Shown here: piece by piece, positions 1 through 62,503 of the stretch | How positions within the stretch are numbered: the stretch's first letter is position 1 | How the letters are laid out: each line of letters opens with the position of its first letter | Origin: a virus | Length of the DNA stretch: 62,503 nt | Virus record (IMG/VR): IMGVR_UViG_3300022602_000095 | Coordinates: 1-62,503 of that record | Direction: 5' to 3' (one strand) | Notes under the pieces: generated by a model | Told to the model about the DNA's origin: nothing | Database searches by the model: none | Seen by the model: only the letters and a program-made list of their open reading frames with translations | Translations under genes and position numbers: made by a program

Positions 1-23
1 CAAAACAATAATACACTATTCAC

Positions 24-248
24 ATGACAGTCAGTGAATTAATACAAAAATTACAAGCATTTGATCCTAATTTAGAGGTATATTGTAGCGGATATGAAGG
101 GGGTTATGATACCCCACAAGAGCCTTTCCAATCTCCTATGAAATTGAATGTACATAGTAAAGAGTTTTGGTACTATGGATTACACGAACTTCATAAAGTA
201 TCTGACACCGTACAACCTGATGCTGAAGCTGTAATCATTCCTAGGTAA
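24..248 (+). CDS. Small conserved phage protein with EGGYD motif
   Basis: A 74-residue soluble protein. It begins with a short helix (TVSELIQKLQAFDPNLEV) followed by the motif YEGGYD near residue 25. This arrangement resembles a family of small phage proteins of unknown function with an EGGYDD-type motif; the resemblance is from memory. The next gene starts one base after its stop (TAAtATG), a junction used repeatedly in this region, so the two are probably co-transcribed. No Shine-Dalgarno sequence is visible upstream. Function unknown. Confidence 0.7.
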   Translation: MTVSELIQKLQAFDPNLEVYCSGYEGGYDTPQEPFQSPMKLNVHSKEFWYYGLHELHKVSDTVQPDAEAVIIPR

Positions 249-249
249 T

Positions 250-480
250 ATGCTGCAATATATCTTTTGGTCTTCGGTTCTAGGTGGTGATGATAAACCT
301 GTTGTTCATCACGGTCATATCACTACCTCACCTCCTGTAGATCAAAGTAGTTGTATGCTTCTTTGTTTGATCTTCTTTGTTGTTATTCCTTTTTTAGTTA
401 TTGGTGTTCCTATTATAGCAATCTGGTGGGATATAAAGAAGCATCCTAATAAGCTTGTAAAGAGGGTAATAAAGAAATAA
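250..480 (+). CDS. Small single-pass membrane protein
   Basis: A 76-residue protein with one strong hydrophobic segment (about residues 36-60) and a lysine-rich C-terminal tail, which predicts a membrane protein with a cytoplasmic tail. It follows the previous stop codon by one base and has no Shine-Dalgarno site, so it is probably translated from the same early transcript. The family is not recognised. One of several tiny membrane proteins in the left 10 kb, possibly acting on the host envelope (inference). Confidence 0.6.
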   Translation: MLQYIFWSSVLGGDDKPVVHHGHITTSPPVDQSSCMLLCLIFFVVIPFLVIGVPIIAIWWDIKKHPNKLVKRVIKK

Positions 481-488
481 ATACTAAT

Positions 489-779
489 ATGATTGGCTTT
501 GATTTCCTTTTAGGCTGGATCATGTTTAACGTATGTTTAGTAGATCTTTTAGATCTTAGATACAACAAAGAACGTTATCTATATATCTTACCAACAATCT
601 GTATTTCATGGATTGGTAAAGGAAAGTCAACAATCTTTAGTTTAATCATCTCTTGGTTAAATCTTGAACTCAGTATCATAGCTGTTAACTTTGATTACTA
701 TTGCGATAAGCTTGAAGAGATAATTGAGTCTATGGATCTTCCTCCAGAAGCAAAAAAAGAAGAAGAAGATAAAGAATAA
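489..779 (+). CDS. Small hydrophobic phage protein
   Basis: A 96-residue protein with a hydrophobic N-terminal two thirds and an acidic, lysine-rich end (EAKKEEEDKE). The first part (FDFLLGW, YNKERYLYILP, WIGKGKS) recalls small phage proteins of unknown function that begin with a similar FDFxxG motif. AATAAATA at 476-483 lies 5 nt before the start and could be a late-type promoter, although neighbouring genes look early. Function unknown. Confidence 0.6.
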   Translation: MIGFDFLLGWIMFNVCLVDLLDLRYNKERYLYILPTICISWIGKGKSTIFSLIISWLNLELSIIAVNFDYYCDKLEEIIESMDLPPEAKKEEEDKE

Positions 780-781
780 TC

Positions 782-810
782 TTGCCGGTCCCTACTATTC
801 TGTATATACT
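782..810 (+). promoter_or_regulatory. Early sigma70-like promoter with short leader
   Basis: -35 TTGCCG (782-787), 17-nt spacer, -10 TATACT (805-810). Unlike most promoters here, no start codon follows 6 nt later. The predicted RNA begins near 817 and has a leader of about 39 nt, rich in A and C and without a Shine-Dalgarno site, before the gene at 856. Confidence 0.7.
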
Positions 811-855
811 GAAAGAGTAAAATAAATCAACAACCCCAACCCCATAACGTTACCT

Positions 856-1029
856 ATGTCAACACAATCTATAATCGTCGCCGTTGTATCAGCCTTTAAC
901 ATCCTATTCTGTGTCTATGAAATGGGCAGAATGTCCGCTGGAGCTCCTATGTCTCTCTTCTCTGCAATTATAATTGCTATCATCTCAGTATTCACTCTAG
1001 CAGATGCCTTTAAGACACCTTCGAAGTAA
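856..1029 (+). CDS. Small two-helix membrane protein
   Basis: A 57-residue protein found by reading the gap between longer ORFs. It has two hydrophobic stretches (about residues 5-20 and 34-50) joined by a short loop (EMGRMSAGAP), so a hairpin membrane protein is likely. The promoter at 782-810 drives it, with a SD-less A/C-rich leader. The next gene begins at 1031, one base after its stop, giving a TAAtATG junction. No family recognised. Confidence 0.6.
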   Translation: MSTQSIIVAVVSAFNILFCVYEMGRMSAGAPMSLFSAIIIAIISVFTLADAFKTPSK

Positions 1030-1030
1030 T

Positions 1031-1288
1031 ATGAACCCTCTTGATAAAACGTTTGTAACTCGTGGTGAGTTTAAGCGAGCTCTTCGTCTTAAAGTATTCA
1101 AAGAGCTTCATATTGATTACAATGATCTACCTGATATTATCTGTATTGATGATCATTATTACGAAGGTATGGATGAGCGAGACGCTGTAATTGCTCTTGA
1201 GGGTATCATTGAAGATATCCAAGATGAACTAAACTATAAGCCTATTCATACAGTTAATGCTCCAACCTATACTTCAATCGATGAATAA
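1031..1288 (+). CDS. Hypothetical acidic early protein
   Basis: An 85-residue protein. The ATG at 1031 was chosen over an upstream in-frame start at 1004 because it gives the common TAAtATG junction and leaves the upstream gene intact. The N-terminal part is basic (RGEFKRALRLKVFKE) and the rest is acidic, with a DDHYYEGMDERD stretch. No domain recognised. The next gene overlaps its last 8 bases. Confidence 0.6.
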   Translation: MNPLDKTFVTRGEFKRALRLKVFKELHIDYNDLPDIICIDDHYYEGMDERDAVIALEGIIEDIQDELNYKPIHTVNAPTYTSIDE

Positions 1289-1472
1289 AACTCCATTTGA
1301 TATTATTAAAGAATTCTACTCGAAAGACGCTTCGTTTCAAGCTAGAACTATAAAGTATGTGAAGGCGCAATTAAAGAAGCTTGGTTATGCTCGACCTAAC
1401 TCCGATCTTATTGATCGAACTATCGTAGAACTCTATTCGACTTGGTCAAAGAATAAGCTTGTGGTTTCCTAA
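1281..1472 (+). CDS. Hypothetical basic early protein
   Basis: A 63-residue, mostly helical basic protein. The start at 1281 overlaps the previous stop (ATGAATAA) and is preferred to an upstream in-frame codon at 1257. The 3' end contains the -35 box of the next gene's promoter. No domain recognised. Confidence 0.55.
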   Translation: MNKTPFDIIKEFYSKDASFQARTIKYVKAQLKKLGYARPNSDLIDRTIVELYSTWSKNKLVVS

Positions 1473-1493
1473 TCCTGGTGCCATAATAAGAGT
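1459..1493 (+). promoter_or_regulatory. Early leaderless promoter for the 1494 gene
   Basis: -35 TTGTGG (1459-1464), 17-nt spacer, -10 CATAAT (1482-1487), then 6 nt to ATG. The expected transcription start coincides with the A of the start codon. Confidence 0.75.
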
Positions 1494-1715
1494 ATGAAAA
1501 ATAAATTCACTGCAAAAGAAATCAATAACTACAAGAGCTACGAAATCGTTCGTAAGTCCGGAGCCTATAATATGTTCTCTTCCCAGGCTCGTCTCTCTAC
1601 AGGCCTTACTAAAGAAGAGTACATTTTTGTAATGGAGAACTATGGAGAGCTGAAGGATGCCGCTGGAGCATTTGACGCCGATAGCTATCTTCTAAAGCAA
1701 ACCGATCATAGCTAA
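1494..1715 (+). CDS. Hypothetical MKNK-type early protein
   Basis: A 73-residue soluble protein starting MKNKFTAKEINNY, the recurrent 5' end ATGAAAAATAA. It is predicted to be translated from a leaderless mRNA made from the promoter at 1459-1487. No domain recognised. A 20-residue membrane protein follows one base after the stop. Confidence 0.65.
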   Translation: MKNKFTAKEINNYKSYEIVRKSGAYNMFSSQARLSTGLTKEEYIFVMENYGELKDAAGAFDADSYLLKQTDHS

Positions 1716-1716
1716 A

Positions 1717-1779
1717 ATGACTGTTGTTTATATATTATTAGCAATCGCTTTGATTTATTATATAAATCGTACAAAGTAA
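1717..1779 (+). CDS. 20-residue membrane microprotein
   Basis: A very short ORF, MTVVYILLAIALIYYINRTK, that is essentially one transmembrane helix with a positively charged end. It starts one base after the preceding stop and is followed by a TAAtATG junction to the next gene, the same spacing as between longer neighbours, which supports it being real. Function unknown; the size and topology fit a small phage effector or an inhibitor of a membrane protein (inference). Confidence 0.45.
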   Translation: MTVVYILLAIALIYYINRTK

Positions 1780-1780
1780 T

Positions 1781-1969
1781 ATGACATACCAAGACTTTAT
1801 AGATAAGATTCATCTTATCGGATGCTACAACGATCCCGTTAAACTTATGTCAATGCACACCAATGATGTGTTCAAGATTACAACCTGGCACGAAGCCAAA
1901 GAAGATGTTCCATACGAGAGTATTGAGAAAGGTCAGCTCATCTTTGATATCGAACTAAACAATTACTAA
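1781..1969 (+). CDS. Hypothetical early protein
   Basis: A 62-residue soluble acidic protein (MTYQDFIDKIHLIGCYNDP). It is linked to both neighbours by one-base TAAtATG junctions, so it belongs to the 1494-2180 operon. No domain recognised. Confidence 0.6.
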   Translation: MTYQDFIDKIHLIGCYNDPVKLMSMHTNDVFKITTWHEAKEDVPYESIEKGQLIFDIELNNY

Positions 1970-1970
1970 T

Positions 1971-2180
1971 ATGGAAACAAAAGGTATAGCACTTTATATT
2001 AAATTCAACGGTCGTGGATGGTGTGTATGGCACGCTCCAGATGACGAACTCATCGCTATCCCCGAAGATGAGAAAGCCTTTACAGAGAATGATATGATCG
2101 ATCTACGAACTTATCTTTACAACGAAGGTTTCTTCGCTGACTTCTTTAAGAAGAAGTTAGATTTTCTCGACAACCTTTAA
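1971..2180 (+). CDS. Hypothetical early protein, operon end
   Basis: A 69-residue acidic protein with an aromatic GRGWCVWH motif near residue 15 and a C-terminal FFADFFKKKLDF stretch. It is the last gene before a hairpin region and the convergent HNH gene. No domain recognised. Confidence 0.6.
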   Translation: METKGIALYIKFNGRGWCVWHAPDDELIAIPEDEKAFTENDMIDLRTYLYNEGFFADFFKKKLDFLDNL

Positions 2181-2189
2181 TTTTATAGC

Positions 2190-2259
2190 AGTTCAACAGT
2201 AGAGTGTAGAGAGATTCTACACCCCGCCTTTTTTATTGCGGCATTTATCAGTTGAACTG
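2190..2259. terminator. Convergent hairpin/terminator region
   Basis: Contains the hairpin GTGTAGA-gaga-TTCTACAC followed by a C/T-rich run ending in TTTTTT. An outer inverted repeat, CAGTTCAAC (2190-2198) and GTTGAACTG (2251-2259), spans it and includes the stop of the HNH gene. It probably ends the plus-strand early operon and perhaps the minus-strand HNH transcript. Confidence 0.5.
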
Positions 2260-2895
2260 TTTCTCTTTTATATCACTACCGTCTATGGGTCTCGATAAAT
2301 TATCTACAGCCCAAAGAGGGCGCAGATTAGAGTAATGAAAGCATTCCTTTTGTTGTACAGGATCGGTTAAATCAAAAGTATTACAAGGTTTGATATGATC
2401 GACATGCCATCCTTTGTGAGAGTAATTTTCCCAGGACATTCCTGGAAGCCATAATGATTCGAGATGTTTTTTAAGCTCATTGAGTGTGCAACCTAAAAGA
2501 GTTAAAGTTGTTTGATTTTTAATTGCTTTTTGAGATTTTAATGCAGTGCTAACTCTCGATCTCTGTGTTTTTACTAATTTATATTGAAGATTGTTTTCAA
2601 ATCTAATTCGCTCACATGTATGTGCCTTTTCCTTGTTATTGCTATACCATTTTTTTGCATTAGCAATACATTTACTTTTATTTTTCTTCTGATATGATCG
2701 TACAGTTGTCAAGTGTTTCTCTTTATTTTCGCTATAGTATTGTCGTGTATCTGCTAGGCATTTATCACGATTTTTGTAATAATAATCAAGTGTAGCTTTA
2801 CTTCTCTTCTCTCTATTACGTTGATAGCTTAAACGATTAGCTAAACGTCTTTTCTCAATTTTAGAGAGTTCTTGTGTGGTATTATTTGTGTTCAT
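2248..2895 (-). CDS. HNH homing-type endonuclease with Y-x-x-N-K repeats
   Basis: A 215-residue basic protein. Residues about 20-95 form tandem 16-17-residue repeats with an aromatic-x-x-N-(K/R) core (SYQRNREK, YYKNRDK, YYSENKEK, YQKKNKSK, WYSNNKEK), a likely DNA-contacting array. The C-terminal part is an HNH nuclease: LPGMSWENY, WHVDHIKPC with catalytic His, and NLRPLWAVDN. The ATG at 2895 is chosen over 2943 because its paralogue at 4315-5085 starts equivalently and TATAAGTA lies just upstream. It is opposite in strand to the early genes, which is typical of a free-standing homing endonuclease. Confidence 0.85.
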   Translation of the reverse strand: MNTNNTTQELSKIEKRRLANRLSYQRNREKRSKATLDYYYKNRDKCLADTRQYYSENKEKHLTTVRSYQKKNKSKCIANAKKWYSNNKEKAHTCERIRFENNLQYKLVKTQRSRVSTALKSQKAIKNQTTLTLLGCTLNELKKHLESLWLPGMSWENYSHKGWHVDHIKPCNTFDLTDPVQQKECFHYSNLRPLWAVDNLSRPIDGSDIKEKQFN

Positions 2896-2910
2896 AGTAT
2901 ATATACTTAT

Positions 2911-2983
2911 ATCCCTAGGTGCGCTTTTGCATACAATCTGCAAAGGTATTTGTGTTCATAGTAAAACCAATGCACCTAGGGAT
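2911..2983 (-). repeat. 73-nt composite hairpin element, copy 1
   Basis: Outer arms ATCCCTAGGTGC (2911-2922) and GCACCTAGGGAT (2972-2983) pair perfectly. An inner 6-bp stem, TTTGCA/TGCAAA, has loop TACAATC. A 17-bp direct repeat (2883-2899 and 2947-2963) places a second copy of the HNH start region inside the element. The element at 5101-5173 has exactly the same segment lengths with different but complementary arms. On the plus strand it resembles a terminator, since the stem is followed by ATTTTCTT. Confidence 0.75.
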
Positions 2984-2990
2984 TTTCTTA

Positions 2991-3025
2991 TTGCAATTTC
3001 CTTCAGATTTCATCATAATGTATGC
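2991..3025 (+). promoter_or_regulatory. Early leaderless promoter for the 3026 gene
   Basis: -35 TTGCAA (2991-2996), 17-nt spacer, -10 CATAAT (3014-3019), then 6 nt to ATG. It sits directly after the 73-nt hairpin element. Confidence 0.75.
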
Positions 3026-3241
3026 ATGAAGAATAAGAAAGAACCAATCAATGGAGCAATTATCGAAGCTGTCGACGTCCGCTCTGGAGTCCATCAGTAT
3101 GACCCACAGAACAAGACAGTTGTTGAGATCTCTTTCAAGGGATACAACAGCAATTACATTCAGGTAGTTGATATGAATACAGCACGCTCGTTGATGAACC
3201 AACTCAAAGAGATTCTTCCTCCTAACTATGTCAACCTTTAA
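3026..3241 (+). CDS. Hypothetical MKNK-type early protein
   Basis: A 71-residue soluble protein (MKNKKEPINGAIIEAVDV). The start at 3026 is fixed by a leaderless promoter 6 nt upstream; a longer in-frame ORF from 2876 would read antisense through the HNH start and hairpin and is rejected. No domain recognised. The next gene overlaps its last 14 bases. Confidence 0.65.
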   Translation: MKNKKEPINGAIIEAVDVRSGVHQYDPQNKTVVEISFKGYNSNYIQVVDMNTARSLMNQLKEILPPNYVNL

Positions 3242-3500
3242 GAGAAAGTATTGGTATCCTATCTCAGTTGATATCGAGATAGGATTAACAAAGCTTCGTC
3301 GATTTGTTGATAAACTTTATCTGAAAGTCTGGCGATTTATTCTAGCATTCTGGATTGTTCTCTGTCTATCCTGGGGCTATCTAATGTTCATGCGTGACTA
3401 TAATCTTCTATCAAATCACGCAGATCTTGATGCTCCTTTCCAACCCTATTATACTAACTGGAACACCTATGGAGCCCCAGGTCAAGATCCTCCAAAATAA
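3228..3500 (+). CDS. Single-pass membrane protein
   Basis: A 90-residue protein with a basic N-terminus, one transmembrane segment at about residues 36-55 (WRFILAFWIVLCLSWGYLMF) and a Pro/Tyr-rich C-terminal part of about 35 residues, probably periplasmic. It overlaps the preceding gene. No family recognised. Confidence 0.55.
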   Translation: MSTFKRKYWYPISVDIEIGLTKLRRFVDKLYLKVWRFILAFWIVLCLSWGYLMFMRDYNLLSNHADLDAPFQPYYTNWNTYGAPGQDPPK

Positions 3501-3503
3501 AGC

Positions 3504-3538
3504 TTGTAACTTCCTTTCAATCTAGCCATAATAAGAGT
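3504..3538 (+). promoter_or_regulatory. Early leaderless promoter for the 3539 gene
   Basis: -35 TTGTAA (3504-3509), 17-nt spacer, -10 CATAAT (3527-3532), 6 nt to ATG. Confidence 0.8.
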
Positions 3539-3892
3539 ATGAAAAATAAAGCAACTGCAATAAACAACAACGTAAATAAGAAAGCAATCCTAGAGTATAT
3601 GACTTGGTCATCTCCCTTGAACCAAGCTTTTATTATAGAAGCTCTAGGAAGAGATAACATTGAGTTTACTTATGAAGGCAAGGAGACTAATATCACAAAA
3701 GTGAAGCAAGCTATTAAACTCTTCGGTGCTGATCGAATTATGAATGCCCTTAAGTCCTATGCTTCGGAAGTTTGGAATGAAAAAGAGCTGCTTAAAAAGC
3801 AAATGAAAGGTTGTTTTATTAGTGCTGATGCCTGGATTCAGTGTGCTAATGAGGCTCTAAGACTTACAAGTTCGGAGAGGGTTTGGAGTTAA
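3539..3892 (+). CDS. Hypothetical MKNK-type early protein
   Basis: A 117-residue, mostly helical protein starting MKNKATAINNN. Its middle (SSPLNQAFIIEAL, IKLFGADRIMNAL) suggests a compact helical fold; no known domain is recognised. It has its own leaderless early promoter. A 70-residue gene follows 12 nt after the stop. Confidence 0.65.
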   Translation: MKNKATAINNNVNKKAILEYMTWSSPLNQAFIIEALGRDNIEFTYEGKETNITKVKQAIKLFGADRIMNALKSYASEVWNEKELLKKQMKGCFISADAWIQCANEALRLTSSERVWS

Positions 3893-3904
3893 TTTTTTTA
3901 CAAA

Positions 3905-4117
3905 ATGATCAATCTACAAACTTACGTTGATAAAGTCTGGGCGAGCTCCGATCGAGGTGAGAAGATTAAACACCTGACAGAGATGGTAAACGCATCTACT
4001 GCTAAAAAACTCACAAAGATTAAAACCCTTCGCGACATGACTCGTATGAGTAGTACTCAATTGGATTTCCTAGCAAGTAATTATTCAATGTCTGGAATTG
4101 GAATGAAAGTTATTTAA
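3905..4117 (+). CDS. Hypothetical basic early protein
   Basis: A 70-residue basic helical protein (MINLQTYVDKVWASSDRGEK). No domain recognised. It is joined to the next reading frame by a TAAtATG junction. Confidence 0.55.
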   Translation: MINLQTYVDKVWASSDRGEKIKHLTEMVNASTAKKLTKIKTLRDMTRMSSTQLDFLASNYSMSGIGMKVI

Positions 4118-4118
4118 T

Positions 4119-4311
4119 ATGATTAAGTACTTAGGTGAAGGAACAGCCTAAGTTAGAACAACTTGTAGAGATTTTAACCGTACAAGGAAAAGAACCGCGT
4201 AGTATTATTAGCATCCTTTGTTCTATAATTAAGCAGCAAATGATGTACGGTGGTACTTTAGAAGATAAGATTAACTTTCACATTGAAGAAGCCAAAAAAA
4301 GAAGCTTGTAA
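4119..4311 (+). pseudogene. Early gene with apparent +1 frameshift
   Basis: The expected start (TAAtATG junction, ATG 4119) reads only MIKYLGEGTA before a stop. The +1 frame continues for 58 codons to 4311 with good coding character (EQPKLEQLVEILTVQG, ending EEAKKRSL). That frame could also start at GTG 4135, but no ribosome site is visible. Options are a decayed gene, a sequencing indel, a programmed +1 shift near TTA-GGT-GAA, or a GTG-started gene with an overlapping leader peptide. The 3' end overlaps AAGCTTGTAATTC, an orphan early -35 element. Confidence 0.45.
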
Positions 4312-4314
4312 TTC

Positions 4315-5085
4315 TTAATATCTCTTCCCATTGTAAAACGATCCTTTTGAACAATTATCTTTACTCCAAAGCGGTTGAAGATTTGTGTAGTGAAAACATT
4401 GTTTTTGCTGTTCCTTATCGGTTAAATCAAACGAAACACAAGGTTTAATGTGATCAATATGCCATCCGTGTGACGTGTAATTATCCCAAGACATTCCTGG
4501 TAGCCAATGTTTTTCAAGATGTGTTCTCAACTCATTCAATGAACAACCAAGTAATGTCTCTATTCGTTTTGAGTGTGTATTGTTCGCTCTTTTAAGAGCC
4601 CCTCTAATTCTAGATCTACACTTTACAGATAGCTTGAATTGTATATCATTATGGTATCGATCAGTAAACCATGTATTGATCTTTTCTCTATTCTTTGTAC
4701 TCCATTCTTTAGCACGAACAATACACTGCTCTTTATTTCTTTGATAATAATCTCTGCTCTGTTGTGATTTTATATCTTTGTTTTCTTGATATAAATTCTT
4801 ACTTTTCTGCAATACAATATTTTTATTTTTTTGATAGTATTTTTTACATTTAATAGACAGTACATCTTTATTTTCTTGATAACGTATCTTGTGTTGTTGC
4901 AATATAGTATCTTTATTTTTGGTGTAGTATTGTTGTGTAGTTAATATACATCTCTCTTTATTATTCTCGTAGTAATTACGAGCTGCTCTTTTTCTCTTTT
5001 CTTTATTACGTTGATAGCTTAAACGATTAGCTAATCTTCTTTTCTCAATTTGAGATAGTTCTTGTGTAGTATTATCGTCCTTCAT
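4315..5085 (-). CDS. HNH homing-type endonuclease with expanded Y-x-x-N-K repeats
   Basis: A 256-residue paralogue of the 2248-2895 gene. The N-terminus is nearly identical (TTQELSQIEKRRLANRLSY) and the repeat array is longer, with about eight 15-17-residue units such as YYENNKER, YYTKNKDT, YQENKDV, YYQKNKNI and YYQRNKEQ. The C-terminal HNH domain has LPGMSWDNY, WHIDHIKPC and NLQPLWSKDN. CATAAATA ends 7 nt before the ATG and is a T4-type late promoter. The gene lies between an orphan early -35 element (4303-4313) and an early gene, as if inserted into a promoter. Confidence 0.85.
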   Translation of the reverse strand: MKDDNTTQELSQIEKRRLANRLSYQRNKEKRKRAARNYYENNKERCILTTQQYYTKNKDTILQQHKIRYQENKDVLSIKCKKYYQKNKNIVLQKSKNLYQENKDIKSQQSRDYYQRNKEQCIVRAKEWSTKNREKINTWFTDRYHNDIQFKLSVKCRSRIRGALKRANNTHSKRIETLLGCSLNELRTHLEKHWLPGMSWDNYTSHGWHIDHIKPCVSFDLTDKEQQKQCFHYTNLQPLWSKDNCSKGSFYNGKRY

Positions 5086-5100
5086 GCATAATTATTTATG

Positions 5101-5173
5101 TCTCCGAACGCTCTTTCCGTATACATTCTACGGATTGTGTAGTCCTTCATGCAGAAGATTCAGCGTTCGGAGA
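5101..5173 (-). repeat. 73-nt composite hairpin element, copy 2
   Basis: Outer arms TCTCCGAACGCT (5101-5112) and AGCGTTCGGAGA (5162-5173), inner stem TCCGTA/TACGGA with loop TACATTC, then a 27-nt segment holding a second ATGAAGGAC copy of the HNH start. Segment lengths (12-3-6-7-6-27-12) match the element at 2911-2983 exactly while both stems differ and remain complementary. Confidence 0.75.
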
Positions 5174-5181
5174 TTTTTTTA

Positions 5182-5216
5182 TTGCCGATTCATAATTTTT
5201 CCACCATAATGGTGTT
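5182..5216 (+). promoter_or_regulatory. Early leaderless promoter for the 5217 gene
   Basis: -35 TTGCCG (5182-5187), 17-nt spacer, -10 CATAAT (5205-5210), 6 nt to ATG. Confidence 0.75.
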
Positions 5217-5405
5217 ATGAAAAATAAAAACGAAGAATACATCGGTTGGATAGCTGATTACCTCCAGGACCTAGAATACAAGTACTCGGAGAGATCAATG
5301 GATCGAGAAAAGTTCCTGTTAGTTAATGAGATCTTGGAGACAATTCAGGAGAAGTATAGTGAGATGGTTCTAGGTATTCCTTCCGACCACGAAGAAGAAG
5401 CTTGA
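5217..5405 (+). CDS. Hypothetical MKNK-type acidic protein
   Basis: A 62-residue acidic helical protein (MKNKNEEYIGWIADYLQ...), ending DHEEEA. It has its own leaderless promoter, and the promoter of the next gene overlaps its stop. No domain recognised. Confidence 0.65.
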   Translation: MKNKNEEYIGWIADYLQDLEYKYSERSMDREKFLLVNEILETIQEKYSEMVLGIPSDHEEEA

Positions 5406-5436
5406 AATTCCTTTTGAATTCCTTTATACTAATAGT
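5402..5436 (+). promoter_or_regulatory. Early leaderless promoter for the 5437 gene
   Basis: -35 TTGAAA (5402-5407), 17-nt spacer containing TTCC, -10 TATACT (5425-5430), 6 nt to ATG. This is close to the family consensus. Confidence 0.85.
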
Positions 5437-5664
5437 ATGAAAAATAAAGAAAGAAAGACGTTCGAAGAAGTAATGACAGAGTATAAGACCCTCGGGGATA
5501 TGTTCCAGAGGATGGTTAGGAAGACTGCCTCATTGGAGTTAAAGGAATGGGGTGTAGAAGAGATAGGGTCATCGGATATTAACCATCAGATTGTTTCCCT
5601 CTATAACTCATATGGCGGGTTTGACGAGATTGTCCGTCATGGTTTGGATCTAGTTCGGAGTTAA
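5437..5664 (+). CDS. Hypothetical MKNK-type early protein
   Basis: A 75-residue soluble helical protein (MKNKERKTFEEVMTEYK). Its promoter gives a leaderless mRNA. No domain recognised; probably co-transcribed with the next gene 7 nt downstream. Confidence 0.65.
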   Translation: MKNKERKTFEEVMTEYKTLGDMFQRMVRKTASLELKEWGVEEIGSSDINHQIVSLYNSYGGFDEIVRHGLDLVRS

Positions 5665-5671
5665 TATAACA

Positions 5672-5884
5672 ATGGAATACAAACTCATTCAATATAGAGA
5701 TAAGGATCTAAAGAAGTTCAATGATGATATCAATAAGCTTCTGAAGGATGGATGGACCTTACATGAAGATCTACGGATTATTACTATAGAACAAACCGAT
5801 GAAAAGGATGGTTATGTAGTTAATAGTCAGCAGCTACAGAAGGAAGAGGATAAACCCCAGCTTGGGTTTAATGTAAAGAAATAA
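5672..5884 (+). CDS. DUF1737-like small protein
   Basis: A 70-residue protein. Residues 1-35 (YKLIQYRDKDLKKFNDDINK followed by LLKDGWTLHEDL) match the pattern of the DUF1737 family, in which a short beta strand and helix precede a GW motif. The C-terminal half is charged. Family function is unknown. It follows the 5437 gene closely, and its stop abuts the promoter of the next gene. Confidence 0.6.
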   Translation: MEYKLIQYRDKDLKKFNDDINKLLKDGWTLHEDLRIITIEQTDEKDGYVVNSQQLQKEEDKPQLGFNVKK

Positions 5885-5889
5885 GAAGC

Positions 5890-5924
5890 TTGAAATTCCT
5901 TTTTGATTACTGTATTATACTAAT
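5890..5924 (+). promoter_or_regulatory. Early leaderless promoter for the 5925 gene
   Basis: -35 TTGAAA (5890-5895), 17-nt spacer, -10 TATTAT (5913-5918), 6 nt to ATG. Confidence 0.8.
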
Positions 5925-6191
5925 ATGAAAAAAGCTAAGATTGAGGATGTACTCAATACAATCTCCGAACTTAGTAGGAGGAGGGAAGAGAGAGATAATC
6001 CTTACCGTAAAGTAAACGAACTTCAATCTATTATAGGAAGTACAATCAATGGCGTATATCCTAGCCTTCAGGAAGCCATTAACATTAGATACAAGAAGAT
6101 TAAAGAAGAAGTTGATGGACTAAAACCTATTCGTAAACCTTTTAGTAGCGGGATGGAGGATGAGATGCTCGTAAGAGAGTATGATTGGTAA
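5925..6191 (+). CDS. Hypothetical early protein, possible paralogue of the 8552 gene
   Basis: An 88-residue basic/acidic helical protein (MKKAKIEDVLNTISELSRR). The 8552-8809 product aligns by eye over most of its length (SELxxxxEE..., a central hydrophobic patch, YxxIKEEVDGLKPI versus YNNVKKEMDTFEPL), so the two may be diverged duplicates. It has its own leaderless promoter. Function unknown. Confidence 0.6.
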   Translation: MKKAKIEDVLNTISELSRRREERDNPYRKVNELQSIIGSTINGVYPSLQEAINIRYKKIKEEVDGLKPIRKPFSSGMEDEMLVREYDW

Positions 6192-6200
6192 TAGTAAAGC

Positions 6201-6236
6201 TTGAAATTCCTAATTAAATTCCAATAGAATAATAGT
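6201..6236 (+). promoter_or_regulatory. Early leaderless promoter for the 6237 gene
   Basis: -35 TTGAAA (6201-6206), 18-nt spacer, -10 TAGAAT (6225-6230), 6 nt to ATG. Confidence 0.7.
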
Positions 6237-6437
6237 ATGAAAATTGAACTAGAGATCTCAAACGACGAGGTAAAAACAATCATCGAAGCATGTAAGGATC
6301 AAGGGATTGATGTTACTGTAGATGACGTGAAGGAACAGTTAGAGGAATGGTTTCATGCTACAGTAGAGGACTATAATGAACCGAGGATGGATGACATCAT
6401 TAGCTCCCTAATTGATCTAGCTGACAATCCTTCCTAA
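6237..6437 (+). CDS. Hypothetical acidic early protein
   Basis: A 66-residue strongly acidic protein (MKIELEISNDEVKTIIEACK). The acidic surface would suit a protein-binding or DNA-mimic role, but nothing specific supports that. The next gene starts immediately after its stop. Confidence 0.65.
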   Translation: MKIELEISNDEVKTIIEACKDQGIDVTVDDVKEQLEEWFHATVEDYNEPRMDDIISSLIDLADNPS

Positions 6438-6605
6438 ATGAATTACGACGTTACCGTCTATGATCTAGAAGGAAATGAAGTAAAGAAGTTCTATAACTTC
6501 AATGATATAGACGCCACAAACATGTATAGTTACTACGTTACTAACGATGACTATGTAGTAAAAGTAAAAGAGACAGAGTTATTCTATAGTCAAAAAGACA
6601 GATAA
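6438..6605 (+). CDS. Small early protein, all-beta
   Basis: A 55-residue protein (MNYDVTVYDLEGNEVKKFYN...) with alternating strand-like residues, starting directly after the upstream stop with no gap. No domain recognised. It is the last gene before a 400-bp non-coding stretch. Confidence 0.55.
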   Translation: MNYDVTVYDLEGNEVKKFYNFNDIDATNMYSYYVTNDDYVVKVKETELFYSQKDR

Positions 6606-6972
6606 AATAAGGAAAAAGAGTTAGTTTTAAGTAAAAAAATAAGAAAAGACTAAGAAAGTTAGTCTAGACTAACATTTATAGTATAAGACAACATAGTATC
6701 TTACGTAGAAGTACGAATAACTATTAGCCCTGATTAACTATTAAAAGCGCACGGATTCTACAGCCCCGTTGAGGGAGAAACTGAAGCACCTATACTAAAC
6801 AGACGTAGATAATAGAGAAAGAAATATAGAAATTCTATTGTTTCTCCGGAGAGAGTGAGTTCTAGTAAGTCCTGCGAGTATTAAGAGTAGTCCCTCCCCA
6901 CTCCCGGAAGCTCCAGCAGAAACTTTCCCGCGACCAAACTGCATCATCTACGGCAAAAACGGTTTTATTGTA
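6606..6972. other. Non-coding stretch with a perfect 16-bp palindrome
   Basis: No ORF with a supported start is seen. It contains the palindrome GTTAGTCTAGACTAAC (6659-6674), a smaller palindrome ATAGAAATTCTAT, and a C-rich segment (about 6895-6935). It does not read as a tRNA. It could hold an RNA, an operator or an origin; no specific function can be assigned. Confidence 0.5.
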
Positions 6973-7007
6973 TTGCCGGTTCCTAGAAAAGCCCATATAC
7001 TGATCAT
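6973..7007 (+). promoter_or_regulatory. Early leaderless promoter for the 7008 gene
   Basis: -35 TTGCCG (6973-6978), 17-nt spacer, -10 TATACT (6996-7001), 6 nt to ATG. Confidence 0.8.
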
Positions 7008-7217
7008 ATGAAGAATAAGAACTACTACGATCACTTCTGTGATTCTATCCTATCCCTAGACCCGAAGACCCGGTACGTTCTGCTTAAGGCAGCCTCTGCC
7101 GTTGTCCCGGACAATAACGCACTCTCCTATCTATGGAGTGCTTACCAGGACCTAGACAACTCACTTGGTATCTTTATTAGTGCTTTGTTAGATGAATCTA
7201 AACTCGCAATTGACTAA
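7008..7217 (+). CDS. Hypothetical MKNK-type early protein
   Basis: A 69-residue helical protein (MKNKNYYDHFCDSILSLDPK). It has its own leaderless early promoter. No domain recognised. A 47-residue gene follows 7 nt after the stop. Confidence 0.65.
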   Translation: MKNKNYYDHFCDSILSLDPKTRYVLLKAASAVVPDNNALSYLWSAYQDLDNSLGIFISALLDESKLAID

Positions 7218-7224
7218 TACTGAC

Positions 7225-7368
7225 ATGAATGTAATATTAAAGATGTTTGGATATGAAGTCCGTAAACCTTCACTTCTTTTATTTTCGATGTTAGATTTTA
7301 CTAACGAAACTTACTTTCAAACAGTTCAGAGACATGGTCGAATCTCAGACTATTTAATTAAACACTAG
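7225..7368 (+). CDS. Small early protein
   Basis: A 47-residue protein (MNVILKMFGYEVRKPSLLLF...), basic and partly hydrophobic. It lies in the same direction directly after the 7008 gene and was found between longer ORFs. No domain recognised. Confidence 0.45.
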   Translation: MNVILKMFGYEVRKPSLLLFSMLDFTNETYFQTVQRHGRISDYLIKH

Positions 7369-7419
7369 TATGCAGGTACTTCTGGGAATCTACAAGCTGG
7401 AAATAAGAAAAGATTCCCA

Positions 7420-7454
7420 TTGAAGTTCCTTTAAGATTCCCTCATACTCAGAGT
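7420..7454 (+). promoter_or_regulatory. Early leaderless promoter for the 7455 gene
   Basis: -35 TTGAAG (7420-7425), 17-nt spacer, -10 CATACT (7443-7448), 6 nt to ATG. Confidence 0.8.
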
Positions 7455-7586
7455 ATGAAAATCAAGACATTCAGAATCGAGCTGAAGGAACCTCCGAAGG
7501 TACGCCAACCCTGGGCACCAGTAACTAGGAAGTTCAAGGACAGAACCAAATACAATCGTCGGGACTTTAAGCTTGTACATTCCTGA
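7455..7586 (+). CDS. 43-residue basic early protein
   Basis: A very basic short protein (MKIKTFRIELKEPPKVRQPW...) ending in a KFKDRTKYNRRDFK stretch. Small phage proteins with an RQPWAPVT-type segment followed by a basic YNRxxFK tail are common, but their role is unknown. It has a leaderless promoter, and its 3' end carries the -35 of the next promoter. Confidence 0.6.
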   Translation: MKIKTFRIELKEPPKVRQPWAPVTRKFKDRTKYNRRDFKLVHS

Positions 7587-7607
7587 TCTTTGAGCCATAA
7601 TAATAGT
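7573..7607 (+). promoter_or_regulatory. Early leaderless promoter for the 7608 gene
   Basis: -35 TTGTAC (7573-7578), 17-nt spacer, -10 CATAAT (7596-7601), 6 nt to ATG. It fixes the start at 7608 rather than the upstream in-frame codon at 7590. Confidence 0.8.
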
Positions 7608-7868
7608 ATGAAAAATAAAAACACACTGACACCCGAAGCCATCATCGCCATCGCCGGAGCCTACGACGATATCGTAGGTAAGATTTACGACGCTCTTAAC
7701 GAGCTGAAAGAGCTGATGGAGACACCCCAGTATAAAGAGGCTGTTAACATCATCGATACCGAAGATGAGGTATATGAAGAGGCAGCAGTAGCTGTTGAAG
7801 ACGCTTGTATGAGCGGTGAGTTTAGTTGCTTTATCCAAGACCTGGCTGAAGGATGGGCCAGGGAATAA
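7608..7868 (+). CDS. Hypothetical MKNK-type acidic protein
   Basis: An 86-residue acidic helical protein (MKNKNTLTPEAIIAIAGAYD). The promoter position sets the start. No domain recognised. Its acidity and size are typical of early phage proteins that bind host factors (inference only). Confidence 0.65.
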   Translation: MKNKNTLTPEAIIAIAGAYDDIVGKIYDALNELKELMETPQYKEAVNIIDTEDEVYEEAAVAVEDACMSGEFSCFIQDLAEGWARE

Positions 7869-7871
7869 GGC

Positions 7872-7906
7872 TTGAAGTTCCAATCAAATTCCCTTATACT
7901 GAACGT
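7872..7906 (+). promoter_or_regulatory. Early leaderless promoter for the 7907 gene
   Basis: -35 TTGAAG (7872-7877), 17-nt spacer, -10 TATACT (7895-7900), 6 nt to ATG. Confidence 0.85.
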
Positions 7907-8008
7907 ATGAAAAATAAGATCAACAATCCAATCAACCTCTGGGTTCTAGCAGCTACCTCGATCATCGTAGTCATTAATATCATCGCGTTCGCAACAATGC
8001 CCCGATAA
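7907..8008 (+). CDS. 33-residue membrane microprotein
   Basis: MKNK start followed by one transmembrane helix (about residues 11-29, LWVLAATSIIVVINIIAF). It is shorter than most gene finders report, but it has a full-strength leaderless promoter and the common ATGAAAAATAA 5' end, which argues that it is real. Function unknown. Confidence 0.6.
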   Translation: MKNKINNPINLWVLAATSIIVVINIIAFATMPR

Positions 8009-8014
8009 AAAAGC

Positions 8015-8099
8015 TTGATCGTTCCTTTAAAAGAAGACATAATAAAAGAGTAGAATAAGTCAAACAACAACAACAAAAACAAACAACAACAAAACACAT
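8015..8099 (+). promoter_or_regulatory. Early promoter with CAA-repeat leader
   Basis: -35 TTGATC (8015-8020), 17-nt spacer, -10 CATAAT (8038-8043). The RNA should start near 8050, giving a leader of about 50 nt composed of CAA/CAAA repeats, with no G-rich ribosome site, up to ATG 8100. Such a leader would be unstructured. Confidence 0.7.
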
Positions 8100-8456
8100 A
8101 TGAAAAATAACAACGCAACTCCGATCGAAGTCATTGACTATCTCTGCGCATACTATGATCAATTTGGCAACTTGCCTGTTCCAGTCATTGAATGCCAGAT
8201 CTCCGGAACGGCCTATACGGCATTCGGAACTAATCTTAAAAACAAGATCGATCGCGCTGGCGGTATTAAGGAGCTTCTTACAACCTTTCAGGGACGTGGA
8301 GTAGCCAAAAAGGAGAAGAAAGCCGAAGTTAAGGCGACGGAGACTGAGAACGTTTCCGCTACGATTACTAAGCGTTCACGTCCTAGCCGTTCGAAGGCTG
8401 CCATTGCAGCTCGTATGGCTGAAAAGGCTACGGCTGAGGTTCAGATTGCAGAGTAG
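8100..8456 (+). CDS. MKNN-type early protein with basic/Ala-rich tail
   Basis: A 118-residue protein. Residues 1-60 form a compact helical domain (ATPIEVIDYLCAYYDQFG, followed by a KNKIDRAGGIKELL segment). Residues 65-118 are low-complexity and rich in K, A, E, T and R (KRSRPSRSKAAIAARMAEK), reminiscent of a nucleic-acid-binding tail. It is the only gene here with a long CAA leader and its own strong 3' hairpin, which suggests high expression. Family not recognised. Confidence 0.65.
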   Translation: MKNNNATPIEVIDYLCAYYDQFGNLPVPVIECQISGTAYTAFGTNLKNKIDRAGGIKELLTTFQGRGVAKKEKKAEVKATETENVSATITKRSRPSRSKAAIAARMAEKATAEVQIAE

Positions 8457-8476
8457 TTTCTGAGACGTAAGCGTAA

Positions 8477-8505
8477 GGGGGTGGTGGTAAAGGGCCATCA
8501 CCCCC
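8477..8505 (+). terminator. Strong GC hairpin after the 8100 gene
   Basis: An 11-bp stem, GGGGGTGGTGG / CCATCACCCCC (one G-T pair), with a 7-nt loop. There is no long T-run, so it may stabilise the mRNA end rather than act as a classical terminator. Confidence 0.6.
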
Positions 8506-8516
8506 ACATTATGTTC

Positions 8517-8551
8517 TTGAAGTTCCAATCAAATTCCCTTATACTGATCGT
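8517..8551 (+). promoter_or_regulatory. Early leaderless promoter for the 8552 gene
   Basis: -35 TTGAAG (8517-8522), 17-nt spacer, -10 TATACT (8540-8545), 6 nt to ATG. The spacer is nearly identical to the promoter at 7872, suggesting duplication of promoter cassettes. Confidence 0.85.
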
Positions 8552-8809
8552 ATGAAAAATAAGAACAACGTAACGAACAGAACGGTATCAGAGCTTGTAG
8601 ACCTCATTTGTGAGCTCCAGGAGAAGAAAGGTAATGGAGACTTCAAACATTCATATGCATTGGGTACCATTCAGGCCATCTTAGATTGGCACGTTAAGGG
8701 CTATACAACTGACCTTCAGGGAACGATTAACGATTCATATAACAATGTAAAGAAAGAGATGGATACTTTTGAACCGCTAACAGCAGTCACTGACTACCCA
8801 ACAGACTAA
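8552..8809 (+). CDS. Hypothetical MKNK-type early protein, possible paralogue of the 5925 gene
   Basis: An 85-residue protein (MKNKNNVTNRTVSELVDLIC...). The pattern of residues from SELVDLICELQ to MDTFEPL parallels the 5925 gene product. No known domain. It is followed through a TAAtATG junction by two tiny membrane proteins. Confidence 0.65.
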   Translation: MKNKNNVTNRTVSELVDLICELQEKKGNGDFKHSYALGTIQAILDWHVKGYTTDLQGTINDSYNNVKKEMDTFEPLTAVTDYPTD

Positions 8810-8810
8810 T

Positions 8811-8882
8811 ATGAAGAAACGTTACATCATCTTATTCATCCTAGCTTTAATTACTATCAACTACCTAACTGACTCCTTCTAA
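8811..8882 (+). CDS. 23-residue membrane microprotein
   Basis: Basic start (MKKRY) then one hydrophobic helix (IILFILALITINYL). It starts one base after the 8552 gene stop, the operon junction used throughout this region. Function unknown. Confidence 0.45.
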   Translation: MKKRYIILFILALITINYLTDSF

Positions 8883-8883
8883 A

Positions 8884-8994
8884 ATGAATCCTTATCTACT
8901 CATCTTCATCCTTCTTCTAGCTATCCTTATCCTACCACTTCATGTTATAGTCCTGGCTGTACTCATTGCCTTGATTGTTAAAGCATTGGCATAA
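8884..8994 (+). CDS. 36-residue membrane microprotein
   Basis: Almost entirely hydrophobic (two short runs around a Pro-Leu-His turn: LLIFILLLAILILPLHVIVL). It starts one base after the preceding stop. A membrane hairpin or a single long helix is likely; function unknown. Confidence 0.45.
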   Translation: MNPYLLIFILLLAILILPLHVIVLAVLIALIVKALA

Positions 8995-9003
8995 TTACTA
9001 TAG

Positions 9004-9165
9004 ATGAATCAATTACAACAATTAGTTATAGACATAGAGAGAAAGAAGCTTCTGAAGGCATTGGACTATACGTCAGATGGATTGGTATATGATGGTGAGA
9101 TAGAAGCACTAATTCAAACGATGGTAGGTGTTCTAAAATCATGTCACTGTTCTAGAAACACCTAG
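9004..9165 (+). CDS. Small early protein ending in a hairpin region
   Basis: A 53-residue soluble protein (MNQLQQLVIDIERKKLLKAL...). Its last 15 codons lie inside the inverted-repeat region at 9127-9183, which may compete between two structures. No domain recognised. Confidence 0.5.
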   Translation: MNQLQQLVIDIERKKLLKALDYTSDGLVYDGEIEALIQTMVGVLKSCHCSRNT

Positions 9166-9183
9166 TGGGGTTCTAGAACAGTG
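9127..9183 (+). repeat. Overlapping, mutually exclusive hairpins
   Basis: CACTGTTCTAGAA (9145-9157) pairs perfectly with TTCTAGAACAGTG (9171-9183). AGGTGTTCTA near 9126-9135 can instead pair with the TAGAAACACCT at about 9153-9163. The arrangement resembles an attenuator or a terminator with alternative folding. A G-run follows. Confidence 0.55.
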
Positions 9184-9366
9184 TGGGGGGATATAACCCA
9201 TAGTACGGGAATTTATAGATGTAGAAAAAAGGTTGTTGGGAGATAGGATGTGCATGGCCAAAATTTTGGGGAAAATTTTTTTTAGAATTTCCTATAAGGT
9301 TCCTATATAGGGGGGGATTTAGTAATATATAGGTTTTCCTGGGGATTACAAAACTAAGTATACTAT
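9184..9366. other. Intergenic G/A-rich stretch
   Basis: No supported ORF. It contains runs GGGGGG, TTTTGGGGAAAATTTTTTTT and GGGGGGG. Purpose unclear. Confidence 0.4.
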
Positions 9367-9553
9367 ATGAGATTATTCTTAGACATCTTCAATATTATTA
9401 TTATCTTCATTCTTACCGTTGTTCTATTATTAACTCTTTGGTACTACCCCGGTCCTAACTAATGCCGTCTATAAGTCCGAGGTTATTAAGCATGGATGTG
9501 CCCATTGGGAGACGGATTTATCTGGTAATACAGAGTTTATCTGGAATAAATAA
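9367..9553 (+). pseudogene. Membrane protein gene with apparent +1 frameshift
   Basis: ATG 9367 reads a 31-residue membrane segment (MRLFLDIFNIIIIFILTVVL...) and stops at 9462. The +1 frame directly continues with TNAVYKSEVIKHGCAHW and ends IWNK at 9553. That second part has the look of a conserved small phage protein (Ala-x-x-x-Gly-Cys-Ala-x-Trp pattern, then a TG-x-x-x-F-x-W end) but has no start codon of its own. Joining the two frames gives a plausible membrane-anchored protein. Decay, a sequencing indel or programmed shifting at CCC-GGT-CCT-AAC-TAA are possible. Confidence 0.4.
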
Positions 9554-9559
9554 TATTGT

Positions 9560-9694
9560 ATGCGTCTCAGGGAGCTCCACAAGATGTACAACATCTTGAT
9601 ATTCATCTTCATCTGGAACTTCATCTTTAATGTACTTGCCTGGCTTACCTGGATTGCTTACTACTTCTTTGATTACAGAGTACCTAGTCTGTAG
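9560..9694 (+). CDS. 44-residue membrane protein
   Basis: A basic N-terminus (MRLRELHKMYN) is followed by about 28 hydrophobic, Trp/Phe-rich residues (LIFIFIWNFIFNVLAWLTWI), so it is a single-pass membrane protein. Function unknown. It lies in line with the neighbouring early genes. Confidence 0.5.
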   Translation: MRLRELHKMYNILIFIFIWNFIFNVLAWLTWIAYYFFDYRVPSL

Positions 9695-9730
9695 ATTTTT
9701 ATTTCCTTCATCCTTAATATACTGACATTC

Positions 9731-10003
9731 ATGGCAACAGTACTAATACCAGCACCACTCCGTAAACTAACCAACAACGTAGATACTGTATTTGTAGATG
9801 GATCTACGATCTTAGAGGTTATTGAGAACTTAGATTTCGGTTATCCTGGTATTCAAGAACGGATCTGTAATGAACACGGAGCCATTAGAAACTTTGTGAA
9901 CGTGTACCACAATGATGAGGATGTACGCTTTAAGTCCGGGCTCAGTACTGAGGTTAAGGATACTGATCTTATCTCTATAGTTCCTGCCATTGCCGGTGGT
10001 TAA
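9731..10003 (+). CDS. MoaD/ThiS-family ubiquitin-like sulfur carrier
   Basis: A 90-residue protein with the beta-grasp sulfur-carrier pattern: PAPLRKLTNNVDTVFVDG, then ILEVIENLDFGYPGIQERIC, then VNVYHNDEDVRF, ending VPAIAGG. The terminal Gly-Gly is the hallmark of MoaD, ThiS and CysO, which are adenylated and thiocarboxylated there. The sequence looks closest to the CysO/MoaD-like group of bacterial carriers. TATACT at 9718-9723 precedes the start by 7 nt. No E1-like adenylase or JAMM protease is seen in the window, so host partners may be used. Unusual for a T4-like phage. Confidence 0.85.
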   Translation: MATVLIPAPLRKLTNNVDTVFVDGSTILEVIENLDFGYPGIQERICNEHGAIRNFVNVYHNDEDVRFKSGLSTEVKDTDLISIVPAIAGG

Positions 10004-10065
10004 TAATTTTTTTTTTGTTTCCGGGCCGACTGGCGTTGAAGGGTAGGGTTAACTAAATAGCTTAG

Positions 10066-10306
10066 ATGAAGATGTTTAAAGCTTTTGTTGAAAGTTCACT
10101 AGAGAAGTATCATCATCATGCCAAGCATTCTAAAGCTGAAGCCGGCTATCAGGCACGTCCTTATAAAGGTCAGATCTGTAAGCTATGTACTATGTGGAGA
10201 CCTCCTAATGGGTGTACGGCTGTGAGTGGGTATAATAAACCCAAAGGGGTGGTGTGAGTGGTATAAACGCTCTAAGCTTCCGGCCGGGCATACTAAGGAA
10301 GGATAA
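10066..10306 (+). pseudogene. Four-Cys (HiPIP-like) small protein with +1 frameshift
   Basis: Frame 0 from ATG 10066 encodes 63 residues and stops at 10257. Skipping one G in AAAGGGGTGG (10243-10252) restores WCEWYKRSKLPAGHTKEG, ending at 10306. The joined product carries C-x2-C, a third Cys in PPNGC and a fourth in GWC, a layout like the high-potential iron-sulfur-type small phage proteins. The N-terminus MKMFKAFVESS resembles a T4 internal-protein targeting peptide with possible cleavage after F-V-E. CTAAATA lies 6 nt before ATG (late-type). The extra G is a mutation, a homopolymer error or a programmed slip. Confidence 0.55.
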
Positions 10307-10334
10307 GAATTTAAATCGTTCTAAAGCCGGGCCG

Positions 10335-10376
10335 GGCTCGAAGGCATGAAGGGTTCTGTGAAAAAAGAACCTTAGA
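10335..10376 (+). terminator. Hairpin before the 10396 gene
   Basis: AAGGGTTCT-gtgaaaa-AGAACCTT can form a stem-loop just upstream of the late promoter at 10378. It probably separates the two transcription units. Confidence 0.4.
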
Positions 10377-10377
10377 C

Positions 10378-10385
10378 TATAAATA
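10378..10385 (+). promoter_or_regulatory. T4-type late promoter
   Basis: TATAAATA, exact T4 late consensus, 10 nt before the ATG at 10396. Confidence 0.7.
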
Positions 10386-10395
10386 TTACTATAAT

Positions 10396-10953
10396 ATGAG
10401 TTCCCAGGATTTTCACCGCATTGACGAAGTCTATCACAATATCTATAGAAATAAGTTCCATAGAGAAGAACCTTTAATTCAAGAAGAAGACTCGATGTCT
10501 GAGGACGAAGAGTATCATGTTAAGGCCAAGGATCATGCTGAAGAAGCTGCTAAGGCCATCATGCACAAGCTTAAGCTCGAGTACGGTGATAAGTTTAATC
10601 CTGAGAAGGCAAAGGCCGCTGTTCAACACGCCTTGGGTTCAACCTCAGAGGATTGTGAAGAGTGGATGTTAAAACAGGACTACTCCCATACCCCCCAGCA
10701 GAAGAAAGGTTTAATTGATTACCTTAAGTCTGAAGATTCAGAAGAAACAGACCATAAGGCATATGATGATGCTAAGGCTGTAATTAAGCGTATTGGCAGC
10801 AAGATCGTTCATTGTCTTACCAATAGAAATAGTGACAATACATTTAAGAAGGAATTAGTACCAGTTGAGGCAACTCCTGAGAAGGCCCAATTTGTTATCT
10901 TTGATGAAGAGACAGAAAAGCCTTATAAGGTTTCTGTAGAGCTTGCCAAGTAA
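10396..10953 (+). CDS. Late protein of unknown function, acidic/helical
   Basis: A 185-residue, charged, helical protein. The N-terminus (DFHRIDEVYHNIYRNKFHREE) resembles the start of several other late proteins here. Residues 35-110 are rich in E, K and A. It is transcribed from an exact late promoter, so a virion or packaged protein is likely (inference). The following gene starts 4 nt after its stop. Family not recognised. Confidence 0.6.
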   Translation: MSSQDFHRIDEVYHNIYRNKFHREEPLIQEEDSMSEDEEYHVKAKDHAEEAAKAIMHKLKLEYGDKFNPEKAKAAVQHALGSTSEDCEEWMLKQDYSHTPQQKKGLIDYLKSEDSEETDHKAYDDAKAVIKRIGSKIVHCLTNRNSDNTFKKELVPVEATPEKAQFVIFDEETEKPYKVSVELAK

Positions 10954-10957
10954 AAAT

Positions 10958-11488
10958 ATGAATAACGATAGTAAACTTATTTTTGAAGCTTATAAGAAGA
11001 GACTTCAAGAAGAGGTATCAAAAGAGCTTACCATTGATACTATTAAGGATGCTATTGATACAACGCTTGAACCTTTCTGTGATTCAGGCATTAGCTTTAC
11101 ATCTGAAGGTAAAGTATCAAAGTATCTAGGTGATAAGAAGATAGCCCATTGGGAGGATGATGAGAATTACCGTAAAGCGGCAGCTCTCTTTGACGAGCTT
11201 GCTCAGAAGAGTTCAATGGCTGATAAGAATTTTTCATACGACCAGCATCCAGATGACGAGGAAGAGACACCGGAGTTTAAAGCTGCCATAGCCAAGCACA
11301 GAGAAGAGCTCAAGGCTAGAGGCTGGGAGCCTATGGAGCATGGTGGTTCAATAAAGAACCAAGGTGGTGATACACTCTTTTATTTCTGGAGTGGTGAGAG
11401 CTACTACAAAGGCGCTGCTTTAGAGAGTTCTATTAGAACAGCTAAAGAACACGGCTTTAAGAAAGTCGTATTAGTTCCTCAGGGCTAA
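10958..11488 (+). CDS. Late protein with propeptide-like N-terminus
   Basis: A 176-residue protein. ATG 10958 is chosen over the in-frame TTG at 10943. The N-terminus MNNDSKLIFEAYKKRLQEE has an I-F-E-A site that fits the T4 gp21 cleavage rule (L/I-x-E). The C-terminal half (GWEPMEHGGSIKNQGGDTLF, then YYKGAALESSIRTA) looks like a folded alpha/beta domain but is not recognised. It is co-transcribed with the 10396 gene. Confidence 0.6.
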   Translation: MNNDSKLIFEAYKKRLQEEVSKELTIDTIKDAIDTTLEPFCDSGISFTSEGKVSKYLGDKKIAHWEDDENYRKAAALFDELAQKSSMADKNFSYDQHPDDEEETPEFKAAIAKHREELKARGWEPMEHGGSIKNQGGDTLFYFWSGESYYKGAALESSIRTAKEHGFKKVVLVPQG

Positions 11489-11496
11489 TAATCCTG

Positions 11497-11531
11497 TTGA
11501 TATATTATAAGAAGTAATATATACTCTTCTT
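11497..11531 (+). promoter_or_regulatory. Early leaderless promoter for the SemiSWEET-like gene
   Basis: -35 TTGATA (11497-11502), 17-nt spacer, -10 TATACT (11520-11525), 6 nt to ATG. An inverted repeat, ATAAGAAG (11507-11514) and CTTCTTAT (11526-11533), brackets the -10 box and start codon, which could be an operator or mRNA hairpin. Confidence 0.8.
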
Positions 11532-11810
11532 ATGTTGTATAAGAGTATATTAAGAGATATCTCAGGTGCAGTCATGGCTATCTCGTTCATGCTGTGTTAT
11601 TTACCACAGATTCTTAAGATTATTAAGACTCGTTCCTCTTCTGATATATCGCCTACTATGATCTTCTTAGGTCTTTCCGGTTATATATTTGGTATGATCT
11701 ATATGTTCCTTAATGTGTTCGGAACCTGGTGGTTCCTTAATTACCTGACCGGAATCATTAGTTCCTTGTTCCTTTTATACTATTGGTACAGGCACAGGAA
11801 CGGTTCCTAA
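11532..11810 (+). CDS. SemiSWEET/PQ-loop sugar transporter-like protein
   Basis: A 92-residue membrane protein with three predicted helices (about residues 8-25, 42-62 and 66-84). The segment CYLPQILKIIKTRSSSDISP is the diagnostic PQ-loop, matching bacterial SemiSWEETs, which are about 90 residues long, have three helices and work as dimers that pass sugars. A helix-2 motif (LGLSGYIFGMIYMFLN) also fits. It has a perfect early promoter. A phage copy could alter sugar movement in the infected cell (inference). A different PQ-loop substrate is possible. Confidence 0.85.
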   Translation: MLYKSILRDISGAVMAISFMLCYLPQILKIIKTRSSSDISPTMIFLGLSGYIFGMIYMFLNVFGTWWFLNYLTGIISSLFLLYYWYRHRNGS

Positions 11811-11893
11811 GGAACCTTTGTGCTAGGCTAATCATGTGACGAGGAACCTATACGTTTATATCAGCTTTAAACGTTCCGTGTAACTAGGCACCT

Positions 11894-12829
11894 TTATCTT
11901 GGTATAAAGATAGTATCGAAATTAACGTACAAGGTGGAACCTTGGGCACGAACACCTTCAAGAATTGCCTTTGGAGGAAGATTCTTAATGTGATTATCAT
12001 CTACAAGGTAATACTTTACATTACCATTTGCTAATACGTTAACGACATATCCACCATAACCGGGCTTTTTCTTGAGCTTTGTATCAAGGAATGCCTTAAG
12101 CATGGCAACAGCACCATCTTCTTGTGTAAAATTATTTGATGAAAGACCTAATCCATTTAATAACGTACTAATCTGATCGTAGACGCTCTTAATGGGAATG
12201 AAATTTGGCGCAACAGCTTTAAGCTGACTATTATCGTCCAATGTTTTTACTACTTGAAATGCTTGTTTGAGTTCTTCAGTATTGAATGTATCTAATGAAG
12301 GTGTGCGGCCGCCTTCATTAGTAGTTAAAAGATTACTAAAAAGAGTTTTGAGTCCAAATGCAATTGATAAGAGTTTGCGGTTTTCACTTTGGTTACCGAA
12401 TCTACCGATTCCCTTTGTACCTGTTGTGCCTTTTCTTTTTGACTCCGGATAGGATTTAACTTCCAAGCCAACGGTACCATTAAGACGTAAATCTGGATTA
12501 TCACTTTCACGTGTATCCTCTACACCAAAGCTACTTGACAAAAGCCAATATAAAGCAACCTCGCCATTACCAACACCCTTAGAACCAGCGGCATCAAGAT
12601 CATCACTACCTGCCTTTACAGGTGGGGCTATAGGGAAGAGCTTTCTAAAGCTATCCATATCACGAGGATCAACAGTGAAGCTAGTAAGCTTGCTATAATC
12701 ACCCTTAGGTGCTACAGATGGTATATTTGCAACTTGCTTTGGATCACCAAGGAGATACTTTGCTATTAATTGATTATATTGATCGGAGTTTTGAGATGCT
12801 TCTCTCAACACAAAGTCCTTAAAATTCAT
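11894..12829 (-). CDS. Predicted PD-(D/E)XK nuclease with capsid-targeting-like N-terminus
   Basis: A 311-residue late protein. Its start MNFKDFVLREASQN closely resembles the T4 IPIII capsid-targeting peptide (MKTYQEFIAEA) and contains L-R-E-A, a gp21-type cleavage site. Residues 90-125 hold a nuclease-like pattern: E90 in a helix (GNGEVALYWLL), D113 in NPDLRLNG, and E123-V-K125 in GLEVKSYPE. This is the PD-x(n)-ExK core of restriction-type nucleases; the call is from motif only. TATAAATA (minus strand, 12838-12845) lies 8 nt upstream. A packaged nuclease could act on host DNA at injection (inference). Confidence 0.6.
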   Translation of the reverse strand: MNFKDFVLREASQNSDQYNQLIAKYLLGDPKQVANIPSVAPKGDYSKLTSFTVDPRDMDSFRKLFPIAPPVKAGSDDLDAAGSKGVGNGEVALYWLLSSSFGVEDTRESDNPDLRLNGTVGLEVKSYPESKRKGTTGTKGIGRFGNQSENRKLLSIAFGLKTLFSNLLTTNEGGRTPSLDTFNTEELKQAFQVVKTLDDNSQLKAVAPNFIPIKSVYDQISTLLNGLGLSSNNFTQEDGAVAMLKAFLDTKLKKKPGYGGYVVNVLANGNVKYYLVDDNHIKNLPPKAILEGVRAQGSTLYVNFDTIFIPR

Positions 12830-12837
12830 ATATAAGT

Positions 12838-12862
12838 TATTTATACATCGAGCGTATAAATA
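12838..12862. promoter_or_regulatory. Divergent pair of late promoters forming an inverted repeat
   Basis: Exact TATAAATA on the minus strand (12838-12845) and on the plus strand (12855-12862) lie within TTATTTATAC-atcgagc-GTATAAATAA, perfect 10-bp arms. The plus-strand copy ends 5 nt before ATG 12868 and the minus-strand copy 8 nt before the nuclease gene start. Confidence 0.8.
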
Positions 12863-12867
12863 ATAGT

Positions 12868-13191
12868 ATGCTTAGAGATGCAAGAATGATTGCTGAGATT
12901 GCTTATAATAGTACCGATCCTATGTTACCTGGTCGTGGTATTGCGACGTCACAAACTATGCCTAATATGCCATCGGTAGCTAATGAAGAGCCTAAGAAGG
13001 AAGTTTCAAAGCAAGCAGTTAAAGATTGGATAAGACTTGAACCAGGTTTATATCCTATTGATACTGTACGTAAAGCTGATCATACAGCTCATACTATTCT
13101 TCAATTCATCTATTCTATTTGCGCCAGTCCTGATGCTGTTAATCGTGTATTAAAAACGATTAATAAAGCCTACAAGCAAGATCATAAGTAA
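12868..13191 (+). CDS. Late protein of unknown function
   Basis: A 107-residue protein (MLRDARMIAEIAYNSTDPML...) with a Pro/Met-rich first third and a helical C-terminal half containing DWIRLEPGLYPIDTVRKAD. The late promoter 5 nt before ATG predicts a leaderless late mRNA. No family recognised. Confidence 0.6.
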   Translation: MLRDARMIAEIAYNSTDPMLPGRGIATSQTMPNMPSVANEEPKKEVSKQAVKDWIRLEPGLYPIDTVRKADHTAHTILQFIYSICASPDAVNRVLKTINKAYKQDHK

Positions 13192-13197
13192 AAGCTT

Positions 13198-13225
13198 GAC
13201 ACTTTAATCCATAGGCGTAAAATAC
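13198..13225 (+). promoter_or_regulatory. Putative sigma70 promoter for the 13251 gene
   Basis: -35 TTGACA (13197-13202) and -10 TAAAAT about 16 nt downstream, leaving a leader of about 30 nt. AAAGGA near 13238 is one of the few Shine-Dalgarno-like sequences in this window. Confidence 0.5.
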
Positions 13226-13250
13226 CTATATAACCAAAGGATTAAATATT

Positions 13251-13460
13251 ATGAGTATGACGCTAAAAAATAAAGGTGTTAGTGCACCTGAAGAGAGAAA
13301 AGTAACAACCTTTATTACGTCAGATATGGTTATAGATCTCTATCTAAAAGCTAAAAAAGCAAAGGGTACTGAGAAGAAGATATTGATGGAAAGAGTTGTT
13401 TTCTTAAGTCAACACCTTAATCGGTATACCCCGCTTGTTCCGAGTCTTTATTCCGTTTAA
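13251..13460 (+). CDS. Hypothetical protein
   Basis: A 69-residue basic protein (MSMTLKNKGVSAPEERKVTT...). ATG 13257 inside it (MTLKNK) is an alternative start and better resembles the MKNK-type N-termini. Its 3' end overlaps the convergent zinc-ribbon gene by 44 nt. No domain recognised. Confidence 0.5.
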   Translation: MSMTLKNKGVSAPEERKVTTFITSDMVIDLYLKAKKAKGTEKKILMERVVFLSQHLNRYTPLVPSLYSV

Positions 13461-13656
13461 ATTTTTCGTCATATTTTTTAACGATTTCGTCAATAACTCT
13501 TTTACGATTCTCGTTAAAGTGGTAACCACGACATTTTGGACAAAACGTTACTTCATATAAGGTCACGGTATCACAACCCTCACATACCTTATACCAAAAC
13601 CAAGTTGTTTTAATTTCTTGTTTAATATCCTCCAACGTAGGTTTTTCGGTGTTCAT
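13417..13656 (-). CDS. Small zinc-ribbon protein
   Basis: A 79-residue protein with C-x2-C (VCEGCDTVTLYE) and a second C-x2-C (FCPKCRGYHFN) about 13 residues later, a rubredoxin/zinc-ribbon knuckle pair, followed by a basic helix (RKRVIDEIVKKYDEKFKRNK). Zinc binding with a protein- or nucleic-acid contact role is likely; the target is unknown. It lies convergent with the 13251 gene. Confidence 0.65.
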   Translation of the reverse strand: MNTEKPTLEDIKQEIKTTWFWYKVCEGCDTVTLYEVTFCPKCRGYHFNENRKRVIDEIVKKYDEKFKRNKDSEQAGYTD

Positions 13657-13672
13657 TTACTAAATAGTATAT

Positions 13673-14005
13673 ATGGTCAACGACATGTATGCCATCTTTG
13701 AATCGTATAAGCAGCTTAGAGAAGATCGAGCAGATTTAAGCGGTCTATCCACAGGTACAAATTTAAATGCTAATATTGATCATAATATTAGAAGCAATAT
13801 ACTCACCGGTGGTCAGGGTGCTACTCAGGATTATTCAGCCGGTGGCGGTGTAACGGCAGCGGGCGAAAATAATCAAGAACCAGCTTCTAAGGATATAGCT
13901 AAGATATTGAAGAGTTTAAATAAGTGTGCATACACTGCTGATTATAAACAAATGTTAGTTGATTGTATGCATCTTAGTAAGCTTATACAAAAGCTTATCA
14001 AATAA
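13673..14005 (+). CDS. Late protein with propeptide-like N-terminus
   Basis: A 110-residue protein. The N-terminus MVNDMYAIFESYKQLRED contains I-F-E-S, a possible gp21 cleavage site, and resembles the 10958 gene (KLIFEAYKKRLQEE). The middle is Gly/Asn-rich and flexible; the C-terminus is a helix with two Cys. CTAAATA (13660-13666) ends 6 nt before ATG, a late-type promoter. Probably a packaged or virion protein (inference). Confidence 0.6.
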   Translation: MVNDMYAIFESYKQLREDRADLSGLSTGTNLNANIDHNIRSNILTGGQGATQDYSAGGGVTAAGENNQEPASKDIAKILKSLNKCAYTADYKQMLVDCMHLSKLIQKLIK

Positions 14006-14006
14006 T

Positions 14007-14040
14007 TTGATTTATAAAGCATTTATTGTATAATGCTTTG
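14007..14040 (+). promoter_or_regulatory. Early leaderless promoter for the phosphoribosyltransferase gene
   Basis: -35 TTGATT (14007-14012), 16-nt spacer, -10 TATAAT (14029-14034), 6 nt to ATG 14041. It fixes the start at 14041 and excludes an upstream TTG. Confidence 0.8.
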
Positions 14041-14514
14041 ATGGATACTATAACAAAGAATTTGGCTTGGACTGATATTTTCTATGGAGTTACTTCATTA
14101 GAAGAGCTTCTCAAGGGGGATAATTTTATCCCTGATGTTATTATTACTATTGGCCGAGGTGGTATGATCCCAGGTACCCTTCTTGCCTATCGCTTAGATG
14201 TAAAAATTGTACAAAACTTTTCTGTACAAACGTATAATGAAAAAAACGTAAAGTCGGGTTTTATTATCTCTATTCAGGAACCCGGTCATAGTCTAGCCCT
14301 TAAGCATCGTGATGACAAGATCTTAGTCGTTGATGATATTTCCGATGGCGGTTCGACTCTTGAGTATATTAAAAATGAATTAGCAACAAACTACGGACTC
14401 AATAATCTTCGCTTTGCTACCCTCTATACAAAACCTCATACCACGTTTGTACCTGATTATTACGTAACTGAATATCCAAATGATTCTTGGATTATATTTC
14501 CCTGGGAGGTTTAA
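14041..14514 (+). CDS. Type I phosphoribosyltransferase (purine PRTase-like)
   Basis: A 157-residue protein with the PRPP-binding signature ILVVDDISDGGSTLEYI near residues 104-120 and a GRGGMIPGTLLAYRL loop near residue 45. It most resembles Gpt/Xpt-like hypoxanthine, guanine or xanthine phosphoribosyltransferases that turn free bases into nucleotides with PRPP. The phage could use it to salvage purines from degraded host DNA. It has its own early promoter. Exact base specificity cannot be read from the sequence. Confidence 0.85.
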   Translation: MDTITKNLAWTDIFYGVTSLEELLKGDNFIPDVIITIGRGGMIPGTLLAYRLDVKIVQNFSVQTYNEKNVKSGFIISIQEPGHSLALKHRDDKILVVDDISDGGSTLEYIKNELATNYGLNNLRFATLYTKPHTTFVPDYYVTEYPNDSWIIFPWEV

Positions 14515-14738
14515 TCCTTAAGAATAGAAGAAAGAATCTCTAAGAGTTTATTAGCATCCTTCTTCTTGAGAGTAAATTGTCTCTCTTTAGGCAAGAGATT
14601 ACCACCAATTGCTGATAGATTACTTGGAAACGTATCATTAATGTTACCAGTGGTCATGCCAATATCAGGACCAGTTTGAATGGTGTTTTGACTTTTTGGC
14701 GAGATATTAAAATCTTCTACTAACTTATTGAATTTCAT
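14511..14738 (-). CDS. Small late protein with propeptide-like N-terminus
   Basis: A 75-residue protein. MKFNKLVEDFNISPK carries L-V-E-D, fitting the (L/I)-x-E cleavage rule, then a Gly/Asn/Pro-rich linker and a C-terminal basic helix (LKKKDANKLLEILSSILKD). It lies downstream of, and overlaps by 14 nt, the fibre-assembly gene. Possibly a packaged protein (inference). Confidence 0.55.
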   Translation of the reverse strand: MKFNKLVEDFNISPKSQNTIQTGPDIGMTTGNINDTFPSNLSAIGGNLLPKERQFTLKKKDANKLLEILSSILKD

Positions 14739-15084
14739 TTTTAGGTTTAGGGTATTTTTTCTTTACAGCTTTACAAGCTTTAATATACTTATCAATTTGT
14801 TTATGATCATTCTTTACAATACCATCTATATAATCGTAGATAGAGGGATATGCTCGAGCTCGTAATACTTGATAGGGTACAACAGGTTCTATTTTTTCTA
14901 TAATATTCCAAACTTGTTCCTCTTCGTTAAATTGAAGCAATTCATTTTCTCTAGGACTACGCGTGGGTCTAACAGTAGTAGCGTTGGCTGGAACTAACCA
15001 TCTACCTGGTACTAGAGGATCGGCGTCGGCATCTTCTTCATACCAAAATAGCTTTGTATCAGGATGATAATTATATACTTTCAC
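14725..15084 (-). CDS. Tail-fibre assembly chaperone-like protein
   Basis: A 119-residue protein. The N-terminal part (YNYHPDTKLFWYEEDADADP, then a LVPGRWLVPANAT segment) and the C-terminal YPSIYDYIDGIVKND with a Lys-rich helix are typical of phage fibre-assembly helpers found right after collar-type fibre genes. It would help fold or attach the fibre encoded upstream at 15100-17145. Exact family assignment was not tested. Confidence 0.7.
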   Translation of the reverse strand: MKVYNYHPDTKLFWYEEDADADPLVPGRWLVPANATTVRPTRSPRENELLQFNEEEQVWNIIEKIEPVVPYQVLRARAYPSIYDYIDGIVKNDHKQIDKYIKACKAVKKKYPKPKNEIQ

Positions 15085-15099
15085 TAGCTATATTATAGC

Positions 15100-17145
15100 T
15101 TAGTATTTGATACAGGCAAGAAGTGCTATATTTGTTGGGCGCGTTTCTGTACCACCAGCGATGTTTATTGAGATACCTGTATTATGTGGATTAGTTATAT
15201 GGCCAGGATCGTTAAGTGTAATACCGGTAGGGGTAATACTTGTTTTTGGATGGTTGGTTGTAGCTGTACCGCTCTGAGAATTTACATTACCTGCAGTAGG
15301 CGTTGAACTTACACCAAATGAAGCTGTTGAGTTGACACCAGCAAAACCTTCTACGTGATAATGACCGGGATCGGAAATTGTAATACCTGTGCCATTAACA
15401 GTGTGTATATGACCAGGATCCGAAACACCGTGTGTATGGCCAGCAAAACTATCATCTTGTGTTGTACCAATACCTCTTCCAGCGTCTATACTGCCGTTAT
15501 CAGCCCAACCACGAATAAATTGACCGCGTAGATCAGGTAAACGGAAGTTACTTGGACCATCACCGGGTTGCCACCAAATGGTATTGCCATTAGTTGCTTT
15601 TGGTAAGATATTAAAAAGGTTTTGATAATTAGTAATTGGCAACACTGCGCCATTTGCCTTTACCCAACCAGTTGGGGCTGTTGTTGTTGCAAAGAATGCA
15701 ACGCATCCTGGTGGTGCAGCTGCAACAGCAGATAGAGTAACATTATCTACTTGTGTATCAACATAATTTTTATTTGTTAATTCTGTCGAAATATTTGGTA
15801 CAGATGTAACAAATATTCTATTTGTTGAACTTAACGCACCTGTAATAGTTGCTCCGCCTGAAAGTGGTATGTAATTTGTTGATATTGTTGAATCAACATA
15901 TCCCTTTGTAACAAGTTCAGTTGAATTAACCGGTTGCGTGCTAGCTGTAAGATTACCGGTTAAGGTACTACCACTTAGTGATACAAATTTACTATCAACA
16001 TAAGCTTTATTTGTTACATCTGTGCCAACTGTTGGTGATCCAAGAGACGTAATGAGTGAGGCGCTTAAATTACCAAGTGCACTTATTGATCCGGTTGTGG
16101 TAAAGCTACCAGCTGCTGTTACACTACTACCAAGAGATACTGTGCCATTAACTGTTAAATTACCAGGACTTGTCAGGGTACCGCCTGTTAAAGCTAAAAA
16201 ATGTGAAGCAATATATGCAGGTGTTGTACAGGTATTAAATTGTGTTACATACCCTAGATTAACAACATCATATGTATTAACTGGCGTTACATCTGTAACG
16301 AGTCGCCCGCCATTAGCGTTAAGAGCGCTCAATACCCCAGTGAGACTGCTACCACTTACAGGAACATAGTTTGTTATAACAGGGGAGTTAATACTCAATG
16401 TTGTAGCATTAGTACTCAATATTGTACTACCTGTTGTTGTGAGAGTGATTGGACCTAAAGCAGACCCGGATGAATTTGTTTGGCCGAGAATCTGATTTTG
16501 ATTTATACGAACGTCTGTTATATTTCCAGTGTTATTTGTTATCTTAACGCTATTGGTAAGACCAGGTACAAGTAAATTATTACCTATACTCTGTGATTTA
16601 ATATTAAGTACAACACCAGCACCGCCACTTATTGTTGATGAAGATGTTGTTATGTTTGCGTTAAGATTACTAATACCGACAGCGTTTGGTTGTAAAGTTA
16701 ATTGTGACCCATTATAATTAAATTGATTTGGATTAATGTTTGTTGTGTTATATAGATGTGCTAAATTAGAGAGCGAGATATAGTTTGTTAAATTAGGTAC
16801 TGTACCATAAGTTGTAATACTTGAAACTGTATAAATAGATGTACTGGTTAGATCATAAACAATATCACCGATATTTGCTCCACTTAATTTATAAAAAGCT
16901 GCTGATGTAAGATTTGTTTGAGTGGAATTATTTGGATTAACAAAGCCACCTGAAAGAGCAGGTATTACACCGTAGTTAACAATACTGACAGGTATACCGC
17001 CAGGTGTAACGCCATCACCGATATACACGCGCTTTGTATCGATACTATATGATGGTTCACCTAGATATAAAGGTGCTGTACTTAAATTTATTCTTTGAGT
17101 ATCTGCACCACGACGGAATAGAATCTTAGTTAACGTGTTTGCCAT
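15100..17145 (-). CDS. Tail fibre with collar (gp12-like) domain
   Basis: A 681-residue Ser/Thr/Asn-rich virion protein. Residues 1-60 (ILFRRGADTQRINL, then KRVYIGDGVTPGGIP) are a common fibre N-terminal module that carries an acquired tip. The middle has repeats of the type KGYVDSxxxxxYIPLSG and LTGxLxA (at least four), a repetitive shaft. Residues about 480-590 (PTGWVKANG, NFRLPDLRGQFIRGW, FAGHTHGV) form the phage tail collar domain. The Gly/His/Thr-rich end resembles T4 gp12-type receptor-binding tips. GATAAATA (17162-17169, minus) is its probable late promoter. Confidence 0.85.
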   Translation of the reverse strand: MANTLTKILFRRGADTQRINLSTAPLYLGEPSYSIDTKRVYIGDGVTPGGIPVSIVNYGVIPALSGGFVNPNNSTQTNLTSAAFYKLSGANIGDIVYDLTSTSIYTVSSITTYGTVPNLTNYISLSNLAHLYNTTNINPNQFNYNGSQLTLQPNAVGISNLNANITTSSSTISGGAGVVLNIKSQSIGNNLLVPGLTNSVKITNNTGNITDVRINQNQILGQTNSSGSALGPITLTTTGSTILSTNATTLSINSPVITNYVPVSGSSLTGVLSALNANGGRLVTDVTPVNTYDVVNLGYVTQFNTCTTPAYIASHFLALTGGTLTSPGNLTVNGTVSLGSSVTAAGSFTTTGSISALGNLSASLITSLGSPTVGTDVTNKAYVDSKFVSLSGSTLTGNLTASTQPVNSTELVTKGYVDSTISTNYIPLSGGATITGALSSTNRIFVTSVPNISTELTNKNYVDTQVDNVTLSAVAAAPPGCVAFFATTTAPTGWVKANGAVLPITNYQNLFNILPKATNGNTIWWQPGDGPSNFRLPDLRGQFIRGWADNGSIDAGRGIGTTQDDSFAGHTHGVSDPGHIHTVNGTGITISDPGHYHVEGFAGVNSTASFGVSSTPTAGNVNSQSGTATTNHPKTSITPTGITLNDPGHITNPHNTGISINIAGGTETRPTNIALLACIKY

Positions 17146-17161
17146 AATTAAGCTGTTTAAT

Positions 17162-17202
17162 TATTTATCATAATTATATAAATTACCATATAATCATAAA
17201 TA
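17162..17202. promoter_or_regulatory. Divergent late promoters
   Basis: Minus strand GATAAATA (17162-17169) for the fibre gene with a 16-nt leader. Plus strand CATAAATA (17195-17202) ends 5 nt before ATG 17208. Confidence 0.7.
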
Positions 17203-17207
17203 CTAAT

Positions 17208-17441
17208 ATGACTAAGTTATATTCAGCGGTTATATCTGGAAAAAATACAATATCTGTATTTGATGTTCAGAAAGGTATAACTAGCTATAAAATAAATCTT
17301 GGCGATGTTGAGATAGTGAATGGACCTGTTGTGACACAGGATAAATTAACTGTTGTTATTAAGACAAAACAAGGATTAATGCAAGGTAAGGTGTACTCTC
17401 TACCAAAAGGTATACTTTCCTATTCTTTTCAGATTAAATAA
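17208..17441 (+). CDS. Small late beta-rich protein
   Basis: A 77-residue protein with alternating strand pattern (MTKLYSAVISGKNTISVFDV...). The late promoter 5 nt before ATG predicts a leaderless late mRNA. No family recognised; the position between fibre and baseplate genes suggests a structural or assembly role (inference). Confidence 0.6.
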   Translation: MTKLYSAVISGKNTISVFDVQKGITSYKINLGDVEIVNGPVVTQDKLTVVIKTKQGLMQGKVYSLPKGILSYSFQIK

Positions 17442-17453
17442 CTTTAATAAAGT

Positions 17454-17846
17454 ATGCGCAATCTTTCAGTCAAGCCAGCAGAAATTAATAAGATAAAGGC
17501 AGATGTAGAGCATCTCTATAAAACTGTTTATCAGGGCAATGGTAAGCCATCTATTTTAAATCAAATAACAAGTATTGAGCACCGTCTAACTTCTTTAGAA
17601 GAAAAGCTCGATGCGAACTTTAAATCAATGGATAATGAAATGTCTTTAAAGTTTGATAATATTACTGATATTGTTAATGAGCGCTTTTCACATATATCAT
17701 ATCAAATATCACGAGAATTTGAAGTTGAGAAAGTGCATACTGCTGGTAAACATCAGCTTAAAGCAGGTTTGATTACAGCAATTATTGCGACAATAACAAC
17801 ATTCGGCGCTCTATTATTGAATCACCTCTTTGCAGCAGTACATTAG
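17454..17846 (+). CDS. Coiled-coil protein with C-terminal membrane anchor
   Basis: A 130-residue protein. Residues 5-85 are helical with heptad character (ITSIEHRLTSLEEKLDANFK). Residues about 105-126 form one transmembrane helix (LITAIIATITTFGALLLNHL). The layout resembles XhlA-type or other lysis-accessory membrane proteins, so a holin-complex role is possible but unproven. It lies 12 nt after the late gene at 17208 and is probably co-transcribed. Confidence 0.55.
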   Translation: MRNLSVKPAEINKIKADVEHLYKTVYQGNGKPSILNQITSIEHRLTSLEEKLDANFKSMDNEMSLKFDNITDIVNERFSHISYQISREFEVEKVHTAGKHQLKAGLITAIIATITTFGALLLNHLFAAVH

Positions 17847-17852
17847 TATAAG

Positions 17853-17888
17853 TTGATAAAACTATAATAAGTTATATAATGCTATTAT
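17853..17888 (+). promoter_or_regulatory. Early-type promoter for the 17889 gene
   Basis: -35 TTGATA (17853-17858), 16-nt spacer, -10 TATAAT (17875-17880), 8 nt to ATG; leader of at most 1-2 nt. Confidence 0.65.
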
Positions 17889-18425
17889 ATGACTTTAATT
17901 AATGTTGAATCCGCGCAAGAAGCTCTAAAGCTAGATAGTTTTAAATTTATACCCGCTGAAAAGTATCCATATAGTATTATAGGGTTTCAATTAAAGAATT
18001 TTTACGATCAGCAGCGAATTAAAATTAAATCAAAGTATCATACAAAAGATATTATTCATCCTCTACCTACATCAGACTCAACTGTAGCGTGTTTTAGAGG
18101 TATAAAAATCCTATTAAGAGAAAAATATAACCCTCTCATTGAACAGCTTGTAAAATTCAATACAATCCTATCCGATAAGATAGATATCGATGTTTATAGA
18201 AATTTACTCGAAGAGTACGATTTATCATGTTCTGATTGTTTCTCTTTCTTAAAGAAAGGCGTCTATCCAATTGACGGTAAGTGTCTATCTGATATATCAA
18301 ACATTGATATCACGCTCGATTCACTCTATGAGGATGCTTTTAATACAAAGAGTGTACCTGTATACCAATCATTTAGCAGTTTTACAATTTTTATTCTTTG
18401 TAACGAAACAATATTTAATAATTAA
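17889..18425 (+). CDS. Hypothetical protein
   Basis: A 178-residue soluble protein (MTLINVESAQEALKLDSFKF...) with several Cys in its second half (SCSDCFSF, KCLSDIS). No domain recognised. It has an early-type promoter and is followed 11 nt later by a 60-residue gene. Confidence 0.6.
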   Translation: MTLINVESAQEALKLDSFKFIPAEKYPYSIIGFQLKNFYDQQRIKIKSKYHTKDIIHPLPTSDSTVACFRGIKILLREKYNPLIEQLVKFNTILSDKIDIDVYRNLLEEYDLSCSDCFSFLKKGVYPIDGKCLSDISNIDITLDSLYEDAFNTKSVPVYQSFSSFTIFILCNETIFNN

Positions 18426-18436
18426 TAAATATCTAT

Positions 18437-18619
18437 ATGACGTTTCTTATAGAGAACACTTTGCTCTATAAGAAATATATGGAAGAGAAAGCCCATATAC
18501 TTGAAAATAAATGGTATATGTCTGAACGCGCAGGTAAAGATGTAGGTTACGAAAGAGCTCTTCTCGATTGGATGTTAAATAAGAAAGAATATCTTAAGCA
18601 AGATAAGTCACTGCACTAG
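18437..18619 (+). CDS. Small conserved phage protein (MSERAGKDVG motif)
   Basis: A 60-residue helical protein. The segment WYMSERAGKDVGYERALLDW is recalled from small proteins in other T4-like phages that share an E-x-A-G-x-D-V-G-x-E-x-A-L-x-D-W pattern; the function is unknown. Its 3' end overlaps the convergent hub gene by 26 nt. Confidence 0.6.
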   Translation: MTFLIENTLLYKKYMEEKAHILENKWYMSERAGKDVGYERALLDWMLNKKEYLKQDKSLH

Positions 18620-21461
18620 GATCTTTTGCTACTTTGGTGCCACCAAAGTCATCATTTTCTACAGCAGCTAAACTACCCATAGCAAGCTGGCGAACCGCCA
18701 TGTGTGAACCTACTTCACCTTCGTCGTACTGATGTGTATGTTCCTTCATTACTGTACAATCAACATGTGCACCAGTTCCCATGTTAAGTATAGGAAATTT
18801 AGGTGCGCCACCGCTTGCAGGAATACTTGCAGCTTTATGTAGTAGTTGTACTTCGACTGGTGTAAGGCCGCGAATCGATATTGCATTTGAAGGATCGGAT
18901 GGTAATGGGCTTGAGATCGGCACTATTGGCGGTGTATATCCTGGTACAGTTTGTAATGTACCGGTAACACCTACTGGACCGGTTCCAGCTACGCAGAAAC
19001 CAGTTGGTGTAACAACAGGAATTGGCGCGACATTAGTTGAGAAAACTGGTGCTCCAAGATTACCTTTCCCAACAACATTACAAGTACCAGGTAGTATATA
19101 ACCAACAATAGTACCTGTTGGAACGAATCCTGTATATCTACCTGGATCTGTATAACCCATATGAACAGGTAATCCGACACCTGGCTGTAATTCATTAGTT
19201 AATAGGTCGACAATACCACCAGTATCCATTGGTATGCCCATACCTACACTCATATCGGAAGTAGGTCCTCCTCTTGTTACAACAGCGTCAGTTAAGCGTT
19301 TATGTTGAGGGGTGTCGGTAGACTGTGCTGTAAAATTACCTTCAACATGCATACCACCTTGTACAAAGATTCTACCTGTTATACCAATGTCACCGTCAAT
19401 TAATATCTGCTCACCGTTTCGTTGTTTAATATGTACAATGTCACCGGTTAAAGATAAACGTTTACCACCATCAATATTAACTTCATTAGCGCTACCAATA
19501 TTAACCTGTTCACCGGCAATATTAGTCATGGCACCTGAAATATTAACAACACCATATGATTTGAGATTTAGTCCACCTGCACCAACCAATACATTATACC
19601 GATTACATACATTCAGTGAATACGTACCACCAGGGAGATCATCGACCTGTACTTGTTCAATAAGTGGTGATGGTTTACGTATAACTAACGTAGCACCTGG
19701 ATGTACCTGGACATATGCTGGTTCCATCTTACCCTTAGGATCAACTCTTATAGCACCGAAATCATTCATTACAGTGCCGATTGTCTCTACTTTATGTTTA
19801 GTGATTTCAATGATCTCCGAACCACCTTGCCCCATCTGTGCTTCAATCTTAGCAAGTTTTGGTATTGCATCGATCATCATTTGTGGTAGGTCGATAGTTT
19901 TCTTCGTTTCAATCGCCCAAACACCATTAAATGAACTCGGACTCATGCCTGTGCCGCCGCAAGCCGGACAACTATGACCTGCAGGATAACCTGGTGCATT
20001 CTGTAATGTTGAGCCATCGTGCCCAGTCATTGGTGTATTTGCGCCAATGAGTAATGGTGAGCTAGCTTGAAAATTAATCAAACCTTTTACAACATTTGTT
20101 AATATACCAATACCAGCAGAGAAACTCGTAGGTATAACTCCTCTTACAGTTGTTGGTGAGAGATTGAGAAAATTAAACTTAGCTGTACCATCACCACCTA
20201 GATTACTAGTATCGGCAACATTTGATGAAACACCATACCCGGGTGCAAACGAATTATTAAGTGCAAGAGTTGTAGCACCACCTGCACATACTGGGCATAA
20301 CGCTGGGTTACCTGATTTAGCTTGACCGCTTCCATTAAGCTTTAATAACGATGCTACACTTTCGTGTATACCGTCTGTACGTCTGATATCAAATAACTGT
20401 TTTATATCAGCAATTGGATTCATTATAGTTTTCCATTGTTGATATAATGAATAATTTAAATCACCTACCTTACGGTAATGATCACCGGCTATAACATTAT
20501 CGTAGTCCCTTTGGGTAAATTCATTACGTGTACCACGAACAGTTTGAAACAAATCACCAAGAACAAGCTTTTGATCATTACCAGTAGCTAATTCAATATT
20601 AGCTTGATTATTAAATTCTTTAAATGAGCCTGAATAATGTGTAAGCTTTAGTAACTCACGATTATCAGTATTGACAAATGCTAGCGTACCACCCTTTTGA
20701 TTTATGACGTATTTGTTACGATATGTTTCAGCATTAATTGTACCGGAACCTGTAGATGTGTTCTCCCATTCCCCTGGATAGTCTAAACCTGGTTGACCTA
20801 TGGTTGCATCGAAGATGCTATTCCACTCTGTGGCACCATGTGTAGCACTAAAGACAACAGGCTTTAAAGGGTCACCGGCATTAAAGAAGACCCAAACATG
20901 TGAACCAACATTAGGTATTGCAAACGACCCTTTACCGCTATTACTATAACACTCTGGCGTATAATTATAACTTAATTTATTGACGTTATTAACGTTTGTT
21001 AGTTGTGGGTTATTGAAAGCATCACTTAAATTGACAGATGCCATGTCATATATATGACCTGGTTTTTCACCTATATTATCCGAATTTTGTACATAAGGGG
21101 TTGCACTACCACTTGTACCAAACAAATAACTAAAATTTGAACCATCGCTTGTCGTTGCTTGTTTGGTAGCAGCGTGATAACGACCAGCGCTCGACTCACC
21201 AATAATTGGTGATGCTACTTCTGCCCAAGGTAGGATTTGCTTAAGATCATCGAGAATATTTGTTAAATCGCTGCCAACATTACTTCCGATAAATTTAAAC
21301 ACTCTATCAACAGCAGGCTTGTTGTCGCTGTTCTCTGTCCAGTTCTTGTAAACAGTCGGTGTTATATGCGGTACAAAAACTTTAACACGTCCACGATATT
21401 GTGGATCGTTGTTCTGCACCACAATACCCATATAGTTGCCGTAATATTTTGGGTAATCCAT
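18594..21461 (-). CDS. gp5: gp5-like baseplate hub/spike protein
   Basis: A 955-residue protein. Residues 1-150 (YYGNYMGIVVQNNDPQYRGR, VKVFVPHITP, LPWAEVASPI) match the OB-fold N-terminal domain of T4 gp5-type hubs. Around residues 190-230, NVGSHVWVFFNAGDPLKPVV continues the fold. Two CPxC knuckles (CPVCAGG, CPACGGTG) interrupt the middle and may bind zinc. Residues 640-720 (YNVLVGAGGLNLKSYGVVNI, then NIGSANEVNIDGG) look like the beta-helical spike. No lysozyme motif was found in the middle region, unlike T4 gp5. Confidence 0.8.
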   Translation of the reverse strand: MDYPKYYGNYMGIVVQNNDPQYRGRVKVFVPHITPTVYKNWTENSDNKPAVDRVFKFIGSNVGSDLTNILDDLKQILPWAEVASPIIGESSAGRYHAATKQATTSDGSNFSYLFGTSGSATPYVQNSDNIGEKPGHIYDMASVNLSDAFNNPQLTNVNNVNKLSYNYTPECYSNSGKGSFAIPNVGSHVWVFFNAGDPLKPVVFSATHGATEWNSIFDATIGQPGLDYPGEWENTSTGSGTINAETYRNKYVINQKGGTLAFVNTDNRELLKLTHYSGSFKEFNNQANIELATGNDQKLVLGDLFQTVRGTRNEFTQRDYDNVIAGDHYRKVGDLNYSLYQQWKTIMNPIADIKQLFDIRRTDGIHESVASLLKLNGSGQAKSGNPALCPVCAGGATTLALNNSFAPGYGVSSNVADTSNLGGDGTAKFNFLNLSPTTVRGVIPTSFSAGIGILTNVVKGLINFQASSPLLIGANTPMTGHDGSTLQNAPGYPAGHSCPACGGTGMSPSSFNGVWAIETKKTIDLPQMMIDAIPKLAKIEAQMGQGGSEIIEITKHKVETIGTVMNDFGAIRVDPKGKMEPAYVQVHPGATLVIRKPSPLIEQVQVDDLPGGTYSLNVCNRYNVLVGAGGLNLKSYGVVNISGAMTNIAGEQVNIGSANEVNIDGGKRLSLTGDIVHIKQRNGEQILIDGDIGITGRIFVQGGMHVEGNFTAQSTDTPQHKRLTDAVVTRGGPTSDMSVGMGIPMDTGGIVDLLTNELQPGVGLPVHMGYTDPGRYTGFVPTGTIVGYILPGTCNVVGKGNLGAPVFSTNVAPIPVVTPTGFCVAGTGPVGVTGTLQTVPGYTPPIVPISSPLPSDPSNAISIRGLTPVEVQLLHKAASIPASGGAPKFPILNMGTGAHVDCTVMKEHTHQYDEGEVGSHMAVRQLAMGSLAAVENDDFGGTKVAKDPSAVTYLA

Positions 21462-21463
21462 AC

Positions 21464-21497
21464 TTGATTTAATATTATTTACACATATAATCTGAAT
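21464..21497 (+). promoter_or_regulatory. Early leaderless promoter of the 7-deazaguanine operon
   Basis: -35 TTGATT (21464-21469), 16-nt spacer, -10 TATAAT (21486-21491), 6 nt to ATG 21498. Confidence 0.8.
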
Positions 21498-22316
21498 ATG
21501 CTAATTAAAGTATCGCACGAATCTCCGATTTCTATACTGCAGACATCGACATTGTATAATGATTTTGACTATGCACTGGTACATTTATTTGAATCTCATC
21601 CAAAATACTATCAGTATTTTAAAACAGCGCGTGACGTATATAACCGTGAAGTTCTTCTTGATAACTCAATCTTTGAACTTGGATATGCATTTGATAGTGA
21701 TAAGTTCTTAGCTGCTGCTATCGACCTTAAACCGAACATGTTTATTGTTCCTGATGTACTTGAAAACAGTATGGAGACGGTCGAAAGCTTTCATCGCTGG
21801 TCAAAGGACGAGCTAATACGGCAGGTCAAAGATGAATGTATTACAAAAGCTATTGGTGCTGTACAAGGTAAAACATGGCAGCAATTAATTGATTGTTACA
21901 AGTACATGTCAGATAGCGCTGACATGATTGCGATAAGTTTTGATTTCTCATATTATGATTGTACTGGCGAGGGTAGTACACAGCTTGATCGGTGGTGCTC
22001 TGGTCGTCAGCGCTTTATTACTCAACTTATTGATAAAGGTATTTGGAACTGGGATAAGCCTCACCATCTCCTCGGATGTTCTTTAGCTAAGGAGTTTCGT
22101 TATTATGTAAATCATAATATTTTTAATATTGTAAGTTGTGATACAAGTAACCCGATTGTAGCAGCTCTTCATAATATGAAGTATGATGCTGACTACGGTC
22201 TTCCAACTAAACCGTCTACAAAGCTTGCCGATCTCATTGATCATCAAGTAACAAAAGATGAGATGGAGATTATTGATTATAATACTAAAATGTTTAAGAA
22301 GATCCTATGCAGATAG
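21498..22316 (+). CDS. dpdA: DpdA-like DNA 7-deazaguanine transglycosylase
   Basis: A 272-residue protein with the TGT-superfamily pattern seen in phage DpdA enzymes, which exchange guanine in DNA for a 7-deazaguanine base. Features are LLDNSIFELG (active-site Asp region), FIVPDVLENSMETV, GAVQGKTWQQLIDCYKYM (TGT-like GxxQG), HLLGCSLAKEFRYY, and SCDTSNPIVAAL with a candidate catalytic Asp. It is smaller than tRNA TGT, as phage DpdA2-type enzymes are. It heads an operon with a formyltransferase, a DUF1599-like protein, a kinase and QueF, which supports the call. The next gene overlaps its last 10 bases. Confidence 0.8.
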   Translation: MLIKVSHESPISILQTSTLYNDFDYALVHLFESHPKYYQYFKTARDVYNREVLLDNSIFELGYAFDSDKFLAAAIDLKPNMFIVPDVLENSMETVESFHRWSKDELIRQVKDECITKAIGAVQGKTWQQLIDCYKYMSDSADMIAISFDFSYYDCTGEGSTQLDRWCSGRQRFITQLIDKGIWNWDKPHHLLGCSLAKEFRYYVNHNIFNIVSCDTSNPIVAALHNMKYDADYGLPTKPSTKLADLIDHQVTKDEMEIIDYNTKMFKKILCR

Positions 22317-22912
22317 ACACTAATTGGGTAGCTTTTTTTAGTCGTAGTGGATCTGAAATAAATAATATTATTCATCATATTGGTAAATTACCTGCTGCAA
22401 TAATTACAAATCGTCAGAATGACGATGATTTGAATCCATCGTTAAAAGCATTAAGAGATAATAATAAACTTAATTGGATAGTTCTTCCAAAGAACCCTGA
22501 ACTAAAAGACTATAAGCAAGCACTTAAACAGTATACTGACCCATTGATAACTCTTCATGGCTTTCTAAGAATTATACCAAAAGATATTTGTAAAAAATAT
22601 AAAAATATATACAATCTACACCCTGGACTTATAACTGTATATCCAGAGCTCAAAGGTAAAGACCCGCAAATTAGAGCTATAGAGGCAGACCATAAGATAG
22701 CTGGTGCTGTTATTCATAAGGTTATACCGGCTGTCGATGAGGGTGAGATCGTTACTTCGCATGCCATCAATATACATGGACTTAGCAAAGATGAAGTTTT
22801 TAACAATCTACACTCACTAGGTAGTGTAATGTGGTATCAATTTTTTAAAGATTATGAGCATAGAAGAAATAGTAAAAACAATAGAGACACAGTATCCAGC
22901 GACTTGTACTGA
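22307..22912 (+). CDS. Formyltransferase, probable base (preQ1) formylase
   Basis: A 201-residue Formyl_trans_N-type protein. It shows the catalytic triad regions: N and H in YNLHPGLITVYPELKGKDPQ and D in VIPAVDEGEIV, as in PurN and Fmt, which transfer formyl from 10-formyl-tetrahydrofolate. It is too divergent for PurN, lacks the Fmt C-terminal domain, and overlaps dpdA. Phages that formylate preQ1 in DNA are known, so formylation of the DpdA product to 7-(formylamino)methyl-7-deazaguanine is the best inference. The last 19 codons overlap the next gene. Confidence 0.7.
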   Translation: MQIDTNWVAFFSRSGSEINNIIHHIGKLPAAIITNRQNDDDLNPSLKALRDNNKLNWIVLPKNPELKDYKQALKQYTDPLITLHGFLRIIPKDICKKYKNIYNLHPGLITVYPELKGKDPQIRAIEADHKIAGAVIHKVIPAVDEGEIVTSHAINIHGLSKDEVFNNLHSLGSVMWYQFFKDYEHRRNSKNNRDTVSSDLY

Positions 22913-23201
22913 ATTTAAAAAGATTCAGTACGAACATTATCTTACATTTTGTAAGAAGCAGTTTGATTATGGTCCGGGTAATATCTCTTTAGGATCATCG
23001 CTAAATACGGCAGAAGAGCGCAAGGCATCAATCTCAGCTATTGTTGTACGACTTAATGATAAACTACAACGATTGATTAATCTTGTTCTTAGAAAGAACA
23101 GCTTAGAATCTGCCAATGAGTCTGTATTTGACGCTTTTCTAGATACTGCTGTTTATAGTATTATTGCTGAGATTGTTAATCGTGGCAAGTGGGCGAAGTA
23201 G
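22854..23201 (+). CDS. DUF1599/Nmad1-like protein
   Basis: A 115-residue helical protein. QYEHYLTFCKKQFDYGPGNI near residues 25-45, followed by RLNDKLQRLINLV and DTAVYSIIAEIVNRGKWAK, fits the DUF1599 pattern (nucleotide-modification-associated domain 1), often encoded beside base-hypermodification enzymes. Its role is unknown, perhaps nucleotide binding. It starts inside the formyltransferase gene, so translation is probably coupled. Confidence 0.6.
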   Translation: MSIEEIVKTIETQYPATCTEFKKIQYEHYLTFCKKQFDYGPGNISLGSSLNTAEERKASISAIVVRLNDKLQRLINLVLRKNSLESANESVFDAFLDTAVYSIIAEIVNRGKWAK

Positions 23202-23204
23202 AGC

Positions 23205-23216
23205 TATAATTATTAT
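23205..23216 (+). promoter_or_regulatory. -10 box of a leaderless promoter for the 23217 gene
   Basis: TATAAT (23205-23210), 6 nt to ATG 23217. The -35 is poor, so the internal promoter may be weak. Confidence 0.5.
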
Positions 23217-23765
23217 ATGATTATAAGTTTTTCAGGTGTTCAGAGTTCAGGTAAGACTACTCTTTTAAAGGCTTGTAAGGAGATCTATAGCGATCGTTTT
23301 GAATTTGTTGATGAAGTAACAAGATTGGTTAAGCGTGAATTTAATGTACCTATCAACGAGCAAGGTACAGGTCTTACTCAGTGTCTGATTACTAATAAAC
23401 ATATTGAGAATGTATTAAAGCAAAGAGATAAAGATGTTATACTCGATCGTTGTATTCTTGATGGTTTATGCTATACAGGATATCTTCACTTGGAGGGTAG
23501 TGTACCTAAGTGGGTATTTGATTATACACAAAATGTTTTTAAAAGACTTATTAGTCAATATAATATAATTTTTTATACTGATCCTTATGACGTAGCTTTA
23601 ATTGATGATGGTGAAAGAAGTACGGATATTGATTTTAGAAATAGGATGATTGAGACATTTGAACAGGCTATTATTTCATATGGTGATTTATTAGAAAATA
23701 AACTCGTTCGACTAAAAGGAACAGTTGAAGAACGAATGGAAGCTATTAAAATAAAGCTACAATAA
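23217..23765 (+). CDS. P-loop kinase, NadR/deoxynucleotide-kinase-like
   Basis: A 182-residue protein with Walker A GVQSSGKTT (residues 7-15), FVDEVTRLVKREF, VILDRCILDGLCYTGYL (D-R-x-x-x-D substrate motif) and IIFYTDPYDVALIDDGERS. This is the AAA_28/NadR-type P-loop kinase fold. In a modification operon it may phosphorylate a nucleoside or base intermediate; the substrate cannot be read from sequence. It is related in style to the kinase at 48683-49444. Confidence 0.75.
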   Translation: MIISFSGVQSSGKTTLLKACKEIYSDRFEFVDEVTRLVKREFNVPINEQGTGLTQCLITNKHIENVLKQRDKDVILDRCILDGLCYTGYLHLEGSVPKWVFDYTQNVFKRLISQYNIIFYTDPYDVALIDDGERSTDIDFRNRMIETFEQAIISYGDLLENKLVRLKGTVEERMEAIKIKLQ

Positions 23766-23767
23766 TT

Positions 23768-24685
23768 ATGACAACAAACTTAACTGATATTGCTTCTAAA
23801 ACTCTTGGTTCCTCAGCATCCTATGCTGTATACACTGAGCAGTTCGATCCATCGCTTCTTAATCCTATGCCTAGAATTCTTGCTCGTGAAGGGTGGGGTA
23901 TTAAGGGTGATGAGTTTGTAGGTTTTGATACGTGGCATTGTCATGAAGCTACATTCCTTCTTAATAATGGTTATCCTGTTGCTGGTACAATTAAATATGT
24001 TTATCCAGCTGATTCAGAGTTTATGGTAGAATCGAAGTCTGCCAAGCTCTATATGAACTCTTTCGATATGTGTAAGATGGGTGAGAACCTCAACGAGGCT
24101 ATTAAGAATTATGAACAGCAAATTACTACCGATCTCACTAATGTAATCGGAAAGCCTGTTAAAGTTAAATTCTTTCCTTCTGAATCAACAGGTATTTTTC
24201 CTCTAAGGGATTATCGAGATTTGTATGTAGAACTTGCTAATAAAGCTTCGCAAATTACAATTACAGATTATTCAGCTCAACAAGATCATTTAGAATTTTA
24301 TAAGATTCATCCTGAAGATAATAATCTAGTTAGTGATAAGTGGTTTACCAATGCCCTTCGCTCACGCTGCCGTCATACAAAGCAAAAAGATACAGGTGCT
24401 GCTTATGTTCATATTATTACAAAAAATGGTATGCGGGTAAAGCCTGAATCGCTCTTTAAGCAGATTGTAGCACTTCGTGAGGTTAATGAATTCCATGAAT
24501 TTTGTGCTGAGAAGCTTTTTACAAGTATTATGGCTCACGATGAGGTAGCAGACTGTGTAGTAACTCTTCTTTACTCACGACGTGGCTCACTCGATATTAA
24601 TCCCACACGTGCGAGTAGTAAGCATCTCCTACCTCTTATTCTCGGTGACGTAAATCACTATACAGAGAAGGCAATGGGACAGTAG
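23768..24685 (+). CDS. queF: QueF, preQ0 reductase
   Basis: A 305-residue, two-domain QueF (E. coli-like length). It contains ESKSAKLYMNSFDMCKM (residues 88-104), the active Cys201 in ALRSRCRHTKQKDTG with the following Asp208, LREVNEFHEFCAEKLF, and SRRGSLDINPTRAS. QueF reduces 7-cyano-7-deazaguanine (preQ0) to preQ1 with NADPH. Its place beside DpdA and the formyltransferase points to preQ1-type bases in the phage DNA rather than preQ0. It starts 2 nt after the kinase stop. Confidence 0.9.
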   Translation: MTTNLTDIASKTLGSSASYAVYTEQFDPSLLNPMPRILAREGWGIKGDEFVGFDTWHCHEATFLLNNGYPVAGTIKYVYPADSEFMVESKSAKLYMNSFDMCKMGENLNEAIKNYEQQITTDLTNVIGKPVKVKFFPSESTGIFPLRDYRDLYVELANKASQITITDYSAQQDHLEFYKIHPEDNNLVSDKWFTNALRSRCRHTKQKDTGAAYVHIITKNGMRVKPESLFKQIVALREVNEFHEFCAEKLFTSIMAHDEVADCVVTLLYSRRGSLDINPTRASSKHLLPLILGDVNHYTEKAMGQ

Positions 24686-24712
24686 TTTAGCTTGTTAGTT
24701 GTTGTTACAAAG

Positions 24713-24741
24713 AAAAAGCCCTAGCTAAGCTAGGGCTTTTT
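24713..24741. terminator. Bidirectional rho-independent terminator
   Basis: AAAAAGCCCTAGC-TAA-GCTAGGGCTTTTT, 13-bp arms with a T-run on both strands, between the convergent queF operon and the 24765 gene. Confidence 0.95.
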
Positions 24742-24764
24742 TAATTTAGTTTATTATCTTTTTA

Positions 24765-25274
24765 TTAACCGCACTGTGCCACAAGACGTGCGTGACCGGC
24801 TGTTGTACGTACAGCGTTTGATGAATTCAATGATGTTTCACTAGGATTTGTTGAAACAAAGAAGAAGTTATCAAGCTTTGAATTCTGTGTAGTATCAAAA
24901 ACTATAGTTGATGAGTTTCCAGAGAGGAAAAGATTTGTTGTAAGAAGATTAACATTATCAATATCATTGCTTACAGGGAAGATAATATTAAGGGTTACGC
25001 TTGAAATAGAAGTATTAAAAGTTGGTGATACGATATTACCTACATAGTTAACTGTTGTTGGGATTACTGAAGCGGAGCTTAATGATATAACAGCGCTACT
25101 TACACCGGTTTGTAAAGTAAGATAAGCAACATCATCGGTAAGAGCATTGCCAAGAGTTGTATTACTTAAGTTAAGTAGAATAGTTGCGCTTGCGCCAGTT
25201 GTGGCTGAAGAGTATGTATAACTGTTAACAGAAGCAATAGCTGGTGTAACGTTTAAGAGGGATTCGTATGCCAT
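24765..25274 (-). CDS. Probable virion surface protein, paralogue A
   Basis: A 169-residue Ser/Thr/Asn-rich beta protein (MAYESLLNVTPAIASVNSYT). It shares start (MAYES), plan and motifs with the neighbour at 25305-25814: TTLGN, a central INxxLSSPS-like region, KLDNFFFVS versus NLDNFFFLT, and RTTAGHARLVAQ versus RTTGGNARIQAY. The position downstream of the major capsid gene and the late promoter at 25282 suggest a head decoration or tail-tube protein. No clear match to T4 Hoc, Soc or gp19 is seen. Confidence 0.6.
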   Translation of the reverse strand: MAYESLLNVTPAIASVNSYTYSSATTGASATILLNLSNTTLGNALTDDVAYLTLQTGVSSAVISLSSASVIPTTVNYVGNIVSPTFNTSISSVTLNIIFPVSNDIDNVNLLTTNLFLSGNSSTIVFDTTQNSKLDNFFFVSTNPSETSLNSSNAVRTTAGHARLVAQCG

Positions 25275-25281
25275 ATATTAT

Positions 25282-25289
25282 TATTTATT
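25282..25289 (-). promoter_or_regulatory. Late promoter for the 24765 gene
   Basis: Minus-strand AATAAATA, 7 nt before ATG. Confidence 0.65.
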
Positions 25290-25304
25290 CTTTGGTTGTT
25301 TTTT

Positions 25305-25814
25305 TTATCCAAGATAAGCCTGTATTCTTGCATTACCACCTGTTGTACGAACTTGAAATTTAGGATCCGGACTACCTGTTAAAAAGAAAAAATTGTCAAG
25401 GTTTGTTGTTTTTGTCGGATCTAGTACAAATGTAGATGCATTAGCTGAAAGACTTATCGATGTATTGGAGAGCTCCCTTCCAGGAAAGTTAAGAGTAATT
25501 GTAGCACTAGTATTAGCTAAGTAAGTTGATGTTGCAATAGTACCTGGAAAAAGCTGATTTGTTGTTAAAATAGAAGGTGAACTTAATGTCATGTTAATAC
25601 TATTTGCCGGGCTGCCAGATGATGCACTTAATGCATAACCTGTAGAATCAGGGTCTGTATTAAGAGTAATCTTACAAACCATATCGCCATATTTGTTTCC
25701 GAGTGTTGTACCAGAGATGCTCAATAAAAATATTGAGTCAAACCCTGAAGCAATAGCTGTACTATAAATGGTTGAAAGTGTTGGTGTAACTGTTAAAGCT
25801 GATTCGTATGCCAT
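25305..25814 (-). CDS. Probable virion surface protein, paralogue B
   Basis: A 169-residue beta-rich protein (MAYESALTVTPTLSTIYSTA). ATG 25814 is chosen over 25820 because the paralogue also starts MAYES. It ends with GGNARIQAYLG. It is a tandem duplicate of the 24765 gene with strong divergence in the middle. Probable capsid decoration or tube subunit (inference from position after the gp23-like gene). Confidence 0.6.
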   Translation of the reverse strand: MAYESALTVTPTLSTIYSTAIASGFDSIFLLSISGTTLGNKYGDMVCKITLNTDPDSTGYALSASSGSPANSINMTLSSPSILTTNQLFPGTIATSTYLANTSATITLNFPGRELSNTSISLSANASTFVLDPTKTTNLDNFFFLTGSPDPKFQVRTTGGNARIQAYLG

Positions 25815-25850
25815 ATACATTTATTTGTTCAGAGCATAATATATAAAAGG

Positions 25851-25878
25851 GAAAACCCGGTCTTTCGACCGGGTTTTC
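25851..25878. terminator. Terminator downstream of the major capsid gene
   Basis: GAAAACCCGGTC-TTTC-GACCGGGTTTTC, 12-bp arms, followed by CTTTT on the minus strand and TTTTT on the plus strand. It separates the capsid gene from the two surface-protein genes. Confidence 0.9.
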
Positions 25879-25907
25879 TTTTTGATCTTTCGAGGATCGA
25901 ATACTTC

Positions 25908-27434
25908 TTAGAAGTAAACAGACTGAGTAGCAGGCGTAAATGCTGTACTGAGACCCTGAAGAATAATGACGTGGTAATAAAGATTCGCACCGAAGATGTT
26001 ATCTACAACGCCATAACGGGTTAATAGACCAACACGTGGTGAGAAATCGTTAGGACCGATGGTACGCTGAACCATTACAGGGATGTAAGGGCAGTAGATG
26101 ATACCAGTGTCATAGAACTCAGGCCCCTTGTAACCAAGGAGTGCGTAGTCAAGGCGTGTTGTACGAGTGCTATTGGCGGGGAAACCACCTTTACCACCGA
26201 AGTTACCTCCGGCGTTAGCCTCGAACTGTGCCTCTGTACGTGTGTCACGATAAACATTAAAACGACCGGCCAATGAGCCTACCTTTGCAACACCAACGGG
26301 CTGTGTATTTACTGAACCCTGTACTGGTACCCACTGGAATTCAGGGAGCATTTCTAGGATTGCGCAAACGCGAGGTGTACCAACTACGAAGTTGGCGGAA
26401 CCACGGCGGTTACGTACAGCGATACGATTAGCCTCAATGATGAGTCTCTGATAGAAGTCACGATTACGCTCAACGAGCCAACGACCATCGGCTGAAGCAG
26501 GATTCCAGATTGAGAAGCCTACGCCGTAACCGGCGTTAAGGGCTGTCTGAATCATACGGATGATCATTTCACGGTCGATTTCGGCCTGAAGCTCATATGA
26601 CATAGCATTTGTGAGCTCAGTATCGATATCGATACCGTTCATGTTCTTAAGATCCTGTTCAAGCTCAACGGACCAGCGAGCTGCAAGACGGCGTGTGCCG
26701 GCTTCAACTGCTGTCTTCTCAAAGCTGACGACGATCTGTGGGATGTTACTGCTTAACTCAAACTGGCTGAGTAATGCTGCAACGCCCTGATCTTCAACAG
26801 GAATGACGAAGGATGAACCTGCGCCTAAACCGGAGAGAGACTGTGAGCTCGCACCTGTGAAGGCTGTGTTGAGGTACTGATAACCTAATTCTGGGTTAGC
26901 TGAGAGGGCATTGTTTGCATTACCAGCATACTGTTGTGTGCTGGAAGCATCAAGGGAACCTGTCTGATAACCAAGTGAGGTTGGTTCGTACTTATAACGG
27001 AGTGCAAAAGCAAGACCGACTGGGCCACTCATTGGCTGAACACCAACAATCTCGTTTGTTATGAGTTCAGGGAATGTACGTCTGATCATCGGAATGAGGA
27101 TCTTAGGGAGACGAGCGTCACCGGAAGCATAAGCTGAATCGTTCTGTGATGGGAACTGATTGCCATATGAACCTGCGCCACCTGTTTCACCACCGAAAAC
27201 GCCACTACCTGCAACGCCGTAACCGCCAGCTGTGCCGCCGGATTGGTTTGAGGCCTCAAAGCACCACTTCTCTTGGTTCTCAAGGAGGATAGCGGTGTTT
27301 AAGCGTGTGTGGTCGTCTTCAATTGCGCGAACGTTGTTGGATGTGTAATCCAATACTGGACTCCACTTCTCAAGCAATGTACGCGCACTTCTCTCATCGA
27401 TGTAAGACTGTGAAGGACGGATTGATTTTGACAT
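25908..27434 (-). CDS. gp23: gp23-like major capsid protein
   Basis: A 508-residue protein (T4 gp23 has 521). The N-terminal part (LLEKWSPVLDYTS) is typical of T4-like capsid proteins, followed near residue 60 by KWCFEAS, a candidate gp21 cleavage site, and a Gly-rich linker. SYGNQFPSQNDSAYASGDAR (residues 89-108) and IPMIRRTFPELITNEIVGVQ follow. The C-terminal half contains RVCAILEMLPEF and other shell-lattice segments. It carries a longer leader than most late genes here. Residues about 89-113 are echoed in the 60869-61114 protein. Confidence 0.9.
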   Translation of the reverse strand: MSKSIRPSQSYIDERSARTLLEKWSPVLDYTSNNVRAIEDDHTRLNTAILLENQEKWCFEASNQSGGTAGGYGVAGSGVFGGETGGAGSYGNQFPSQNDSAYASGDARLPKILIPMIRRTFPELITNEIVGVQPMSGPVGLAFALRYKYEPTSLGYQTGSLDASSTQQYAGNANNALSANPELGYQYLNTAFTGASSQSLSGLGAGSSFVIPVEDQGVAALLSQFELSSNIPQIVVSFEKTAVEAGTRRLAARWSVELEQDLKNMNGIDIDTELTNAMSYELQAEIDREMIIRMIQTALNAGYGVGFSIWNPASADGRWLVERNRDFYQRLIIEANRIAVRNRRGSANFVVGTPRVCAILEMLPEFQWVPVQGSVNTQPVGVAKVGSLAGRFNVYRDTRTEAQFEANAGGNFGGKGGFPANSTRTTRLDYALLGYKGPEFYDTGIIYCPYIPVMVQRTIGPNDFSPRVGLLTRYGVVDNIFGANLYYHVIILQGLSTAFTPATQSVYF

Positions 27435-27530
27435 AGTTTTAAAAAATTTCTTTCTTTTTGTCGACCTTATATTCTATTCAGGGGAATACCCTCAACAACA
27501 AATCTTCTATTCTTTAGAAGAAAATAAAAC

Positions 27531-28409
27531 TTAGTACTTATGAAGCTCGTTCAAGTAAAGATTGAATGCACGATCCTCACTTGCTGGAGTCTCAATAGAC
27601 TCCTCGATTACTGGGCGATCAACAGATGTAGTAACTGTTTCTTCCCTAGCTTCGGTAACAAGATTGTTGAGCCGCTCTTCTTCGGATTTGTCAAAAAGAC
27701 CAAGGGTATAATCAAAGTTTTCTGCGATAAATTTTGCGGACTTTGAACCCAACATCTTTCTCATGTAGGTCTTTCTGTCCTCATCAAGAGAGGAAATATT
27801 CTTCTCGAGAATCAAACTCGCATTGACTGTGTTTAGTTGCTCGGTCAATGTTGCAACCCGCTTATTAGCGGCTTCAAGCTGCTTGGCAGCTTCATCAATT
27901 CTTGTTTTACCGTCAACGACGGCATCACGAATACTCTCTTGGGCGAGAGCCATATCAACGGAAAGCATGTTGCGCATTTCATTAAGAACTGCTGCTGCAC
28001 GCTTATTGTTGACGGCCTCTTGAATTTCAGCTGCTGGGAGCTTCTCTTCAAGATAAAGTTCAAGGTAATTACTTACCTGGTCAATCATTTGATTTTTAAA
28101 ATCTGCAGCTTCTGTTGTAAGAGCTGTTTCATACTTCTCTACGATCTGCTTAAGCTTCTTTACACGATCAGCATCAAGAGCTGCAACAACTTTGTTGAGC
28201 TTGGCAACGTGATCAGCATCAATAGCTTCGATAAGAGTTTCAAGCTTACTAGCATAATCCTCATCCTGTTCATTGAGAGCTTTTTCAACGTGAAGTTTTA
28301 CTTTAGCGTCGACAGAAGCTTCATAGGCTGTTTCAATTTCCTTAAGAACGTCTTCAGTAAGAATGTCCTTAGTTGCTGCCTTGAGGAGTTCGGAGATATT
28401 ATTTTGCAT
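27531..28409 (-). CDS. gp22: gp22-like prohead scaffold protein
   Basis: A 292-residue, highly charged coiled-coil protein (heptad-rich from residue 20 to 210). Position directly before the capsid gene, with protease upstream, matches T4 gene 22. Tandem segments (LIEAIDADHVAKLNKVVAAL, DADRVKKLKQIVEKYETAL) repeat a D-A-D-x-V-x-K-L-x-x-V motif. It forms the core around which the shell assembles and is then degraded by the gp21-type protease. The start overlaps the end of the 28399 gene by 11 nt. Confidence 0.8.
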   Translation of the reverse strand: MQNNISELLKAATKDILTEDVLKEIETAYEASVDAKVKLHVEKALNEQDEDYASKLETLIEAIDADHVAKLNKVVAALDADRVKKLKQIVEKYETALTTEAADFKNQMIDQVSNYLELYLEEKLPAAEIQEAVNNKRAAAVLNEMRNMLSVDMALAQESIRDAVVDGKTRIDEAAKQLEAANKRVATLTEQLNTVNASLILEKNISSLDEDRKTYMRKMLGSKSAKFIAENFDYTLGLFDKSEEERLNNLVTEAREETVTTSVDRPVIEESIETPASEDRAFNLYLNELHKY

Positions 28410-28755
28410 AAATTGTTGAGTTTTTTACGGCCTTGTCTATTATTGCTTTGAGCTTGCTTTCGACTGTACCTTGTAAATACTTATCGGCTTGAGCGTAATT
28501 TTTTTGTGAAATTGACTTTAAAAAGTTAGCAATATTTGTTGATTCATTCTTTGCTTCTTCTTCATCAGCTTGATCCGCAACTTGAACCTTAATAGCTGTA
28601 GTTGATTTTGATGCTGCATTACCGAGTTGTTTCTTAAGATCCTGCAATTTTTTCTTCTTAGCAAGATCAGCGGGTTTACCTGCTGCCATATTTTTATTAA
28701 TATCTGTAGCAAGAGCATCGACTTGCTGCTGTAATGTTAATGTAGGATCTGCCAT
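28399..28755 (-). CDS. Prohead core protein (gp67/gp68 position)
   Basis: A 118-residue charged helical protein (MADPTLTLQQQVDALATDIN...), Lys/Ala/Glu-rich, with FLKSISQKNYAQADKYLQGT near residue 83. In T4 the small core proteins gp67 and gp68 sit between portal and protease; here the gene sits between protease and scaffold. The core role is inferred from composition and position. TATAAATA (28766-28773) is its late promoter. Confidence 0.55.
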   Translation of the reverse strand: MADPTLTLQQQVDALATDINKNMAAGKPADLAKKKKLQDLKKQLGNAASKSTTAIKVQVADQADEEEAKNESTNIANFLKSISQKNYAQADKYLQGTVESKLKAIIDKAVKNSTIYAK

Positions 28756-28765
28756 ATTATAATTT

Positions 28766-28773
28766 TATTTATA
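28766..28773 (-). promoter_or_regulatory. Late promoter for the core-protein gene
   Basis: Exact minus-strand TATAAATA, 10 nt before ATG 28755. Confidence 0.75.
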
Positions 28774-29436
28774 CTAGAGTTTAGATAAAAACGACAAGAT
28801 TTGCTCTTTTAGGAAAAAGGCAACATCGTGTTTGGGTAAACCGCGAATGCTCTTTTCAAAAGATTCATATACTTCTTCAAGTTTGCCGTCCATACCAAGA
28901 ACATATTGTTTTGATTCAAGAATACCGTTAACAAAAGCTTTAGGGCAACTCGGATCAGCAACACAATCAACAGCAATAAGACGCATTTCGTTTACACGAT
29001 TAATACCATCAGACTGCTCTTCAAGCTGACCAAGGGCACGACTTGACATACCAACCTTAACACCGTCGTTAATAAGTGATCGTACAATCTGACCAACAGG
29101 TGTTGATAATACAATTGATTCACCAATAATAATATTACCATCCTTACGTAAGGAAGTAACCATATGACAGGCTCTTTCAAGATCAACTTCTGCTGAAGCA
29201 GGATGATTTAATTCACCTAACGCGCGCTTTGGTATAACCATTTCCTGAACGTAACGATTAACTTCACGCTCCATATCAGACTCTGTATAGATTCTTTTGT
29301 TCTTATTAACTTCTTCGCAAGCCATATAAGGTCCACGAATTTTCATGATTGACTGGCCCTTTATATTTTTTTGCTCTTCGATATATTCGAACTGCTCTTC
29401 TGAGGCCGGTGTTTCAACTAGTAATCTAAGTGACAT
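28774..29436 (-). CDS. gp21: gp21-like prohead protease
   Basis: A 220-residue serine protease of the T4 gp21/herpesvirus-like fold. GPYMACEEVNKNKRIY precedes ALGELNHPA with catalytic His78, and GVKVGMSSRALG carries catalytic Ser131 or Ser132. It matures capsid and core proteins after (L/I)-x-E. Its own N-terminus SLRLLVETPAS contains L-V-E, suggesting self-cleavage. AATAAATA (29442-29449) lies 5 nt before ATG. It is likely to cut the many propeptide-bearing proteins in this window. Confidence 0.9.
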   Translation of the reverse strand: MSLRLLVETPASEEQFEYIEEQKNIKGQSIMKIRGPYMACEEVNKNKRIYTESDMEREVNRYVQEMVIPKRALGELNHPASAEVDLERACHMVTSLRKDGNIIIGESIVLSTPVGQIVRSLINDGVKVGMSSRALGQLEEQSDGINRVNEMRLIAVDCVADPSCPKAFVNGILESKQYVLGMDGKLEEVYESFEKSIRGLPKHDVAFFLKEQILSFLSKL

Positions 29437-29441
29437 AAAGA

Positions 29442-29449
29442 TATTTATT
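29442..29449 (-). promoter_or_regulatory. Late promoter for the protease gene
   Basis: Minus-strand AATAAATA ending 5 nt before ATG 29436; predicts a leaderless late mRNA. Confidence 0.7.
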
Positions 29450-29459
29450 GTCCGAATAG

Positions 29460-29918
29460 TTATTTATCTATACCTAACTCTTTTTCTGTTAAAATTAAAA
29501 AGCTATAACCATATTTCTGACACCACTTTCTAGCAGCCTCCCATTTTGCTTGATTCTGTGCAAAGCGTGCGGTTTCGTAAACCATTGTCGACATACGCTT
29601 TCTACCTTTTACAGGTGCAATAGTTTGACCACTTGGTTTAATTTCTATGATGTATTTTTTTATTATATTGCTTTCTTTTATCGCTACAACACCATCAGTA
29701 TAGTAACGGTGTACCTTATGATCTAAAGGGCTTACGTAAGGTATAATAACAGCTTCTGATGCCCATTCTACAACATTAGGGTTATCATCTGCCCATCGAA
29801 AAAATTTTAACTCCCAGCCAGATCGATATACAGGTAATTCCTTACCAATATATTTTGATTTATTTTTTGGATTAAAGATGCCTTGCTTGAATTTACCTTT
29901 ACCGTTTAGAGGGATCAT
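29460..29918 (-). CDS. gp4: gp4-like head completion protein
   Basis: A 152-residue basic protein. It begins with GIFNPKNKSKYIGKELPVYR, then RSGWELKFFRWADDNPNVVE, IPYVSPLDHKVHRYYTDG and IIEIKPSGQT. This matches the T4 gp4 (head completion) family, which has a PD-(D/E)XK-like core (D in YYTDG, E-I-K). It acts after packaging so heads can accept tails. It ends close to the gp21 late promoter and follows the neck gene. Confidence 0.85.
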   Translation of the reverse strand: MIPLNGKGKFKQGIFNPKNKSKYIGKELPVYRSGWELKFFRWADDNPNVVEWASEAVIIPYVSPLDHKVHRYYTDGVVAIKESNIIKKYIIEIKPSGQTIAPVKGRKRMSTMVYETARFAQNQAKWEAARKWCQKYGYSFLILTEKELGIDK

Positions 29919-29920
29919 AA

Positions 29921-31000
29921 TTAGCCAATGAAGAACATTGGTGGCGCACCATCACCAAAGCCTGTTGCGGCACCGGAGAATAATTTATCTTCAAGCTGTT
30001 TTTTCTCGTCTAAACCTTGATTTAGAAAGTCATTATAATTAATTGTACCGCCACCAAATAGCGAAGTATTGGCATACTTGCCACGTACACTACCAACAGC
30101 AATTTTACATAACGCTAAGGCATATTGAAACACCCACTGTTCTTTAATTACATCTCGAAGAGGTCTCTCAACATAGCAAGCTACCGTTCCCCAAAAATGA
30201 CTACCTGATCCTGGAGTACGTGGTGGTGGGTAAAAAACTAGAGTCTGTGTTCTGTCATCAAAAGTAAATGAACGACGAATTGCTAACATTTTCTCTCTGA
30301 CCTCTAACCAATTCTTTAAAGTGTACCAACTAATAAGATCAAATCCATAATTACCCATCGCATAACTAAAGTATGTTTGTTGTGCTAAGGTTTGCTCAAT
30401 TGTGAATAGAGTATTGACACCATCCGATGTACCTTCTTCAAAATTAAAAATATCAATAACTTTTCTATAATCCATTACATCATAATCAAAGCTATTAACT
30501 GTTTGTAGCTGACTATTGCTTGATGGTGTAAAGAGATTGGCAACAGTACTATTATAGTTGATAACACTTAAATAAGCTGTTGTCGTGAGAATTTGATTCT
30601 GGAAAATACCAGTTGTATATACACTAGAGAGAGCTGGTGATGCACTAAAGAAGCTAGCTGGTATCGATGACGTGGCAGCGTAAACAGTAGCTGACGGTAC
30701 GTTTGTACGGTTGAAGTATGGTGTTACACTGAATAGATCGTCTAATTTTATACCAACACCATCTTTATATAGATCAGAATTGAATACCAAATATTCCTCT
30801 GTATAACCTGCGAATTTAGTAAACATCTCACAAGCTATTGAAATGAATTCAAATAACTGATCTTGATGTATTTCAATATTGATCATTGGTGCACCGAGCG
30901 AACGTGTTATACGATCACCAAGACGACTAAATGATTGTATCTTACTTGTTAGATTAGTACTCTGAAAAGCTGATACTGGTAATACGGCGGAACAATCCAT
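29921..31000 (-). CDS. gp13: gp13-like neck protein
   Basis: A 359-residue protein. GAPMINIEIHQDQLFEFISI near residue 38, GYTEEYLVFNSDLYKDGVGI, and a C-terminal part with IKEQWVFQYALALCKIAVGS and RGKYANTS are typical of T4-like neck/head-completion (gp13-type) proteins. It ends GGAPPMFFIG. It follows the portal gene and has a late promoter 5 nt upstream. gp13 versus gp14 cannot be fully separated without alignment. Confidence 0.65.
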   Translation of the reverse strand: MDCSAVLPVSAFQSTNLTSKIQSFSRLGDRITRSLGAPMINIEIHQDQLFEFISIACEMFTKFAGYTEEYLVFNSDLYKDGVGIKLDDLFSVTPYFNRTNVPSATVYAATSSIPASFFSASPALSSVYTTGIFQNQILTTTAYLSVINYNSTVANLFTPSSNSQLQTVNSFDYDVMDYRKVIDIFNFEEGTSDGVNTLFTIEQTLAQQTYFSYAMGNYGFDLISWYTLKNWLEVREKMLAIRRSFTFDDRTQTLVFYPPPRTPGSGSHFWGTVACYVERPLRDVIKEQWVFQYALALCKIAVGSVRGKYANTSLFGGGTINYNDFLNQGLDEKKQLEDKLFSGAATGFGDGAPPMFFIG

Positions 31001-31005
31001 ACTAT

Positions 31006-31013
31006 TATTTATT
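31006..31013 (-). promoter_or_regulatory. Late promoter for the neck gene
   Basis: Minus-strand AATAAATA ending 5 nt before ATG 31000. Confidence 0.7.
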
Positions 31014-31026
31014 AAGCTACAGGAGC

Positions 31027-32796
31027 TTAAGCTGTAGGAGTCTCAGGAGCTGGGGCAGCGGCTCCAGTTGTTTCAGGGACACCTGCTTCCTCAGGTGGAG
31101 CTTCTTCACCGCCAGTTGGTGCCGGTCCAAAGGCTGGCGGAGCACCTTCGCCACCTGGTGCACTACCTCCAATAGGAGCTGCACCACCACCACCACTAGC
31201 CAATGAACCAGCTTCACGCCAATCAGGTCCAGTGTTTTCGATCTGTGAAAGTTCCCATAAAAGCTCTTTATCTTTACGTAAGAACTCTCGATTAGCCATA
31301 ACTTCTGAATCCGTCCATCCAAGATATTTCTTTTGTGCGTATGTTTTTGAAACAAAGTCACTTTGTGTAATACTATTAAAGTTTTCAGCTCTTAGTTGAA
31401 ATTTCTGTTGCTCACGTAACTCATAAAAGTTTGTAGGTACGTTGAATGTTAGATCAATATGAGCGTCTCTGAGTTTCATCTCCTCATAGATACCTTTCAA
31501 CTTAAGATGTGTAATAAATCCACCCTTTAATCCTGATGCAAAGCGTTGTTGTTGACGAATAACAAATCGTGCAAATTTAAGCTCCTCTCTAAGAATGTCA
31601 GCACCATCTTTATATGGATCTTCAGGATTTAAGCGCGTTGAGGGTACTTTTAATGATTTGTAGAGCTTCTTAACAAAATACATTAAATCGGTTAATTCAC
31701 CGAGGTTTGCACCGCCTGCAAGCTGTGTCACAGAGGTACCTTCTGATCCCTGACGCTTGGCAAACCAAAAGCTATCAAGCATGGATTGTGGATTAAATTT
31801 CTGTACTGTAGCACCTTGATTTGCATCGTATGTACGCTTTGACCAATAGTTAGTCATTAATTTACGGAGGTAGGCCTCTGCTTTAGGCGGAGCCATATTA
31901 CCTACATCTACGTTAAAGACCAAACGCTCAGGGGCACGTACAAGACGGTATATGACAATTGCATCTTCAATTAAGCTTAGTTGACGATACGCACGACGTG
32001 CATTCTCAATAAATGGAAGTCGTAGATTTTTATTTTCATTCCAAATACCAGAATTAATATAAGTCACCTGATTAATATCCATTGGTATTAATTCTGTTCT
32101 TGCTATCTTACCAGGATTCTTTGCATCGTAAATTGGCTTACGGAGTAAGTATCCTTTTACGATCATATTCTGTACATTCTCAAATACAGGATCAATGACA
32201 TCTGAAGGAATTGAAATAACACCAAGTATACCTTCTTTAGGATGGTTTTTGTGAATTATATGTTCCCAGTATATTTCAGCATCAACAAGCATCTGACGCA
32301 CATACTCCCACCCTTTATGCTCAAGATCAAAATAGCTAATATATTTTTGAAATTCTTTTTTAATTTTATTTTTTTGTATTTCGGATAAACCTGTATCAAC
32401 AAAACTTAATTTAACGATTTCACCCTGATCATCTTTATTAATAAATTCATCACAAATTTCATCCAATGCATCAGCAACTTCAGAATATGCAGCCATGACT
32501 CGGTAGTCCATGAGACGACGACCTTTATCTGGCTGGATATTAGCATACATGAAATCATGATAATCTTTATTTTGCAAAATACTTGCATATTGATCATCAG
32601 TCATCGAGATCGATGATGATACTGACTGTCGTGTAAGCGCCCCTATTCTATCTGTACCTTTACCGTAGAAGACTTCGTATTTCGGATTTAATGCTTTAAT
32701 CTTATCATTAACATCATAAGATTGGTATGGGAGTTTAGATGATACATATTTCATCAACTCCCGTCCAAAAGTACTTTCTCTATTTGAATCTACCAT
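31027..32796 (-). CDS. gp20: gp20-like portal protein
   Basis: A 589-residue protein (T4 gp20 has 524). Typical portal segments are visible: DYRVMAAYSEVADALDEICD, YWEHIIHKNHPKEGILG, AIVIYRLVRAPERLVFNVDV, GNMAPPKAEAYLRKLM, and LAGGANLGELTDLMYFVKKL. The last 60 residues are Gly/Ala/Pro-rich, a low-complexity tail longer than in T4. The portal ring is the DNA entry and exit channel and the tail-attachment point. A late promoter sits at 32821-32828. Confidence 0.9.
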   Translation of the reverse strand: MVDSNRESTFGRELMKYVSSKLPYQSYDVNDKIKALNPKYEVFYGKGTDRIGALTRQSVSSSISMTDDQYASILQNKDYHDFMYANIQPDKGRRLMDYRVMAAYSEVADALDEICDEFINKDDQGEIVKLSFVDTGLSEIQKNKIKKEFQKYISYFDLEHKGWEYVRQMLVDAEIYWEHIIHKNHPKEGILGVISIPSDVIDPVFENVQNMIVKGYLLRKPIYDAKNPGKIARTELIPMDINQVTYINSGIWNENKNLRLPFIENARRAYRQLSLIEDAIVIYRLVRAPERLVFNVDVGNMAPPKAEAYLRKLMTNYWSKRTYDANQGATVQKFNPQSMLDSFWFAKRQGSEGTSVTQLAGGANLGELTDLMYFVKKLYKSLKVPSTRLNPEDPYKDGADILREELKFARFVIRQQQRFASGLKGGFITHLKLKGIYEEMKLRDAHIDLTFNVPTNFYELREQQKFQLRAENFNSITQSDFVSKTYAQKKYLGWTDSEVMANREFLRKDKELLWELSQIENTGPDWREAGSLASGGGGAAPIGGSAPGGEGAPPAFGPAPTGGEEAPPEEAGVPETTGAAAPAPETPTA

Positions 32797-32820
32797 AGGT
32801 CAACACTATTACTTAATACC

Positions 32821-32828
32821 TATTTATT
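32821..32828 (-). promoter_or_regulatory. Late promoter for the portal gene
   Basis: Minus-strand AATAAATA, 24 nt before ATG 32796. Confidence 0.55.
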
Positions 32829-32838
32829 ATATTACCAA

Positions 32839-33645
32839 TTATAAATACGTATTCGTATTAGCATTTGATGATGTATATGCTATTGGTCCTATAATCTGTG
32901 GATATGCATATGTTGAAACTGTATCAACCGTTGTAAATTCGGTAGCGGTAAGCTGATTAACAGATGTTAATAATTCAGTTGCATAGAAGTTACTATCAAT
33001 GTAGAAAACATTACCAACAGGATTTTGAGTAGCAGGAAATAACCAGCCCTTAATTGTAAAGGCTGTGTCGCCGACAATTTTATACTTCTCAGTCGGTTGT
33101 ATATCAGTAGGATAGGATAAATTAACATCACCGCTCCATAGCACCTCACTACGTATCTCTTGTGGTATAGAAAATCCCTGAGGTGATAAATCAGTAGGAA
33201 CCTTCCATGAAAGTATAATATATGGATTGTTATACGGTATAAAATTTGATAAAATCTGGTCCATATCAGATTGAAACTTAGTCATGATGGACATGTTTAT
33301 TGAAATATTAACAGGTACCGGGCTGTTATAGTGAATAGATGAAGATCCTTGATTTGTATCATTTGTTCCAGTTGCAAAGTAGTAGCCGTTAATTTTATTG
33401 AATACTCGTGACTCGTCTCGGCTTATATTGCCTATACTGATAGAGATTACAGGCACAGTTATATTTTGTGCTAAATTAACTAAATCGTATAGTACACGCT
33501 GTTTAGGAGCATAAACATATCGTACCTGTACTTTATTTTGTACGACTCTATTATTATCGTATCTATTAATTATTACATCATCAAACGCAGTTACAAATTG
33601 CGTTATTAGATCTTTTATCTCAAAGTGATATGTTTGATTTTTAAT
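32839..33645 (-). CDS. gp15: gp15-like tail completion/sheath stabiliser, ATT start
   Basis: A 268-residue product (T4 gp15 has 272). SIHYNSPVPVNISINMSIMT, then FQSDMDQILSNFIPYNNPYI and a WKVP segment, match the gp15 core, which caps the contracted sheath and joins the neck. Homology-like sequence (VTAFDDVIINRYDNN, RYVYAPKQRVLYDLV) continues 63 codons upstream of the first ATG/GTG (33456). The only start with a ribosome site is ATT at 33645, 7 nt after GGAGG; an ATA four codons further up is an alternative. GATAAATA (33664-33671) is the late promoter. Confidence 0.75.
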   Translation of the reverse strand: MKNQTYHFEIKDLITQFVTAFDDVIINRYDNNRVVQNKVQVRYVYAPKQRVLYDLVNLAQNITVPVISISIGNISRDESRVFNKINGYYFATGTNDTNQGSSSIHYNSPVPVNISINMSIMTKFQSDMDQILSNFIPYNNPYIILSWKVPTDLSPQGFSIPQEIRSEVLWSGDVNLSYPTDIQPTEKYKIVGDTAFTIKGWLFPATQNPVGNVFYIDSNFYATELLTSVNQLTATEFTTVDTVSTYAYPQIIGPIAYTSSNANTNTYL

Positions 33646-33652
33646 ATGAAAT

Positions 33653-33671
33653 CCTCCTATATTTATTTATC
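33653..33671 (-). promoter_or_regulatory. Late promoter and GGAGG ribosome site of the gp15-like gene
   Basis: Minus-strand GATAAATA (33664-33671) then GGAGG (33653-33657). This is one of the few clear Shine-Dalgarno sites in the window, and it is paired with a non-canonical start. Confidence 0.6.
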
Positions 33672-35298
33672 AATGAATACGATCGATAAAATATTTAGGA
33701 AGCTTAGATTTCGCTCTCTTTACAACGTTTATAAAATTACCATCAAGAATATATGTAGTAGAGAAATCATTCTTATTACGAGTAGCACGGCCTGATGCTT
33801 GTACAACGGAGTTAAGCATTTTATTCTCATACCATTCTTTGTCAAGTTCAAATAATTTTTTAATTCTCTTTGATCCTAGCGAAAGAAAAGGTAGTTTTAC
33901 AATTATTTGAAAACGCGCCAAATCATCTTTAAGATCTATACCATAAACAAGAGATGGTGAAACTAATACTGTAGGCTTATCACTTATACAATGTAATTGA
34001 AGAATATCTTCGTTAGTAGAGTTTGTATCCCTATAAAGATATCGATCGTTACCTAGTCTCTCTTTTATAAAAGTTGTAATGATATTTGTATGGGTATGGA
34101 TGATACCCTTATCATCTTTATGATGTTCAGCAATTTGTTTAATCTGCTCACACATACCTGGTAACATACTCTGTAATGTATTATAACTAGGTTTATATTT
34201 TGATGAAATATAGATTGGTGATTTTTCAGGGTCAAACGTACTATCTACTTCAACATATTCATAATCAGTTATACCAAGTGATTTAGCAAAATGTTTATGA
34301 TCAATAATTGTCGCTGACATTAATACAATTCTTTCACCATAATTAAAAATATACTTTGAAAGTGTATTAGCTCTTAAAGGTGTTAAGATGACACGCTTGG
34401 AATCTATATCTACAACAAACTCACAACCCTGCCAGTGTGCGCTAATAATAGTTAATGAACGATGAATATTCTTTAAAAATTGATATTTTATTTTTTCTGC
34501 TTGGGTTATCTGTTTTTGTCTCTTACTAGTTTTATTGAGAAATACACTTAGTTCATTAGTTACATTTTCAATAAGATTATTAATCCATACTAGCGCTCTA
34601 TTGTTATTATCAGTCACGAGAACCTCACACGGTATTCCATTCTGTGATAATTTATCGTAGTTTATTTCAACTGAGAATTGTCGTATAAGTTCATCTTCAA
34701 GCTCCGATGCTTCGTCACAGATCAAAAAGTTTTTACGCTTAACATGACCTGGCAACGACAAAAACATCTTATAATTTAAAACAGAAGATTTTGATAATAG
34801 GGCTTCGTTTCTTGCCGTATAATAAGGGCATCTGTTTTCGCTCCAGCAAGAGTCTCTTAATGCAGGTGAAAAAGTACAAGGTGCTAACTCAACATCATAG
34901 TTATTGTCAATATCACAGGTATAGTTTGTCTTTCCCTTGAGAGTGGTATTATCGTTGAATAATTCTTGATACTGATCCTGTAAAGATTTAGTTATTGTGA
35001 GAGTAAATGTACCGGAAGAAGGTTCATCTTTGCATTCTTGTTCATACAAATAATTGCCTTCAAAGTCCATCTTAAAGGCATCATAGCTACGAATTAGTTG
35101 TGTAAATGTATCACTTGGTTCTTTACCTATATTAGCAAGTGTTTTGGCTATAAAGCTTTTACCCGACCCAGTAGGTGCACAGCAAATAACAAACTTTTTA
35201 CCGCTACTAAAGGCTTTATCTATTCTATTAATTACATCGACTTGTAGTTTACTAGGTGTAAACCCATCTGGAAATTGCGAAATGAGACTTGTTAGCAC
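33670..35298 (-). CDS. DinG/XPD-family helicase with predicted Fe-S cluster
   Basis: A 542-residue SF2 helicase. Walker A APTGSGKS (about residue 42), then four Cys spaced as in XPD/DinG Fe-S domains (NYTCDIDNN, LAPCTFSP, RDSCWSEN, RCPYYTAR), motif II FLICDEASELED, SATIIDH, and the motif VI-like QASGRATRNKNDF. This family unwinds DNA 5' to 3'. The start is GTG 35298, fixed by TATACT 6 nt upstream, so a leaderless GTG-start mRNA is predicted. It is separate from the UvsW-like helicase at the right end. Confidence 0.85.
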   Translation of the reverse strand: MLTSLISQFPDGFTPSKLQVDVINRIDKAFSSGKKFVICCAPTGSGKSFIAKTLANIGKEPSDTFTQLIRSYDAFKMDFEGNYLYEQECKDEPSSGTFTLTITKSLQDQYQELFNDNTTLKGKTNYTCDIDNNYDVELAPCTFSPALRDSCWSENRCPYYTARNEALLSKSSVLNYKMFLSLPGHVKRKNFLICDEASELEDELIRQFSVEINYDKLSQNGIPCEVLVTDNNNRALVWINNLIENVTNELSVFLNKTSKRQKQITQAEKIKYQFLKNIHRSLTIISAHWQGCEFVVDIDSKRVILTPLRANTLSKYIFNYGERIVLMSATIIDHKHFAKSLGITDYEYVEVDSTFDPEKSPIYISSKYKPSYNTLQSMLPGMCEQIKQIAEHHKDDKGIIHTHTNIITTFIKERLGNDRYLYRDTNSTNEDILQLHCISDKPTVLVSPSLVYGIDLKDDLARFQIIVKLPFLSLGSKRIKKLFELDKEWYENKMLNSVVQASGRATRNKNDFSTTYILDGNFINVVKRAKSKLPKYFIDRIH

Positions 35299-35332
35299 AT
35301 ATACAGTATAATGGCTCAGCTGAAGCTTGCAA
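35299..35332 (-). promoter_or_regulatory. Early leaderless promoter with GTG start
   Basis: Minus strand -35 TTGCAA (35327-35332), 16-nt spacer, -10 TATACT (35305-35310), 6 nt to GTG 35298. Confidence 0.75.
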
Positions 35333-35663
35333 TAACCTTTTTATTAAAAAATTTTGACGTCTTGAGTAATTTAATTGCATTAGTCTGTTCCTTTATACTA
35401 TTGTTGGATAAACAAAACGCATCGAGAGTATAGTCAAATTCAACAATATTGTCTCTAGCGGTAATACCAAATGGGTATGGAAGTTCGTATAATATTTTCT
35501 TATTTTCTTTTTCTAATCCAAGAAGTATAAATATACAGAAAAAATCTTTAATACAAAAGAGCTGTAATTTACCTTGCTTGATAACTTTATTATCAATTGA
35601 AAATGTTACTTTCAAGAGATGTAAAGGTTTTATAATTTGTTCTATTTCTTCTATAGATGTCAT
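35316..35663 (-). CDS. Hypothetical protein
   Basis: A 115-residue protein (MTSIEEIEQIIKPLHLLKVT...), mixed alpha/beta. Its 3' end contains the promoter of the helicase gene. It overlaps the end of the SH3-like gene by 4 nt (ATGA), so the two are co-translated. No domain recognised. Confidence 0.55.
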   Translation of the reverse strand: MTSIEEIEQIIKPLHLLKVTFSIDNKVIKQGKLQLFCIKDFFCIFILLGLEKENKKILYELPYPFGITARDNIVEFDYTLDAFCLSNNSIKEQTNAIKLLKTSKFFNKKVIASFS

Positions 35664-36043
35664 GAGTTCATTAAGCTTATTTTTTGCGCTGCTGATAGGG
35701 TAGCAAGCTTTTCATTAAAGTATTTCCAAAACGTTTGATTTGCAGGTATTATTTGAATAAGATCGCAAGCTACCATATTAACACATCGATAGTCCTGCAT
35801 AAAGATATCCCATGTTATTATTAAGTCTTTTGAGGTAGGGTCAAATTTCGGTACTCTAGTAGCTCGCTTATAGTTAAGAGCTAGACGACCTTCGGGACTA
35901 TTAAGGAGGGCAAGCGAGTTCGTGCAAAGCATTCTTCTTGTTAAAGAAGAATTTACTTTTGGACGACGACGATTAAACTTAATTTCGACGACGTTGTTTA
36001 GTAGTAGACTTTTTAAGGTTGGCAGCGACGCTTTCATTATCAT
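35660..36043 (-). CDS. Probable SH3-barrel-type phage protein
   Basis: A 127-residue protein. The pattern VEIKFNRRRPKVNSSLTRRM, LNYKRATRVPKFDPTSKDLI, TWDIFMQDYRCVNMVACDLI resembles small phage proteins annotated as SH3 beta-barrel fold (DUF2693-like), in which a W-D and a xxR motif recur. Its start overlaps the GroES-like gene by 65 nt; ATG 36037 is an alternative start. Function unknown. Confidence 0.45.
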   Translation of the reverse strand: MIMKASLPTLKSLLLNNVVEIKFNRRRPKVNSSLTRRMLCTNSLALLNSPEGRLALNYKRATRVPKFDPTSKDLIITWDIFMQDYRCVNMVACDLIQIIPANQTFWKYFNEKLATLSAAQKISLMNS

Positions 36044-36446
36044 CTCCTCTTAGTGAGCAAATACCGAAAATACGCTGCTCATTTAAAAATATACCTTTCT
36101 TAAGAGTTCCGTAATTATCAATATCAATATTTGCAACTGGTATACCAAGATTGTTAGGAAAGCAAACATAATCGCCAACCTTTGCATATTTTACATTAGG
36201 TCCCGCTAGAATTACTTCACCAATTCTCCATGCTTTTGTATCAGTATTAACAGGTACATGAAGCCCGTTGCGTATAATACTTGAACCATCTTCTGTCTCA
36301 TCAACAAATGTACAAAGAAGAATATCATCAAGTACTTGTTTTAAGTTATAACCGTAGAATACAGAATTAAATGAATTCTTCGGAAGTGCAGAAAAGTCAA
36401 TTAAGCTTTTCGGTAAAGGACCTAGCATATCAATATCAGCAACCAT
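35979..36446 (-). CDS. gp31: GroES/gp31-like co-chaperonin candidate
   Basis: A 155-residue protein. Residues about 45-120 follow the Cpn10 pattern: DDILLCTFVDETEDGSSIIR, then NGLHVPVNTDTKAWRIGEVI, LAGPNVKYAKVGDYVCFPNN, and the end of the barrel LNEQRIFGIC. T4 gp31 replaces host GroES for folding of gp23, so this gene would suit a phage with a gp23-type capsid. The mobile-loop region is the SSIIRNGLHV stretch. The call rests on pattern only; an unrelated OB-like barrel is possible. Confidence 0.55.
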   Translation of the reverse strand: MVADIDMLGPLPKSLIDFSALPKNSFNSVFYGYNLKQVLDDILLCTFVDETEDGSSIIRNGLHVPVNTDTKAWRIGEVILAGPNVKYAKVGDYVCFPNNLGIPVANIDIDNYGTLKKGIFLNEQRIFGICSLRGDDNESVAANLKKSTTKQRRRN

Positions 36447-36452
36447 ATACGT

Positions 36453-36827
36453 TTAATTAGATAGACTTTCTTTAAATGCAATGTAATGATTAATTTCTCT
36501 TTGAGAAAGTTCTAAATTACTTGCTATCATTTTTATATCATTGTTCTCTTCTTTCTTTTTTTCATCTTTAGTTTTCTTAATATATGAAATACGACGTGAA
36601 GATACCTTAGGCATTACTGCAACAAACAAATTATATAACTCTTTCTTTTCATCAAAGATGCCAAGATACTTGTTTATTATGTTACTAAACGTCGCAACCG
36701 ATGGTGAATACATACTACACCATCGGTTGAGCATAAATGGTGAGAATTCTCCTTCTTCATCGACAGTATTTAAACAAGTTTTCTTTTTAGTAAAGAGAAC
36801 ACTTGATATAAAATCAAATATCGTCAT
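36453..36827 (-). CDS. gp62: gp62-like clamp-loader small subunit
   Basis: A 124-residue protein. MTIFDFISSVLFTKKKTCLN, then FSPFMLNRWCSMYSPSVATF, VAVMPKVSSRRISYIKKTKD, and LELSQREINHYIAF fit the small clamp-loader subunit of T4-like phages, which with gp44 loads the gp45 clamp. It is shorter than T4 gp62 (187 residues) but resembles marine T4-like versions recalled from memory. Its start overlaps the GIY-YIG endonuclease stop (ATGA). Confidence 0.55.
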   Translation of the reverse strand: MTIFDFISSVLFTKKKTCLNTVDEEGEFSPFMLNRWCSMYSPSVATFSNIINKYLGIFDEKKELYNLFVAVMPKVSSRRISYIKKTKDEKKKEENNDIKMIASNLELSQREINHYIAFKESLSN

Positions 36828-37705
36828 ATTGTATATGGATTATAATTGCTATCTATATTGCTATCAATTAAACAGTAATAATTTTTACGGTATTCTCTGT
36901 ATTGTTTAATTTTATTTTGTTTCTGTAATTGTTGCAATATACCCTGTACTTTATATTTTCCATTATTAATATTAAATTGTGTACACAGTTTATTACAAAT
37001 ATCGCGCGCAGTTTGGCTTTTATTCACTGTAATTAAATTTAAAATAATGCTTTCAAAAGAAAAATTAGGTTGAACGTATCGTATATCATTATAGCCAAAG
37101 CTATACATTTTAATTTTATTTTGCTCTATTAGTATTTTAATTCGTTTTTTATAAACAGAGGCGGTACAACTTCTATTAAGAATTTCTGGTATCTCAGCAG
37201 CTTTTACCCATTTGTTTTGTTTGAGATACTTCAAAATCTGCTTATTGTCTTTTTCATATAATTTCAACATGTTATCTGCTCGCGCAGTAACGCGGTTCAA
37301 AATCGTCTGCTGACTTTGCTTATATTCTCCTTTTTTACCTTTATTCCAAGCAGATCTACCCTTTAGACTCTCTGACAGTTTCCTACGTGTATGTTTACCT
37401 AATTTACCGTTTTTACCTCCTTCTCTTATATTACAGTATACAGGATCGACTAGTGCATTACTAGATAAAATCCAGTTTTTTTCGGCAGCATTTAATGCAT
37501 CTACATCATTACAGTATTGTAATATCTTTCTTTTCCAACATCCTCTATATTTCTTATTATAGAATCTTTTTATAAAGATAGCGCCAGACCCAATATAACC
37601 GTCATCGACTGTACCTATATGTTGACCAATATATTTTTTATGTATAATTGCTTTCGGGTGCGTATTTTCCCAGAGATATATAAAACCATAATAATTATCA
37701 CCCAT
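36824..37705 (-). CDS. GIY-YIG homing endonuclease with NUMOD3
   Basis: A 293-residue protein. Residues 5-95 form the GIY-YIG nuclease: YGFIYLWENTHPKAIIHKKY, IGQHIG, GSGAIFIKRFYNKKYRG and EKNWIL. HTRRKLSESLKGRSAWNKGK (about residue 120) is a NUMOD3 DNA-binding motif. The rest is helix-turn-helix-like with repeated units. It sits directly before the gp62-like gene with a 4-nt overlap, a common homing position. The start codon is enclosed in a hairpin with the late promoter in the loop. Confidence 0.9.
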   Translation of the reverse strand: MGDNYYGFIYLWENTHPKAIIHKKYIGQHIGTVDDGYIGSGAIFIKRFYNKKYRGCWKRKILQYCNDVDALNAAEKNWILSSNALVDPVYCNIREGGKNGKLGKHTRRKLSESLKGRSAWNKGKKGEYKQSQQTILNRVTARADNMLKLYEKDNKQILKYLKQNKWVKAAEIPEILNRSCTASVYKKRIKILIEQNKIKMYSFGYNDIRYVQPNFSFESIILNLITVNKSQTARDICNKLCTQFNINNGKYKVQGILQQLQKQNKIKQYREYRKNYYCLIDSNIDSNYNPYTI

Positions 37706-37732
37706 AATATTATTTATGCTATGGGTGATAAT
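37694..37732 (-). promoter_or_regulatory. Late promoter inside a start-codon hairpin
   Basis: ATTATCACCCATA (37694-37706) and TATGGGTGATAAT (37720-37732) are perfect 13-bp complements. The minus-strand start ATGGGTGATAAT lies in one arm and CATAAATA in the 13-nt loop. Read-through RNA would hide the start, while late RNA starts after the first arm and exposes it. Confidence 0.75.
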
Positions 37733-37744
37733 ATTTTTATAAAA

Positions 37745-38332
37745 TTATGCTATTGTAATCTTACAGGACGCAAGAAAGATATCTTCAACCATTCCATAAA
37801 AGACTTCAATAACGTCTTTCATAAACTGCTCTGTCTCGGAATCACCGAGTTTAGTTGAGAAAGCAAATGCCGGTGCTTTCTTACCTGCTTCGATATTAAT
37901 GCCAGTGTGACCAAGAGCTACATTATTTTTTGAATACGTAATACTCACACTACACTTACCTTTCATTTGTGTTACACCACCTTGATTGTGCTCTTTATGT
38001 ACCATAAGATCATCACCATCTACCTCAATCGGAGCTTTAAGATACTTAGCACTAAGGATATTGGCAATCTGTGTATTAAGAAGTCGTTGGAACGCGACAG
38101 CGCCGAAAGGATCTAAGTTAGGAATCTCCCAGCAAAAGTTAATAGCATCATCACTATAGATATAGTCAGCATTCAGAATATCTTCATTATCAATCATTCC
38201 TTCAGCTTCTACTTTCATAGGGGCTCGAAATGCTACAATATTTCCAATTGGAAGGGTATTTTTACGAAAATGCTTATAAGCAAAGCGTGAGTGAATGAGG
38301 TCGCCGTCGTAGATAGGTACATTAATAATCAT
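37745..38332 (-). CDS. DUF366-like protein
   Basis: A 195-residue protein. IYDGDLIHSRFAYKHF, GNIVAFRAPMKVEAEGMIDN, EDILNADYIYSDDAINFCWE and FQRLLNTQIANIL fit the DUF366 pattern recalled from archaeal, bacterial and phage proteins of unknown function. It lies alone between the endonuclease gene and the glycosyltransferase block. Upstream contains a repeated ATCATAC/ATTATAC stretch that may hold its promoter. Confidence 0.6.
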   Translation of the reverse strand: MIINVPIYDGDLIHSRFAYKHFRKNTLPIGNIVAFRAPMKVEAEGMIDNEDILNADYIYSDDAINFCWEIPNLDPFGAVAFQRLLNTQIANILSAKYLKAPIEVDGDDLMVHKEHNQGGVTQMKGKCSVSITYSKNNVALGHTGINIEAGKKAPAFAFSTKLGDSETEQFMKDVIEVFYGMVEDIFLASCKITIA

Positions 38333-38390
38333 ACTATGATTGTATAATGTATGATTGTATTATTCAAGTTTGATTTTTACTTTTTAAATA

Positions 38391-39011
38391 TTATTTTTTT
38401 GAATAAAAAGCGTCACAAGCGACTTTTGTAATAAACTTATAGCCATGCTTTATTAAAAGCTCATCTATTAAATCAGGCTCATAATTAATTTCAACGCTTA
38501 TCAGATCAATTTCTGTTTTATCAAAATCAACACTTCTTAAAATCGGTAACTCTGAACCTTCTGTATCGATTGACAAATAATCAATTTTTGTGATTTTTTC
38601 ATCATTAAGAATTTGTTGCAATGTTTTACACTTTACTTTAACTGTTGAGGATGTACCACCATACCGCAAGTGCTCGGCGTTAACTCTTTCTCTATGTCTA
38701 GGATCATAATTATCAACAAGCCCGCTTAACATATTAGCTTCCCACGAACCTTCGATAGTTAAAAAATCTAATTCACCTTCTTTATCAGAGATTGCGTATT
38801 CAAGACAGGTACAGCCTCTATTGGCTTGAAGTTGCTTAAACATCGTTGGATGTGCTTCAATACATACACCTTTCCAATTATACTGTTTTTCGAGTATAAT
38901 AGTATTAGACCGTGTTACACCATCGTTGGCGCCAATATCTACATAAAAGAGATTACTTTGATCTTGTATATTTGAAAAATATGAGACTGTGAATTCAGGA
39001 GGTTGCTGCAT
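38391..39011 (-). CDS. FkbM-family methyltransferase
   Basis: A 206-residue SAM-dependent methyltransferase. FYVDIGANDGVTRSNTIILE (SAM loop), GVCIEAHPTMFKQLQANRGC and KIDYLSIDTEGSELPILRSV are classic FkbM motifs. FkbM enzymes usually O-methylate sugars or lipids; in this block the target is probably a glycan made by the neighbouring glycosyltransferases. It is the last gene of the eleven-gene block. Confidence 0.85.
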   Translation of the reverse strand: MQQPPEFTVSYFSNIQDQSNLFYVDIGANDGVTRSNTIILEKQYNWKGVCIEAHPTMFKQLQANRGCTCLEYAISDKEGELDFLTIEGSWEANMLSGLVDNYDPRHRERVNAEHLRYGGTSSTVKVKCKTLQQILNDEKITKIDYLSIDTEGSELPILRSVDFDKTEIDLISVEINYEPDLIDELLIKHGYKFITKVACDAFYSKK

Positions 39012-39033
39012 AATATATCTAGTTTAGTATATA

Positions 39034-39879
39034 TTATATATCAAAATGCTTTTTTAATTGCAAAGTATTAAAATAATCTTCAAGGTATATTTCTGCCCCT
39101 TGTGGATTGAATAAGAGAGATTCTTGTGTAATATCACTAAACTCTATAAAATTAATCGATTGACTCAATTCTGGGTACAGGTAAGTCATTTCCTGAGTTA
39201 TTTGCTGTATCGGTATACAGCCGAGTTTTAATGCCTCATAAAAACGTAAGTTTAAAAACTTACCAGTACCGAGTGGGTTCAGTATAAATTTATATTGATT
39301 TAATTTTGTTAAAAATTCATTATAGGTATATCTGCGATCTGACACAATAATATCTATAGGTAAGTCTGAACTACGTGCACTTTCTAATACTTGTCTACGT
39401 GTAGGATAATATTCGTTTACCTGACCGATGAATAATATTCTATCTAATTTTTCTACATTTGCAGCTTGTAAATAGGTATCCTTCGAAAGAAATTGTTTGT
39501 TTATTGCGGTATGACCTAAAATTGCAGCGTCATCTATATCACTTACTAGTTGTACGAGATTATTAATCGATTCAAGTTTTCGCTGATGATCGGCGTTCCA
39601 TGGAAAACTTGAACTAAAGATTTTCTCAAAATTAAATACTAATGTTTTAATATTCAGATTATTAAGTTGATTTATAAATGCATCGTTCTTCCAAATCGCT
39701 ACACAAGGTATGTGATGTTCATCAACAATAATTAAATGTGTTATATCGTTAAGATCATTTATAGAAGTTACATTTTTTATAAATTCTCTTCCAAGATAAT
39801 TATATAATGCTAGTCTAAAATTATTAAAAAGACTATGCCCGACAATTTCAATATCATCAACGCATAAAAGACCGTACAT
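39034..39879 (-). CDS. GT-B-like (exostosin-type) glycosyltransferase
   Basis: A 281-residue protein. The C-terminal part FILNPLGTGKFLNLRFYEAL-KLGCIPI is a donor-sugar-binding pattern of exostosin-like GT-B enzymes, also seen at 40595, 42212 and 43826. Preceding LDRILFIGQVNEYYPTRRQV resembles the GT-B linker. It acts in the cytosol on an unknown acceptor. It lies 3 nt after the preceding gene in the block. Confidence 0.7.
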   Translation of the reverse strand: MYGLLCVDDIEIVGHSLFNNFRLALYNYLGREFIKNVTSINDLNDITHLIIVDEHHIPCVAIWKNDAFINQLNNLNIKTLVFNFEKIFSSSFPWNADHQRKLESINNLVQLVSDIDDAAILGHTAINKQFLSKDTYLQAANVEKLDRILFIGQVNEYYPTRRQVLESARSSDLPIDIIVSDRRYTYNEFLTKLNQYKFILNPLGTGKFLNLRFYEALKLGCIPIQQITQEMTYLYPELSQSINFIEFSDITQESLLFNPQGAEIYLEDYFNTLQLKKHFDI

Positions 39880-39882
39880 ATA

Positions 39883-40584
39883 TTATTTTTGTAGTAGTAT
39901 CCATGTTATAACAGGGTTATGAATTTCATTAATTCCAGGATTTGATAATTGATTATAGTCGGACCATCCCGGGTTACGCGTCCACAATTTGACAAGGTAT
40001 TCTGCATTACCCCACTGACCTGCCTCACATATTTTGAAACCTGCTTGATAAGATACTGCAACTAATCCCATAGGAGTAAATCCGGTAAAGTGATGAAACG
40101 GTTCACTATGAGGAGCGTTACACGCCGGGACGTTAATATAAAGATAACCACCTTCTTTCATATGGTTGTGGATATTAGTTAGGCATTGATAAGGATTATA
40201 GATATGCTCAAGTGTTTGGTGTAGACAAACAAAATCATAATCTGTACGAGGAAGCTTTAACTGGTGTAAATCATAATTAACAGTATCAGCCATATAATCG
40301 AAATTATGTAACGTCTTAATTCTATTACCTAGATACTCAATCTCTGGATCATCTTCACCATTAAAGATTAATAAATCATTAATTTGAAAATTATATTTTT
40401 CAATATATCTTTCAAATTCTAAAAGCGAGATAACGCGTGGAAAATCTTTTCCATCCCATTTCCATTTTTTATTGTTCTTATGTATAGGTAGAGGATTATA
40501 TCTATTTGTAAAGTCTGATGTGTAATTAACTTTTACAAATTGCTCATATAACTCAACGATCTTGTCATGTGATAGTACCAACAT
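39883..40584 (-). CDS. Class I SAM methyltransferase
   Basis: A 233-residue protein. YDFVCLHQTLEHIYNPYQCL, then EGGYLYINVPACNAPHSEPF and HHFTGFTPMGLVAVSYQAGF are the post-SAM motifs of Methyltransf_11/23-type enzymes (E-H-x-x-x-P). The first 80 residues lack an obvious GxGxG loop but end LHNFDYMADTVNYD. Probably methylates a glycan or a sugar nucleotide product (inference). Confidence 0.75.
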   Translation of the reverse strand: MLVLSHDKIVELYEQFVKVNYTSDFTNRYNPLPIHKNNKKWKWDGKDFPRVISLLEFERYIEKYNFQINDLLIFNGEDDPEIEYLGNRIKTLHNFDYMADTVNYDLHQLKLPRTDYDFVCLHQTLEHIYNPYQCLTNIHNHMKEGGYLYINVPACNAPHSEPFHHFTGFTPMGLVAVSYQAGFKICEAGQWGNAEYLVKLWTRNPGWSDYNQLSNPGINEIHNPVITWILLQK

Positions 40585-40594
40585 TAGTTTTATT

Positions 40595-41458
40595 TTATAT
40601 CAAGCTCTTCCAATAATCTAGGTGTAATTGTTGAATATCTGCTACATTAAACTGCTTTAAATTTGCGAGTAGAAAATCCTCTGTTACGGTATTCCAATCA
40701 TCAATAAACAAAATTGGTAAGTCACTATACTGATTAAAACACGGGTGTCGTTTTACAACTGGTATAGTTTTAAAATACAAACATTCCCAAACTCGATGAC
40801 AATCGACGCCGTTACCAGGTGGACTAATAACAAACATACTTTGAGCTAGTTTTACGAAGTAATCTTGCTGGTTACAGTGAGGTGACATTAGTATATTGTT
40901 TTTTGTCGTAATTTGATCAATCATTGATCGTTCAGAAAAATTTGTATTAATATCAAAATTTTTGAAAACAAGAATCTCTTTGTTGATATTTGTTTCCATA
41001 ATATGCTTTATTAGTGTAACGTTTCCGTGCGGGTATTGTTGATTACCAAGACCAATCGGTAAAGATATTAACTTCTCATGTATAAAGTACACATTTTGAC
41101 TAAACCACTTTATTACCCTATCATCATTTAAAAAGCTTAGATGCCTCTCTGCAAATCCAAGATCTGAATTATGTGATATAAAGATATATTGTCCCTTTAA
41201 CAACGGAAAGATGGTATTAAAAAATTTATCTAACGTCCATGTATTGACAAATATCTTTTTAATATTTGACATATCTGGTAATACTGTAGTATTACTATCG
41301 TAATAAAAAACATTATAATTATTATTACGCTGCTGATCTCTTACAAAGCCGCATTCACTTTCACCGTTATTATTACCAATAGGTATAAAGCTAATGTCAG
41401 CTAAAGCTTGAAACCTCTCACCGGATATAAAATTTTCTACATCCATGATGAGTGCCAT
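40595..41458 (-). CDS. Exostosin-like glycosyltransferase
   Basis: A 287-residue protein. FVISPPGNGVDCHRVWECLY followed by KTIPVVKRHPC is the exostosin-type GT-B donor site, with a conserved Arg and Glu. The N-terminal half (YIFISHNSDLGF, VYFIHEKLISLPIGLGNQQY) forms the other Rossmann-like lobe. It overlaps the start of the previous gene in the block by 22 nt. The sugar is unknown. Confidence 0.8.
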   Translation of the reverse strand: MALIMDVENFISGERFQALADISFIPIGNNNGESECGFVRDQQRNNNYNVFYYDSNTTVLPDMSNIKKIFVNTWTLDKFFNTIFPLLKGQYIFISHNSDLGFAERHLSFLNDDRVIKWFSQNVYFIHEKLISLPIGLGNQQYPHGNVTLIKHIMETNINKEILVFKNFDINTNFSERSMIDQITTKNNILMSPHCNQQDYFVKLAQSMFVISPPGNGVDCHRVWECLYFKTIPVVKRHPCFNQYSDLPILFIDDWNTVTEDFLLANLKQFNVADIQQLHLDYWKSLI

Positions 41459-42201
41459 AGATGTACACAGATACTTTCATTTTCTATGTAATTATTATAT
41501 GATGAGCCTTTTATCTGATCACGAGCAAAATTTGGATATGCATAAAAGAATGAAACTGGTAATGCAACAATTGCTTCCACATTTTTATATTCGTTAAAAA
41601 ATTTATTACCCATGTACCAAGGCCCTGTTGTATTAAACACATGCTCACATTGTCTGCTATCTTGAATATTAGACATGACAATATCGTTAAGCGATTTAAT
41701 GAGAGCGTTATCCCTTGTACTACCTATCAAACCATTAAACATTGTAGGTTCACTATCATAAGCAATACCTGTAAAAAAATCTAAATGTAATAGTGATTCA
41801 AATGACTTAACACCAACAAAATCTGTATCGAGATAAATACCACCAAACTGCTCAAGTAAGGCGTATCTTAAAATATCTGATTTTTGTCCAAAGTTAGTAC
41901 ATTTATCAAATATTTCTTTATTTTTAAATTTAAGTGTTTGAACATCCTTATCAGTCCATAGTATATGTTTAAAGGACGGATTAGTTGCTTTAATAGACTC
42001 AACTAATTCTACTATCACCGGAGGTGGTGTACTACCGAGCCATACTTGGTGTATTATCTTCGGTATCTTTTGTATACCTGTATCGTGGTCGCAGTTATAT
42101 AAATTTTCAAGAATATTCCATTTTTCTTTTTCTTTTAAAGATGTATAACCACTACTATTTTTCATAGCTTGTGAAAATGAAACGTTGTTAAATTTTGTCA
42201 T
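41437..42201 (-). CDS. GT32-family glycosyltransferase (DXD)
   Basis: A 254-residue protein. IPKIIHQVWLGSTPPPVIVE, then FGQKSDILRYALLEQFGGIY and LDTDFVGVKSFE carry the GT32/OCH1-like signature with the metal-binding D-T-D. Such enzymes move a hexose from a nucleotide sugar in a GT-A fold. It is followed in the block by an exostosin-like GT. Confidence 0.9.
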   Translation of the reverse strand: MTKFNNVSFSQAMKNSSGYTSLKEKEKWNILENLYNCDHDTGIQKIPKIIHQVWLGSTPPPVIVELVESIKATNPSFKHILWTDKDVQTLKFKNKEIFDKCTNFGQKSDILRYALLEQFGGIYLDTDFVGVKSFESLLHLDFFTGIAYDSEPTMFNGLIGSTRDNALIKSLNDIVMSNIQDSRQCEHVFNTTGPWYMGNKFFNEYKNVEAIVALPVSFFYAYPNFARDQIKGSSYNNYIENESICVHLWHSSWM

Positions 42202-42211
42202 AAATATAAAA

Positions 42212-43060
42212 TTACTTTGTCTGTAATATTCTCAATATTTGCTTAGATACAGCATTAAGTGTAAAGTAATTATTGTAAATGGATTTACCTACTTCGAGCA
42301 TTTGTTGTATCTGGTTATTATTAATACCTTTGATAATAGTTTTAATATTAGAGAGTTCTGATATATGTATTAGAACACTAAACTCACTCCAGTTAATCTC
42401 GTCACTAAACGGAAACCATTCTTTATCATATATTATAATAGGTATGGATCCAAGCTGCATAACTTCATATAATCTAAAACTCTGAGCACCATATCCACGT
42501 GGGCAAAGTGTGAATATAGACTGTTTTGTAATATTAATAAATTCTTTTAATCGTGAAGGTTGTACTTGACTTGTCCAATTTTGTGGTGAAAAGTATATAT
42601 CCTTATCATCTTTAAGTTGATGGTATATTTGCTCTCGTAAAGAACCGGGAATTACCGAACCTACAAATGAACATAAAATATTTTTTTCATGTGTAATCTC
42701 CTGCTCATTTAACCTCGAACATACAAGAGGAATAGGTATGCCGTTTTTATTACCACCAGCTTCAAAGCTTATTGTACCTTCTGGTAAACGTTCTGTTACG
42801 GCATCATCGTGTTGTGAAACAGTAAAATACTTTGCTGATGGTAATGCGTTTAGATAATGCTGTATAAGATGTCTATTTTCATTATTATTATAAACATTAG
42901 TCCAAAAAATTGGTATATATGTGTATCCTGTTTTATCAAACTCTTGCTTTTGCTTAATATAAAACTTATAGAAATATTCTTCAAGATAATCACCTACGTG
43001 GTATGGTGGATATACCGGGTATTTTGCTTGTGGTCGTAGTAGTTTGAAATCGTAAACCAT
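42212..43060 (-). CDS. Exostosin-like glycosyltransferase
   Basis: A 282-residue protein. ATG 43060 is chosen over 43135, because the longer version would overlap the previous gene by 68 nt and start in non-homologous sequence. NILCSFVGSVIPGSLREQIY and SIFTLCPRGYGAQSFRLYEV-MQLGSIPIIIYD are exostosin-type signatures. The N-terminal YPPYHVGDYLEEYFY is aromatic-rich. Function in glycan synthesis inferred. Confidence 0.8.
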   Translation of the reverse strand: MVYDFKLLRPQAKYPVYPPYHVGDYLEEYFYKFYIKQKQEFDKTGYTYIPIFWTNVYNNNENRHLIQHYLNALPSAKYFTVSQHDDAVTERLPEGTISFEAGGNKNGIPIPLVCSRLNEQEITHEKNILCSFVGSVIPGSLREQIYHQLKDDKDIYFSPQNWTSQVQPSRLKEFINITKQSIFTLCPRGYGAQSFRLYEVMQLGSIPIIIYDKEWFPFSDEINWSEFSVLIHISELSNIKTIIKGINNNQIQQMLEVGKSIYNNYFTLNAVSKQILRILQTK

Positions 43061-43067
43061 TGTGGTA

Positions 43068-43829
43068 TTATAATATAAATTTTTCTGAAAAGCCAAAGTT
43101 AAAATATAAGTCAACATCTTTCGACGAAGGTTCAATAAACCATAGTCCTCGTTCTCTACTAAATGGAAATATTATTCGCTTATGATCACCAAGAAACGCT
43201 GCCATCCACGAGTATGAAGATTGTGATATAGCAATGTTTTCGCTTTCTAATAATGTTTTAAAGTCGTACATTCCCCTATCATCGCAAGTATGTTCAAATT
43301 TACTCACATACCCTTCAGAATTTAGCTTACAACCTTCACTCAATAAACGCTGCACGGTTTCACAGTTTGAATTATCCGTTACTATAATAATATCACTATA
43401 ATTAGTACTTTTTATTAAATTCAAATAGAATTCATAACCTAAGAAAGCATTAATTTGTGTGTAGTCTGTTTCGCGTATATGTACGATTAATTTATTCGTA
43501 TTTTGGATAGTGCTTGGTCTTACGAATAAGTTACGTAACACATCTCTATATTCAATATAATACTCCGCACGTTGAAGAAAGCTGTTTATTACTATATCAC
43601 GATCTGTTTCTAGAAGTTCATTAAGATCAACATAATTATCACCGTAGTTTTTAGTATAGATGGGATTTATAGGCTGTAGAGTGGTTGTCTTACCTATAAT
43701 ATTAAAATTCGGTATATCATCAGAATATACTTCACAGTTTTTTAATGTTGCTAAGATATGACCGAACGCATATTGAAACATTCTATTTCCCATTCTTCCC
43801 CATTGATCATATTGAATGAATATACTCAT
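43068..43829 (-). CDS. GT11-like fucosyltransferase
   Basis: A 253-residue protein. GRMGNRMFQYAFGHILA (residues 11-27), LIVHIRETDYTQINAF, then AISQSSYSWMAAFLGDHKRI are the motifs of alpha-1,2-fucosyltransferase-like GT11 enzymes (G-x-x-G-N-x-x-F-Q-Y, H-x-R-x-x-D-Y, S-x-S-x-x-W-W/M-A). GDP-fucose or a related donor is likely, so the glycan may be fucosylated. The next gene overlaps by 4 nt. Confidence 0.85.
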   Translation of the reverse strand: MSIFIQYDQWGRMGNRMFQYAFGHILATLKNCEVYSDDIPNFNIIGKTTTLQPINPIYTKNYGDNYVDLNELLETDRDIVINSFLQRAEYYIEYRDVLRNLFVRPSTIQNTNKLIVHIRETDYTQINAFLGYEFYLNLIKSTNYSDIIIVTDNSNCETVQRLLSEGCKLNSEGYVSKFEHTCDDRGMYDFKTLLESENIAISQSSYSWMAAFLGDHKRIIFPFSRERGLWFIEPSSKDVDLYFNFGFSEKFIL

Positions 43830-44740
43830 TGAGTGTATTTTAACAACAAATATCTAGTAAAGCCAGGAGGGCAAATAAACTGCTCGTATGTTTGCCTTAT
43901 TCTACTCTGCATTGATATATATTCATTGTATGAAATTTTATTCCAAAAATTATTAATACTGTTATTAATGTCTTCAATATTTTTAACTCGGATGCAAATT
44001 GAATCCCAATCAATCATATCCTCGCACGGTAATACGATATCTGTGTCTACAATGACTGGTACACGACCTAGAGATATTGTTTCATACAAACGATAAGAAA
44101 AATTACCTGCACCTCTACAACATAATACAAGATCGCTTGTATTAATATTGTCAATATAATCCTCGCGTAACTGTAGATCGTGTATACGACCTCCCCAAAA
44201 ATTATTTCTTATTATAAAACTCGTTTCAATATCGGAATTTTTTTTAAGTTGTGTTATAGCTTTCTGTCGTATATGATGTGTAAAAGCTCCACAAAAACTT
44301 ACTGTAGGTTTAATATTTTTTGGTCTCAAAGATAGTCTCTCCTGTGTACCAAAATCTTCACTCCAAGCAGGAAATGAATATTCGTTATCTTTTTGTTTGC
44401 TCTTATAAAGAGATGTACGATATAAATTTACACACTTCGGAAGCGCTGCCGGTCTATCATTATCATCGTTATAAAAAGCCAAGATCGGCTTGTTATATTG
44501 ATTTGCCAATTGAATAGTATTACTAATATCAGTATCGAGTTTATTATGATAAACTAAAACATCAGCATCTTCAATATCTGCTTCTTGTATAAAGAATGAA
44601 ATCGATTGTATCCAATATTCAGCATTTTTAAAATCTTTATTTTCTTTAATAATACGTTTATCAAAAAACGGTGTTAATAAAAATTGCTCAGAAACAAAAG
44701 AAGAAAAGTCAAGATTTGATCTATCGAACCAGATTTTCAT
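43826..44740 (-). CDS. Exostosin-like glycosyltransferase
   Basis: A 304-residue protein. LVLCCRGAGNFSYRLYETIS followed by LGRVPVIVDTDIVLPCEDMI is the exostosin/GT-B donor motif. The N-terminal third (IWFDRSNLDFSSF, DVLVYHNKLDTDIS) is a second lobe. Overlaps neighbours by 4 nt on each side, so the block is tightly co-translated. Confidence 0.8.
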   Translation of the reverse strand: MKIWFDRSNLDFSSFVSEQFLLTPFFDKRIIKENKDFKNAEYWIQSISFFIQEADIEDADVLVYHNKLDTDISNTIQLANQYNKPILAFYNDDNDRPAALPKCVNLYRTSLYKSKQKDNEYSFPAWSEDFGTQERLSLRPKNIKPTVSFCGAFTHHIRQKAITQLKKNSDIETSFIIRNNFWGGRIHDLQLREDYIDNINTSDLVLCCRGAGNFSYRLYETISLGRVPVIVDTDIVLPCEDMIDWDSICIRVKNIEDINNSINNFWNKISYNEYISMQSRIRQTYEQFICPPGFTRYLLLKYTQ

Positions 44741-45387
44741 ATACTATCTTTAATAAGCTGCATTAACTTAAGTTTATTCGATGTACCCTTTACATAATTA
44801 GCATGATGTAGAATTATATTTGAAGGTGGTACGATAGGTGTTACATTATCCCATATATGTGTCCCATCATTATTGTTAAAAAAATTACCTATTGTAAAAT
44901 ATTTTTCTTTATCAAGTAGTTTGTATTTAACAATATTTTTATATTCATTCATTGCGACTTGATCGTTCACAAGATATCTAAAGTTTTGTTTTATCTTTTT
45001 AAATAACTGTTGTGTATTATCGTTGCTTTTACATGCAAAAAAACCAGCACATAATGAATCACAGTCATTCTGACATACTAAATCTACATCATTGAGCTCT
45101 AATTTTATATCTTCTAAGAAAGGTTTAAAGAATTGTATGTCACAATCTGCAAAAATAAACCAATTATTTTTATTTTCCTCTAACGCTAATAATATAATAT
45201 CGAGCTTGATATCCATTGACTCAAGCCAACCCTGTGACATGAACAATCCATCTTTTGTTGTTTGTTTATGATACGCACCTCTTATACCGATATCATCTTC
45301 ACTGTAAATTTTACGAAGTGATGATTTGAAATACTCATCATACATCACTTTGTGACTATCACTATAGTGAGTATATATCTTAATCAT
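44737..45387 (-). CDS. Nucleotide-diphospho-sugar transferase (GT77-like)
   Basis: A 216-residue protein with a GT-A metal motif in NNWFIFADCDIQFFKPFLED (D-C-D) and the following LCAGFFACKSNDNTQQLFKK, the pattern of the nucleotide-diphospho-sugar transferase family (PF03407). A C-terminal ILHHANYVKG supplies the usual His. The acceptor is unknown. Confidence 0.75.
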   Translation of the reverse strand: MIKIYTHYSDSHKVMYDEYFKSSLRKIYSEDDIGIRGAYHKQTTKDGLFMSQGWLESMDIKLDIILLALEENKNNWFIFADCDIQFFKPFLEDIKLELNDVDLVCQNDCDSLCAGFFACKSNDNTQQLFKKIKQNFRYLVNDQVAMNEYKNIVKYKLLDKEKYFTIGNFFNNNDGTHIWDNVTPIVPPSNIILHHANYVKGTSNKLKLMQLIKDSI

Positions 45388-46145
45388 TAGTCTAAAGCTA
45401 TTGTACTACCTTGTGTATCAACGACACTCCAATTAGGTTTCACATTTAGATAAGCTGCAAGCAATTTAACATCTTTGATACGCTCATCAACAAGATCAAA
45501 CCAAAGCTTGTCACTAATTTTATTAACGTCGGCGACTGCCATTCTTTCAGCAGTATTATCACGCTTATCCTTACCAAGAACCCAATGACGATGTTCGATC
45601 ATAATATCACCGCGATATACTAATCGATCGAATGCACTGAATACCTGGTGCAGCCATTGATCTACCCAATTAATCTTAAATTCTTCGCGCATAAAGCGAC
45701 CGAGAACCTCAGCATATTTTCTATGACAGAATAGATTTACAGCGAGCTTTGCTCCATGACAATCATCATTACAATGAACGGCTTTGATTTTATCAACCGG
45801 TCCATTTACAGTAAATTCTTTTATTATCTCAAGATCCCAATTTGGTGTACGGAAAACCATATCGTCACCAATCATTGATATGATTTCTTCAGTTGAGTTA
45901 TCAACACATATATTCCACATCTTACCAAGCCCAATAAACTTACCATCATTGTTAATATCAACAATTTTTACACAAGGAATAGCGCTTGCAACTTTATATA
46001 TCATTTCTCGTGTTGGATCATCTTTATCGACACCGAAGTAAATATTGACGTTATTAATATCACTAACTGTAGTAATGATTGATGTGAGAAGAGTTAGTCT
46101 TCTGTTCATTCGTTCTCTAGACGGTACTAGTATTGCAATTTTCAT
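45387..46145 (-). CDS. GT-A (GT2-like) glycosyltransferase
   Basis: A 252-residue protein. IAILVPSRERMNRRLTLLTS, VNIYFGVDKDDPTREMIYKV, and EIISMIGDDMVFRTPNWDLE (G-D-D metal motif) are GT-A features. The C-terminal half with KINWVDQWLHQVFSAFDRLV and EHRHWVLGKD provides the acceptor side. Shares one base with each neighbour, consistent with an operon. Confidence 0.8.
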   Translation of the reverse strand: MKIAILVPSRERMNRRLTLLTSIITTVSDINNVNIYFGVDKDDPTREMIYKVASAIPCVKIVDINNDGKFIGLGKMWNICVDNSTEEIISMIGDDMVFRTPNWDLEIIKEFTVNGPVDKIKAVHCNDDCHGAKLAVNLFCHRKYAEVLGRFMREEFKINWVDQWLHQVFSAFDRLVYRGDIMIEHRHWVLGKDKRDNTAERMAVADVNKISDKLWFDLVDERIKDVKLLAAYLNVKPNWSVVDTQGSTIALD

Positions 46146-46921
46146 ATATAGATTGATGTTTGATTAGGGTTAAAATAAAGTGAAGCTGTAGCCATGTTAG
46201 ATATTGGGTGTATAAAGTATTGGCCCTTTGAAAGCATATAAACTTCTAAATAGTTGTTCAAAGCATCTTCCTCTGTGCCGGGTAAAAAATGTGGTTCTTC
46301 ATCTGTTACAAAATTAGTGCGCCTTGTTTGAGGATTATATATACAACGTTTATACCGTTCAACAAATTTATTTAAATCATATATATTATCTACAGCTAAG
46401 CAAAGATAGGTTTCCTCATCGAAATTTTTATCAATATTATTGAAATAATCCTCTAATGAGGGTAAAGTGCCATTTGTTTGCTCACACCTTAATCGTTCAT
46501 TTCTTTTTAAAATACTAATAATTTTTTTGCCTGCAAGAGATTTAAAAGTATTGTTTAATATATCAATTTTTTGTTTTAATTTTTCGTTTGGTGAAAAATA
46601 CGATAATGTTTTGTTGAGGTTAATTCGCCACTCGTTATCATTACTATTGTAGTAATTACTAACATTATTGCCTGTAAATTCTTGTTGTGTATATTCTTCT
46701 AGTGTTATAATTTTTGTAATTGACTTTTTATTGTCATATACTTGAAAGAGTTTGCCAAACACCTCGCCGCAATTATATGCGAAAGCTCCATATGGCTGAC
46801 CGTATAAATCCCAGACTATTCTACATACATTGGGATTATCTTTTAAAAAGGTAGTTACCTTATTAAAATTTGAAAAAAAGCCACCTTCGTGATGCTTGAC
46901 TACGAGTTGAATATTATCCAT
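46142..46921 (-). CDS. Fucosyltransferase-like GT-B protein
   Basis: A 259-residue protein. KIISILKRNERLRCEQTNGT, then DEETYLCLAVDNIYDLNKFV and the end YLEVYMLSKGQYFIHPISNM-ATASLYF resemble the O-fucosyltransferase/NodZ fold (peptide-O or GT23-like) at the level of pattern. GT activity is supported mainly by context. It overlaps both neighbours slightly. Confidence 0.55.
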   Translation of the reverse strand: MDNIQLVVKHHEGGFFSNFNKVTTFLKDNPNVCRIVWDLYGQPYGAFAYNCGEVFGKLFQVYDNKKSITKIITLEEYTQQEFTGNNVSNYYNSNDNEWRINLNKTLSYFSPNEKLKQKIDILNNTFKSLAGKKIISILKRNERLRCEQTNGTLPSLEDYFNNIDKNFDEETYLCLAVDNIYDLNKFVERYKRCIYNPQTRRTNFVTDEEPHFLPGTEEDALNNYLEVYMLSKGQYFIHPISNMATASLYFNPNQTSIYI

Positions 46922-47759
46922 TTGCTTTTAATTTAAGTTGTTTAACAATATCAATAACCTTTTCCTTACTTACATATGGTGGTTGATTTGGATAATGACC
47001 GTGTTTTTTAAGATAAAGCTCACGACCGCCGTAGACATTTTTTTGCCATTGCTCAGATTGGTTCGCAATAGATGAATTATCAATAGCACCTGGCGCTTCT
47101 GTTAACAGCTCATGACTATTAGCCAAATCTGCAAACCACCAAAAAGGAGGGTGATAACCTGCTTTAATAATACAATATGTATGATCCACGTGTTCCCAGG
47201 CATTATAAAATTGTTCATCAATATACCCGATTTTATTAATAATTTCTCTTGTAAAGAATGAAAACATGGCAACTGTATGTTCATACAGAGCTATTTTACA
47301 GGTCTTATAATCCAGAATCATCTTCGGGTTTGGTTCAGTATCCTGATCTAATAAATGACGATTATGTAAATCAAAGTCTTGGATCTTTTGCTTACGATTG
47401 AAAGGTGAACCTGGGCCGTAATTAAAATGGTGTATACCAGAAACTTTATATGCTTCTATATATTGTTTAAAAACGGATTGATCTTTGATAATCATATCAT
47501 CCTCAATAATAAAGAAATAATCACAATCTTTAGCAACTAACTCTTTAAGAGCTATATTTTTTGCTTTACCAACACCAGTTCTGCCAGATGTTTTAATAAT
47601 ATTACCATCAAATACTGTTTTCGCAGTATCTTCATTACCATCATCAACGACGACAAGTGTATTGATACCTGTTTCTTCTATATTAACAGAAGCAATCAAA
47701 CTTTTTAAATACTCCGGCCTATCACATGTAACTATTCCTACTCCTATTTTTTCAGTCAT
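46914..47759 (-). CDS. GT2-family glycosyltransferase
   Basis: A 281-residue GT-A enzyme and the first gene of the block. VGIVTCDRPEYLKSLIASVN, NTLVVVDDGNEDTAK, KAKNIALKEL, and DYFFIIEDDMIIKDQSVF (E-D-D metal site) are classic GT2 motifs. The acceptor part contains IGYIDEQFYNAWEHVDHTYC with the usual E-D/H. Promoter not clear. Confidence 0.9.
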   Translation of the reverse strand: MTEKIGVGIVTCDRPEYLKSLIASVNIEETGINTLVVVDDGNEDTAKTVFDGNIIKTSGRTGVGKAKNIALKELVAKDCDYFFIIEDDMIIKDQSVFKQYIEAYKVSGIHHFNYGPGSPFNRKQKIQDFDLHNRHLLDQDTEPNPKMILDYKTCKIALYEHTVAMFSFFTREIINKIGYIDEQFYNAWEHVDHTYCIIKAGYHPPFWWFADLANSHELLTEAPGAIDNSSIANQSEQWQKNVYGGRELYLKKHGHYPNQPPYVSKEKVIDIVKQLKLKANG

Positions 47760-47781
47760 ATGGTTAATCCATATATATTAC

Positions 47782-47789
47782 TATAAATA
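47782..47789 (+). promoter_or_regulatory. Late promoter for the fibre-like gene
   Basis: Exact TATAAATA, 6 nt before ATG 47796. Confidence 0.85.
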
Positions 47790-47795
47790 CTATCG

Positions 47796-48686
47796 ATGGC
47801 AACAAATCCTACCAATAGTACTACAGTAAGTATTTTAAACTTACCACAAGCTCAGCTTGCAACAGCTACTGATAACCTTGTATTACAAACAACTAATGGT
47901 ACGCAGATCATTTCTTTTCAAAACTTTAATGTTGTGAAGACAGATATTAATGGTAATGCTACAGTTGTGGGAGACCTTTCCGGTAATAACGCAACGTTTA
48001 TTGGTGGTATTAATACTGTAACATTAACAGCTTCGCAATACTACACAACAGGTGGACAGAAAGGATACAACCCACCACTGCCTGGTATTAACTACTACGA
48101 TAGTTTTACAATTGCTAATGGTTTAATTGTTAGCGCTATACCAACAAGTGTTGATTATATCAACAATCCTATTTATACGACTCTCAATACACAAATTACA
48201 GGTCTTTCATCAACTTTTAATTCCCAATTAACATCAATATCTGCAACACTGAATACGCAGCTAACGGCTATGTCCAGCTACGTTACAACACAGCTTCAAG
48301 CAGCAACAGCTAGCTATGGTACACAGCTCAATACACTTACAAGTTATTCAACGGGTATATACGATGCTACTGTCAATGCATCTATACAGCCTGCAGCTAA
48401 TGGCTCCTTAAGTGGTGTTATTGTCCCATTTACAAATTTCTTTAATGGGTTGCCGTTAGGTATAAATCAAATTATACCATCAGACTTTATTTTATCACCT
48501 GCTGCAACTACTGTAGCACAAGCTACTGCCTACTATGCTGCAGCACCATTTATTGCGCAGGGTAGTATTTCTTCTATTAACGGTGGTACAGGGTTACAAG
48601 TAACAGTCAGTGCAGCTAATATTGTTTCAGCACAGTTACCAATTAACGTAAGACTACTTGTATCGTACAACGCGGCACCGCATTAA
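47796..48686 (+). CDS. Fibre-like virion protein
   Basis: A 296-residue Thr/Ser/Asn/Ala-rich protein. Residues 1-70 (TVSILNLPQAQLATATDNLV, FQNFNVVKTDING) resemble fibre or virion-attachment N-termini. Residues about 125-185 contain heptad-like repeats (LNTQITGLSSTFNSQLTSIS, LNTQLTAMSSYVTTQLQAAT), a trimeric coiled-coil shaft. The end is a small beta domain. A full-consensus late promoter precedes it. It may be the product glycosylated by the neighbouring block (inference). Confidence 0.65.
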   Translation: MATNPTNSTTVSILNLPQAQLATATDNLVLQTTNGTQIISFQNFNVVKTDINGNATVVGDLSGNNATFIGGINTVTLTASQYYTTGGQKGYNPPLPGINYYDSFTIANGLIVSAIPTSVDYINNPIYTTLNTQITGLSSTFNSQLTSISATLNTQLTAMSSYVTTQLQAATASYGTQLNTLTSYSTGIYDATVNASIQPAANGSLSGVIVPFTNFFNGLPLGINQIIPSDFILSPAATTVAQATAYYAAAPFIAQGSISSINGGTGLQVTVSAANIVSAQLPINVRLLVSYNAAPH

Positions 48687-49444
48687 TCTACGGTTTCATC
48701 ACCTAGGGTTTTAGCACGTACAATATTTGTACGGAATTTCTCTTCCTGAAGTTCAGCAGACTGAACTTCCTTTTGATCACCCATAAGCTTAGCAATAAGA
48801 TCGAGATTCTTTGAATCTAAAACACTTGTTTCCTCTACAACCGCTTTACCTTCTGCATCAATATAAAATTCAACCATAGCAATACGTTCTTCTCTTGTAC
48901 CAAATACTTCAATAATAGGTGGCCGATCTTCATCTGGAAAAAATGGTGAGGCACCAGTACGAGTATAACTATATTCAATAGCTTTGAATATATTGTCAAT
49001 CTCTTTAATATAGTCTTCCTCTATATTACGTGTATCACGTGCTTCTTTTGGAATAGGTGAGAATTTAGTAATAGGTGTAAAGAATATGATATCTAATGAA
49101 TGCATCGTTTCTTTAACGAGTGGTATACATTTCTGTATAAACTCATCACTAATAATCTTGTTATCCTTTGCATTAGCCCATAGAGAATATACAAGATTAT
49201 CTAAAGCACAGCGATCGAAAAGTACAAAATCATCTTTAGATGTTTTTTGAATATCATCTAAAAGACAATTTAGAATCTTCCATTGCCCTTCCTCGGTAAC
49301 GTCCTTATTAAGAGGTATATTTTCTGTTTTAATTGCAGTACGATACGATTCTTCAGACCGTTTGTACATTGGCCATTTTTTAATAATATCATCAATTAAT
49401 GTACTCTTACCCTGACAAGCTGAACCGGAGATTGCAATACGCAT
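48683..49444 (-). CDS. P-loop kinase/ATPase, NadR-like
   Basis: A 253-residue protein. Walker A GSACQGKST (residues 7-15), FVLFDRCALDNLVYSLWANA (D-R-x-x-x-D), and IIFFTPITKFSPIPKEARDT form the AAA_28/NadR-type kinase core seen also at 23217. The last 60 residues form an acidic helical tail (VQSAELQEEKFRTNIVRAKT). Substrate unknown. CTAAATA lies 6 nt before ATG, so late expression is possible. Confidence 0.7.
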   Translation of the reverse strand: MRIAISGSACQGKSTLIDDIIKKWPMYKRSEESYRTAIKTENIPLNKDVTEEGQWKILNCLLDDIQKTSKDDFVLFDRCALDNLVYSLWANAKDNKIISDEFIQKCIPLVKETMHSLDIIFFTPITKFSPIPKEARDTRNIEEDYIKEIDNIFKAIEYSYTRTGASPFFPDEDRPPIIEVFGTREERIAMVEFYIDAEGKAVVEETSVLDSKNLDLIAKLMGDQKEVQSAELQEEKFRTNIVRAKTLGDETVD

Positions 49445-49474
49445 ATGCTTTATTTAGCTTAAATTAATAATTTA

Positions 49475-50251
49475 TCAAACTCGTAATGCCTTATCCCAAA
49501 TTACCAGCTGTAGACGTGGGCTAAAATTAACGCAGAGTGCTTTTGCATATTCAGCAACAGTTGCAGCTTTTTCTGTATGTTCGGCGCGGGAACCGCAGCA
49601 AGGCATAAACCAGATGCGGTTAAGTGGTATATTGATACCTTCTTTATCGTCAACATATTTGCGCCAAATTTCTTCAATATCCTCAGAGCGGTTAATAACA
49701 AACTTAAATCCAGATTTATATTTTACATGCCAGCGCAAAACTTCAGGTACATATGTTTTATCCTCAGGATCACCGTTAGAAATAAGTTTTGGTGATGTAG
49801 TAAAAGTTGCACCATATATACCATTAACGTGGTCCTTCGGATGTAACCAGCGAGCGTCTGGTGTGATTGTAGCATTAGTCTCAAAATCAATACGTGGTAT
49901 GAAATTATACCGCTCAGTAAATTTTCTAATAAAGTTTAACAAAGGTGTCTGTCGGAGCATTGGTTCACCGCCTGTTAATTTAAGTATAGCACCGTACCGT
50001 AAGTGTTCAATAAAACCGTGTTGCTCATAAAAAGCAAACATCTCATCAAATGTATATTTATTTTTCTTAGACCATGAAATATATGAATCGCACCCGTGAG
50101 GTGAATCCGTGGATGAGAAGCCTTTGCACGTAAGGTTGCAGCCAAATAATCTCAAAAAAACTGAGGGTTTACCTACATGTTCACCTTCCCCTTCTACTGT
50201 GAGAAATCCTGGTCCATCATCACTAATAAGTAAATAATCTTGTTCATCCAT
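49475..50251 (-). CDS. queE: QueE, 7-carboxy-7-deazaguanine synthase
   Basis: A 258-residue radical SAM enzyme. TVEGEGEHVGKPSVFLRLFG precedes C38-x3-C42-x11-C54 (GCNLTCKGF ... HGC), an expanded cluster motif like the C-x3-C-x14-type insert found in some QueE. LKLTGGEPMLRQ (GGEP) and DFETNATI follow. It turns 6-carboxy-tetrahydropterin into CDG, the 7-deazaguanine core. A minus-strand early promoter TTGCAA-16-TATAAT lies 8 nt upstream. It belongs functionally with FolE, QueD, QueF and DpdA. Confidence 0.9.
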   Translation of the reverse strand: MDEQDYLLISDDGPGFLTVEGEGEHVGKPSVFLRLFGCNLTCKGFSSTDSPHGCDSYISWSKKNKYTFDEMFAFYEQHGFIEHLRYGAILKLTGGEPMLRQTPLLNFIRKFTERYNFIPRIDFETNATITPDARWLHPKDHVNGIYGATFTTSPKLISNGDPEDKTYVPEVLRWHVKYKSGFKFVINRSEDIEEIWRKYVDDKEGINIPLNRIWFMPCCGSRAEHTEKAATVAEYAKALCVNFSPRLQLVIWDKALRV

Positions 50252-50252
50252 A

Positions 50253-50891
50253 TTACTGTATTATAATAGAATAAAAATCGCTTGCAAGCATTTCCTTCGA
50301 TGGATTCGAATTATACTGCATGCGATAGACCTTCCATCCAGCTTGTTTTAATATTTTATCTCTTTTTTTATCAGGTGTTCTTATTGTTTTTTGATTTAAT
50401 TTATGCCAATACATTCCATCATATTCAATGTTTATTTTTAATTCAGGTATAGCTATATCAAGGTATATTTTATGATCATCTTTAATTTTAAATTCATAAT
50501 CTAATATAGCGGTCGGAAATTTATGTAATACTATTTCATATAATAATCTTTGTGGTTTACTAATACGTTTAGCAAATTTTCTAATATTATTTTTCTTCAA
50601 CCATTTACTTCGCTTTTGTTTCATTTCTGTTGCTTTACTTCCATATAATTGTTCATATGTTTTACCGCGTGAGTGACCTGCAACAGATTTAAATCCTTTA
50701 GCTCTAGAGTGATTATTGTTTTGCTTTAACTTCGATAATATATTTGACTCATTAAATATACGAACTATCTTCAATACGGTAGGCCAACTTAATTTTATTT
50801 TTTTAGCTATTTGTGTAGTCGAAAATCCGTGCACTATTAATGTACAAATAATTTTATAATCATTTTTATATTTTTTAGTATAATCTACCAT
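50253..50891 (-). CDS. Vsr/DUF559-like free-standing homing endonuclease
   Basis: A 212-residue basic protein. Residues 1-60 have helix-turn-helix features (FSTTQIAKKIKLSWPTVLKI), residues 60-100 a NUMOD-like basic stretch, and the C-terminal part IYLDIAIPELKINIEYDGMY-WH then KKRDKILKQAGWKVYRMQYN is the Vsr/DUF559-type PD-(D/E)XK nuclease pattern used by several homing endonucleases. It is inserted 1 nt upstream of queE, and the queE promoter lies in its 3' end. Late promoter at 50899-50906. Confidence 0.8.
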   Translation of the reverse strand: MVDYTKKYKNDYKIICTLIVHGFSTTQIAKKIKLSWPTVLKIVRIFNESNILSKLKQNNNHSRAKGFKSVAGHSRGKTYEQLYGSKATEMKQKRSKWLKKNNIRKFAKRISKPQRLLYEIVLHKFPTAILDYEFKIKDDHKIYLDIAIPELKINIEYDGMYWHKLNQKTIRTPDKKRDKILKQAGWKVYRMQYNSNPSKEMLASDFYSIIIQ

Positions 50892-50898
50892 ATATGCT

Positions 50899-50906
50899 TA
50901 TTTATA
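50899..50906 (-). promoter_or_regulatory. Late promoter for the Vsr-like gene
   Basis: Exact minus-strand TATAAATA, 7 nt before ATG 50891. Confidence 0.75.
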
Positions 50907-50995
50907 ATTCGACCCTGTATTGTATAGAATAAATTATAATTTAATGTTTAATTGTCTTACATAAATCAAGGCTCAAATTGATTAAATAATTGTAG

Positions 50996-51823
50996 ATGAA
51001 AAAGAAGAAGGCTACGAAAGTAGCCCCACCATCGGGTGCCATCTCGGTTGAAAAACCAGCTGACACATCACTATACGTAGCCCAAAGAGAAAAAATTGAT
51101 TTCACTCTTAATGTTCGAGAGCTTCCTTGGACAGATAAGCAAAAAGAAATTATAAATTTATTTCTTGATAAGAATACAAAGTTAATGATTCTCAAGGGTC
51201 CAGCTGGTACATCAAAGACTATTCTTTCAATGTATCTTGGCTTACAACTTCTTAATATGAAGAAAGTATCAGATATTGTACTTGTACGTTCAGCCGTTGA
51301 AAGCTCTGATTCAAAACTTGGCTATCTTCCTGGCGATATTAATGAAAAGGTTAATGTATATATGACACCTTTCAATGAGAAGTTTTCTGAGCTTATCGTT
51401 GAGCCACAAATTCACCGTTTACATAAGGATAACCGCATTACAATCTGTCCGATTAATTTTGCACGAGGTCTTCACTTTGCTGTTAAATTCGTATGTTGTG
51501 ATGAGAGTCAAAATTTGACAATTCGTGAATTACAAACTTTATTTACACGTATGGGTGAATTTAGTAAAATGATTATATGCGGTGATCCGGATCAGTCAGA
51601 CTTACCTTACGGTAAGTCAGGCTTTAATACTGTATATAAGGCTTTCGATAACGACGATGCTAAATTACATGGTGTACATTGTGTAGAGCTAACTGAGGAT
51701 CATATCGTTCGTTCTGAACTCTGCCGTTATGTAACGCATATATTTAAAGGCATTATGCCTGTTACAAATACAAAGGAAACTAACGGTAAAGATTACAGAC
51801 CGTCAGACTCTAAATTTCATTAA
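50996..51823 (+). CDS. phoH: PhoH-like ATPase
   Basis: A 275-residue protein. KLMILKGPAGTSKTILSMYL (Walker A, residues 68-75), DIVLVRSAVESSDSKLGYLP, then VKFVCCDESQNLTIRELQTL (Walker B) and KMIICGDPDQSDLPYGKSGF are the PhoH core. PhoH-like proteins are common in T4-like phages of aquatic hosts and are linked to RNA or phosphate-stress metabolism; the exact phage role is unsettled. The Lys-rich N-terminus is about 40 residues longer than the core. Confidence 0.9.
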   Translation: MKKKKATKVAPPSGAISVEKPADTSLYVAQREKIDFTLNVRELPWTDKQKEIINLFLDKNTKLMILKGPAGTSKTILSMYLGLQLLNMKKVSDIVLVRSAVESSDSKLGYLPGDINEKVNVYMTPFNEKFSELIVEPQIHRLHKDNRITICPINFARGLHFAVKFVCCDESQNLTIRELQTLFTRMGEFSKMIICGDPDQSDLPYGKSGFNTVYKAFDNDDAKLHGVHCVELTEDHIVRSELCRYVTHIFKGIMPVTNTKETNGKDYRPSDSKFH

Positions 51824-52214
51824 GAGATTTTAGCTCTTCAAGTGCTCGTAATACAGCATCGTTAGCTTGATGTATATCATCACTTGATTGATCTTTAATT
51901 ATAGGTGTAAAGTTAGTATTCACTTTACTATCTGGTATAAGGTTATGTTCAGCAGCTACTTTAGATAGTGTTGCTTGGAGCTGATGTATAAGAGGATCAG
52001 GCTCTCTTTCAATGAGAGAGCTTGGATTTAAATTTGTAGATAATCTTGTTACAGCAACACTACCAACGGGTTTAACCTGGGTATTATAAATGTCACCAAG
52101 CTTTTGATTGTTATTAACAATTGAATCAATAAATTCAGGAGCAAATTTACCTTGTATTTTAAAATGATCCGATATTTCACCGCCATACTGCTGTTGCAGT
52201 GTTTCAGCGTTCAT
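51810..52214 (-). CDS. Hypothetical protein
   Basis: A 134-residue protein (MNAETLQQQYGGEISDHFKI...) with a flexible Asn/Pro/Ser-rich middle and a helical C-terminus (NDAVLRALEELKSL). It overlaps the queD stop by 4 nt and the PhoH end by 14 nt. No domain recognised. Confidence 0.55.
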   Translation of the reverse strand: MNAETLQQQYGGEISDHFKIQGKFAPEFIDSIVNNNQKLGDIYNTQVKPVGSVAVTRLSTNLNPSSLIEREPDPLIHQLQATLSKVAAEHNLIPDSKVNTNFTPIIKDQSSDDIHQANDAVLRALEELKSLNEI

Positions 52215-52897
52215 CGTCCCCAGCTAGTACCGCCAAAGAAATTTGAATAACCTGATGTTACAGGGTTACGTAATGGTACCGGGCCATTTTTTGGCTTGTC
52301 AGGTGATGACGGTGCTGGAGGAGTTTCAATAGGATATAAAATTTGTTCAGTAGCTTGATGTTGTGGTTCAGTATTGACTGCATCAATAGGTGTAGCTTCT
52401 ATAGGTGTTGTATATGTCGATTGAATCGGTGTAGTATAACTTGTTGAATATGTAACCGGACGCTGTTCGCCGTAAATAGCAGAATTTGCTTCATGTTCAA
52501 ATACTTCAACTTTTTCAACCCAACACCGATCACCATAATTATTTTTAAGCCATGTTGTAGCTGCTTTAAAGCAAAATTCAGCAGTCTTTTCAATACCTAC
52601 AGAATCCATAATGCGAAGGTCACATCCTCCCATATTGTGTAAGTGTTGAAATATTTCAAGCAATGGATCATCACTCGCAACACATAATGTGTGATCAAAT
52701 TGATGTTGTAGTTCAGCCTTTAATGTTTTAAGACTAGCGAAGTCAACAACCCAGTTTTTTTCATCAAGTGATGATGCTGAAAAATAAAATTTAGCTAATA
52801 ATTGATACCCGTGAATTTTTGAACAATGTGAAGTAGCTCTCCATTGTCTAAAGGCACAAGATCCAAGTTCGATAAGTTTAGTACTCTGATAACTCAT
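52211..52897 (-). CDS. queD: QueD-like 6-carboxy-tetrahydropterin synthase
   Basis: A 228-residue protein. Residues 1-140 are the 6-PTP synthase fold: FRQWRATSHCSKIHGYQLLA (His24, catalytic Cys25, His29), WVVDFASLKTLKAEL, FDHTLCVASDDP, and KVEVFEHEANSAIYG. The usual C-x3-H-G-H reads C-x3-H-G-Y here, so one expected zinc ligand is a Tyr. A Thr/Pro-rich tail of about 75 residues (140-228) is extra and looks unstructured. The enzyme makes the precursor for QueE. Early leaderless promoter at 52898-52931. Confidence 0.85.
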   Translation of the reverse strand: MSYQSTKLIELGSCAFRQWRATSHCSKIHGYQLLAKFYFSASSLDEKNWVVDFASLKTLKAELQHQFDHTLCVASDDPLLEIFQHLHNMGGCDLRIMDSVGIEKTAEFCFKAATTWLKNNYGDRCWVEKVEVFEHEANSAIYGEQRPVTYSTSYTTPIQSTYTTPIEATPIDAVNTEPQHQATEQILYPIETPPAPSSPDKPKNGPVPLRNPVTSGYSNFFGGTSWGR

Positions 52898-52931
52898 AAA
52901 GATAGTATGTCTCGGAAAAAACAGAAATCAA
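52898..52931 (-). promoter_or_regulatory. Early leaderless promoter for queD
   Basis: Minus strand -35 TTGATT (52926-52931), 16-nt spacer, -10 CATACT (52904-52909), 6 nt to ATG 52897. Confidence 0.75.
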
Positions 52932-53028
52932 CAGGAAAATTATATAAAAAAAAAATAACTCTCTACCGTCCCTTCTCTCAAATCCTATATTCTCTATTAG
53001 TTATTCTTGGTAAAAAATAAATCAACTA

Positions 53029-53223
53029 TTAGAGTAGAATTTTTAGCAAATTATTTACAACCTGATCAAAACTCTCATGCGCGTGTTTGCTTATTTCTAT
53101 GGCTGCAATACGCTTTCTAGCCTTTTCTTTCGATGCGGAAGCACCTGGTACAGTATGCATCTTACCATTCTTTTTATAACGAACTTTGTAACCTGCTTTG
53201 GATTTTTGAATATTGTATGGCAT
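53029..53223 (-). CDS. Small basic protein
   Basis: A 64-residue basic protein. AGYKVRYKKNGKMHTVPGAS then KEKARKRIAAIEISKHAHES follows a pattern (GYKV...K...S...KAxKxxxAIE) recalled from small phage and giant-virus proteins of unknown role. Ends in a hydrophobic VVNNLLKILL. It is downstream of the 53226 gene by 2 nt. Confidence 0.6.
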   Translation of the reverse strand: MPYNIQKSKAGYKVRYKKNGKMHTVPGASASKEKARKRIAAIEISKHAHESFDQVVNNLLKILL

Positions 53224-53225
53224 AA

Positions 53226-54068
53226 TTATCTTCTTCTATTTACTGGTGATTTACTATGCAATGGATGTGATGGTAAATTCATTTCTGTTTCATCTTTCTT
53301 CGTTGGCGGCTTAACGGGTACACCAGCCTTTGTCTGTGTAGCACCTTTTGTTATAGGTACAGCCGGTATCGTAGCTTTAGAAGGTTGAGTTGAAGGTTGT
53401 GGTATTTGTGTAGTTACTGCAGGTGTTTGTTGGGTAGTAGGCGTTACTGTATTACCTTGTTGTAGATCTATATTATCCGGTTCATTATACACATCTTGAG
53501 CTATCCTATTGAGATCAGAGCTTCTAATCGATGGCATTCCTTTTTTTATTATCGTATCAATTTCTTCAACCGTCTTTGCATCTTTTATCTTTGATTTAAC
53601 AGAAGGGATCAATTTTTGTCCATATCTATCATTAAGTTTTTCTCTGTACTTACTTACAAAAACTTCCTGTTCTTTTTCTCTTTCGTACGATTGACCGTAT
53701 TGACGAATAGTATTACTTGCTTTTTGAGGTGCACCAGTAATTGCTTTACCGGTACTTGCCACTGCACCCCCAACATTTGAAACAGCGCCACCGACTTTAT
53801 TCGCTAAAGCTGCACCTTGCGTACCGCCAAGGGCACCGTATACTTTACCAGCACCTTGAATCACCTTACCGGCTAATTGACCTAATTTACCTAATCCTTG
53901 AATAGTTCGACCTGGTACTTGAGCTACACCCTTAATAGCTCCTTTAGCCATTTTTTTACCTATAGGCTTTTTTGCAGCTGCATTACCGGCACGTTTTGCA
54001 GCATTAACATAATCACTTAATGTACCTTCGTTGAGTACGAGCTCAGCTAAATCGTTAAAATTATTCAT
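53226..54068 (-). CDS. Gly/Ala-rich propeptide-bearing protein
   Basis: A 280-residue protein. MNNFNDLAELVLNEGTLSDY carries L-N-E-G, a gp21-type cleavage site. Residues 20-135 are Gly/Ala/Lys-rich amphipathic repeats (AKGAIKGVAQVPGRTIQGLG, LGKLGQLAGKVIQGAGKVYG), which could insert in membranes or bind DNA. Residues 135-200 are a helical module; 205-280 are Thr/Pro/Gln-rich and disordered. Together with the neighbouring genes it looks like a packaged, ejected protein (inference). It overlaps the next gene by 8 nt. Confidence 0.6.
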   Translation of the reverse strand: MNNFNDLAELVLNEGTLSDYVNAAKRAGNAAAKKPIGKKMAKGAIKGVAQVPGRTIQGLGKLGQLAGKVIQGAGKVYGALGGTQGAALANKVGGAVSNVGGAVASTGKAITGAPQKASNTIRQYGQSYEREKEQEVFVSKYREKLNDRYGQKLIPSVKSKIKDAKTVEEIDTIIKKGMPSIRSSDLNRIAQDVYNEPDNIDLQQGNTVTPTTQQTPAVTTQIPQPSTQPSKATIPAVPITKGATQTKAGVPVKPPTKKDETEMNLPSHPLHSKSPVNRRR

Positions 54069-54489
54069 TGGCTATATAATATTTATAAAGTTGAACTATC
54101 TCTTCTTCCGATAGACCTCTATCTTTAAGGAAAAACTCTACATCGTCGATTGATTCAGCAGCATGAAGCTGCTGTATAAGAGGTTCATCAATTGCAACAT
54201 CGAGAGCTAATATAATAAATTCCTTTAGCGCGTTTAAGTTATCGTTAATGTTTACGTATTGGGATAAATGTTGATTTGGTACATCCATAACAGTCATACT
54301 ACCGTCAGAATTAGGTGATATAACAAGTACTTTTGTAAGTTCTTGATCTTCAGCAAGTACATACCCTTCATATCCATTACATTTCGTTAAATCCTCAGCA
54401 ACGTTCACTGAAGCAGGGTCAACTCTAATACGCACTTTCTTAAGAGATACTTTTTGTAAACTCTCTAAAATGATCTTATCATACTTCAT
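54061..54489 (-). CDS. Late propeptide-bearing protein
   Basis: A 142-residue protein. MKYDKIILESLQKVSLKKVR contains I-L-E-S, fitting the cleavage rule. Residues 20-95 look like a small beta barrel (VRIRVDPASVNVAEDLTKCN, GYEGYVLAEDQELTKVLVIS); the C-terminus is helical (LQQLHAAESIDDVEF-type). CATAAATA (54496-54503) ends 6 nt before ATG, so a leaderless late mRNA is expected. Function unknown. Confidence 0.55.
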   Translation of the reverse strand: MKYDKIILESLQKVSLKKVRIRVDPASVNVAEDLTKCNGYEGYVLAEDQELTKVLVISPNSDGSMTVMDVPNQHLSQYVNINDNLNALKEFIILALDVAIDEPLIQQLHAAESIDDVEFFLKDRGLSEEEIVQLYKYYIANE

Positions 54490-54495
54490 CGCTAT

Positions 54496-54531
54496 TATTT
54501 ATGTTGAACTAGATTAAGCTGCTAGTATAAT
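54496..54531. promoter_or_regulatory. Divergent late and early promoters (54061 gene / folE)
   Basis: Minus-strand late CATAAATA (54496-54503), 6 nt to ATG 54489. Plus-strand early TTGAAC (54504-54509), 16-nt spacer, TATAAT (54526-54531), 6 nt to ATG 54538. Confidence 0.75.
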
Positions 54532-54537
54532 ATGGTT

Positions 54538-55188
54538 ATGTCTGAATATACAAAAGTTGTTAAGCTTAAAGAAGCTAACGGTAATCATCCACGTACAGAA
54601 GATGAAAAGAGGGCTATTATTGAAAAGGCTGCAGCAGCATACGAAGTTTACCTCGATGCTCTTGGATTCGAGTGGCGTAATGATCCTAATAGCTCTGGTA
54701 CCCCACTTAGAGTAGCTAAAGCATTTGTTAATGATCTAGCTGCTGGATGTTATGAAAATCCTCCTAAGATTACATCGTTTCCAAGTAACGGGTATGATGG
54801 TATGGTATTTCAAGGAGGTATTCCTGTCAAATCAATGTGCAGTCATCACCATTTAGCGTTTACAGGGGTTGCGCACGTTGCATATATCCCATCAAAAGAA
54901 GGTCGAGTAATTGGTCTTTCAAAGCTTAATCGTATTGTAGAGCATTATGCTCGTAGACCTCAGATTCAAGAGTCGATGACAGTACAGATTCATACAGCTA
55001 TTAATGATGTATGCGAATTAAATGACGGTGTGGCAGTGGTAGTAAGCGCTACCCATACCTGCGCGTGTTTACGTGGAGTAAAGCATGATGGTTGCGAGAT
55101 GAAGACATCTAAGCTTTCCGGTGACTTCCTTGATGATGCAGCAACAAGGGCAGAGTTTTATAACTTTGTTGCTGATATGAAAAGCTAA
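54538..55188 (+). CDS. folE: FolE, GTP cyclohydrolase I
   Basis: A 216-residue enzyme. Promoter spacing points to ATG 54538 rather than 54532. VKSMCSHHHLAFTGVAHVAY has Cys101 and catalytic/zinc His residues, RVIGLSKLNRIVEHYARRPQ-IQE and AVVVSATHTCACLRGV (second zinc Cys) are diagnostic. It opens GTP to dihydroneopterin triphosphate, the first step towards 7-deazaguanine bases and towards folate. With QueD, QueE and QueF it lets the phage boost preQ1 supply. Early promoter. Confidence 0.95.
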   Translation: MSEYTKVVKLKEANGNHPRTEDEKRAIIEKAAAAYEVYLDALGFEWRNDPNSSGTPLRVAKAFVNDLAAGCYENPPKITSFPSNGYDGMVFQGGIPVKSMCSHHHLAFTGVAHVAYIPSKEGRVIGLSKLNRIVEHYARRPQIQESMTVQIHTAINDVCELNDGVAVVVSATHTCACLRGVKHDGCEMKTSKLSGDFLDDAATRAEFYNFVADMKS

Positions 55189-55595
55189 ACACCCTGCTTT
55201 ACATCTACTAAAGCGTTGAGCCGTTTAATAAACGGCTCTCCTATTAATATTTGCTGTTCATTATCAGCGCGATCAGCTATACTAAAAGTGATATCTTTAT
55301 AATGTTTATTCTTTAAAGTAATATCGAATACAACCGTTGGGCGGCTCTCGATGTTACCACTACCAATATTAATATCAATATTGCCAGTGCAAGGGAGTGT
55401 AATTTTTTTATCATTAATAGTAGTAAAGGTTACGGTATCATCTCCGTTGTGTTTAATGTCTACACCGTGTAGTACATTATAAGCTTCATTACCACTATCT
55501 ATCTTAGCAACAACAGATCCAATCCCATCTATTGTTATATATTCTGTAACTCCAAGAATAGGTCTACTTTGTGTAAAGTCTTTAAATGTTTTCAT
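55185..55595 (-). CDS. Retropepsin-like protease (RimB/PF05618-like) with propeptide
   Basis: A 136-residue protein. SVVAKIDSGNEAYNVLHGVD has the aspartic-protease-like D-S-G, and ESRPTVVFDITLKNKHYKDI then FSIADRADNEQQILIGEPFI-KRL-NALVDVKQG match the RimB/ATP-dependent-zinc-protease-like retropepsin family. The N-terminus MKTFKDFTQSRPILG resembles the capsid-targeting starts of its neighbours, although no clear (L/I)-x-E is present. It may trim packaged or host proteins on entry (inference). Convergent with folE, overlapping 4 nt. Confidence 0.65.
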   Translation of the reverse strand: MKTFKDFTQSRPILGVTEYITIDGIGSVVAKIDSGNEAYNVLHGVDIKHNGDDTVTFTTINDKKITLPCTGNIDINIGSGNIESRPTVVFDITLKNKHYKDITFSIADRADNEQQILIGEPFIKRLNALVDVKQGV

Positions 55596-55601
55596 ATAAA
55601 A

Positions 55602-55850
55602 TTATTTTTTCTTCCAGGAAATTCTTTTTGAACTCTTTTTCTTGTTCTTACTACTGTTACACATTGCCATTGTTGGGCGACATGCTGGGTACCCGCGTCT
55701 CTTCTCACCTTTCTGTCTACCACAAGGTTTACCCGTCTTGCAATCTACCCATCCCTTACCATGATTACGTGCAAACCAGCCATGGAGACCTTCTTTCTTT
55801 TCCTTCTCAAAGCCTTCTAATATAAGATTGACTAGGTTATCGAATTTCAT
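55602..55850 (-). CDS. Basic Cys protein with propeptide (GWVDCKTGKPCGR family)
   Basis: An 82-residue, strongly basic protein. MKFDNLVNLILEGFEKEKKE contains I-L-E-G. GKGWVDCKTGKPCGRQKGEK-RRGYPACRPT is a recurrent Cys motif recalled from phage and giant-virus proteins, probably zinc- or nucleic-acid binding. It ends KNKKKSSKRISWKKK. Likely DNA-associated in the head. Start overlaps the 55847 gene stop (ATGA). Confidence 0.65.
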   Translation of the reverse strand: MKFDNLVNLILEGFEKEKKEGLHGWFARNHGKGWVDCKTGKPCGRQKGEKRRGYPACRPTMAMCNSSKNKKKSSKRISWKKK

Positions 55851-55999
55851 TTCTTTTTCCAGATCTTACCTTGGCGACATTTTACTACAGCACCGGACTT
55901 ATAAGCTGATGTTTTACTACCGTATACTGCATCAGCTCTACGTAAACAACGATCACGCTTAACCTTTTTTTCGGTAAGAAATTGCTTGAAAGTTAGCAT
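55847..55999 (-). CDS. 50-residue basic protein with propeptide
   Basis: MLTFKQFLTEKKVKRDRCLR then ADAVYGSKTSAYKSGAVVKC and RQGKIWKKK. The first ten residues are nearly identical to the ligase-like protein at 57578 (MITFKQFLTE), a strong hint of a shared targeting signal. GGAG lies 6 nt before ATG, but inside the upstream coding sequence. It overlaps both neighbours (ATGCTAA upstream, ATGA downstream). A short basic Cys protein, probably DNA-bound in the head. Confidence 0.65.
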   Translation of the reverse strand: MLTFKQFLTEKKVKRDRCLRRADAVYGSKTSAYKSGAVVKCRQGKIWKKK

Positions 56000-56304
56000 T
56001 TCCATCTCCTTCTTGCTGCGCAACCACGTGTATTTTTACCTGCACAACCACCAGCTGGTATCCAGGCTCTACTTCTAGCACAAAAACTCTTTCTACGCTT
56101 TGAAGCCTTTGATCCCTTCTTAACTTTACCTGTTACAGGTGCTTTAAGATGAGATCCAGTCGCACGATTATATTTCGCTCTACCTTTAGCTGTTAAGCCA
56201 CCACCACGACTTACAGGTAATTTTTCACCTCGTTTAATTGAAAGGCTGAGTCCATTCTTTTCTTCCAATACTTCAATGAAGCGCGATTCAAACAAACTTT
56301 GCAT
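55993..56304 (-). CDS. Basic Cys-rich protein with propeptide (KYNRATGS family)
   Basis: A 103-residue protein. MQSLFESRFIEVLEEKNGLS contains L-E-E. GLTAKGRAKYNRATGSHLKA and PVTGKVKKGSKASKRRKSFC-ARS match a small basic family (KGRAKYNRATGSxLKxPV) recalled from phages and large DNA viruses. It ends with GGCAGKNTRGCAARRRWKC. Probably DNA- or metal-binding. GATAAATA (56310-56317) is 5 nt before ATG, so the first of a late, tightly overlapped operon. Confidence 0.7.
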   Translation of the reverse strand: MQSLFESRFIEVLEEKNGLSLSIKRGEKLPVSRGGGLTAKGRAKYNRATGSHLKAPVTGKVKKGSKASKRRKSFCARSRAWIPAGGCAGKNTRGCAARRRWKC

Positions 56305-56309
56305 ATTAT

Positions 56310-56330
56310 TATTTATCAGAAGAATAAATA
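56310..56330. promoter_or_regulatory. Divergent late promoters
   Basis: Minus-strand GATAAATA (56310-56317) 5 nt before ATG 56304, and plus-strand AATAAATA (56323-56330) 9 nt before ATG 56340. Confidence 0.65.
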
Positions 56331-56339
56331 TATTTACAT

Positions 56340-56957
56340 ATGGCTCTTAATTTTATCGATGATATTAATGCTCTCTACGTTAACAGAGTATTCTTAAAGG
56401 AAAATGTTGGTTCAGGTACTGGTCCGAACGTTGACGGTCCATCTGAAGGTAAAGCTGAAGATTACGAAGCACCACATAGAGATTGTTTATGTACAGGTGA
56501 TAGTAATGAATGTTCATGTGAGCACGAAGAAGACGAGATGGTATTTGCGCCAACAAATAAAACAAAAGAAGGTGAATACCCTGAAGATAGTGAGCACAAA
56601 CATCATGAATCAAATGCATATATGGCCAAACAACAGCTTTACAGAACTGTTAAGATGGCATCAATGTTACATGATATTATTAAAGATGAGGAAGAACTTG
56701 AACCTTGGATGGCTGCAAAGATTACTCAAGCTTTCGACGACTTAAATTCAATTTTTGGTTACAAGGACTATCAGCATTTTAGAGATCAAATTGATCACGA
56801 TATGGAGATAGAAGAAAAAACAGAGCACGATCTATATAAGAGTATAGATCAGGGCGGTGAATCGTTGATTAATAAAATCAAAGAAATGATGCGTGGTCAG
56901 TCGAAAGAAAAAGTTGAGACAGCTGTTTACGGTATGATCAAGATGCTCGAAGCTTAA
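56340..56957 (+). CDS. Late acidic protein with propeptide-like N-terminus
   Basis: A 205-residue acidic protein. INALYVNRVFLKENVGSGTG contains L-K-E-N, a candidate cleavage site. A Cys cluster near residue 50 (DCLCTGDSNECSCEHEEDEM) may bind metal. The C-terminal 110 residues are helical (MASMLHDIIKDEEELEPWMA-AKI). The function is unknown; likely a virion or packaged protein. Late promoter at 56323. Confidence 0.55.
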   Translation: MALNFIDDINALYVNRVFLKENVGSGTGPNVDGPSEGKAEDYEAPHRDCLCTGDSNECSCEHEEDEMVFAPTNKTKEGEYPEDSEHKHHESNAYMAKQQLYRTVKMASMLHDIIKDEEELEPWMAAKITQAFDDLNSIFGYKDYQHFRDQIDHDMEIEEKTEHDLYKSIDQGGESLINKIKEMMRGQSKEKVETAVYGMIKMLEA

Positions 56958-56958
56958 T

Positions 56959-57576
56959 TTATTTCAAATTCTTTCTTATATCATCAAAAAGAACTCTTGC
57001 CTCATCTTCAGGCATCCCTGTAGGTAAAATCTTTTTAAACGCTGTAAAATCTCCTAGTTTAGCCAAATTACGTGCTTTGGTAGCGCTTATTCCCGACGCA
57101 TCATCACTATCTGGATCACGGTTCTCACCAGCTACAGCTGTCTTAAAGCTTGTTAAATTTAAACGCTTTTCAGGATCTGGATTATTAATATATTTGTTAA
57201 ATAAAGCATCATACTCAGCTGCACGGTCACTACCACAAACAAGTGTTAAATCTTGATAACCACTATCAATTAAGAATTGCACAGCGTCAAAGATTGTTTT
57301 AATTTTATCCGAATCAATAAAATTAACTTGCGGCAATGTAGCATTCAAAGCTTTCATCTTATCTGAATACGGAATAGGGTTCTTTTTTGCATCTTGAGTC
57401 TTTGTAACAACTACAAAGGTATCTGCTTTCTCCTGTCTTCCTACTTCAACAGCTTTTGCTATTAATAATTCATGTCCAAGAGTAGGTGGATTCATTCTAC
57501 CAAAAACAAATACAGCTTTTGTATTTGTCGGCTTAATATCAGAAATAATCTTCTCAACAAGTGTTTTAAAGCTCAT
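56959..57576 (-). CDS. HIGH-motif nucleotidyltransferase with propeptide
   Basis: A 205-residue protein. ATG 57576 is chosen over 57633 because it follows the upstream stop by 1 nt and yields the MSFKTLVEKI targeting-like start with L-V-E. KAVFVFGRMNPPTLGHELLI has the T-x-G-H motif of the HIGH superfamily, LTLVCGSDRAAEYDALF and SGISATKARNLAKLGDFTAF (ISxTxxR) complete it. The closest families are NMN or pantetheine-type adenylyltransferases or glycerol-3-phosphate cytidylyltransferases; substrate unknown. Confidence 0.7.
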   Translation of the reverse strand: MSFKTLVEKIISDIKPTNTKAVFVFGRMNPPTLGHELLIAKAVEVGRQEKADTFVVVTKTQDAKKNPIPYSDKMKALNATLPQVNFIDSDKIKTIFDAVQFLIDSGYQDLTLVCGSDRAAEYDALFNKYINNPDPEKRLNLTSFKTAVAGENRDPDSDDASGISATKARNLAKLGDFTAFKKILPTGMPEDEARVLFDDIRKNLK

Positions 57577-57577
57577 A

Positions 57578-58693
57578 TTATGATCCAAATTTTTCTGCAC
57601 CTGCCTCACCACCACCAACACCATATGGTGCACCTACAAAAATTGTTTTATTATTTGTTATGGGATCTGGGTATCCTGAATAATCATCATCTCCTAATAA
57701 TGCATTAGTACTTGTCATGCCTTCAAGTTCTTCATCATCTTCTCTTTCTTGAGCTCCAAATTTCGAGCTCATGAAATGCGGACTATTTACCTTAAACATT
57801 AGATCGCCAGCCTTAATAACATATCCCTCAATATCACCAAGAAGACCTTCAGTCTTAAGAAGATTATTAACAATCTTTGTATACATCTGTTTTTGTATAG
57901 GTAAAAGCTTTTCATTAATCTTAGATTCAAGTTCTTTTCTACGCTGAACAAGCTTGTTGCGACCAGGTCCACCAATAGCAATTTGATCTTTTAACTCCGT
58001 TAGTTCCTGTTCTATCTTAGTTAAATTACTAAGAGCCTTCTGTGCATTTAGTAATTCAGGTCTAAGATCAATTGAATGAAAAACATTAACGTTAGGTAAA
58101 ATAAATTTTACCTCCTTATCATTAATAGATGTTAGTTTCTTGATGATCGAAGCGGCATTAGTACCCTCTTCTCCTTGTACATTAATAACAATAAATGTCG
58201 ACCAAGTACCTAATCTATCCTTATTATATTGTGCAACAACAAAACTTACTTTTCCGGAATTAGGATCTGCTTCGAGTGCATTAGGTGAATAGAGCCATTC
58301 AAGTTGAACAGTAACATTATGCTTACCGATAATTGGACTAATTAAATGCTTAATGCGTTCAAAGCTATTCATAAACGCCTGGCGAGCTGGTGGATATTTA
58401 ATAGCAGTTATAAAATCTTCAGGTTTATATACTTTACCTGAATAGCTTGAGCGTACAAAAAATCCATTCTCGTCATTGCCAACCTTAAGAGCCATACCGT
58501 CAACTTTCTCTGTTACAGTTGAATTCTCAGGTGTAATCATTCCCTTGTTTTGCTGTAAATAGCTAACAAAGCGTTTAAAGTTATCTATACTCATTGAGTA
58601 TAACTCCGGCTTATTTTGGGAATAAAGATGTTGGATACCTACTCTATCACCCTCTTTTGGTGCTTCTGTTAAAAATTGTTTAAATGTAATCAT
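57578..58693 (-). CDS. ATP-dependent ligase-like nucleotidyltransferase with propeptide
   Basis: A 371-residue protein. MITFKQFLTEAPKEGDRVGI carries L-T-E-A. TEKVDGMALKVG contains K63-x-D-G (motif I nucleophile), VQLEWLYSP has E132 (motif III), DIEGYVIKAG has E289-G and K294 (motif IV), and LMFKVNSPHF the motif V-like K301. This is the covalent nucleotidyltransferase (DNA/RNA ligase) core. The acidic C-terminal tail (REDDEELEGMTSTN) and a long coiled region (220-275) are extra. Linked by ATGA to the next gene. Confidence 0.75.
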   Translation of the reverse strand: MITFKQFLTEAPKEGDRVGIQHLYSQNKPELYSMSIDNFKRFVSYLQQNKGMITPENSTVTEKVDGMALKVGNDENGFFVRSSYSGKVYKPEDFITAIKYPPARQAFMNSFERIKHLISPIIGKHNVTVQLEWLYSPNALEADPNSGKVSFVVAQYNKDRLGTWSTFIVINVQGEEGTNAASIIKKLTSINDKEVKFILPNVNVFHSIDLRPELLNAQKALSNLTKIEQELTELKDQIAIGGPGRNKLVQRRKELESKINEKLLPIQKQMYTKIVNNLLKTEGLLGDIEGYVIKAGDLMFKVNSPHFMSSKFGAQEREDDEELEGMTSTNALLGDDDYSGYPDPITNNKTIFVGAPYGVGGGEAGAEKFGS

Positions 58694-59385
58694 AAAAATG
58701 TATGTCCTGTTGTTACTTCTGCGTCTTTTACAATTTCCTTCGCCTGAGCAGAGCCATATATTTGTACAAGCTTCTTAGTAATTGTCTGTATATTATTTAA
58801 ATCTTTAGCAGTAGAATTTTTATCAAAAATTGCTTTTGCAATTATATCAGGATCTCTAGAGATGAGTTGTTTTGTTTCTCTACTGAATAGACCGTTTGTC
58901 GATAACGTAAGTCCTTTATGTTTAGCTATAGCTGATAAAAGGATATTTCTATCCCTACCCTTAAAGGGAACTTGTTCATTAGCTGCATAAAAGAATTTAA
59001 GATACTCAGGATCGTCATGGAACATAAAATCTACCTGTACAAAATTACCTGTCATCTTACCTTCTTTATTCCAAACTGGCGATAAGAAGTGTACTGATAC
59101 TCCTGATTTTTTTGTGCCTATAATATCGTTATTATTTTTTTTCCAGAATTCTTGCAATTTACTCTCCAAGGTTGCCTTACTAATAGTTTTTGCATCAACA
59201 ACAAGATCTATATCGCCAGAATCAGCAGCTCTGCCTGTTGTACCAAGCATATTATTTAAAAGTGGAAGACCGGTAATTCTCTCAAGATGCCGTACTGTGG
59301 GTACGACGTCTTCACGAGATATACGGCCTGTATCTGTAAATACATTGCCACCTTCTTTTAAAATATATGACTTAAAGGTTAACAT
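58690..59385 (-). CDS. Pol-beta-type nucleotidyltransferase with propeptide
   Basis: A 231-residue protein. MLTFKSYILKEGGNVFTDTG has L-K-E-G. LGTTGRAADSGDIDLVVDAK has the catalytic pair D58 and D60, and NFVQVDFMFHDDPEYL supplies the third Asp (D119). PFKGRDRNILLSAIAKHKGL is a downstream helix typical of the family. Enzymes of this fold add nucleotides to proteins, RNA or antibiotics. Together with the ligase-like and HIGH-type genes it forms a three-transferase cassette. Confidence 0.75.
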   Translation of the reverse strand: MLTFKSYILKEGGNVFTDTGRISREDVVPTVRHLERITGLPLLNNMLGTTGRAADSGDIDLVVDAKTISKATLESKLQEFWKKNNNDIIGTKKSGVSVHFLSPVWNKEGKMTGNFVQVDFMFHDDPEYLKFFYAANEQVPFKGRDRNILLSAIAKHKGLTLSTNGLFSRETKQLISRDPDIIAKAIFDKNSTAKDLNNIQTITKKLVQIYGSAQAKEIVKDAEVTTGHTFL

Positions 59386-59824
59386 CAGTCTTTAAGTAAG
59401 GATCTTGCTTATTCATGGCCGCAAGTATCTGCTTATATTTGTTTATAAAGTTACCCGTATTAATACTATTGATAAACTTCTTAACATTAATATTATCCAA
59501 TCTTTCAGGATTATCAGCATACATTTCGTTTTGTTTAATAGCAGCTTCTAAGGCTGTCTGCATTGGAAATGCATTTTCTGCTGTAATATCTGTTCTATAA
59601 ATTTCATCCAAAGCACCTGGTGGAAAAGTCATTGCAGCTGCTTTTGATAAAAGATTAACAAGCCCTACATAACCCTCAGGAGCAACTTGCGCTACGGTAT
59701 TATCGGTAGGTGCTGGTGCATTAGGATCAGGCGCTGTAGCATCAGGCGCTGCAGCATCAGCTGATGTGTCATCTGCTTCATTAAGAACTGACCATTCCTT
59801 GTTAATTTTATCGATAAATTTCAT
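59372..59824 (-). CDS. Acidic Ala/Pro/Asp-rich late protein with propeptide
   Basis: A 150-residue protein. MKFIDKINKEWSVLNEADDT has L-N-E-A. Residues 18-45 are Ala/Asp/Pro low complexity (AAAPDATAPDPNAPAPTD). The rest is helical (GLVNLLSKAAAMTFPPGALD). It overlaps the nucleotidyltransferase start by 14 nt. CTAAATA about 6 nt before ATG suggests late expression. Function unknown; perhaps a scaffold for the cassette. Confidence 0.55.
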   Translation of the reverse strand: MKFIDKINKEWSVLNEADDTSADAAAPDATAPDPNAPAPTDNTVAQVAPEGYVGLVNLLSKAAAMTFPPGALDEIYRTDITAENAFPMQTALEAAIKQNEMYADNPERLDNINVKKFINSINTGNFINKYKQILAAMNKQDPYLKTDVNL

Positions 59825-59840
59825 CGTAAGTATTTAGTAT

Positions 59841-60416
59841 CTATACATAGATAAGTTGCTTTGTTTTGAGTTGTTCAAAGTACTTCTCACTTAGAAATGT
59901 TAATTCATTACGTTTAACGAAATTCTTAACTCTTGCAAATGTATAATATGATCTAATAAAGCTTTTCTCCCAAGCAAAATTACGAATACGCTCAATGAGT
60001 TCTACAACATCACCGTTACGTTTTGTATATAAATGATTGATTAAATTAAATTCAATATTTTCATAACCATATATGCTTATTGGTAGAAGTTTAGCCAGCT
60101 GTAATGCAGCTCTATCAACGTATCTTTCAATTTGTTGTTTGTCAAAATATTGTATGATACGAGTATTTGAAAGATCTAATTGTATAGATTTAAGAATAAC
60201 AATACGTTCTTTTGATTTTAAAGAGAGCAAATATTCACAAGTACCGTGAAAGATGTGATGATATAGAAGTTTCTTAATATCTTTAGTGATTTTCTTCGAT
60301 GTAAGAAGCTGATATTTTGCAAGATCATTAATAAAATCAATCTCTATAGTGCTAAAGATTGACTCAAAACTTATTAATCTAAGATTAAACTGATTAAATG
60401 TACAACTCTCAATCAC
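59841..60416 (-). CDS. Hypothetical helical protein
   Basis: A 191-residue basic, helical protein (MIESCTFNQFNLRLISFESI...), rich in I, L, K and aromatic residues. No domain or catalytic motif recognised. It lies 15 nt after the GIY-YIG gene and 16 nt before the propeptide-bearing cassette, so it may be transcribed with them. Confidence 0.55.
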   Translation of the reverse strand: MIESCTFNQFNLRLISFESIFSTIEIDFINDLAKYQLLTSKKITKDIKKLLYHHIFHGTCEYLLSLKSKERIVILKSIQLDLSNTRIIQYFDKQQIERYVDRAALQLAKLLPISIYGYENIEFNLINHLYTKRNGDVVELIERIRNFAWEKSFIRSYYTFARVKNFVKRNELTFLSEKYFEQLKTKQLIYV

Positions 60417-60431
60417 TAATTCATTATAACA

Positions 60432-60857
60432 CTATAAATTATAATTTGCAAGCTCTTGTTTTGGAGCTTTTCCTATTCTTACATTACATATACCATTATA
60501 ATAATCATCTCTTAAAAGTACATCTTCACCTAGCTGTTCTTTTATTTCATAATAAGCTAACGCCCATTTAGAGTTACAAGTACGTAGAATCTTAAAAATA
60601 AATTTATCTTTACCGTGCTTTATTATATCCGCATTTAATTCATTAGATGAACTGGTATATGTCTTCCAATCAGATTCTTTGTGTTCAATACGACTATTTT
60701 TCCTACCCTTAAGAGGCTTGCGTTTTATACGGCTTGTACATTGCTTCTTACCGATGTATTTCTTATTATTAACAGTATTAACAATCAAATAAATAAAACC
60801 AAAGGTATCTTCTGTTATAACAACACCTTCATTCAATAACCAATGACCACTATCCAT
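60432..60857 (-). CDS. Small GIY-YIG nuclease
   Basis: A 141-residue protein. GFIYLIVNTVNNKKYIGKKQ is the GIY-YIG motif; HKESDWKTYTSSSNELNADI and KFIFKILRTCNSKWALAYYE (with Arg and Glu) complete the nuclease core. It is short and lacks NUMOD repeats, like widely shared phage GIY-YIG proteins rather than a homing enzyme. The start HWLLNEGVVITED contains L-N-E-G, so it too may be a packaged protein. ACTATC-TACATG-GATAGT around the ATG could form a small hairpin. Confidence 0.75.
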   Translation of the reverse strand: MDSGHWLLNEGVVITEDTFGFIYLIVNTVNNKKYIGKKQCTSRIKRKPLKGRKNSRIEHKESDWKTYTSSSNELNADIIKHGKDKFIFKILRTCNSKWALAYYEIKEQLGEDVLLRDDYYNGICNVRIGKAPKQELANYNL

Positions 60858-60868
60858 GTAGATAGTTA

Positions 60869-61114
60869 TTACACACCTGATAAACGTCTACGTTTAATAG
60901 GTACTTTAACTTTTTTCTTTCTACCTGTCGCCTTAGCACCTAATATAGCAGGCATTCTTGCGTCCCCAGGTGCATAAGCATTATCATTTTGTGAAGGAAA
61001 TTGATTTCCATAATTACCTGATGTTACAGGTCCTGTTACCGCGCCAGCGCCTCCTGCAATGTTGGCAGCCATTTCAGCTAAAAGTCTATCTACAAGTGTA
61101 TTGAAATTGCTCAT
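60869..61114 (-). CDS. Capsid-peptide mimic with basic tail
   Basis: An 81-residue protein. MSNFNTLVDRLLAEMAANIA has L-A-E, a gp21-type site. After a Gly/Ala linker, GNYGNQFPSQNDNAYAPGDA-RMPAIL (about residues 33-58) is almost the same as SYGNQFPSQNDSAYASGDAR-LPKIL in the major capsid protein (residues 89-113).  The end (GRKKKVKVPIKRRR) is strongly basic. It may bind the same partner as the capsid arm and tether DNA (inference). No homologue recognised otherwise. Confidence 0.65.
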   Translation of the reverse strand: MSNFNTLVDRLLAEMAANIAGGAGAVTGPVTSGNYGNQFPSQNDNAYAPGDARMPAILGAKATGRKKKVKVPIKRRRLSGV

Positions 61115-61144
61115 TGATTTTTTAAGTACCTTATACTATATTTA

Positions 61145-61540
61145 ATGTTAATGCTTGAGGATTATATCAAAGAATTAGAGGAAGATCTTAAGATTAATGA
61201 ATTAAATCTTAAGGACTATCAGCTTCGTTTACCTGCTATTAAACACAAATGGACAGGTAGAATGATTCGTCTTAAGTCTCTCATCAATAATCTTAAGAAG
61301 CAAAAAGATAAAATTAAATCTGATATTATGTCAGAGATTGATCATACTAGTGCTGTTAAATTAACTCAGCCTGTTATAGCTGCTACTGCTGATAAGCACA
61401 GTAAAATACAGGATATTAATAAACAAATTCAAGATGCTGAGCTAATTGTTGAACTTTTAGAACGCTCTGAAAAGACGTTAAGTAGTTGCTCATATGATAT
61501 ATCAAATATCATAAAGATTATGCAGCTTGAAACGACATGA
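61145..61540 (+). CDS. uvsY: UvsY-like recombination mediator
   Basis: A 131-residue helical protein (T4 UvsY has 137). MLMLEDYIKELEEDLKINEL, RLPAIKHKWTGRMIRLKSLI, and DIMSEIDHTSAVKL resemble UvsY, which loads UvsX recombinase on ssDNA. It is followed with an ATGA overlap by the UvsW-like helicase, the same pairing as in T4. TATACT lies 7 nt before ATG 61145; ATG 61151 is an alternative start. Confidence 0.7.
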   Translation: MLMLEDYIKELEEDLKINELNLKDYQLRLPAIKHKWTGRMIRLKSLINNLKKQKDKIKSDIMSEIDHTSAVKLTQPVIAATADKHSKIQDINKQIQDAELIVELLERSEKTLSSCSYDISNIIKIMQLETT

Positions 61541-62503
61541 TAAAGTTTGATTACGACGAGAAAAAAAAGCTTGGTATTATCTCAGGAGAGATGTTTGATG
61601 AGATACGTGAGCATTTCTCAGTAAAAAATGAAGCAGCACATTTTATGCGTCGCCGAGGGCGCTTTATGCCTTCAAGAACTTACGCTATCACACCGACAGG
61701 AAGGTTTGAACCCTGTCTATATACAGAAATAAAGAAATTCTTAACTAGTGTACAGTACGTTGGTGAGATTGAATACAGTAAAGGTGTATTTGAGCAAGTT
61801 GTACCAGCAAGACATGGTTGGCATCAACAGTTAGATTTTAAAAATGAGATTTTACCTCTTAAACTTGAATTAAGAGACTACCAGGAAGAGATTGTAAAAA
61901 CATGTTTGTTTAACGGTAGAGGTACAATAATTTTAGCTACAGCAGGGGGTAAGACTCTTACATCAGCATCATTGATATCAAAAGTATACCAGCTTTATAT
62001 GTCTCCATATAATAAACAAAATTTTAAATGTCTGTTTATTGTACCTGATCGAGGACTTGCGTCTCAGACTTATCAAGATTTTATTGATTACGGTGTACCA
62101 TTTAGTGTATCAAAATGGACAGGTGACGATGATTTAGATTTATCATCAAATGTAATTGTTTCAAATCTTGGTATCTTACAAAGCAAAAATAGTAACTTAG
62201 AATGGCTTGCAGATATTGACCTGCTTATTGTTGATGAATGCTTGCGTTCAAATACACTCATAACAACTGATAAGGGATACAAAAAAATACAAGATATTAA
62301 AGTTGGGGATATAGTTAAGTCATATAACTGTATTACACACAAGGAAGAGTTAAAACCCGTAATCAACACATGGAAGAATTTGATTAAAAGTAATTCTTAT
62401 ACATATTTTTTAGAGATAGAGCTTGAAAATGGGTCTCTTATACAAGTTACTCCAAATCATAAAATATATACAAGCCGCGGCATGGTTAGAGCTGATGAGC
62501 TCA
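61537..62503 (+). CDS. uvsW: UvsW-like helicase, partial, split by an intein
   Basis: The first 322 codons of a gene that runs off the window. Residues 1-105 form an UvsW-type N-terminal region. LELRDYQEEIV (Q-motif, 111-120), TIILATAGGKTLTSA (Walker A, 136-140), and LLIVDE (233-234) are SF2 motifs. UvsW drives branch migration and reverses R-loops in T4. The expected D-E-C-H box is cut after D-E: the next residue is Cys235, which starts an intein. The rest of the helicase is outside the window. Confidence 0.85.
   Translation, partial: MIKFDYDEKKKLGIISGEMFDEIREHFSVKNEAAHFMRRRGRFMPSRTYAITPTGRFEPCLYTEIKKFLTSVQYVGEIEYSKGVFEQVVPARHGWHQQLDFKNEILPLKLELRDYQEEIVKTCLFNGRGTIILATAGGKTLTSASLISKVYQLYMSPYNKQNFKCLFIVPDRGLASQTYQDFIDYGVPFSVSKWTGDDDLDLSSNVIVSNLGILQSKNSNLEWLADIDLLIVDECLRSNTLITTDKGYKKIQDIKVGDIVKSYNCITHKEELKPVINTWKNLIKSNSYTYFLEIELENGSLIQVTPNHKIYTSRGMVRADEL
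62239..62503 (+). mobile_element. Intein inserted in the helicase DExH box, N-terminal part
   Basis: Cys at 62239 followed by LRSNTLITTDKGYKKIQDIK-VGDIV (intein block A, with C1 and the conserved G-D), then LENGSLIQVTPNHKIYTSRG-MVRADEL (block B, T-P-N-H with the catalytic His). Insertion is in the most conserved ATPase motif, a frequent intein site. Splicing is needed to restore helicase activity. The C-terminal splice site and any endonuclease domain lie beyond the window end. Confidence 0.9.

Follow-up and report, generated by a model that had tools for sequence, protein, structure and literature searches.

The two nested hairpins found upstream of HNH endonuclease genes in the window (the complete virus record, 62,503 bases, from a virus that encodes a T4-type major capsid protein) are very probably small antisense-RNA genes, each carried by a mobile endonuclease cassette, as predicted from their sequences. 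Each is read as a nested hairpin of ~75–85 nt on the strand opposite the endonuclease gene; its start point and that of the endonuclease mRNA flank a near-palindromic late promoter, and its ~27-nt loop is complementary to the first 12–20 nt of the endonuclease mRNA. To our knowledge, the means by which free-standing homing endonucleases avoid harming the phage are known mainly from T4, where hairpins in their own mRNAs and autorepression by the protein are used. The cassette described here instead appears to bring its own antisense RNA, offering a compact and testable RNA switch on near-leaderless mRNAs, mutually specific RNA pairs that evolve to about five specificities in one phage genome, and a structural signature for finding such modules elsewhere.

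The elements and their cassettes

Two hairpins with shared geometry, each holding a second copy of the ATG region of its HNH gene, had been described in a first-pass annotation of this DNA, and both observations hold. The arms of element 1 (2911–2922 and 2972–2983) and of element 2 (5101–5112 and 5162–5173) are perfect 12-bp inverted repeats with 49 nt between them; the 12-3-6-7-6-27-12 layout, with its 6-bp inner stem, 7-nt loop and 27-nt segment, is exact in both, and both fold far better than shuffled sequences (z −6.3 for element 1 and −5.2 for element 2). The HNH1 start region is duplicated in element 1 as a 17-nt perfect direct repeat (2883–2899 and 2947–2963), and that of HNH2 in element 2 with a match of 14/15 nt (5077–5091 and 5142–5156). 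The start of HNH1 had to be corrected: its ATG is at 2895, so that the gene spans 2248–2895 on the minus strand (215 aa, predicted mRNA +1 at 2898), while HNH2 spans 4315–5085 on the same strand (256 aa, predicted +1 at 5087).

Predicted antisense RNA 1 (2911–2993, plus strand) consists of the 12-bp outer stem, an inner stem-loop at 2926–2944 (TTTGCA TACAATC TGCAAA), a 27-nt antisense segment at 2945–2971, of which 2947–2963 is antisense to the 5' end of the HNH1 mRNA, and a U-rich tail. Predicted antisense RNA 2 (5100–5182, plus strand) has the same architecture, with the inner stem-loop at 5116–5134 (TCCGTA TACATTC TACGGA) and the loop segment at 5135–5161, where 5135–5152 is antisense to the 5' end of the HNH2 mRNA with an 8-nt bulge in the mRNA. 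A nested terminator-like hairpin of similar geometry at the 3' end of HNH1 (2189–2259) was considered as a third element and rejected, as it has neither a copy of a start region nor a late promoter.

The HNH proteins match the HNH/endonuclease VII group in PHROG, and in this respect the genes have the family membership of a homing endonuclease cassette; no Pfam family scored above its cut-off for them, and NCBIfam and solved structures gave nothing useful. The cassette is compact, with the HNH stop codon at one end (that of HNH2 lies 4 nt from the stop of the preceding gene) and, at the other, the terminator of the RNA, which immediately precedes the early promoter of the neighbouring gene. 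In a related genome, G015, the right-hand neighbour of HNH2 is 81% identical and has an ordinary promoter and no hairpin, and identity of the left-flank DNA ends at window position 4314; other genes intervene in G015, so that this is not a clean empty site. The suggestion that the element is a recombination mark, or the end of a mobile element that adapts to each site, is not supported: the loop adapts to the mRNA 5' end of its own gene, not to the insertion site, and in G015, where the cassette is lacking, the neighbouring gene has no hairpin.

Two further genes of the window may be recorded here. A possible endonuclease gene of the MTES_1575/DUF559-like type (Vsr-fold) at 50253–50891 (minus strand) has its own late promoter, and a UvsW-like helicase reading frame at 61537–62502 (plus strand) appears to enter, as the contig ends, an intein-like stretch (VDE|CLRSNTLITTDKGY).

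Further copies, covariation and the RNA strand

The first-pass annotation had made its reading depend on a third instance, to be sought with a covariance model, and at least 13 more distinct instances were found. The family now comprises 15 distinct instances (E1–E15) in 8 virus records; these are not all independent and form ~12 groups when related copies are taken together. Fourteen of the 15 adjoin HNH-type genes, two of which have decayed (E5 and E9), and E10 adjoins a gene for a LAGLIDADG-type endonuclease (phrog_4645, E = 1e-45). The intact targets are lysine/arginine-rich, nuclease-like proteins of ~190–310 aa. The third copy, in L004, came from a search with both HNH proteins (two-protein alignment) and the fourth, in L044, from a pattern set around the promoter. 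With these four copies as its basis, a covariance model recovered nine further full-length copies, spread over four records, with six in a single 130-kb phage, G003. Divergent copy E14 (L190, near-identical in L191) emerged when hairpins repeating a start-codon region were sought in a blind scan. The other divergent copy, E15 (L200), was noticed on inspection of the sequence upstream of HNH genes and was matched later by covariance model R2 (E = 2.7e-7). Both obey the same rules and neither was used in forming the model. The blind scan, which covered 2.19 Mb and required a hairpin loop repeating a start-codon word that lies just downstream, returned 23 distinct sites; 13 of them are family members, and a Markov control yielded 6 sites.

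Other searches were negative within their scope. A single-protein search of viral contigs gave no HNH2 relatives, Megablast with 20 kb and a sensitive DNA search with the element against GenBank phages gave no match and thus no isolated phage with the element, scanning bacterial genomes for the pattern yielded no instance that was supported, and Rfam gave no match at the gathering score for 12 loci. R2 matched none of 44 capsid relatives, a result consistent with a patchy, mobile distribution, although R2 also gives no significant match to E14 and is therefore insensitive to divergent copies. One candidate, in L344, was rejected as a coincidental coding match. A possible divergent instance before an HNH gene in L208 (~2457–2536), with 8-bp arms and a 9-nt start-region repeat (TTATGAATA), is too weak and was left uncounted. 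At E5 and E9 (L240 and L158, G003) the RNA element looks intact beside truncated HNH genes.

In 13 hand-aligned copies 222 of 233 stem pairs are Watson–Crick, with many compensatory changes, which bears out the earlier proposal of a functional fold conserved by covariation (the automatic count on alignment A6, 75% paired, is too low because MAFFT misaligned some arms). The remaining 11 pairs are all C·A or A·C when read on the endonuclease strand, and correspondingly all G·U on the opposite strand, leaving no mismatch there; E15 contributes a twelfth such pair. These pairs represent ~8 independent events, of which the outer stem accounts for four. The ends of the inner stem were set by eye, whereas those of the outer stem involved no choice, and the outer stem taken by itself gives 4/4 G·U on the opposite strand. 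The U-rich tail likewise occurs only on the strand opposite the endonuclease gene; 13 of 15 copies have 6–9 T among its first 10 nt (it is weak in E11 and absent in E14), which agrees with an intrinsic terminator as defined by a GC-rich stem and a following U-run. The best reading of these sequences is that the functional RNA is the strand opposite the endonuclease gene, and that the outer stem and, usually, the U-rich tail serve as its terminator.

Comparison of the genes behind the elements shows that most copies share a similar leader and similar first ~11 codons, but that the proteins which follow differ; from this contrast the 5' module appears to have been exchanged between endonuclease families. 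A shared N-terminal tag, NTTQELS (DNA ACCACACAAGAACT; for example at 5053–5085, minus strand), precedes unrelated endonuclease bodies, and is lacking in E14 and E15.

Promoters and the match to the mRNA start

To predict the +1 position of each mRNA, 5 nt were allowed after the late promoter ATAA(A/G)TA; no spacing is commoner in the window genome, whose late promoters most often lie 5 nt before the ATG. Shine-Dalgarno sites are found at 1 of 73 window genes, compared with 5.5% expected at random, and it seems that mRNAs with no leader, or almost none, are the rule in this phage. In the region 3500–9000 (plus strand) there are many small early genes with sigma70-like promoters (TTGAAA-17-TATACT) that end ~6 nt before the ATG.

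Between the endonuclease start point and that of the hairpin RNA lie 12 bp that are nearly palindromic, and perfectly so in E6 (CATAAATATTTATG). For HNH1 and RNA 1 this segment is 2899–2910, with ATAAGTA on the minus strand (2904–2910) for the endonuclease and ATATATA on the plus strand (2899–2905) putatively for the RNA; for HNH2 and RNA 2 it is 5088–5099, with ATAAATA on the minus strand (5093–5099) and, again putatively, ATAATTA on the plus strand (5088–5094). The mirrored heptamer precedes the hairpin RNA's first base by exactly 5 nt. As a measure of spacer palindromy, it agrees with the late consensus at 4.0 of 5 letters, versus 2.4 of 5 at 21 other late promoters of the window (p = 7e-5). 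It is usually one letter off that consensus, as in the two window elements, and further off in E12, so its strength is uncertain. Late transcription would accordingly diverge from a shared promoter, as we infer from this geometry; another type of promoter for the antisense RNA is possible.

The loop copy and the real start of the gene are 100% identical from predicted +1 to +8 in 10 independent copies, and in the same copies identity falls to 10–30% at −4 to −10; the identity thus ends at the predicted transcription start. At −2 the loop copy differs in 10/10 (E1, E2, E4, E6–E12), with −1 and −3 mostly matching, and this difference perhaps avoids promoter activity in the copy. The identity from predicted +1, the late-promoter spacing and the scarcity of Shine-Dalgarno sites lead us to read the repeat as the 5' end of a near-leaderless mRNA, to which the opposite-strand RNA is, on this prediction, antisense. 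The GTG start codon of E8 is mirrored in its loop, and the only clean substitutions in otherwise clean repeats (E8 and E15) carry C in the copy where the gene has T, which gives G·U in the RNA duplex. Beyond ~11 nt the pairing is discontinuous in several instances.

The match is specific to the RNA's own mRNA. Predicted own-pair duplexes range from −20 to −25.5 kcal/mol, with a mean of −22.7 compared with −11.2 for cross pairs; in 200,000 permutations no summed energy was as good as the observed one. The top target of each window RNA, out of 477 possible start sites there, is its own HNH gene. In G003, most RNAs pair far less strongly with the mRNAs of other cassettes than with their own, and the chief exception is E11.

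Proposed control, alternatives and known systems

Late in infection the shared promoter would fire both ways, yielding a near-leaderless endonuclease mRNA and an antisense RNA whose loop would pair with the 5' end of that mRNA and cover its start codon. Ribosome entry should be blocked by such pairing, since there is no Shine-Dalgarno site and the leader has at most a few bases; the duplex may also, or alternatively, be exposed to RNase III. In either case endonuclease output would be kept low late in infection and, each RNA being tuned to its own mRNA, several cassettes could share a genome largely without cross-silencing. Repression itself is what we infer from these features. The option of a regulatory hairpin raised in the first-pass annotation fits this proposal, which adds what that annotation had missed: the RNA strand, the terminator, the back-to-back promoters and the antisense nature of the ATG repeat. 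A wider reading, which we put forward as a speculation more apt to fail than to hold, is that the back-to-back late promoter and the antisense RNA together form a mobile regulatory module, which passes between unrelated families of homing endonucleases and evolves pairing specificities that are orthogonal to one another. Every cassette would then be under its own private silencing, and might in addition silence the matching endonuclease when another phage co-infects, a form of RNA immunity in phage competition. An observable RNA competition between co-infecting phages is also a prediction of the antisense-RNA proposal itself.

A leader hairpin in the endonuclease's own mRNA, of the I-TevI/mobE type, would hinder translation of read-through transcripts and let late transcripts that start downstream escape. 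Such control is established for T4 endonucleases (PMC2988022), and here too a late promoter lies immediately downstream of the hairpin; we nevertheless regard this explanation as very improbable, because the non-Watson–Crick pairs are all mismatches on the gene strand and G·U on the other, the start codon and promoter lie outside the stem, there is no Shine-Dalgarno site to hide, and the loop's copy of the start region is left unexplained. Likewise very improbable, in our judgement, is that the hairpin is no more than an intrinsic terminator, protecting the early promoter of the neighbouring gene against antisense read-through, its loop copy being neutral or homogenised by direct-repeat recombination. 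The frequent U-rich tail and the fact that the hairpin, as read from the sequence, abuts the −35 region of the divergent neighbour would suit this role. Under it, however, one would not account for a copy whose identity starts exactly at the predicted mRNA start and breaks invariably at −2, for covariation of the inner stem as well as the outer, or for two clean copy substitutions that both preserve pairing as G·U.

The elements might also act as DNA, either as an operator or homing-site copy bound by the endonuclease or as a recombination or insertion mark. I-TevI does act as its own repressor, at an operator that resembles its homing site and overlies its late promoter (PMC2988022), and the cassette is mobile and patchy. 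Even so, one leader type serves two unrelated endonuclease families, the repeats vary widely among related HNH proteins yet always match their own start, the strand-asymmetric wobbles are unlike a DNA fold, and the unoccupied neighbour in G015 has no hairpin; these points make a DNA-level role most improbable. Finally, an in-frame upstream ATG in E3–E6 and E10 would allow the hairpin region to be coding, as an extension of the endonuclease, a reading to which we give almost no credence: the frame is broken or stopped in E1, E2, E7, E8, E9, E11, E12 and E13, and in several instances copy and gene differ by an 8-nt gap, so that their similarity is at the nucleotide level. The coding, operator and plain-terminator readings were rejected on these grounds.

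The antisense RNA that we favour finds its closest analogy in ZorO-OrzO, a divergent toxin–antitoxin pair of type I in which pairing extends over 18 nt and depends on RNase III for its effect, and sibling pairs are target-specific (PMC3919570). ZorO-OrzO, ShoB-OhsC and TisB-IstR likewise have a small RNA gene beside, and divergent from, its target, and the RNA predicted here is complementary to a target mRNA at the same locus. The target of those systems is, however, a small hydrophobic toxin, whereas here it is a DNA endonuclease of 190–300 aa; the complementarity here is carried by the loop of a terminator-like hairpin, starting at the mRNA 5' end, and the promoters are overlapping phage late promoters. 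As the protein targeted here differs from such a toxin, membership of the type I family is not claimed. An antisense RNA linked to a homing endonuclease gene in a T4-like phage has a precedent in CfrI of cyanophage S-PM2, a long RNA of ~225 nt that is antisense to the homing endonuclease gene and to psbA, which it traverses (PMC2984593); the RNA predicted here is ~80 nt, has its whole length upstream of the gene, and owes its match to a duplicated segment instead of to overlap.

The T4 endonucleases, controlled by own-mRNA hairpins and autorepression (PMC2988022), resemble the control proposed here in that RNA structure and a late promoter act on a phage homing endonuclease. The hairpins of I-TevI, segB and mobE hide the ribosome site within the gene's own mRNA, unlike the structured RNA here, which comes from the other strand and leaves the start codon outside the stem; the gene makes no use of a Shine-Dalgarno site. 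As a patchily distributed intergenic cassette encoding HNH-type proteins, the present genes resemble free-standing HNH homing endonuclease genes of the mob and seg type, from which they would differ in bringing their own divergent promoter, antisense RNA and terminator. No such antisense-RNA pair for homing endonucleases was described in the literature searched. Another endonuclease gene of the same genome, coding for a GIY-YIG-like protein (36824–37705), is under a different control that is, to judge by its sequence, an I-TevI-like late hairpin: a 13-bp inverted repeat at 37694–37732 (minus strand) holds the late promoter ATAAATA (37711–37717) in its loop and the ATG of the gene in its 3' arm.

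Follow-up and report, generated by a model that had tools for sequence, protein, structure and literature searches.

Candidate capsid-targeting N termini of the T4 internal-protein type on about 20 unrelated proteins of an uncultured T4-like phage

Results

Head genes and tagged proteins of the window

The window, the whole stretch of 62,503 nucleotides of viral DNA analyzed here, encodes a prohead protease, a major capsid protein, and a portal, all of T4 type; no close DNA relatives were found among named phages. The head genes of interest are as follows:

25908..27434, minus strand: major capsid protein, gp23-like (phrog_138, E=3.5e-81)
27531..28409, minus strand: probable scaffold/core protein, judged from its gp22-like location flanked by the capsid and protease genes (no PHROG match)
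28774..29436, minus strand: T4 gp21-type prohead protease (phrog_207 head maturation protease, E=1.2e-51)

The protease itself begins MSLRLLVE-TPAS. In the capsid protein the N-arm GSYGNQFPSQNDSAYASGDARLPKIL comes after a maturation-type site, WCFE-ASNQSGG; across 80 aligned homologues the WC-[FLIVM]..E site is conserved and the arm after it is variable.

T4 gp21 cuts after (L/I)-x-E, and MKTYQEFIAEA of IPIII is a capsid-targeting sequence. Our T4 controls were IPII and IPIII, which share this sequence, and IPI, which has MKTFKEFTSTTTPVSTITEA. Residues 4 and 7 of the T4 tag matter for targeting and residues 8 and 10 for processing (PMC9026906). The initial annotation of the window had read 17 N-terminal peptides as one shared signal of this kind. 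All 17 were located at their start coordinates in the window translations, in ORFs of 50 to 371 residues with ATG starts and with motif onset at residues 1 through 17; the peptides are thus real, but a single uniform motif was dropped in favor of at least two tag classes. Class A is T4 internal-protein-like, M-K-x-F-x-x-F-h-x-E; the exact T4 register (aromatic 4, hydrophobic 7, in an N-terminal segment of 10 to 19 residues) is found in MITFKQFLTEA and MLTFKQFLTEK and is approximate in other tags, VFLKEN and FIEVLEE being weak matches. Class B, MNxDSxLIFEAY, is represented by MNNDSKLIFEAY at 10958, with looser members at 13673 and 10396; it lies outside the T4 register and, from its sequence, may be a separate tag type. 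In the tags the segment ends in a hydrophobic-x-E site, as indicated by sequence and by alignment to the maturation site of the capsid protein; the putative cleavage sites fall within ∼8 to 21 residues of the start. The mature parts belong to differing families or to none in family searches. Three candidates are additional to those of the initial annotation: 55595 (MKTFKDFTQSRPILGVTE), laid out as in T4 IPI, 10396 (MSSQDFHRIDEVY), and 12868 (MLRDARMIAEIAY).

The tagged genes at 10 to 15 kb are the following:

10066..10257, plus strand: tagged (MKMFKAFVES) Cys-containing protein, 63 residues, weakly HiPIP-like (PF01355, 17.9 bits against a cut-off of 22)
10396..10953, plus strand: probable class B tag (MSSQDFHRIDEVY) on a protein without a family; orthologue in G002
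10958..11488, plus strand: class B tag (MNNDSKLIFEAY) on a protein without a family
11894..12829, minus strand: tagged (MNFKDFVLREA) protein, nuclease-like on inspection (PDLRLNGTVGLEVK)
13673..14005, plus strand: class B-like tag (MVNDMYAIFESY) on a protein without a family; YAIYESY kept by orthologues
14511..14738, minus strand: tagged (MKFNKLVED) protein, 75 residues; Glu8 kept in 5/5 orthologues

The nuclease-like protein gave no match in family searches and no relatives in IMG/VR; its orthologue in G002 starts MNFREYHELYEA.

Most tags lie in a 9-kb cluster beside uvsY (queD to uvsY, 52,211 through 61,540):

53029..53223, minus strand: small basic protein with a tag-like C terminus (ESFDQVVNNLLKILL), possibly a C-terminal tag from its sequence; equivalent position in relatives
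53226..54068, minus strand: tagged (MNNFNDLAELVLNEG) Ala/Gly/Lys-rich protein; Glu14 kept in 3/3 orthologues
54061..54489, minus strand: tagged (MKYDKIILES) protein without a family; orthologues in all relatives, most tagged
55185..55595, minus strand: aspartic peptidase of predicted retropepsin fold with an IPI-like propeptide (MKTFKDFTQSRPILGVTE)
55602..55850, minus strand: tagged (MKFDNLVNLILEG) basic protein
55847..55999, minus strand: tagged (MLTFKQFLTEK) basic Cys-containing protein, 50 residues, exact T4 register
55993..56304, minus strand: tagged (MQSLFESRFIEVLEE) basic DUF6321 protein (PF19846, E=3e-18)
56340..56957, plus strand: candidate tagged (...YVNRVFLKEN) protein without a family, site at residue 21
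56959..57576, minus strand: tagged (MSFKTLVEK) cytidylyltransferase/NMNAT-like enzyme (PF01467, phrog_3041)
57578..58693, minus strand: tagged (MITFKQFLTEA) ligase-like protein with a KVDG motif (PF09414 RNA_ligase, E=4e-5, short of the family cut-off)
58690..59385, minus strand: tagged (MLTFKSYILKEG) protein, nucleotidyltransferase-like on inspection (GDIDLVVD)
59372..59824, minus strand: tagged (MKFIDKINKEWSVLNEA) protein without a family; orthologues in all seven relatives
60432..60857, minus strand: SegE-type GIY-YIG endonuclease with tag MDSGHWLLNEG (PF19835, E=3.6e-30; domain from residue 15)
60869..61114, minus strand: capsid-arm mimic, consisting of the tag MSNFNTLVDRLLAE, a copied N-arm of the mature capsid protein, and a K/R-rich tail
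61151..61540, plus strand: UvsY-like gene flanking the cluster, a neighbor conserved in six relatives (named from sequence and context similarity, not a family search)

Conservation and exchange of tags

The Glu of the putative site is retained in 46/64 orthologues, compared with 48% both for the remaining N-terminal residues and for Glu at other positions. Glu18 of the peptidase is invariant in eight orthologues; its AlphaFold2 model (pLDDT 83) has the aspartic peptidase RloA as top PDB match (E=7.5e-9). A Glu near residue 15 is present in 59372..59824 orthologues from all seven relatives, and GIY-YIG orthologues retain their tag, the G002 protein having Asp for Glu at the cleavage position. 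The tag of 58690..59385, a protein with no significant match in family searches, is retained in G002, and 56340..56957 has orthologues with class B-like N termini, such as MFRRDAELITEAY, in all relatives. The G003 orthologue of 54061 and the G004 protein in the ligase slot are seemingly untagged, possibly through start-call errors.

The 57578 slot is held in relatives by two other families with only the tag in common: BLAST similarity to G003_29550 is confined to residues 1 through 15, and G007 has DUF6267 behind MKSFKQFLLKE. The window protein has no protein relatives among named phages, and a ligase structure was not upheld by AlphaFold2 (six close homologues; pLDDT 50, pTM 0.30).

Enrichment beside uvsY

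[LIVFM]xE by residue 20 occurs in 13/16 cluster proteins versus 23/83 in the rest of the window (p=9e-5), and the strict pattern M-x(1-3)-[FY]-x2-[FILVY]-x(1-2)-E in 5/16 versus 1/83 (p=3e-4); this window test was not blind, as both patterns were written after seeing the initial list. At that point nothing had been seen of the relatives, the DNA scans, or the mass-spectrometry lists. Pooling the window with the six relatives that have both flank markers gives 82/108 versus 293/1016 elsewhere (p=1.5e-21) and, for the strict pattern, 27/108 versus 26/1016 (p=1.9e-15), counts in which orthologues across related genomes are not independent. At offsets 25 through 100 inside the cluster proteins, the frequencies (15 to 33% and, for the strict pattern, 0 to 1%) equal background. 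The comparison with shuffled N termini that the initial annotation had proposed also yields a genome-wide excess (strict pattern, 4 to 14 observed versus 1.2 to 3.7 expected), modest in some relatives; as this is less dramatic than the cluster excess, the signal is concentrated rather than universal.

Tag reuse in environmental phages

The class A pattern MKTFK[KQE]F-h-x-E[AG] has at least 125 matches in IMG/VR, a median of 7 codons past an in-frame stop, and among the matches listed it heads 55 unrelated protein clusters. The cargo includes SAM lyase, CTP transferase, P-loop kinase/zeta-toxin-like, and HAD proteins, as well as methyltransferase, glucosaminidase, and lytic transglycosylase. 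The codon-permuted pattern has no match in IMG/VR, and the tag pattern itself has one in 257 Gb of bacterial and archaeal genomes. The class B tag heads 12 unrelated IMG/VR clusters. Long tagged records encode gp21 in 9/15 cases and gp23 in 9/15. A literature search for the strings MKTFKEF, MKTFKQF, and MKTYQEF returned no phage-related text.

Homologues in cyanophage virions

The comparison uses published virion protein lists of the cultured T4-like cyanophages S-CREM2 (mass spectrometry) and S-SCSM1 (PMC10665884, PMC9602691). In S-CREM2, the exact T4 register occurs in 4/46 virion-detected versus 0/161 undetected proteins (p=0.002); the four are a SAM hydrolase, an APH-like kinase, a cytidylyltransferase, and ORF136. 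UvsY, UvsW, and late sigma factor genes lie just ahead of this virion-detected cytidylyltransferase. The virion NMNAT of S-SCSM1 starts MKSFLQFLKEA. HMMs of window families with the tag removed match five virion-detected cyanophage proteins, and for three families of window cargo a homologue has been detected in virions: 56959..57576 matches the NMNAT/cytidylyltransferases of S-SCSM1 (1.4e-31) and S-CREM2 (2.5e-23), 55993..56304 matches S-CREM2 ORF137 (E=4.1e-7), and 55847..55999 matches S-CREM2 ORF160 and S-SCSM1_29 (E=1.9e-4 each). In addition, 55602..55850 resembles the middle segment of ORF160 (0/1000 shuffles). Several window cargo families have no homologue in S-CREM2 or S-SCSM1, and two S-SCSM1 proteins, one with a perfect tag (MKTFKQFMSES) and one homologous to the tagged GIY-YIG protein, are encoded but were not detected in virions. 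The S-CREM2 authors consider some detected enzymes possibly co-purified rather than packaged. Two further links were rejected: 58690..59385 aligns to S-CREM2 ORF156 no better than shuffles, and homology of 53029..53223 to the virion protein S-SCSM1_93 is unsupported, although the G006 protein in the corresponding position does resemble that virion protein.

A copy of the capsid arm

Local alignment of the arm mimic with the phage's own capsid protein gives a score reached by 0/1000 shuffles, and the match to the mature arm starts at the Glu of the tag. In the mimic the tag runs straight into the copied mature arm, so that the tag Glu falls where the capsid protein is matured. Environmental sequences contain at least 12 distinct orthologues, and counterparts occur in the virion-detected S-CREM2 ORF160 and S-SCSM1_97.

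Discussion

The N termini described here are very probably capsid-targeting propeptides of the T4 internal-protein type, as the initial annotation had proposed. Tag spacing, the gp21- and gp23-type genes, virion-detected homologues, and the capsid-arm coincidence support this reading; the computations here show the tag, its enrichment and modular reuse, its match to the site of capsid maturation, and the presence of homologues among virion-detected proteins. The source phage appears, by its sequence, to be a distant, uncultured T4 relative with the same short removable tag on ∼20 unrelated enzymes and DNA-binding-like proteins. Such proteins would be produced late in infection; the short amphipathic N-terminal segment would bind the prohead core, and the protein would be enclosed as the shell forms. 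The gp21-type protease, the presumed processing enzyme, would then cut after hydrophobic-x-E, leaving the mature protein free inside the head, where it would stay with the DNA and presumably be injected, delivery into the host being suggested by T4 precedent. The cargo would comprise small basic Cys-containing proteins, the polybasic capsid-arm copy, and a set of enzymes: a nucleotidyltransferase resembling NMNAT, a peptidase of retropepsin fold, a GIY-YIG nuclease, and proteins that resemble ligases and nucleases. For the source phage we infer cleavage, packaging, and injection, with a cargo role in host takeover or counter-defense; anti-restriction activity would be one such role, for example for the tagged SAM lyase of other environmental phages.

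It is unlikely that the tagged proteins are only prohead core or assembly parts, brought to the core by the tag and then cut or lost without reaching the host. A protein that copies the capsid arm is consistent with a structural role, but many tagged enzymes (SAM lyase, NMNAT, peptidase, kinase) have no evident assembly role, and tagged enzymes have been detected in finished cyanophage virions. Very improbable is a segment that targets tail, baseplate, or membrane or regulates translation, with convergent likeness to T4 propeptides: the arm mimic places the Glu where the capsid protein is matured, genes for gp21 and gp23 occur in tagged records, and the register is that of the T4 residues controlling head targeting and processing (PMC9026906). 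We give almost no credence to chance or translation-start bias, in which AT-rich genomes would place K/F/N codons early in genes and x-E would merely catch the eye. Hydrophobic-x-E by residue 20 does occur in ∼29% of other genes, and in some relatives the genome-wide counts exceed those of shuffles by a modest margin; however, non-cluster genes and internal offsets of the same genomes lack the signal, and the permuted and bacterial controls (0 and 1) stand against at least 125 tag matches. Chance is contradicted for the cluster but may account for individual weak members, for example 56340.

Going beyond the propeptide reading, we see an even chance that aquatic T4-like phages use a general modular import code, with at least two classes of short N-terminal tag, that loads almost any protein and yields a large, mostly unexplored injected proteome; this would include a dedicated arm mimic (tag, mature N-arm, and polybasic tail) that would occupy arm-binding sites of the inner shell, holding DNA or cargo. 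Proteins injected with phage DNA act ahead of any phage gene expression, and to our knowledge few phages have had their injected set described. As tagged proteins occur in the virions of cultured relatives, the tag can be used to find proteins presumably carried into hosts, and by predicting cargo it would make the injected set readable from genomes, uncultured phages included. It would explain the recurrence of NMNAT, SAM hydrolase, and kinases in cyanophage virion proteomes, nominates SAM removal, NAD metabolism, nucleic-acid repair, and proteolysis as injected activities, and offers new natural tags for T4-head loading.

Ejection proteins of the giant phages phiKZ and SPN3US share the x-E site and a related prohead protease with the window, where cleavage is putative; most SPN3US propeptides are far longer, several exceeding 100 residues (PMC5694885), whereas the window sites lie within ∼21 residues, unlike phiKZ-type long propeptides. 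T-even internal proteins that inhibit GmrSD restriction were found via their signal (PMC12373910). The window resembles them in its tag-defined variable cargo and, by analogy, in possible injection and anti-defense use, but no window cargo resembles a known GmrSD inhibitor. S-CREM2 and S-SCSM1 virions contain homologues of the NMNAT/cytidylyltransferase, DUF6321-like, and basic Cys-containing proteins; the available portions of those papers mention no packaging signal (PMC10665884, PMC9602691), and several cyanophage proteins (ORF160) fuse domains encoded by separate genes in the window. T4 IPI, IPII, and IPIII share the layout of the window proteins, with a short N-terminal propeptide, aromatic/hydrophobic spacing, hydrophobic-x-E, unrelated mature parts, and a gp21-type protease. 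Unlike these, the window has ∼20 candidates in 62 kb, of which many are larger proteins or enzymes, and it adds the tag class MNxDSxLIFEAY and a capsid-arm mimic; most candidates lie in one conserved cluster beside uvsY. The mechanism is known from T4 internal proteins; new are the scale of its use, enzymes as cargo, and the mimic of the capsid arm.

A Tag Concentrated in One Gene Cluster

All 17 N-terminal peptides that the initial annotation had listed as packaging signals of T4 internal-protein (IP) type were recovered in place, every ORF starting with ATG. The signal is confined mainly to one cluster, from queD to a uvsY-like gene (52.2 to 61.5 kb), where 13 of 16 genes encode a hydrophobic-x-E site within the first 20 residues, versus 23 of 83 elsewhere in the window (P = 9e-5, to be weighed with caution because the patterns were composed after that list had been seen; orthologues, moreover, are mutually non-independent). 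For the window and six relatives with the same flank markers, the counts are 82/108 and 293/1016 (P = 1.5e-21), and for a stricter T4-like pattern 27/108 and 26/1016; shifting the test 25 to 100 residues inward in the same cluster proteins leaves only 15 to 33% and 0 to 1%, respectively. Across whole genomes, the excess over shuffled N termini that the annotation had proposed as a check is present but weaker than the cluster enrichment. There are two distinguishable tag classes, T4 IP-like and MNxDSxLIFEAY. The best-supported cargo are the following (named by left coordinate):

56959: NMNAT/cytidylyltransferase-like enzyme
60432: SegE-type GIY-YIG nuclease
55185: retropepsin-fold aspartic peptidase (AlphaFold2 pLDDT 83; closest solved structure to the predicted fold, RloA, E = 7.5e-9)
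small basic Cys-containing proteins

Judging from weak matches or from motifs recognized by eye, 57578 may be ligase-like and 11894 nuclease-like. Possible C-terminal tags end small basic proteins in the window (53029-53223, ...ESFDQVVNNLLKILL) and in relative G006 (...KESFDDAVNRVLKEISGL).

Window Organization and Late Promoters

The window is a linear viral record of 62.5 kb with no near relative found among named phages. Its minus strand encodes a T4-type head module (major capsid protein, gp21-type protease, head-closure protein, adaptor-like protein, and portal). Gene starts come from our own script, and a few are possibly wrong. By eye, adjoining genes at 49475-54532 resemble queE, phoH, queD, and folE, a set which suggests that the phage DNA carries 7-deazaguanine modifications; a long minus-strand block (36824-47759) is glycosyltransferase- and methyltransferase-like; and 11532-11810 encodes a small membrane protein resembling SemiSWEET, and 9731-10003 a ubiquitin/MoaD-like protein of 90 aa with a Gly-Gly end. 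Two related minus-strand proteins (2248-2943 and 4315-5085), amid small plus-strand genes, share TTQELSxIEKRRLANRLSYQRNxEKR near the N terminus.

Throughout the window and relatives G001-G007 (loci L088-L142), a T4-type late-promoter element ([CAT]TAAATA) lies 5 to 7 nt before the start codon of 273/1439 genes, with a sharp peak at 5 nt; in T4 and the cyanophages S-CREM2 and S-SCSM1 it lies mostly 18 to 35 nt upstream. A Shine-Dalgarno-like motif occurs in 8 of 310 genes with a start-adjacent element. The spacing from element to transcription start is known for T4, and by that spacing these late mRNAs would start at or beside the AUG, apparently leaderless.

Reuse of the Tag on Unrelated Proteins

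The tag is modular. The slot of the ligase-like gene is occupied by other families in relatives: BLAST similarity between 57578 and G003_29550 is limited to the first 15 residues (MITFKQFLTEA/MITFKQFLLEG), and the G007 occupant is DUF6267 behind MKSFKQFLLKE. A tag likewise precedes each of three nucleotidyltransferase sequence types (GRMNPPTLGH, GRFQPFHIGH, and GGFKPPHKGH).

A DNA pattern for the class-A tag MKTFK[KQE]F-h-x-E[AG] (the T4 IPI N terminus itself is MKTFKEF) gave at least 125 matches in IMG/VR, mostly at ORF starts; a control with the same codons reordered gave 0. Among the matches listed are 55 unrelated protein clusters, and the mature part is net positive in 80%. Pfam names of the cargo include SAM lyase, CTP transferase, AAA/zeta-toxin-like kinase, HAD, methyltransferase, glucosaminidase, lytic transglycosylase, and DUF6321. 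A gp21-type protease is encoded by nine of the 15 long tagged records, and a gp23-type capsid protein likewise by nine. Bacterial and archaeal genomes (257 Gb) gave one match, on a 39.9-kb contig of a Rhodobacter MAG (L326), possibly a phage contig.

Capsid Maturation Site and Arm Mimic

Eighty aligned capsid-protein homologues have a conserved WC-[FLIVM]..E site followed by a variable arm. One cluster protein resembles this arrangement:

60869-61114: arm mimic, 81 aa; its LLAE-ending tag is followed by a copy of the arm (GNYGNQFPSQNDNAYAPGDAR) and a K/R-rich tail

Its similarity to its own capsid protein exceeds that of 1000/1000 shuffles, and in the G006 and G003 mimics arm similarity starts directly after the tag Glu. 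For the tagged proteins together, putative site Glu residues are retained in 46/64 orthologue comparisons versus 48% for neighboring residues. Judged from sequence, the tags would probably be cleaved in the window phage. Cyanophage counterparts, S-CREM2 ORF160 (GATGFTGAAAPEGPVAGYDPLM) and S-SCSM1_97, are built alike with their own differing arm, and the published proteomes report both in virions (PMC10665884, PMC9602691). ORF160 also holds segments resembling 55602 and 55847, thus uniting three small window cargo families in one virion-detected protein.

Published Virion Proteomes

Proteins from the first 155 kb of S-CREM2 were compared with the detections in Table 3 of PMC10665884. An exact T4 register, with an aromatic residue at position 4, hydrophobic residues at 7 and 8, and Glu at 10, occurs in 4/46 detected versus 0/161 undetected proteins (P = 0.002):

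SAM hydrolase, MKDFDSFLEE
APH-like kinase, VKRFDAFLTE
cytidylyltransferase, MKNFSSFLTE
ORF136, MQTFSMFFSE

ORF13 (MKDLHSFLTEQ) and ORF15 (MNFSEFNES) have variant tags, and the S-SCSM1 virion NMNAT begins MKSFLQFLKEA. In these two phages, profiles of 55847, 55993, and 56959 built without the first 15 residues match five virion-detected proteins; as counterexamples, a tagless profile also matches a GIY-YIG protein undetected in virions, and one perfect S-SCSM1 tag is on a protein absent from the detections. The S-CREM2 authors could not exclude co-purification (PMC10665884); the tag on the detected enzymes argues for packaging instead. Two further virion-detected proteins are the Cas9-annotated S-CREM2 ORF12 (7704-10313, L329), with a tag-like RFASFMAEA at residues 18 to 26, and the small basic S-SCSM1_93 (91626-91835, L333), with a possible C-terminal tag (...KKRTFKEFLEYIE).

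Relation to Known Systems

In the literature covered, which is incomplete and leaves novelty unproven, we found no account of the tag in cyanophages or environmental T4-like phages, none linking it to their virion enzymes, and no description of the capsid-arm mimic. The mechanism itself is that of the T4 capsid-targeting sequence, which is known (reviewed in PMC9026906); by analogy with T4, the window phage would inject its cargo. T-even IPs have been discovered through this signal and demonstrated to be anti-restriction proteins (PMC12373910).
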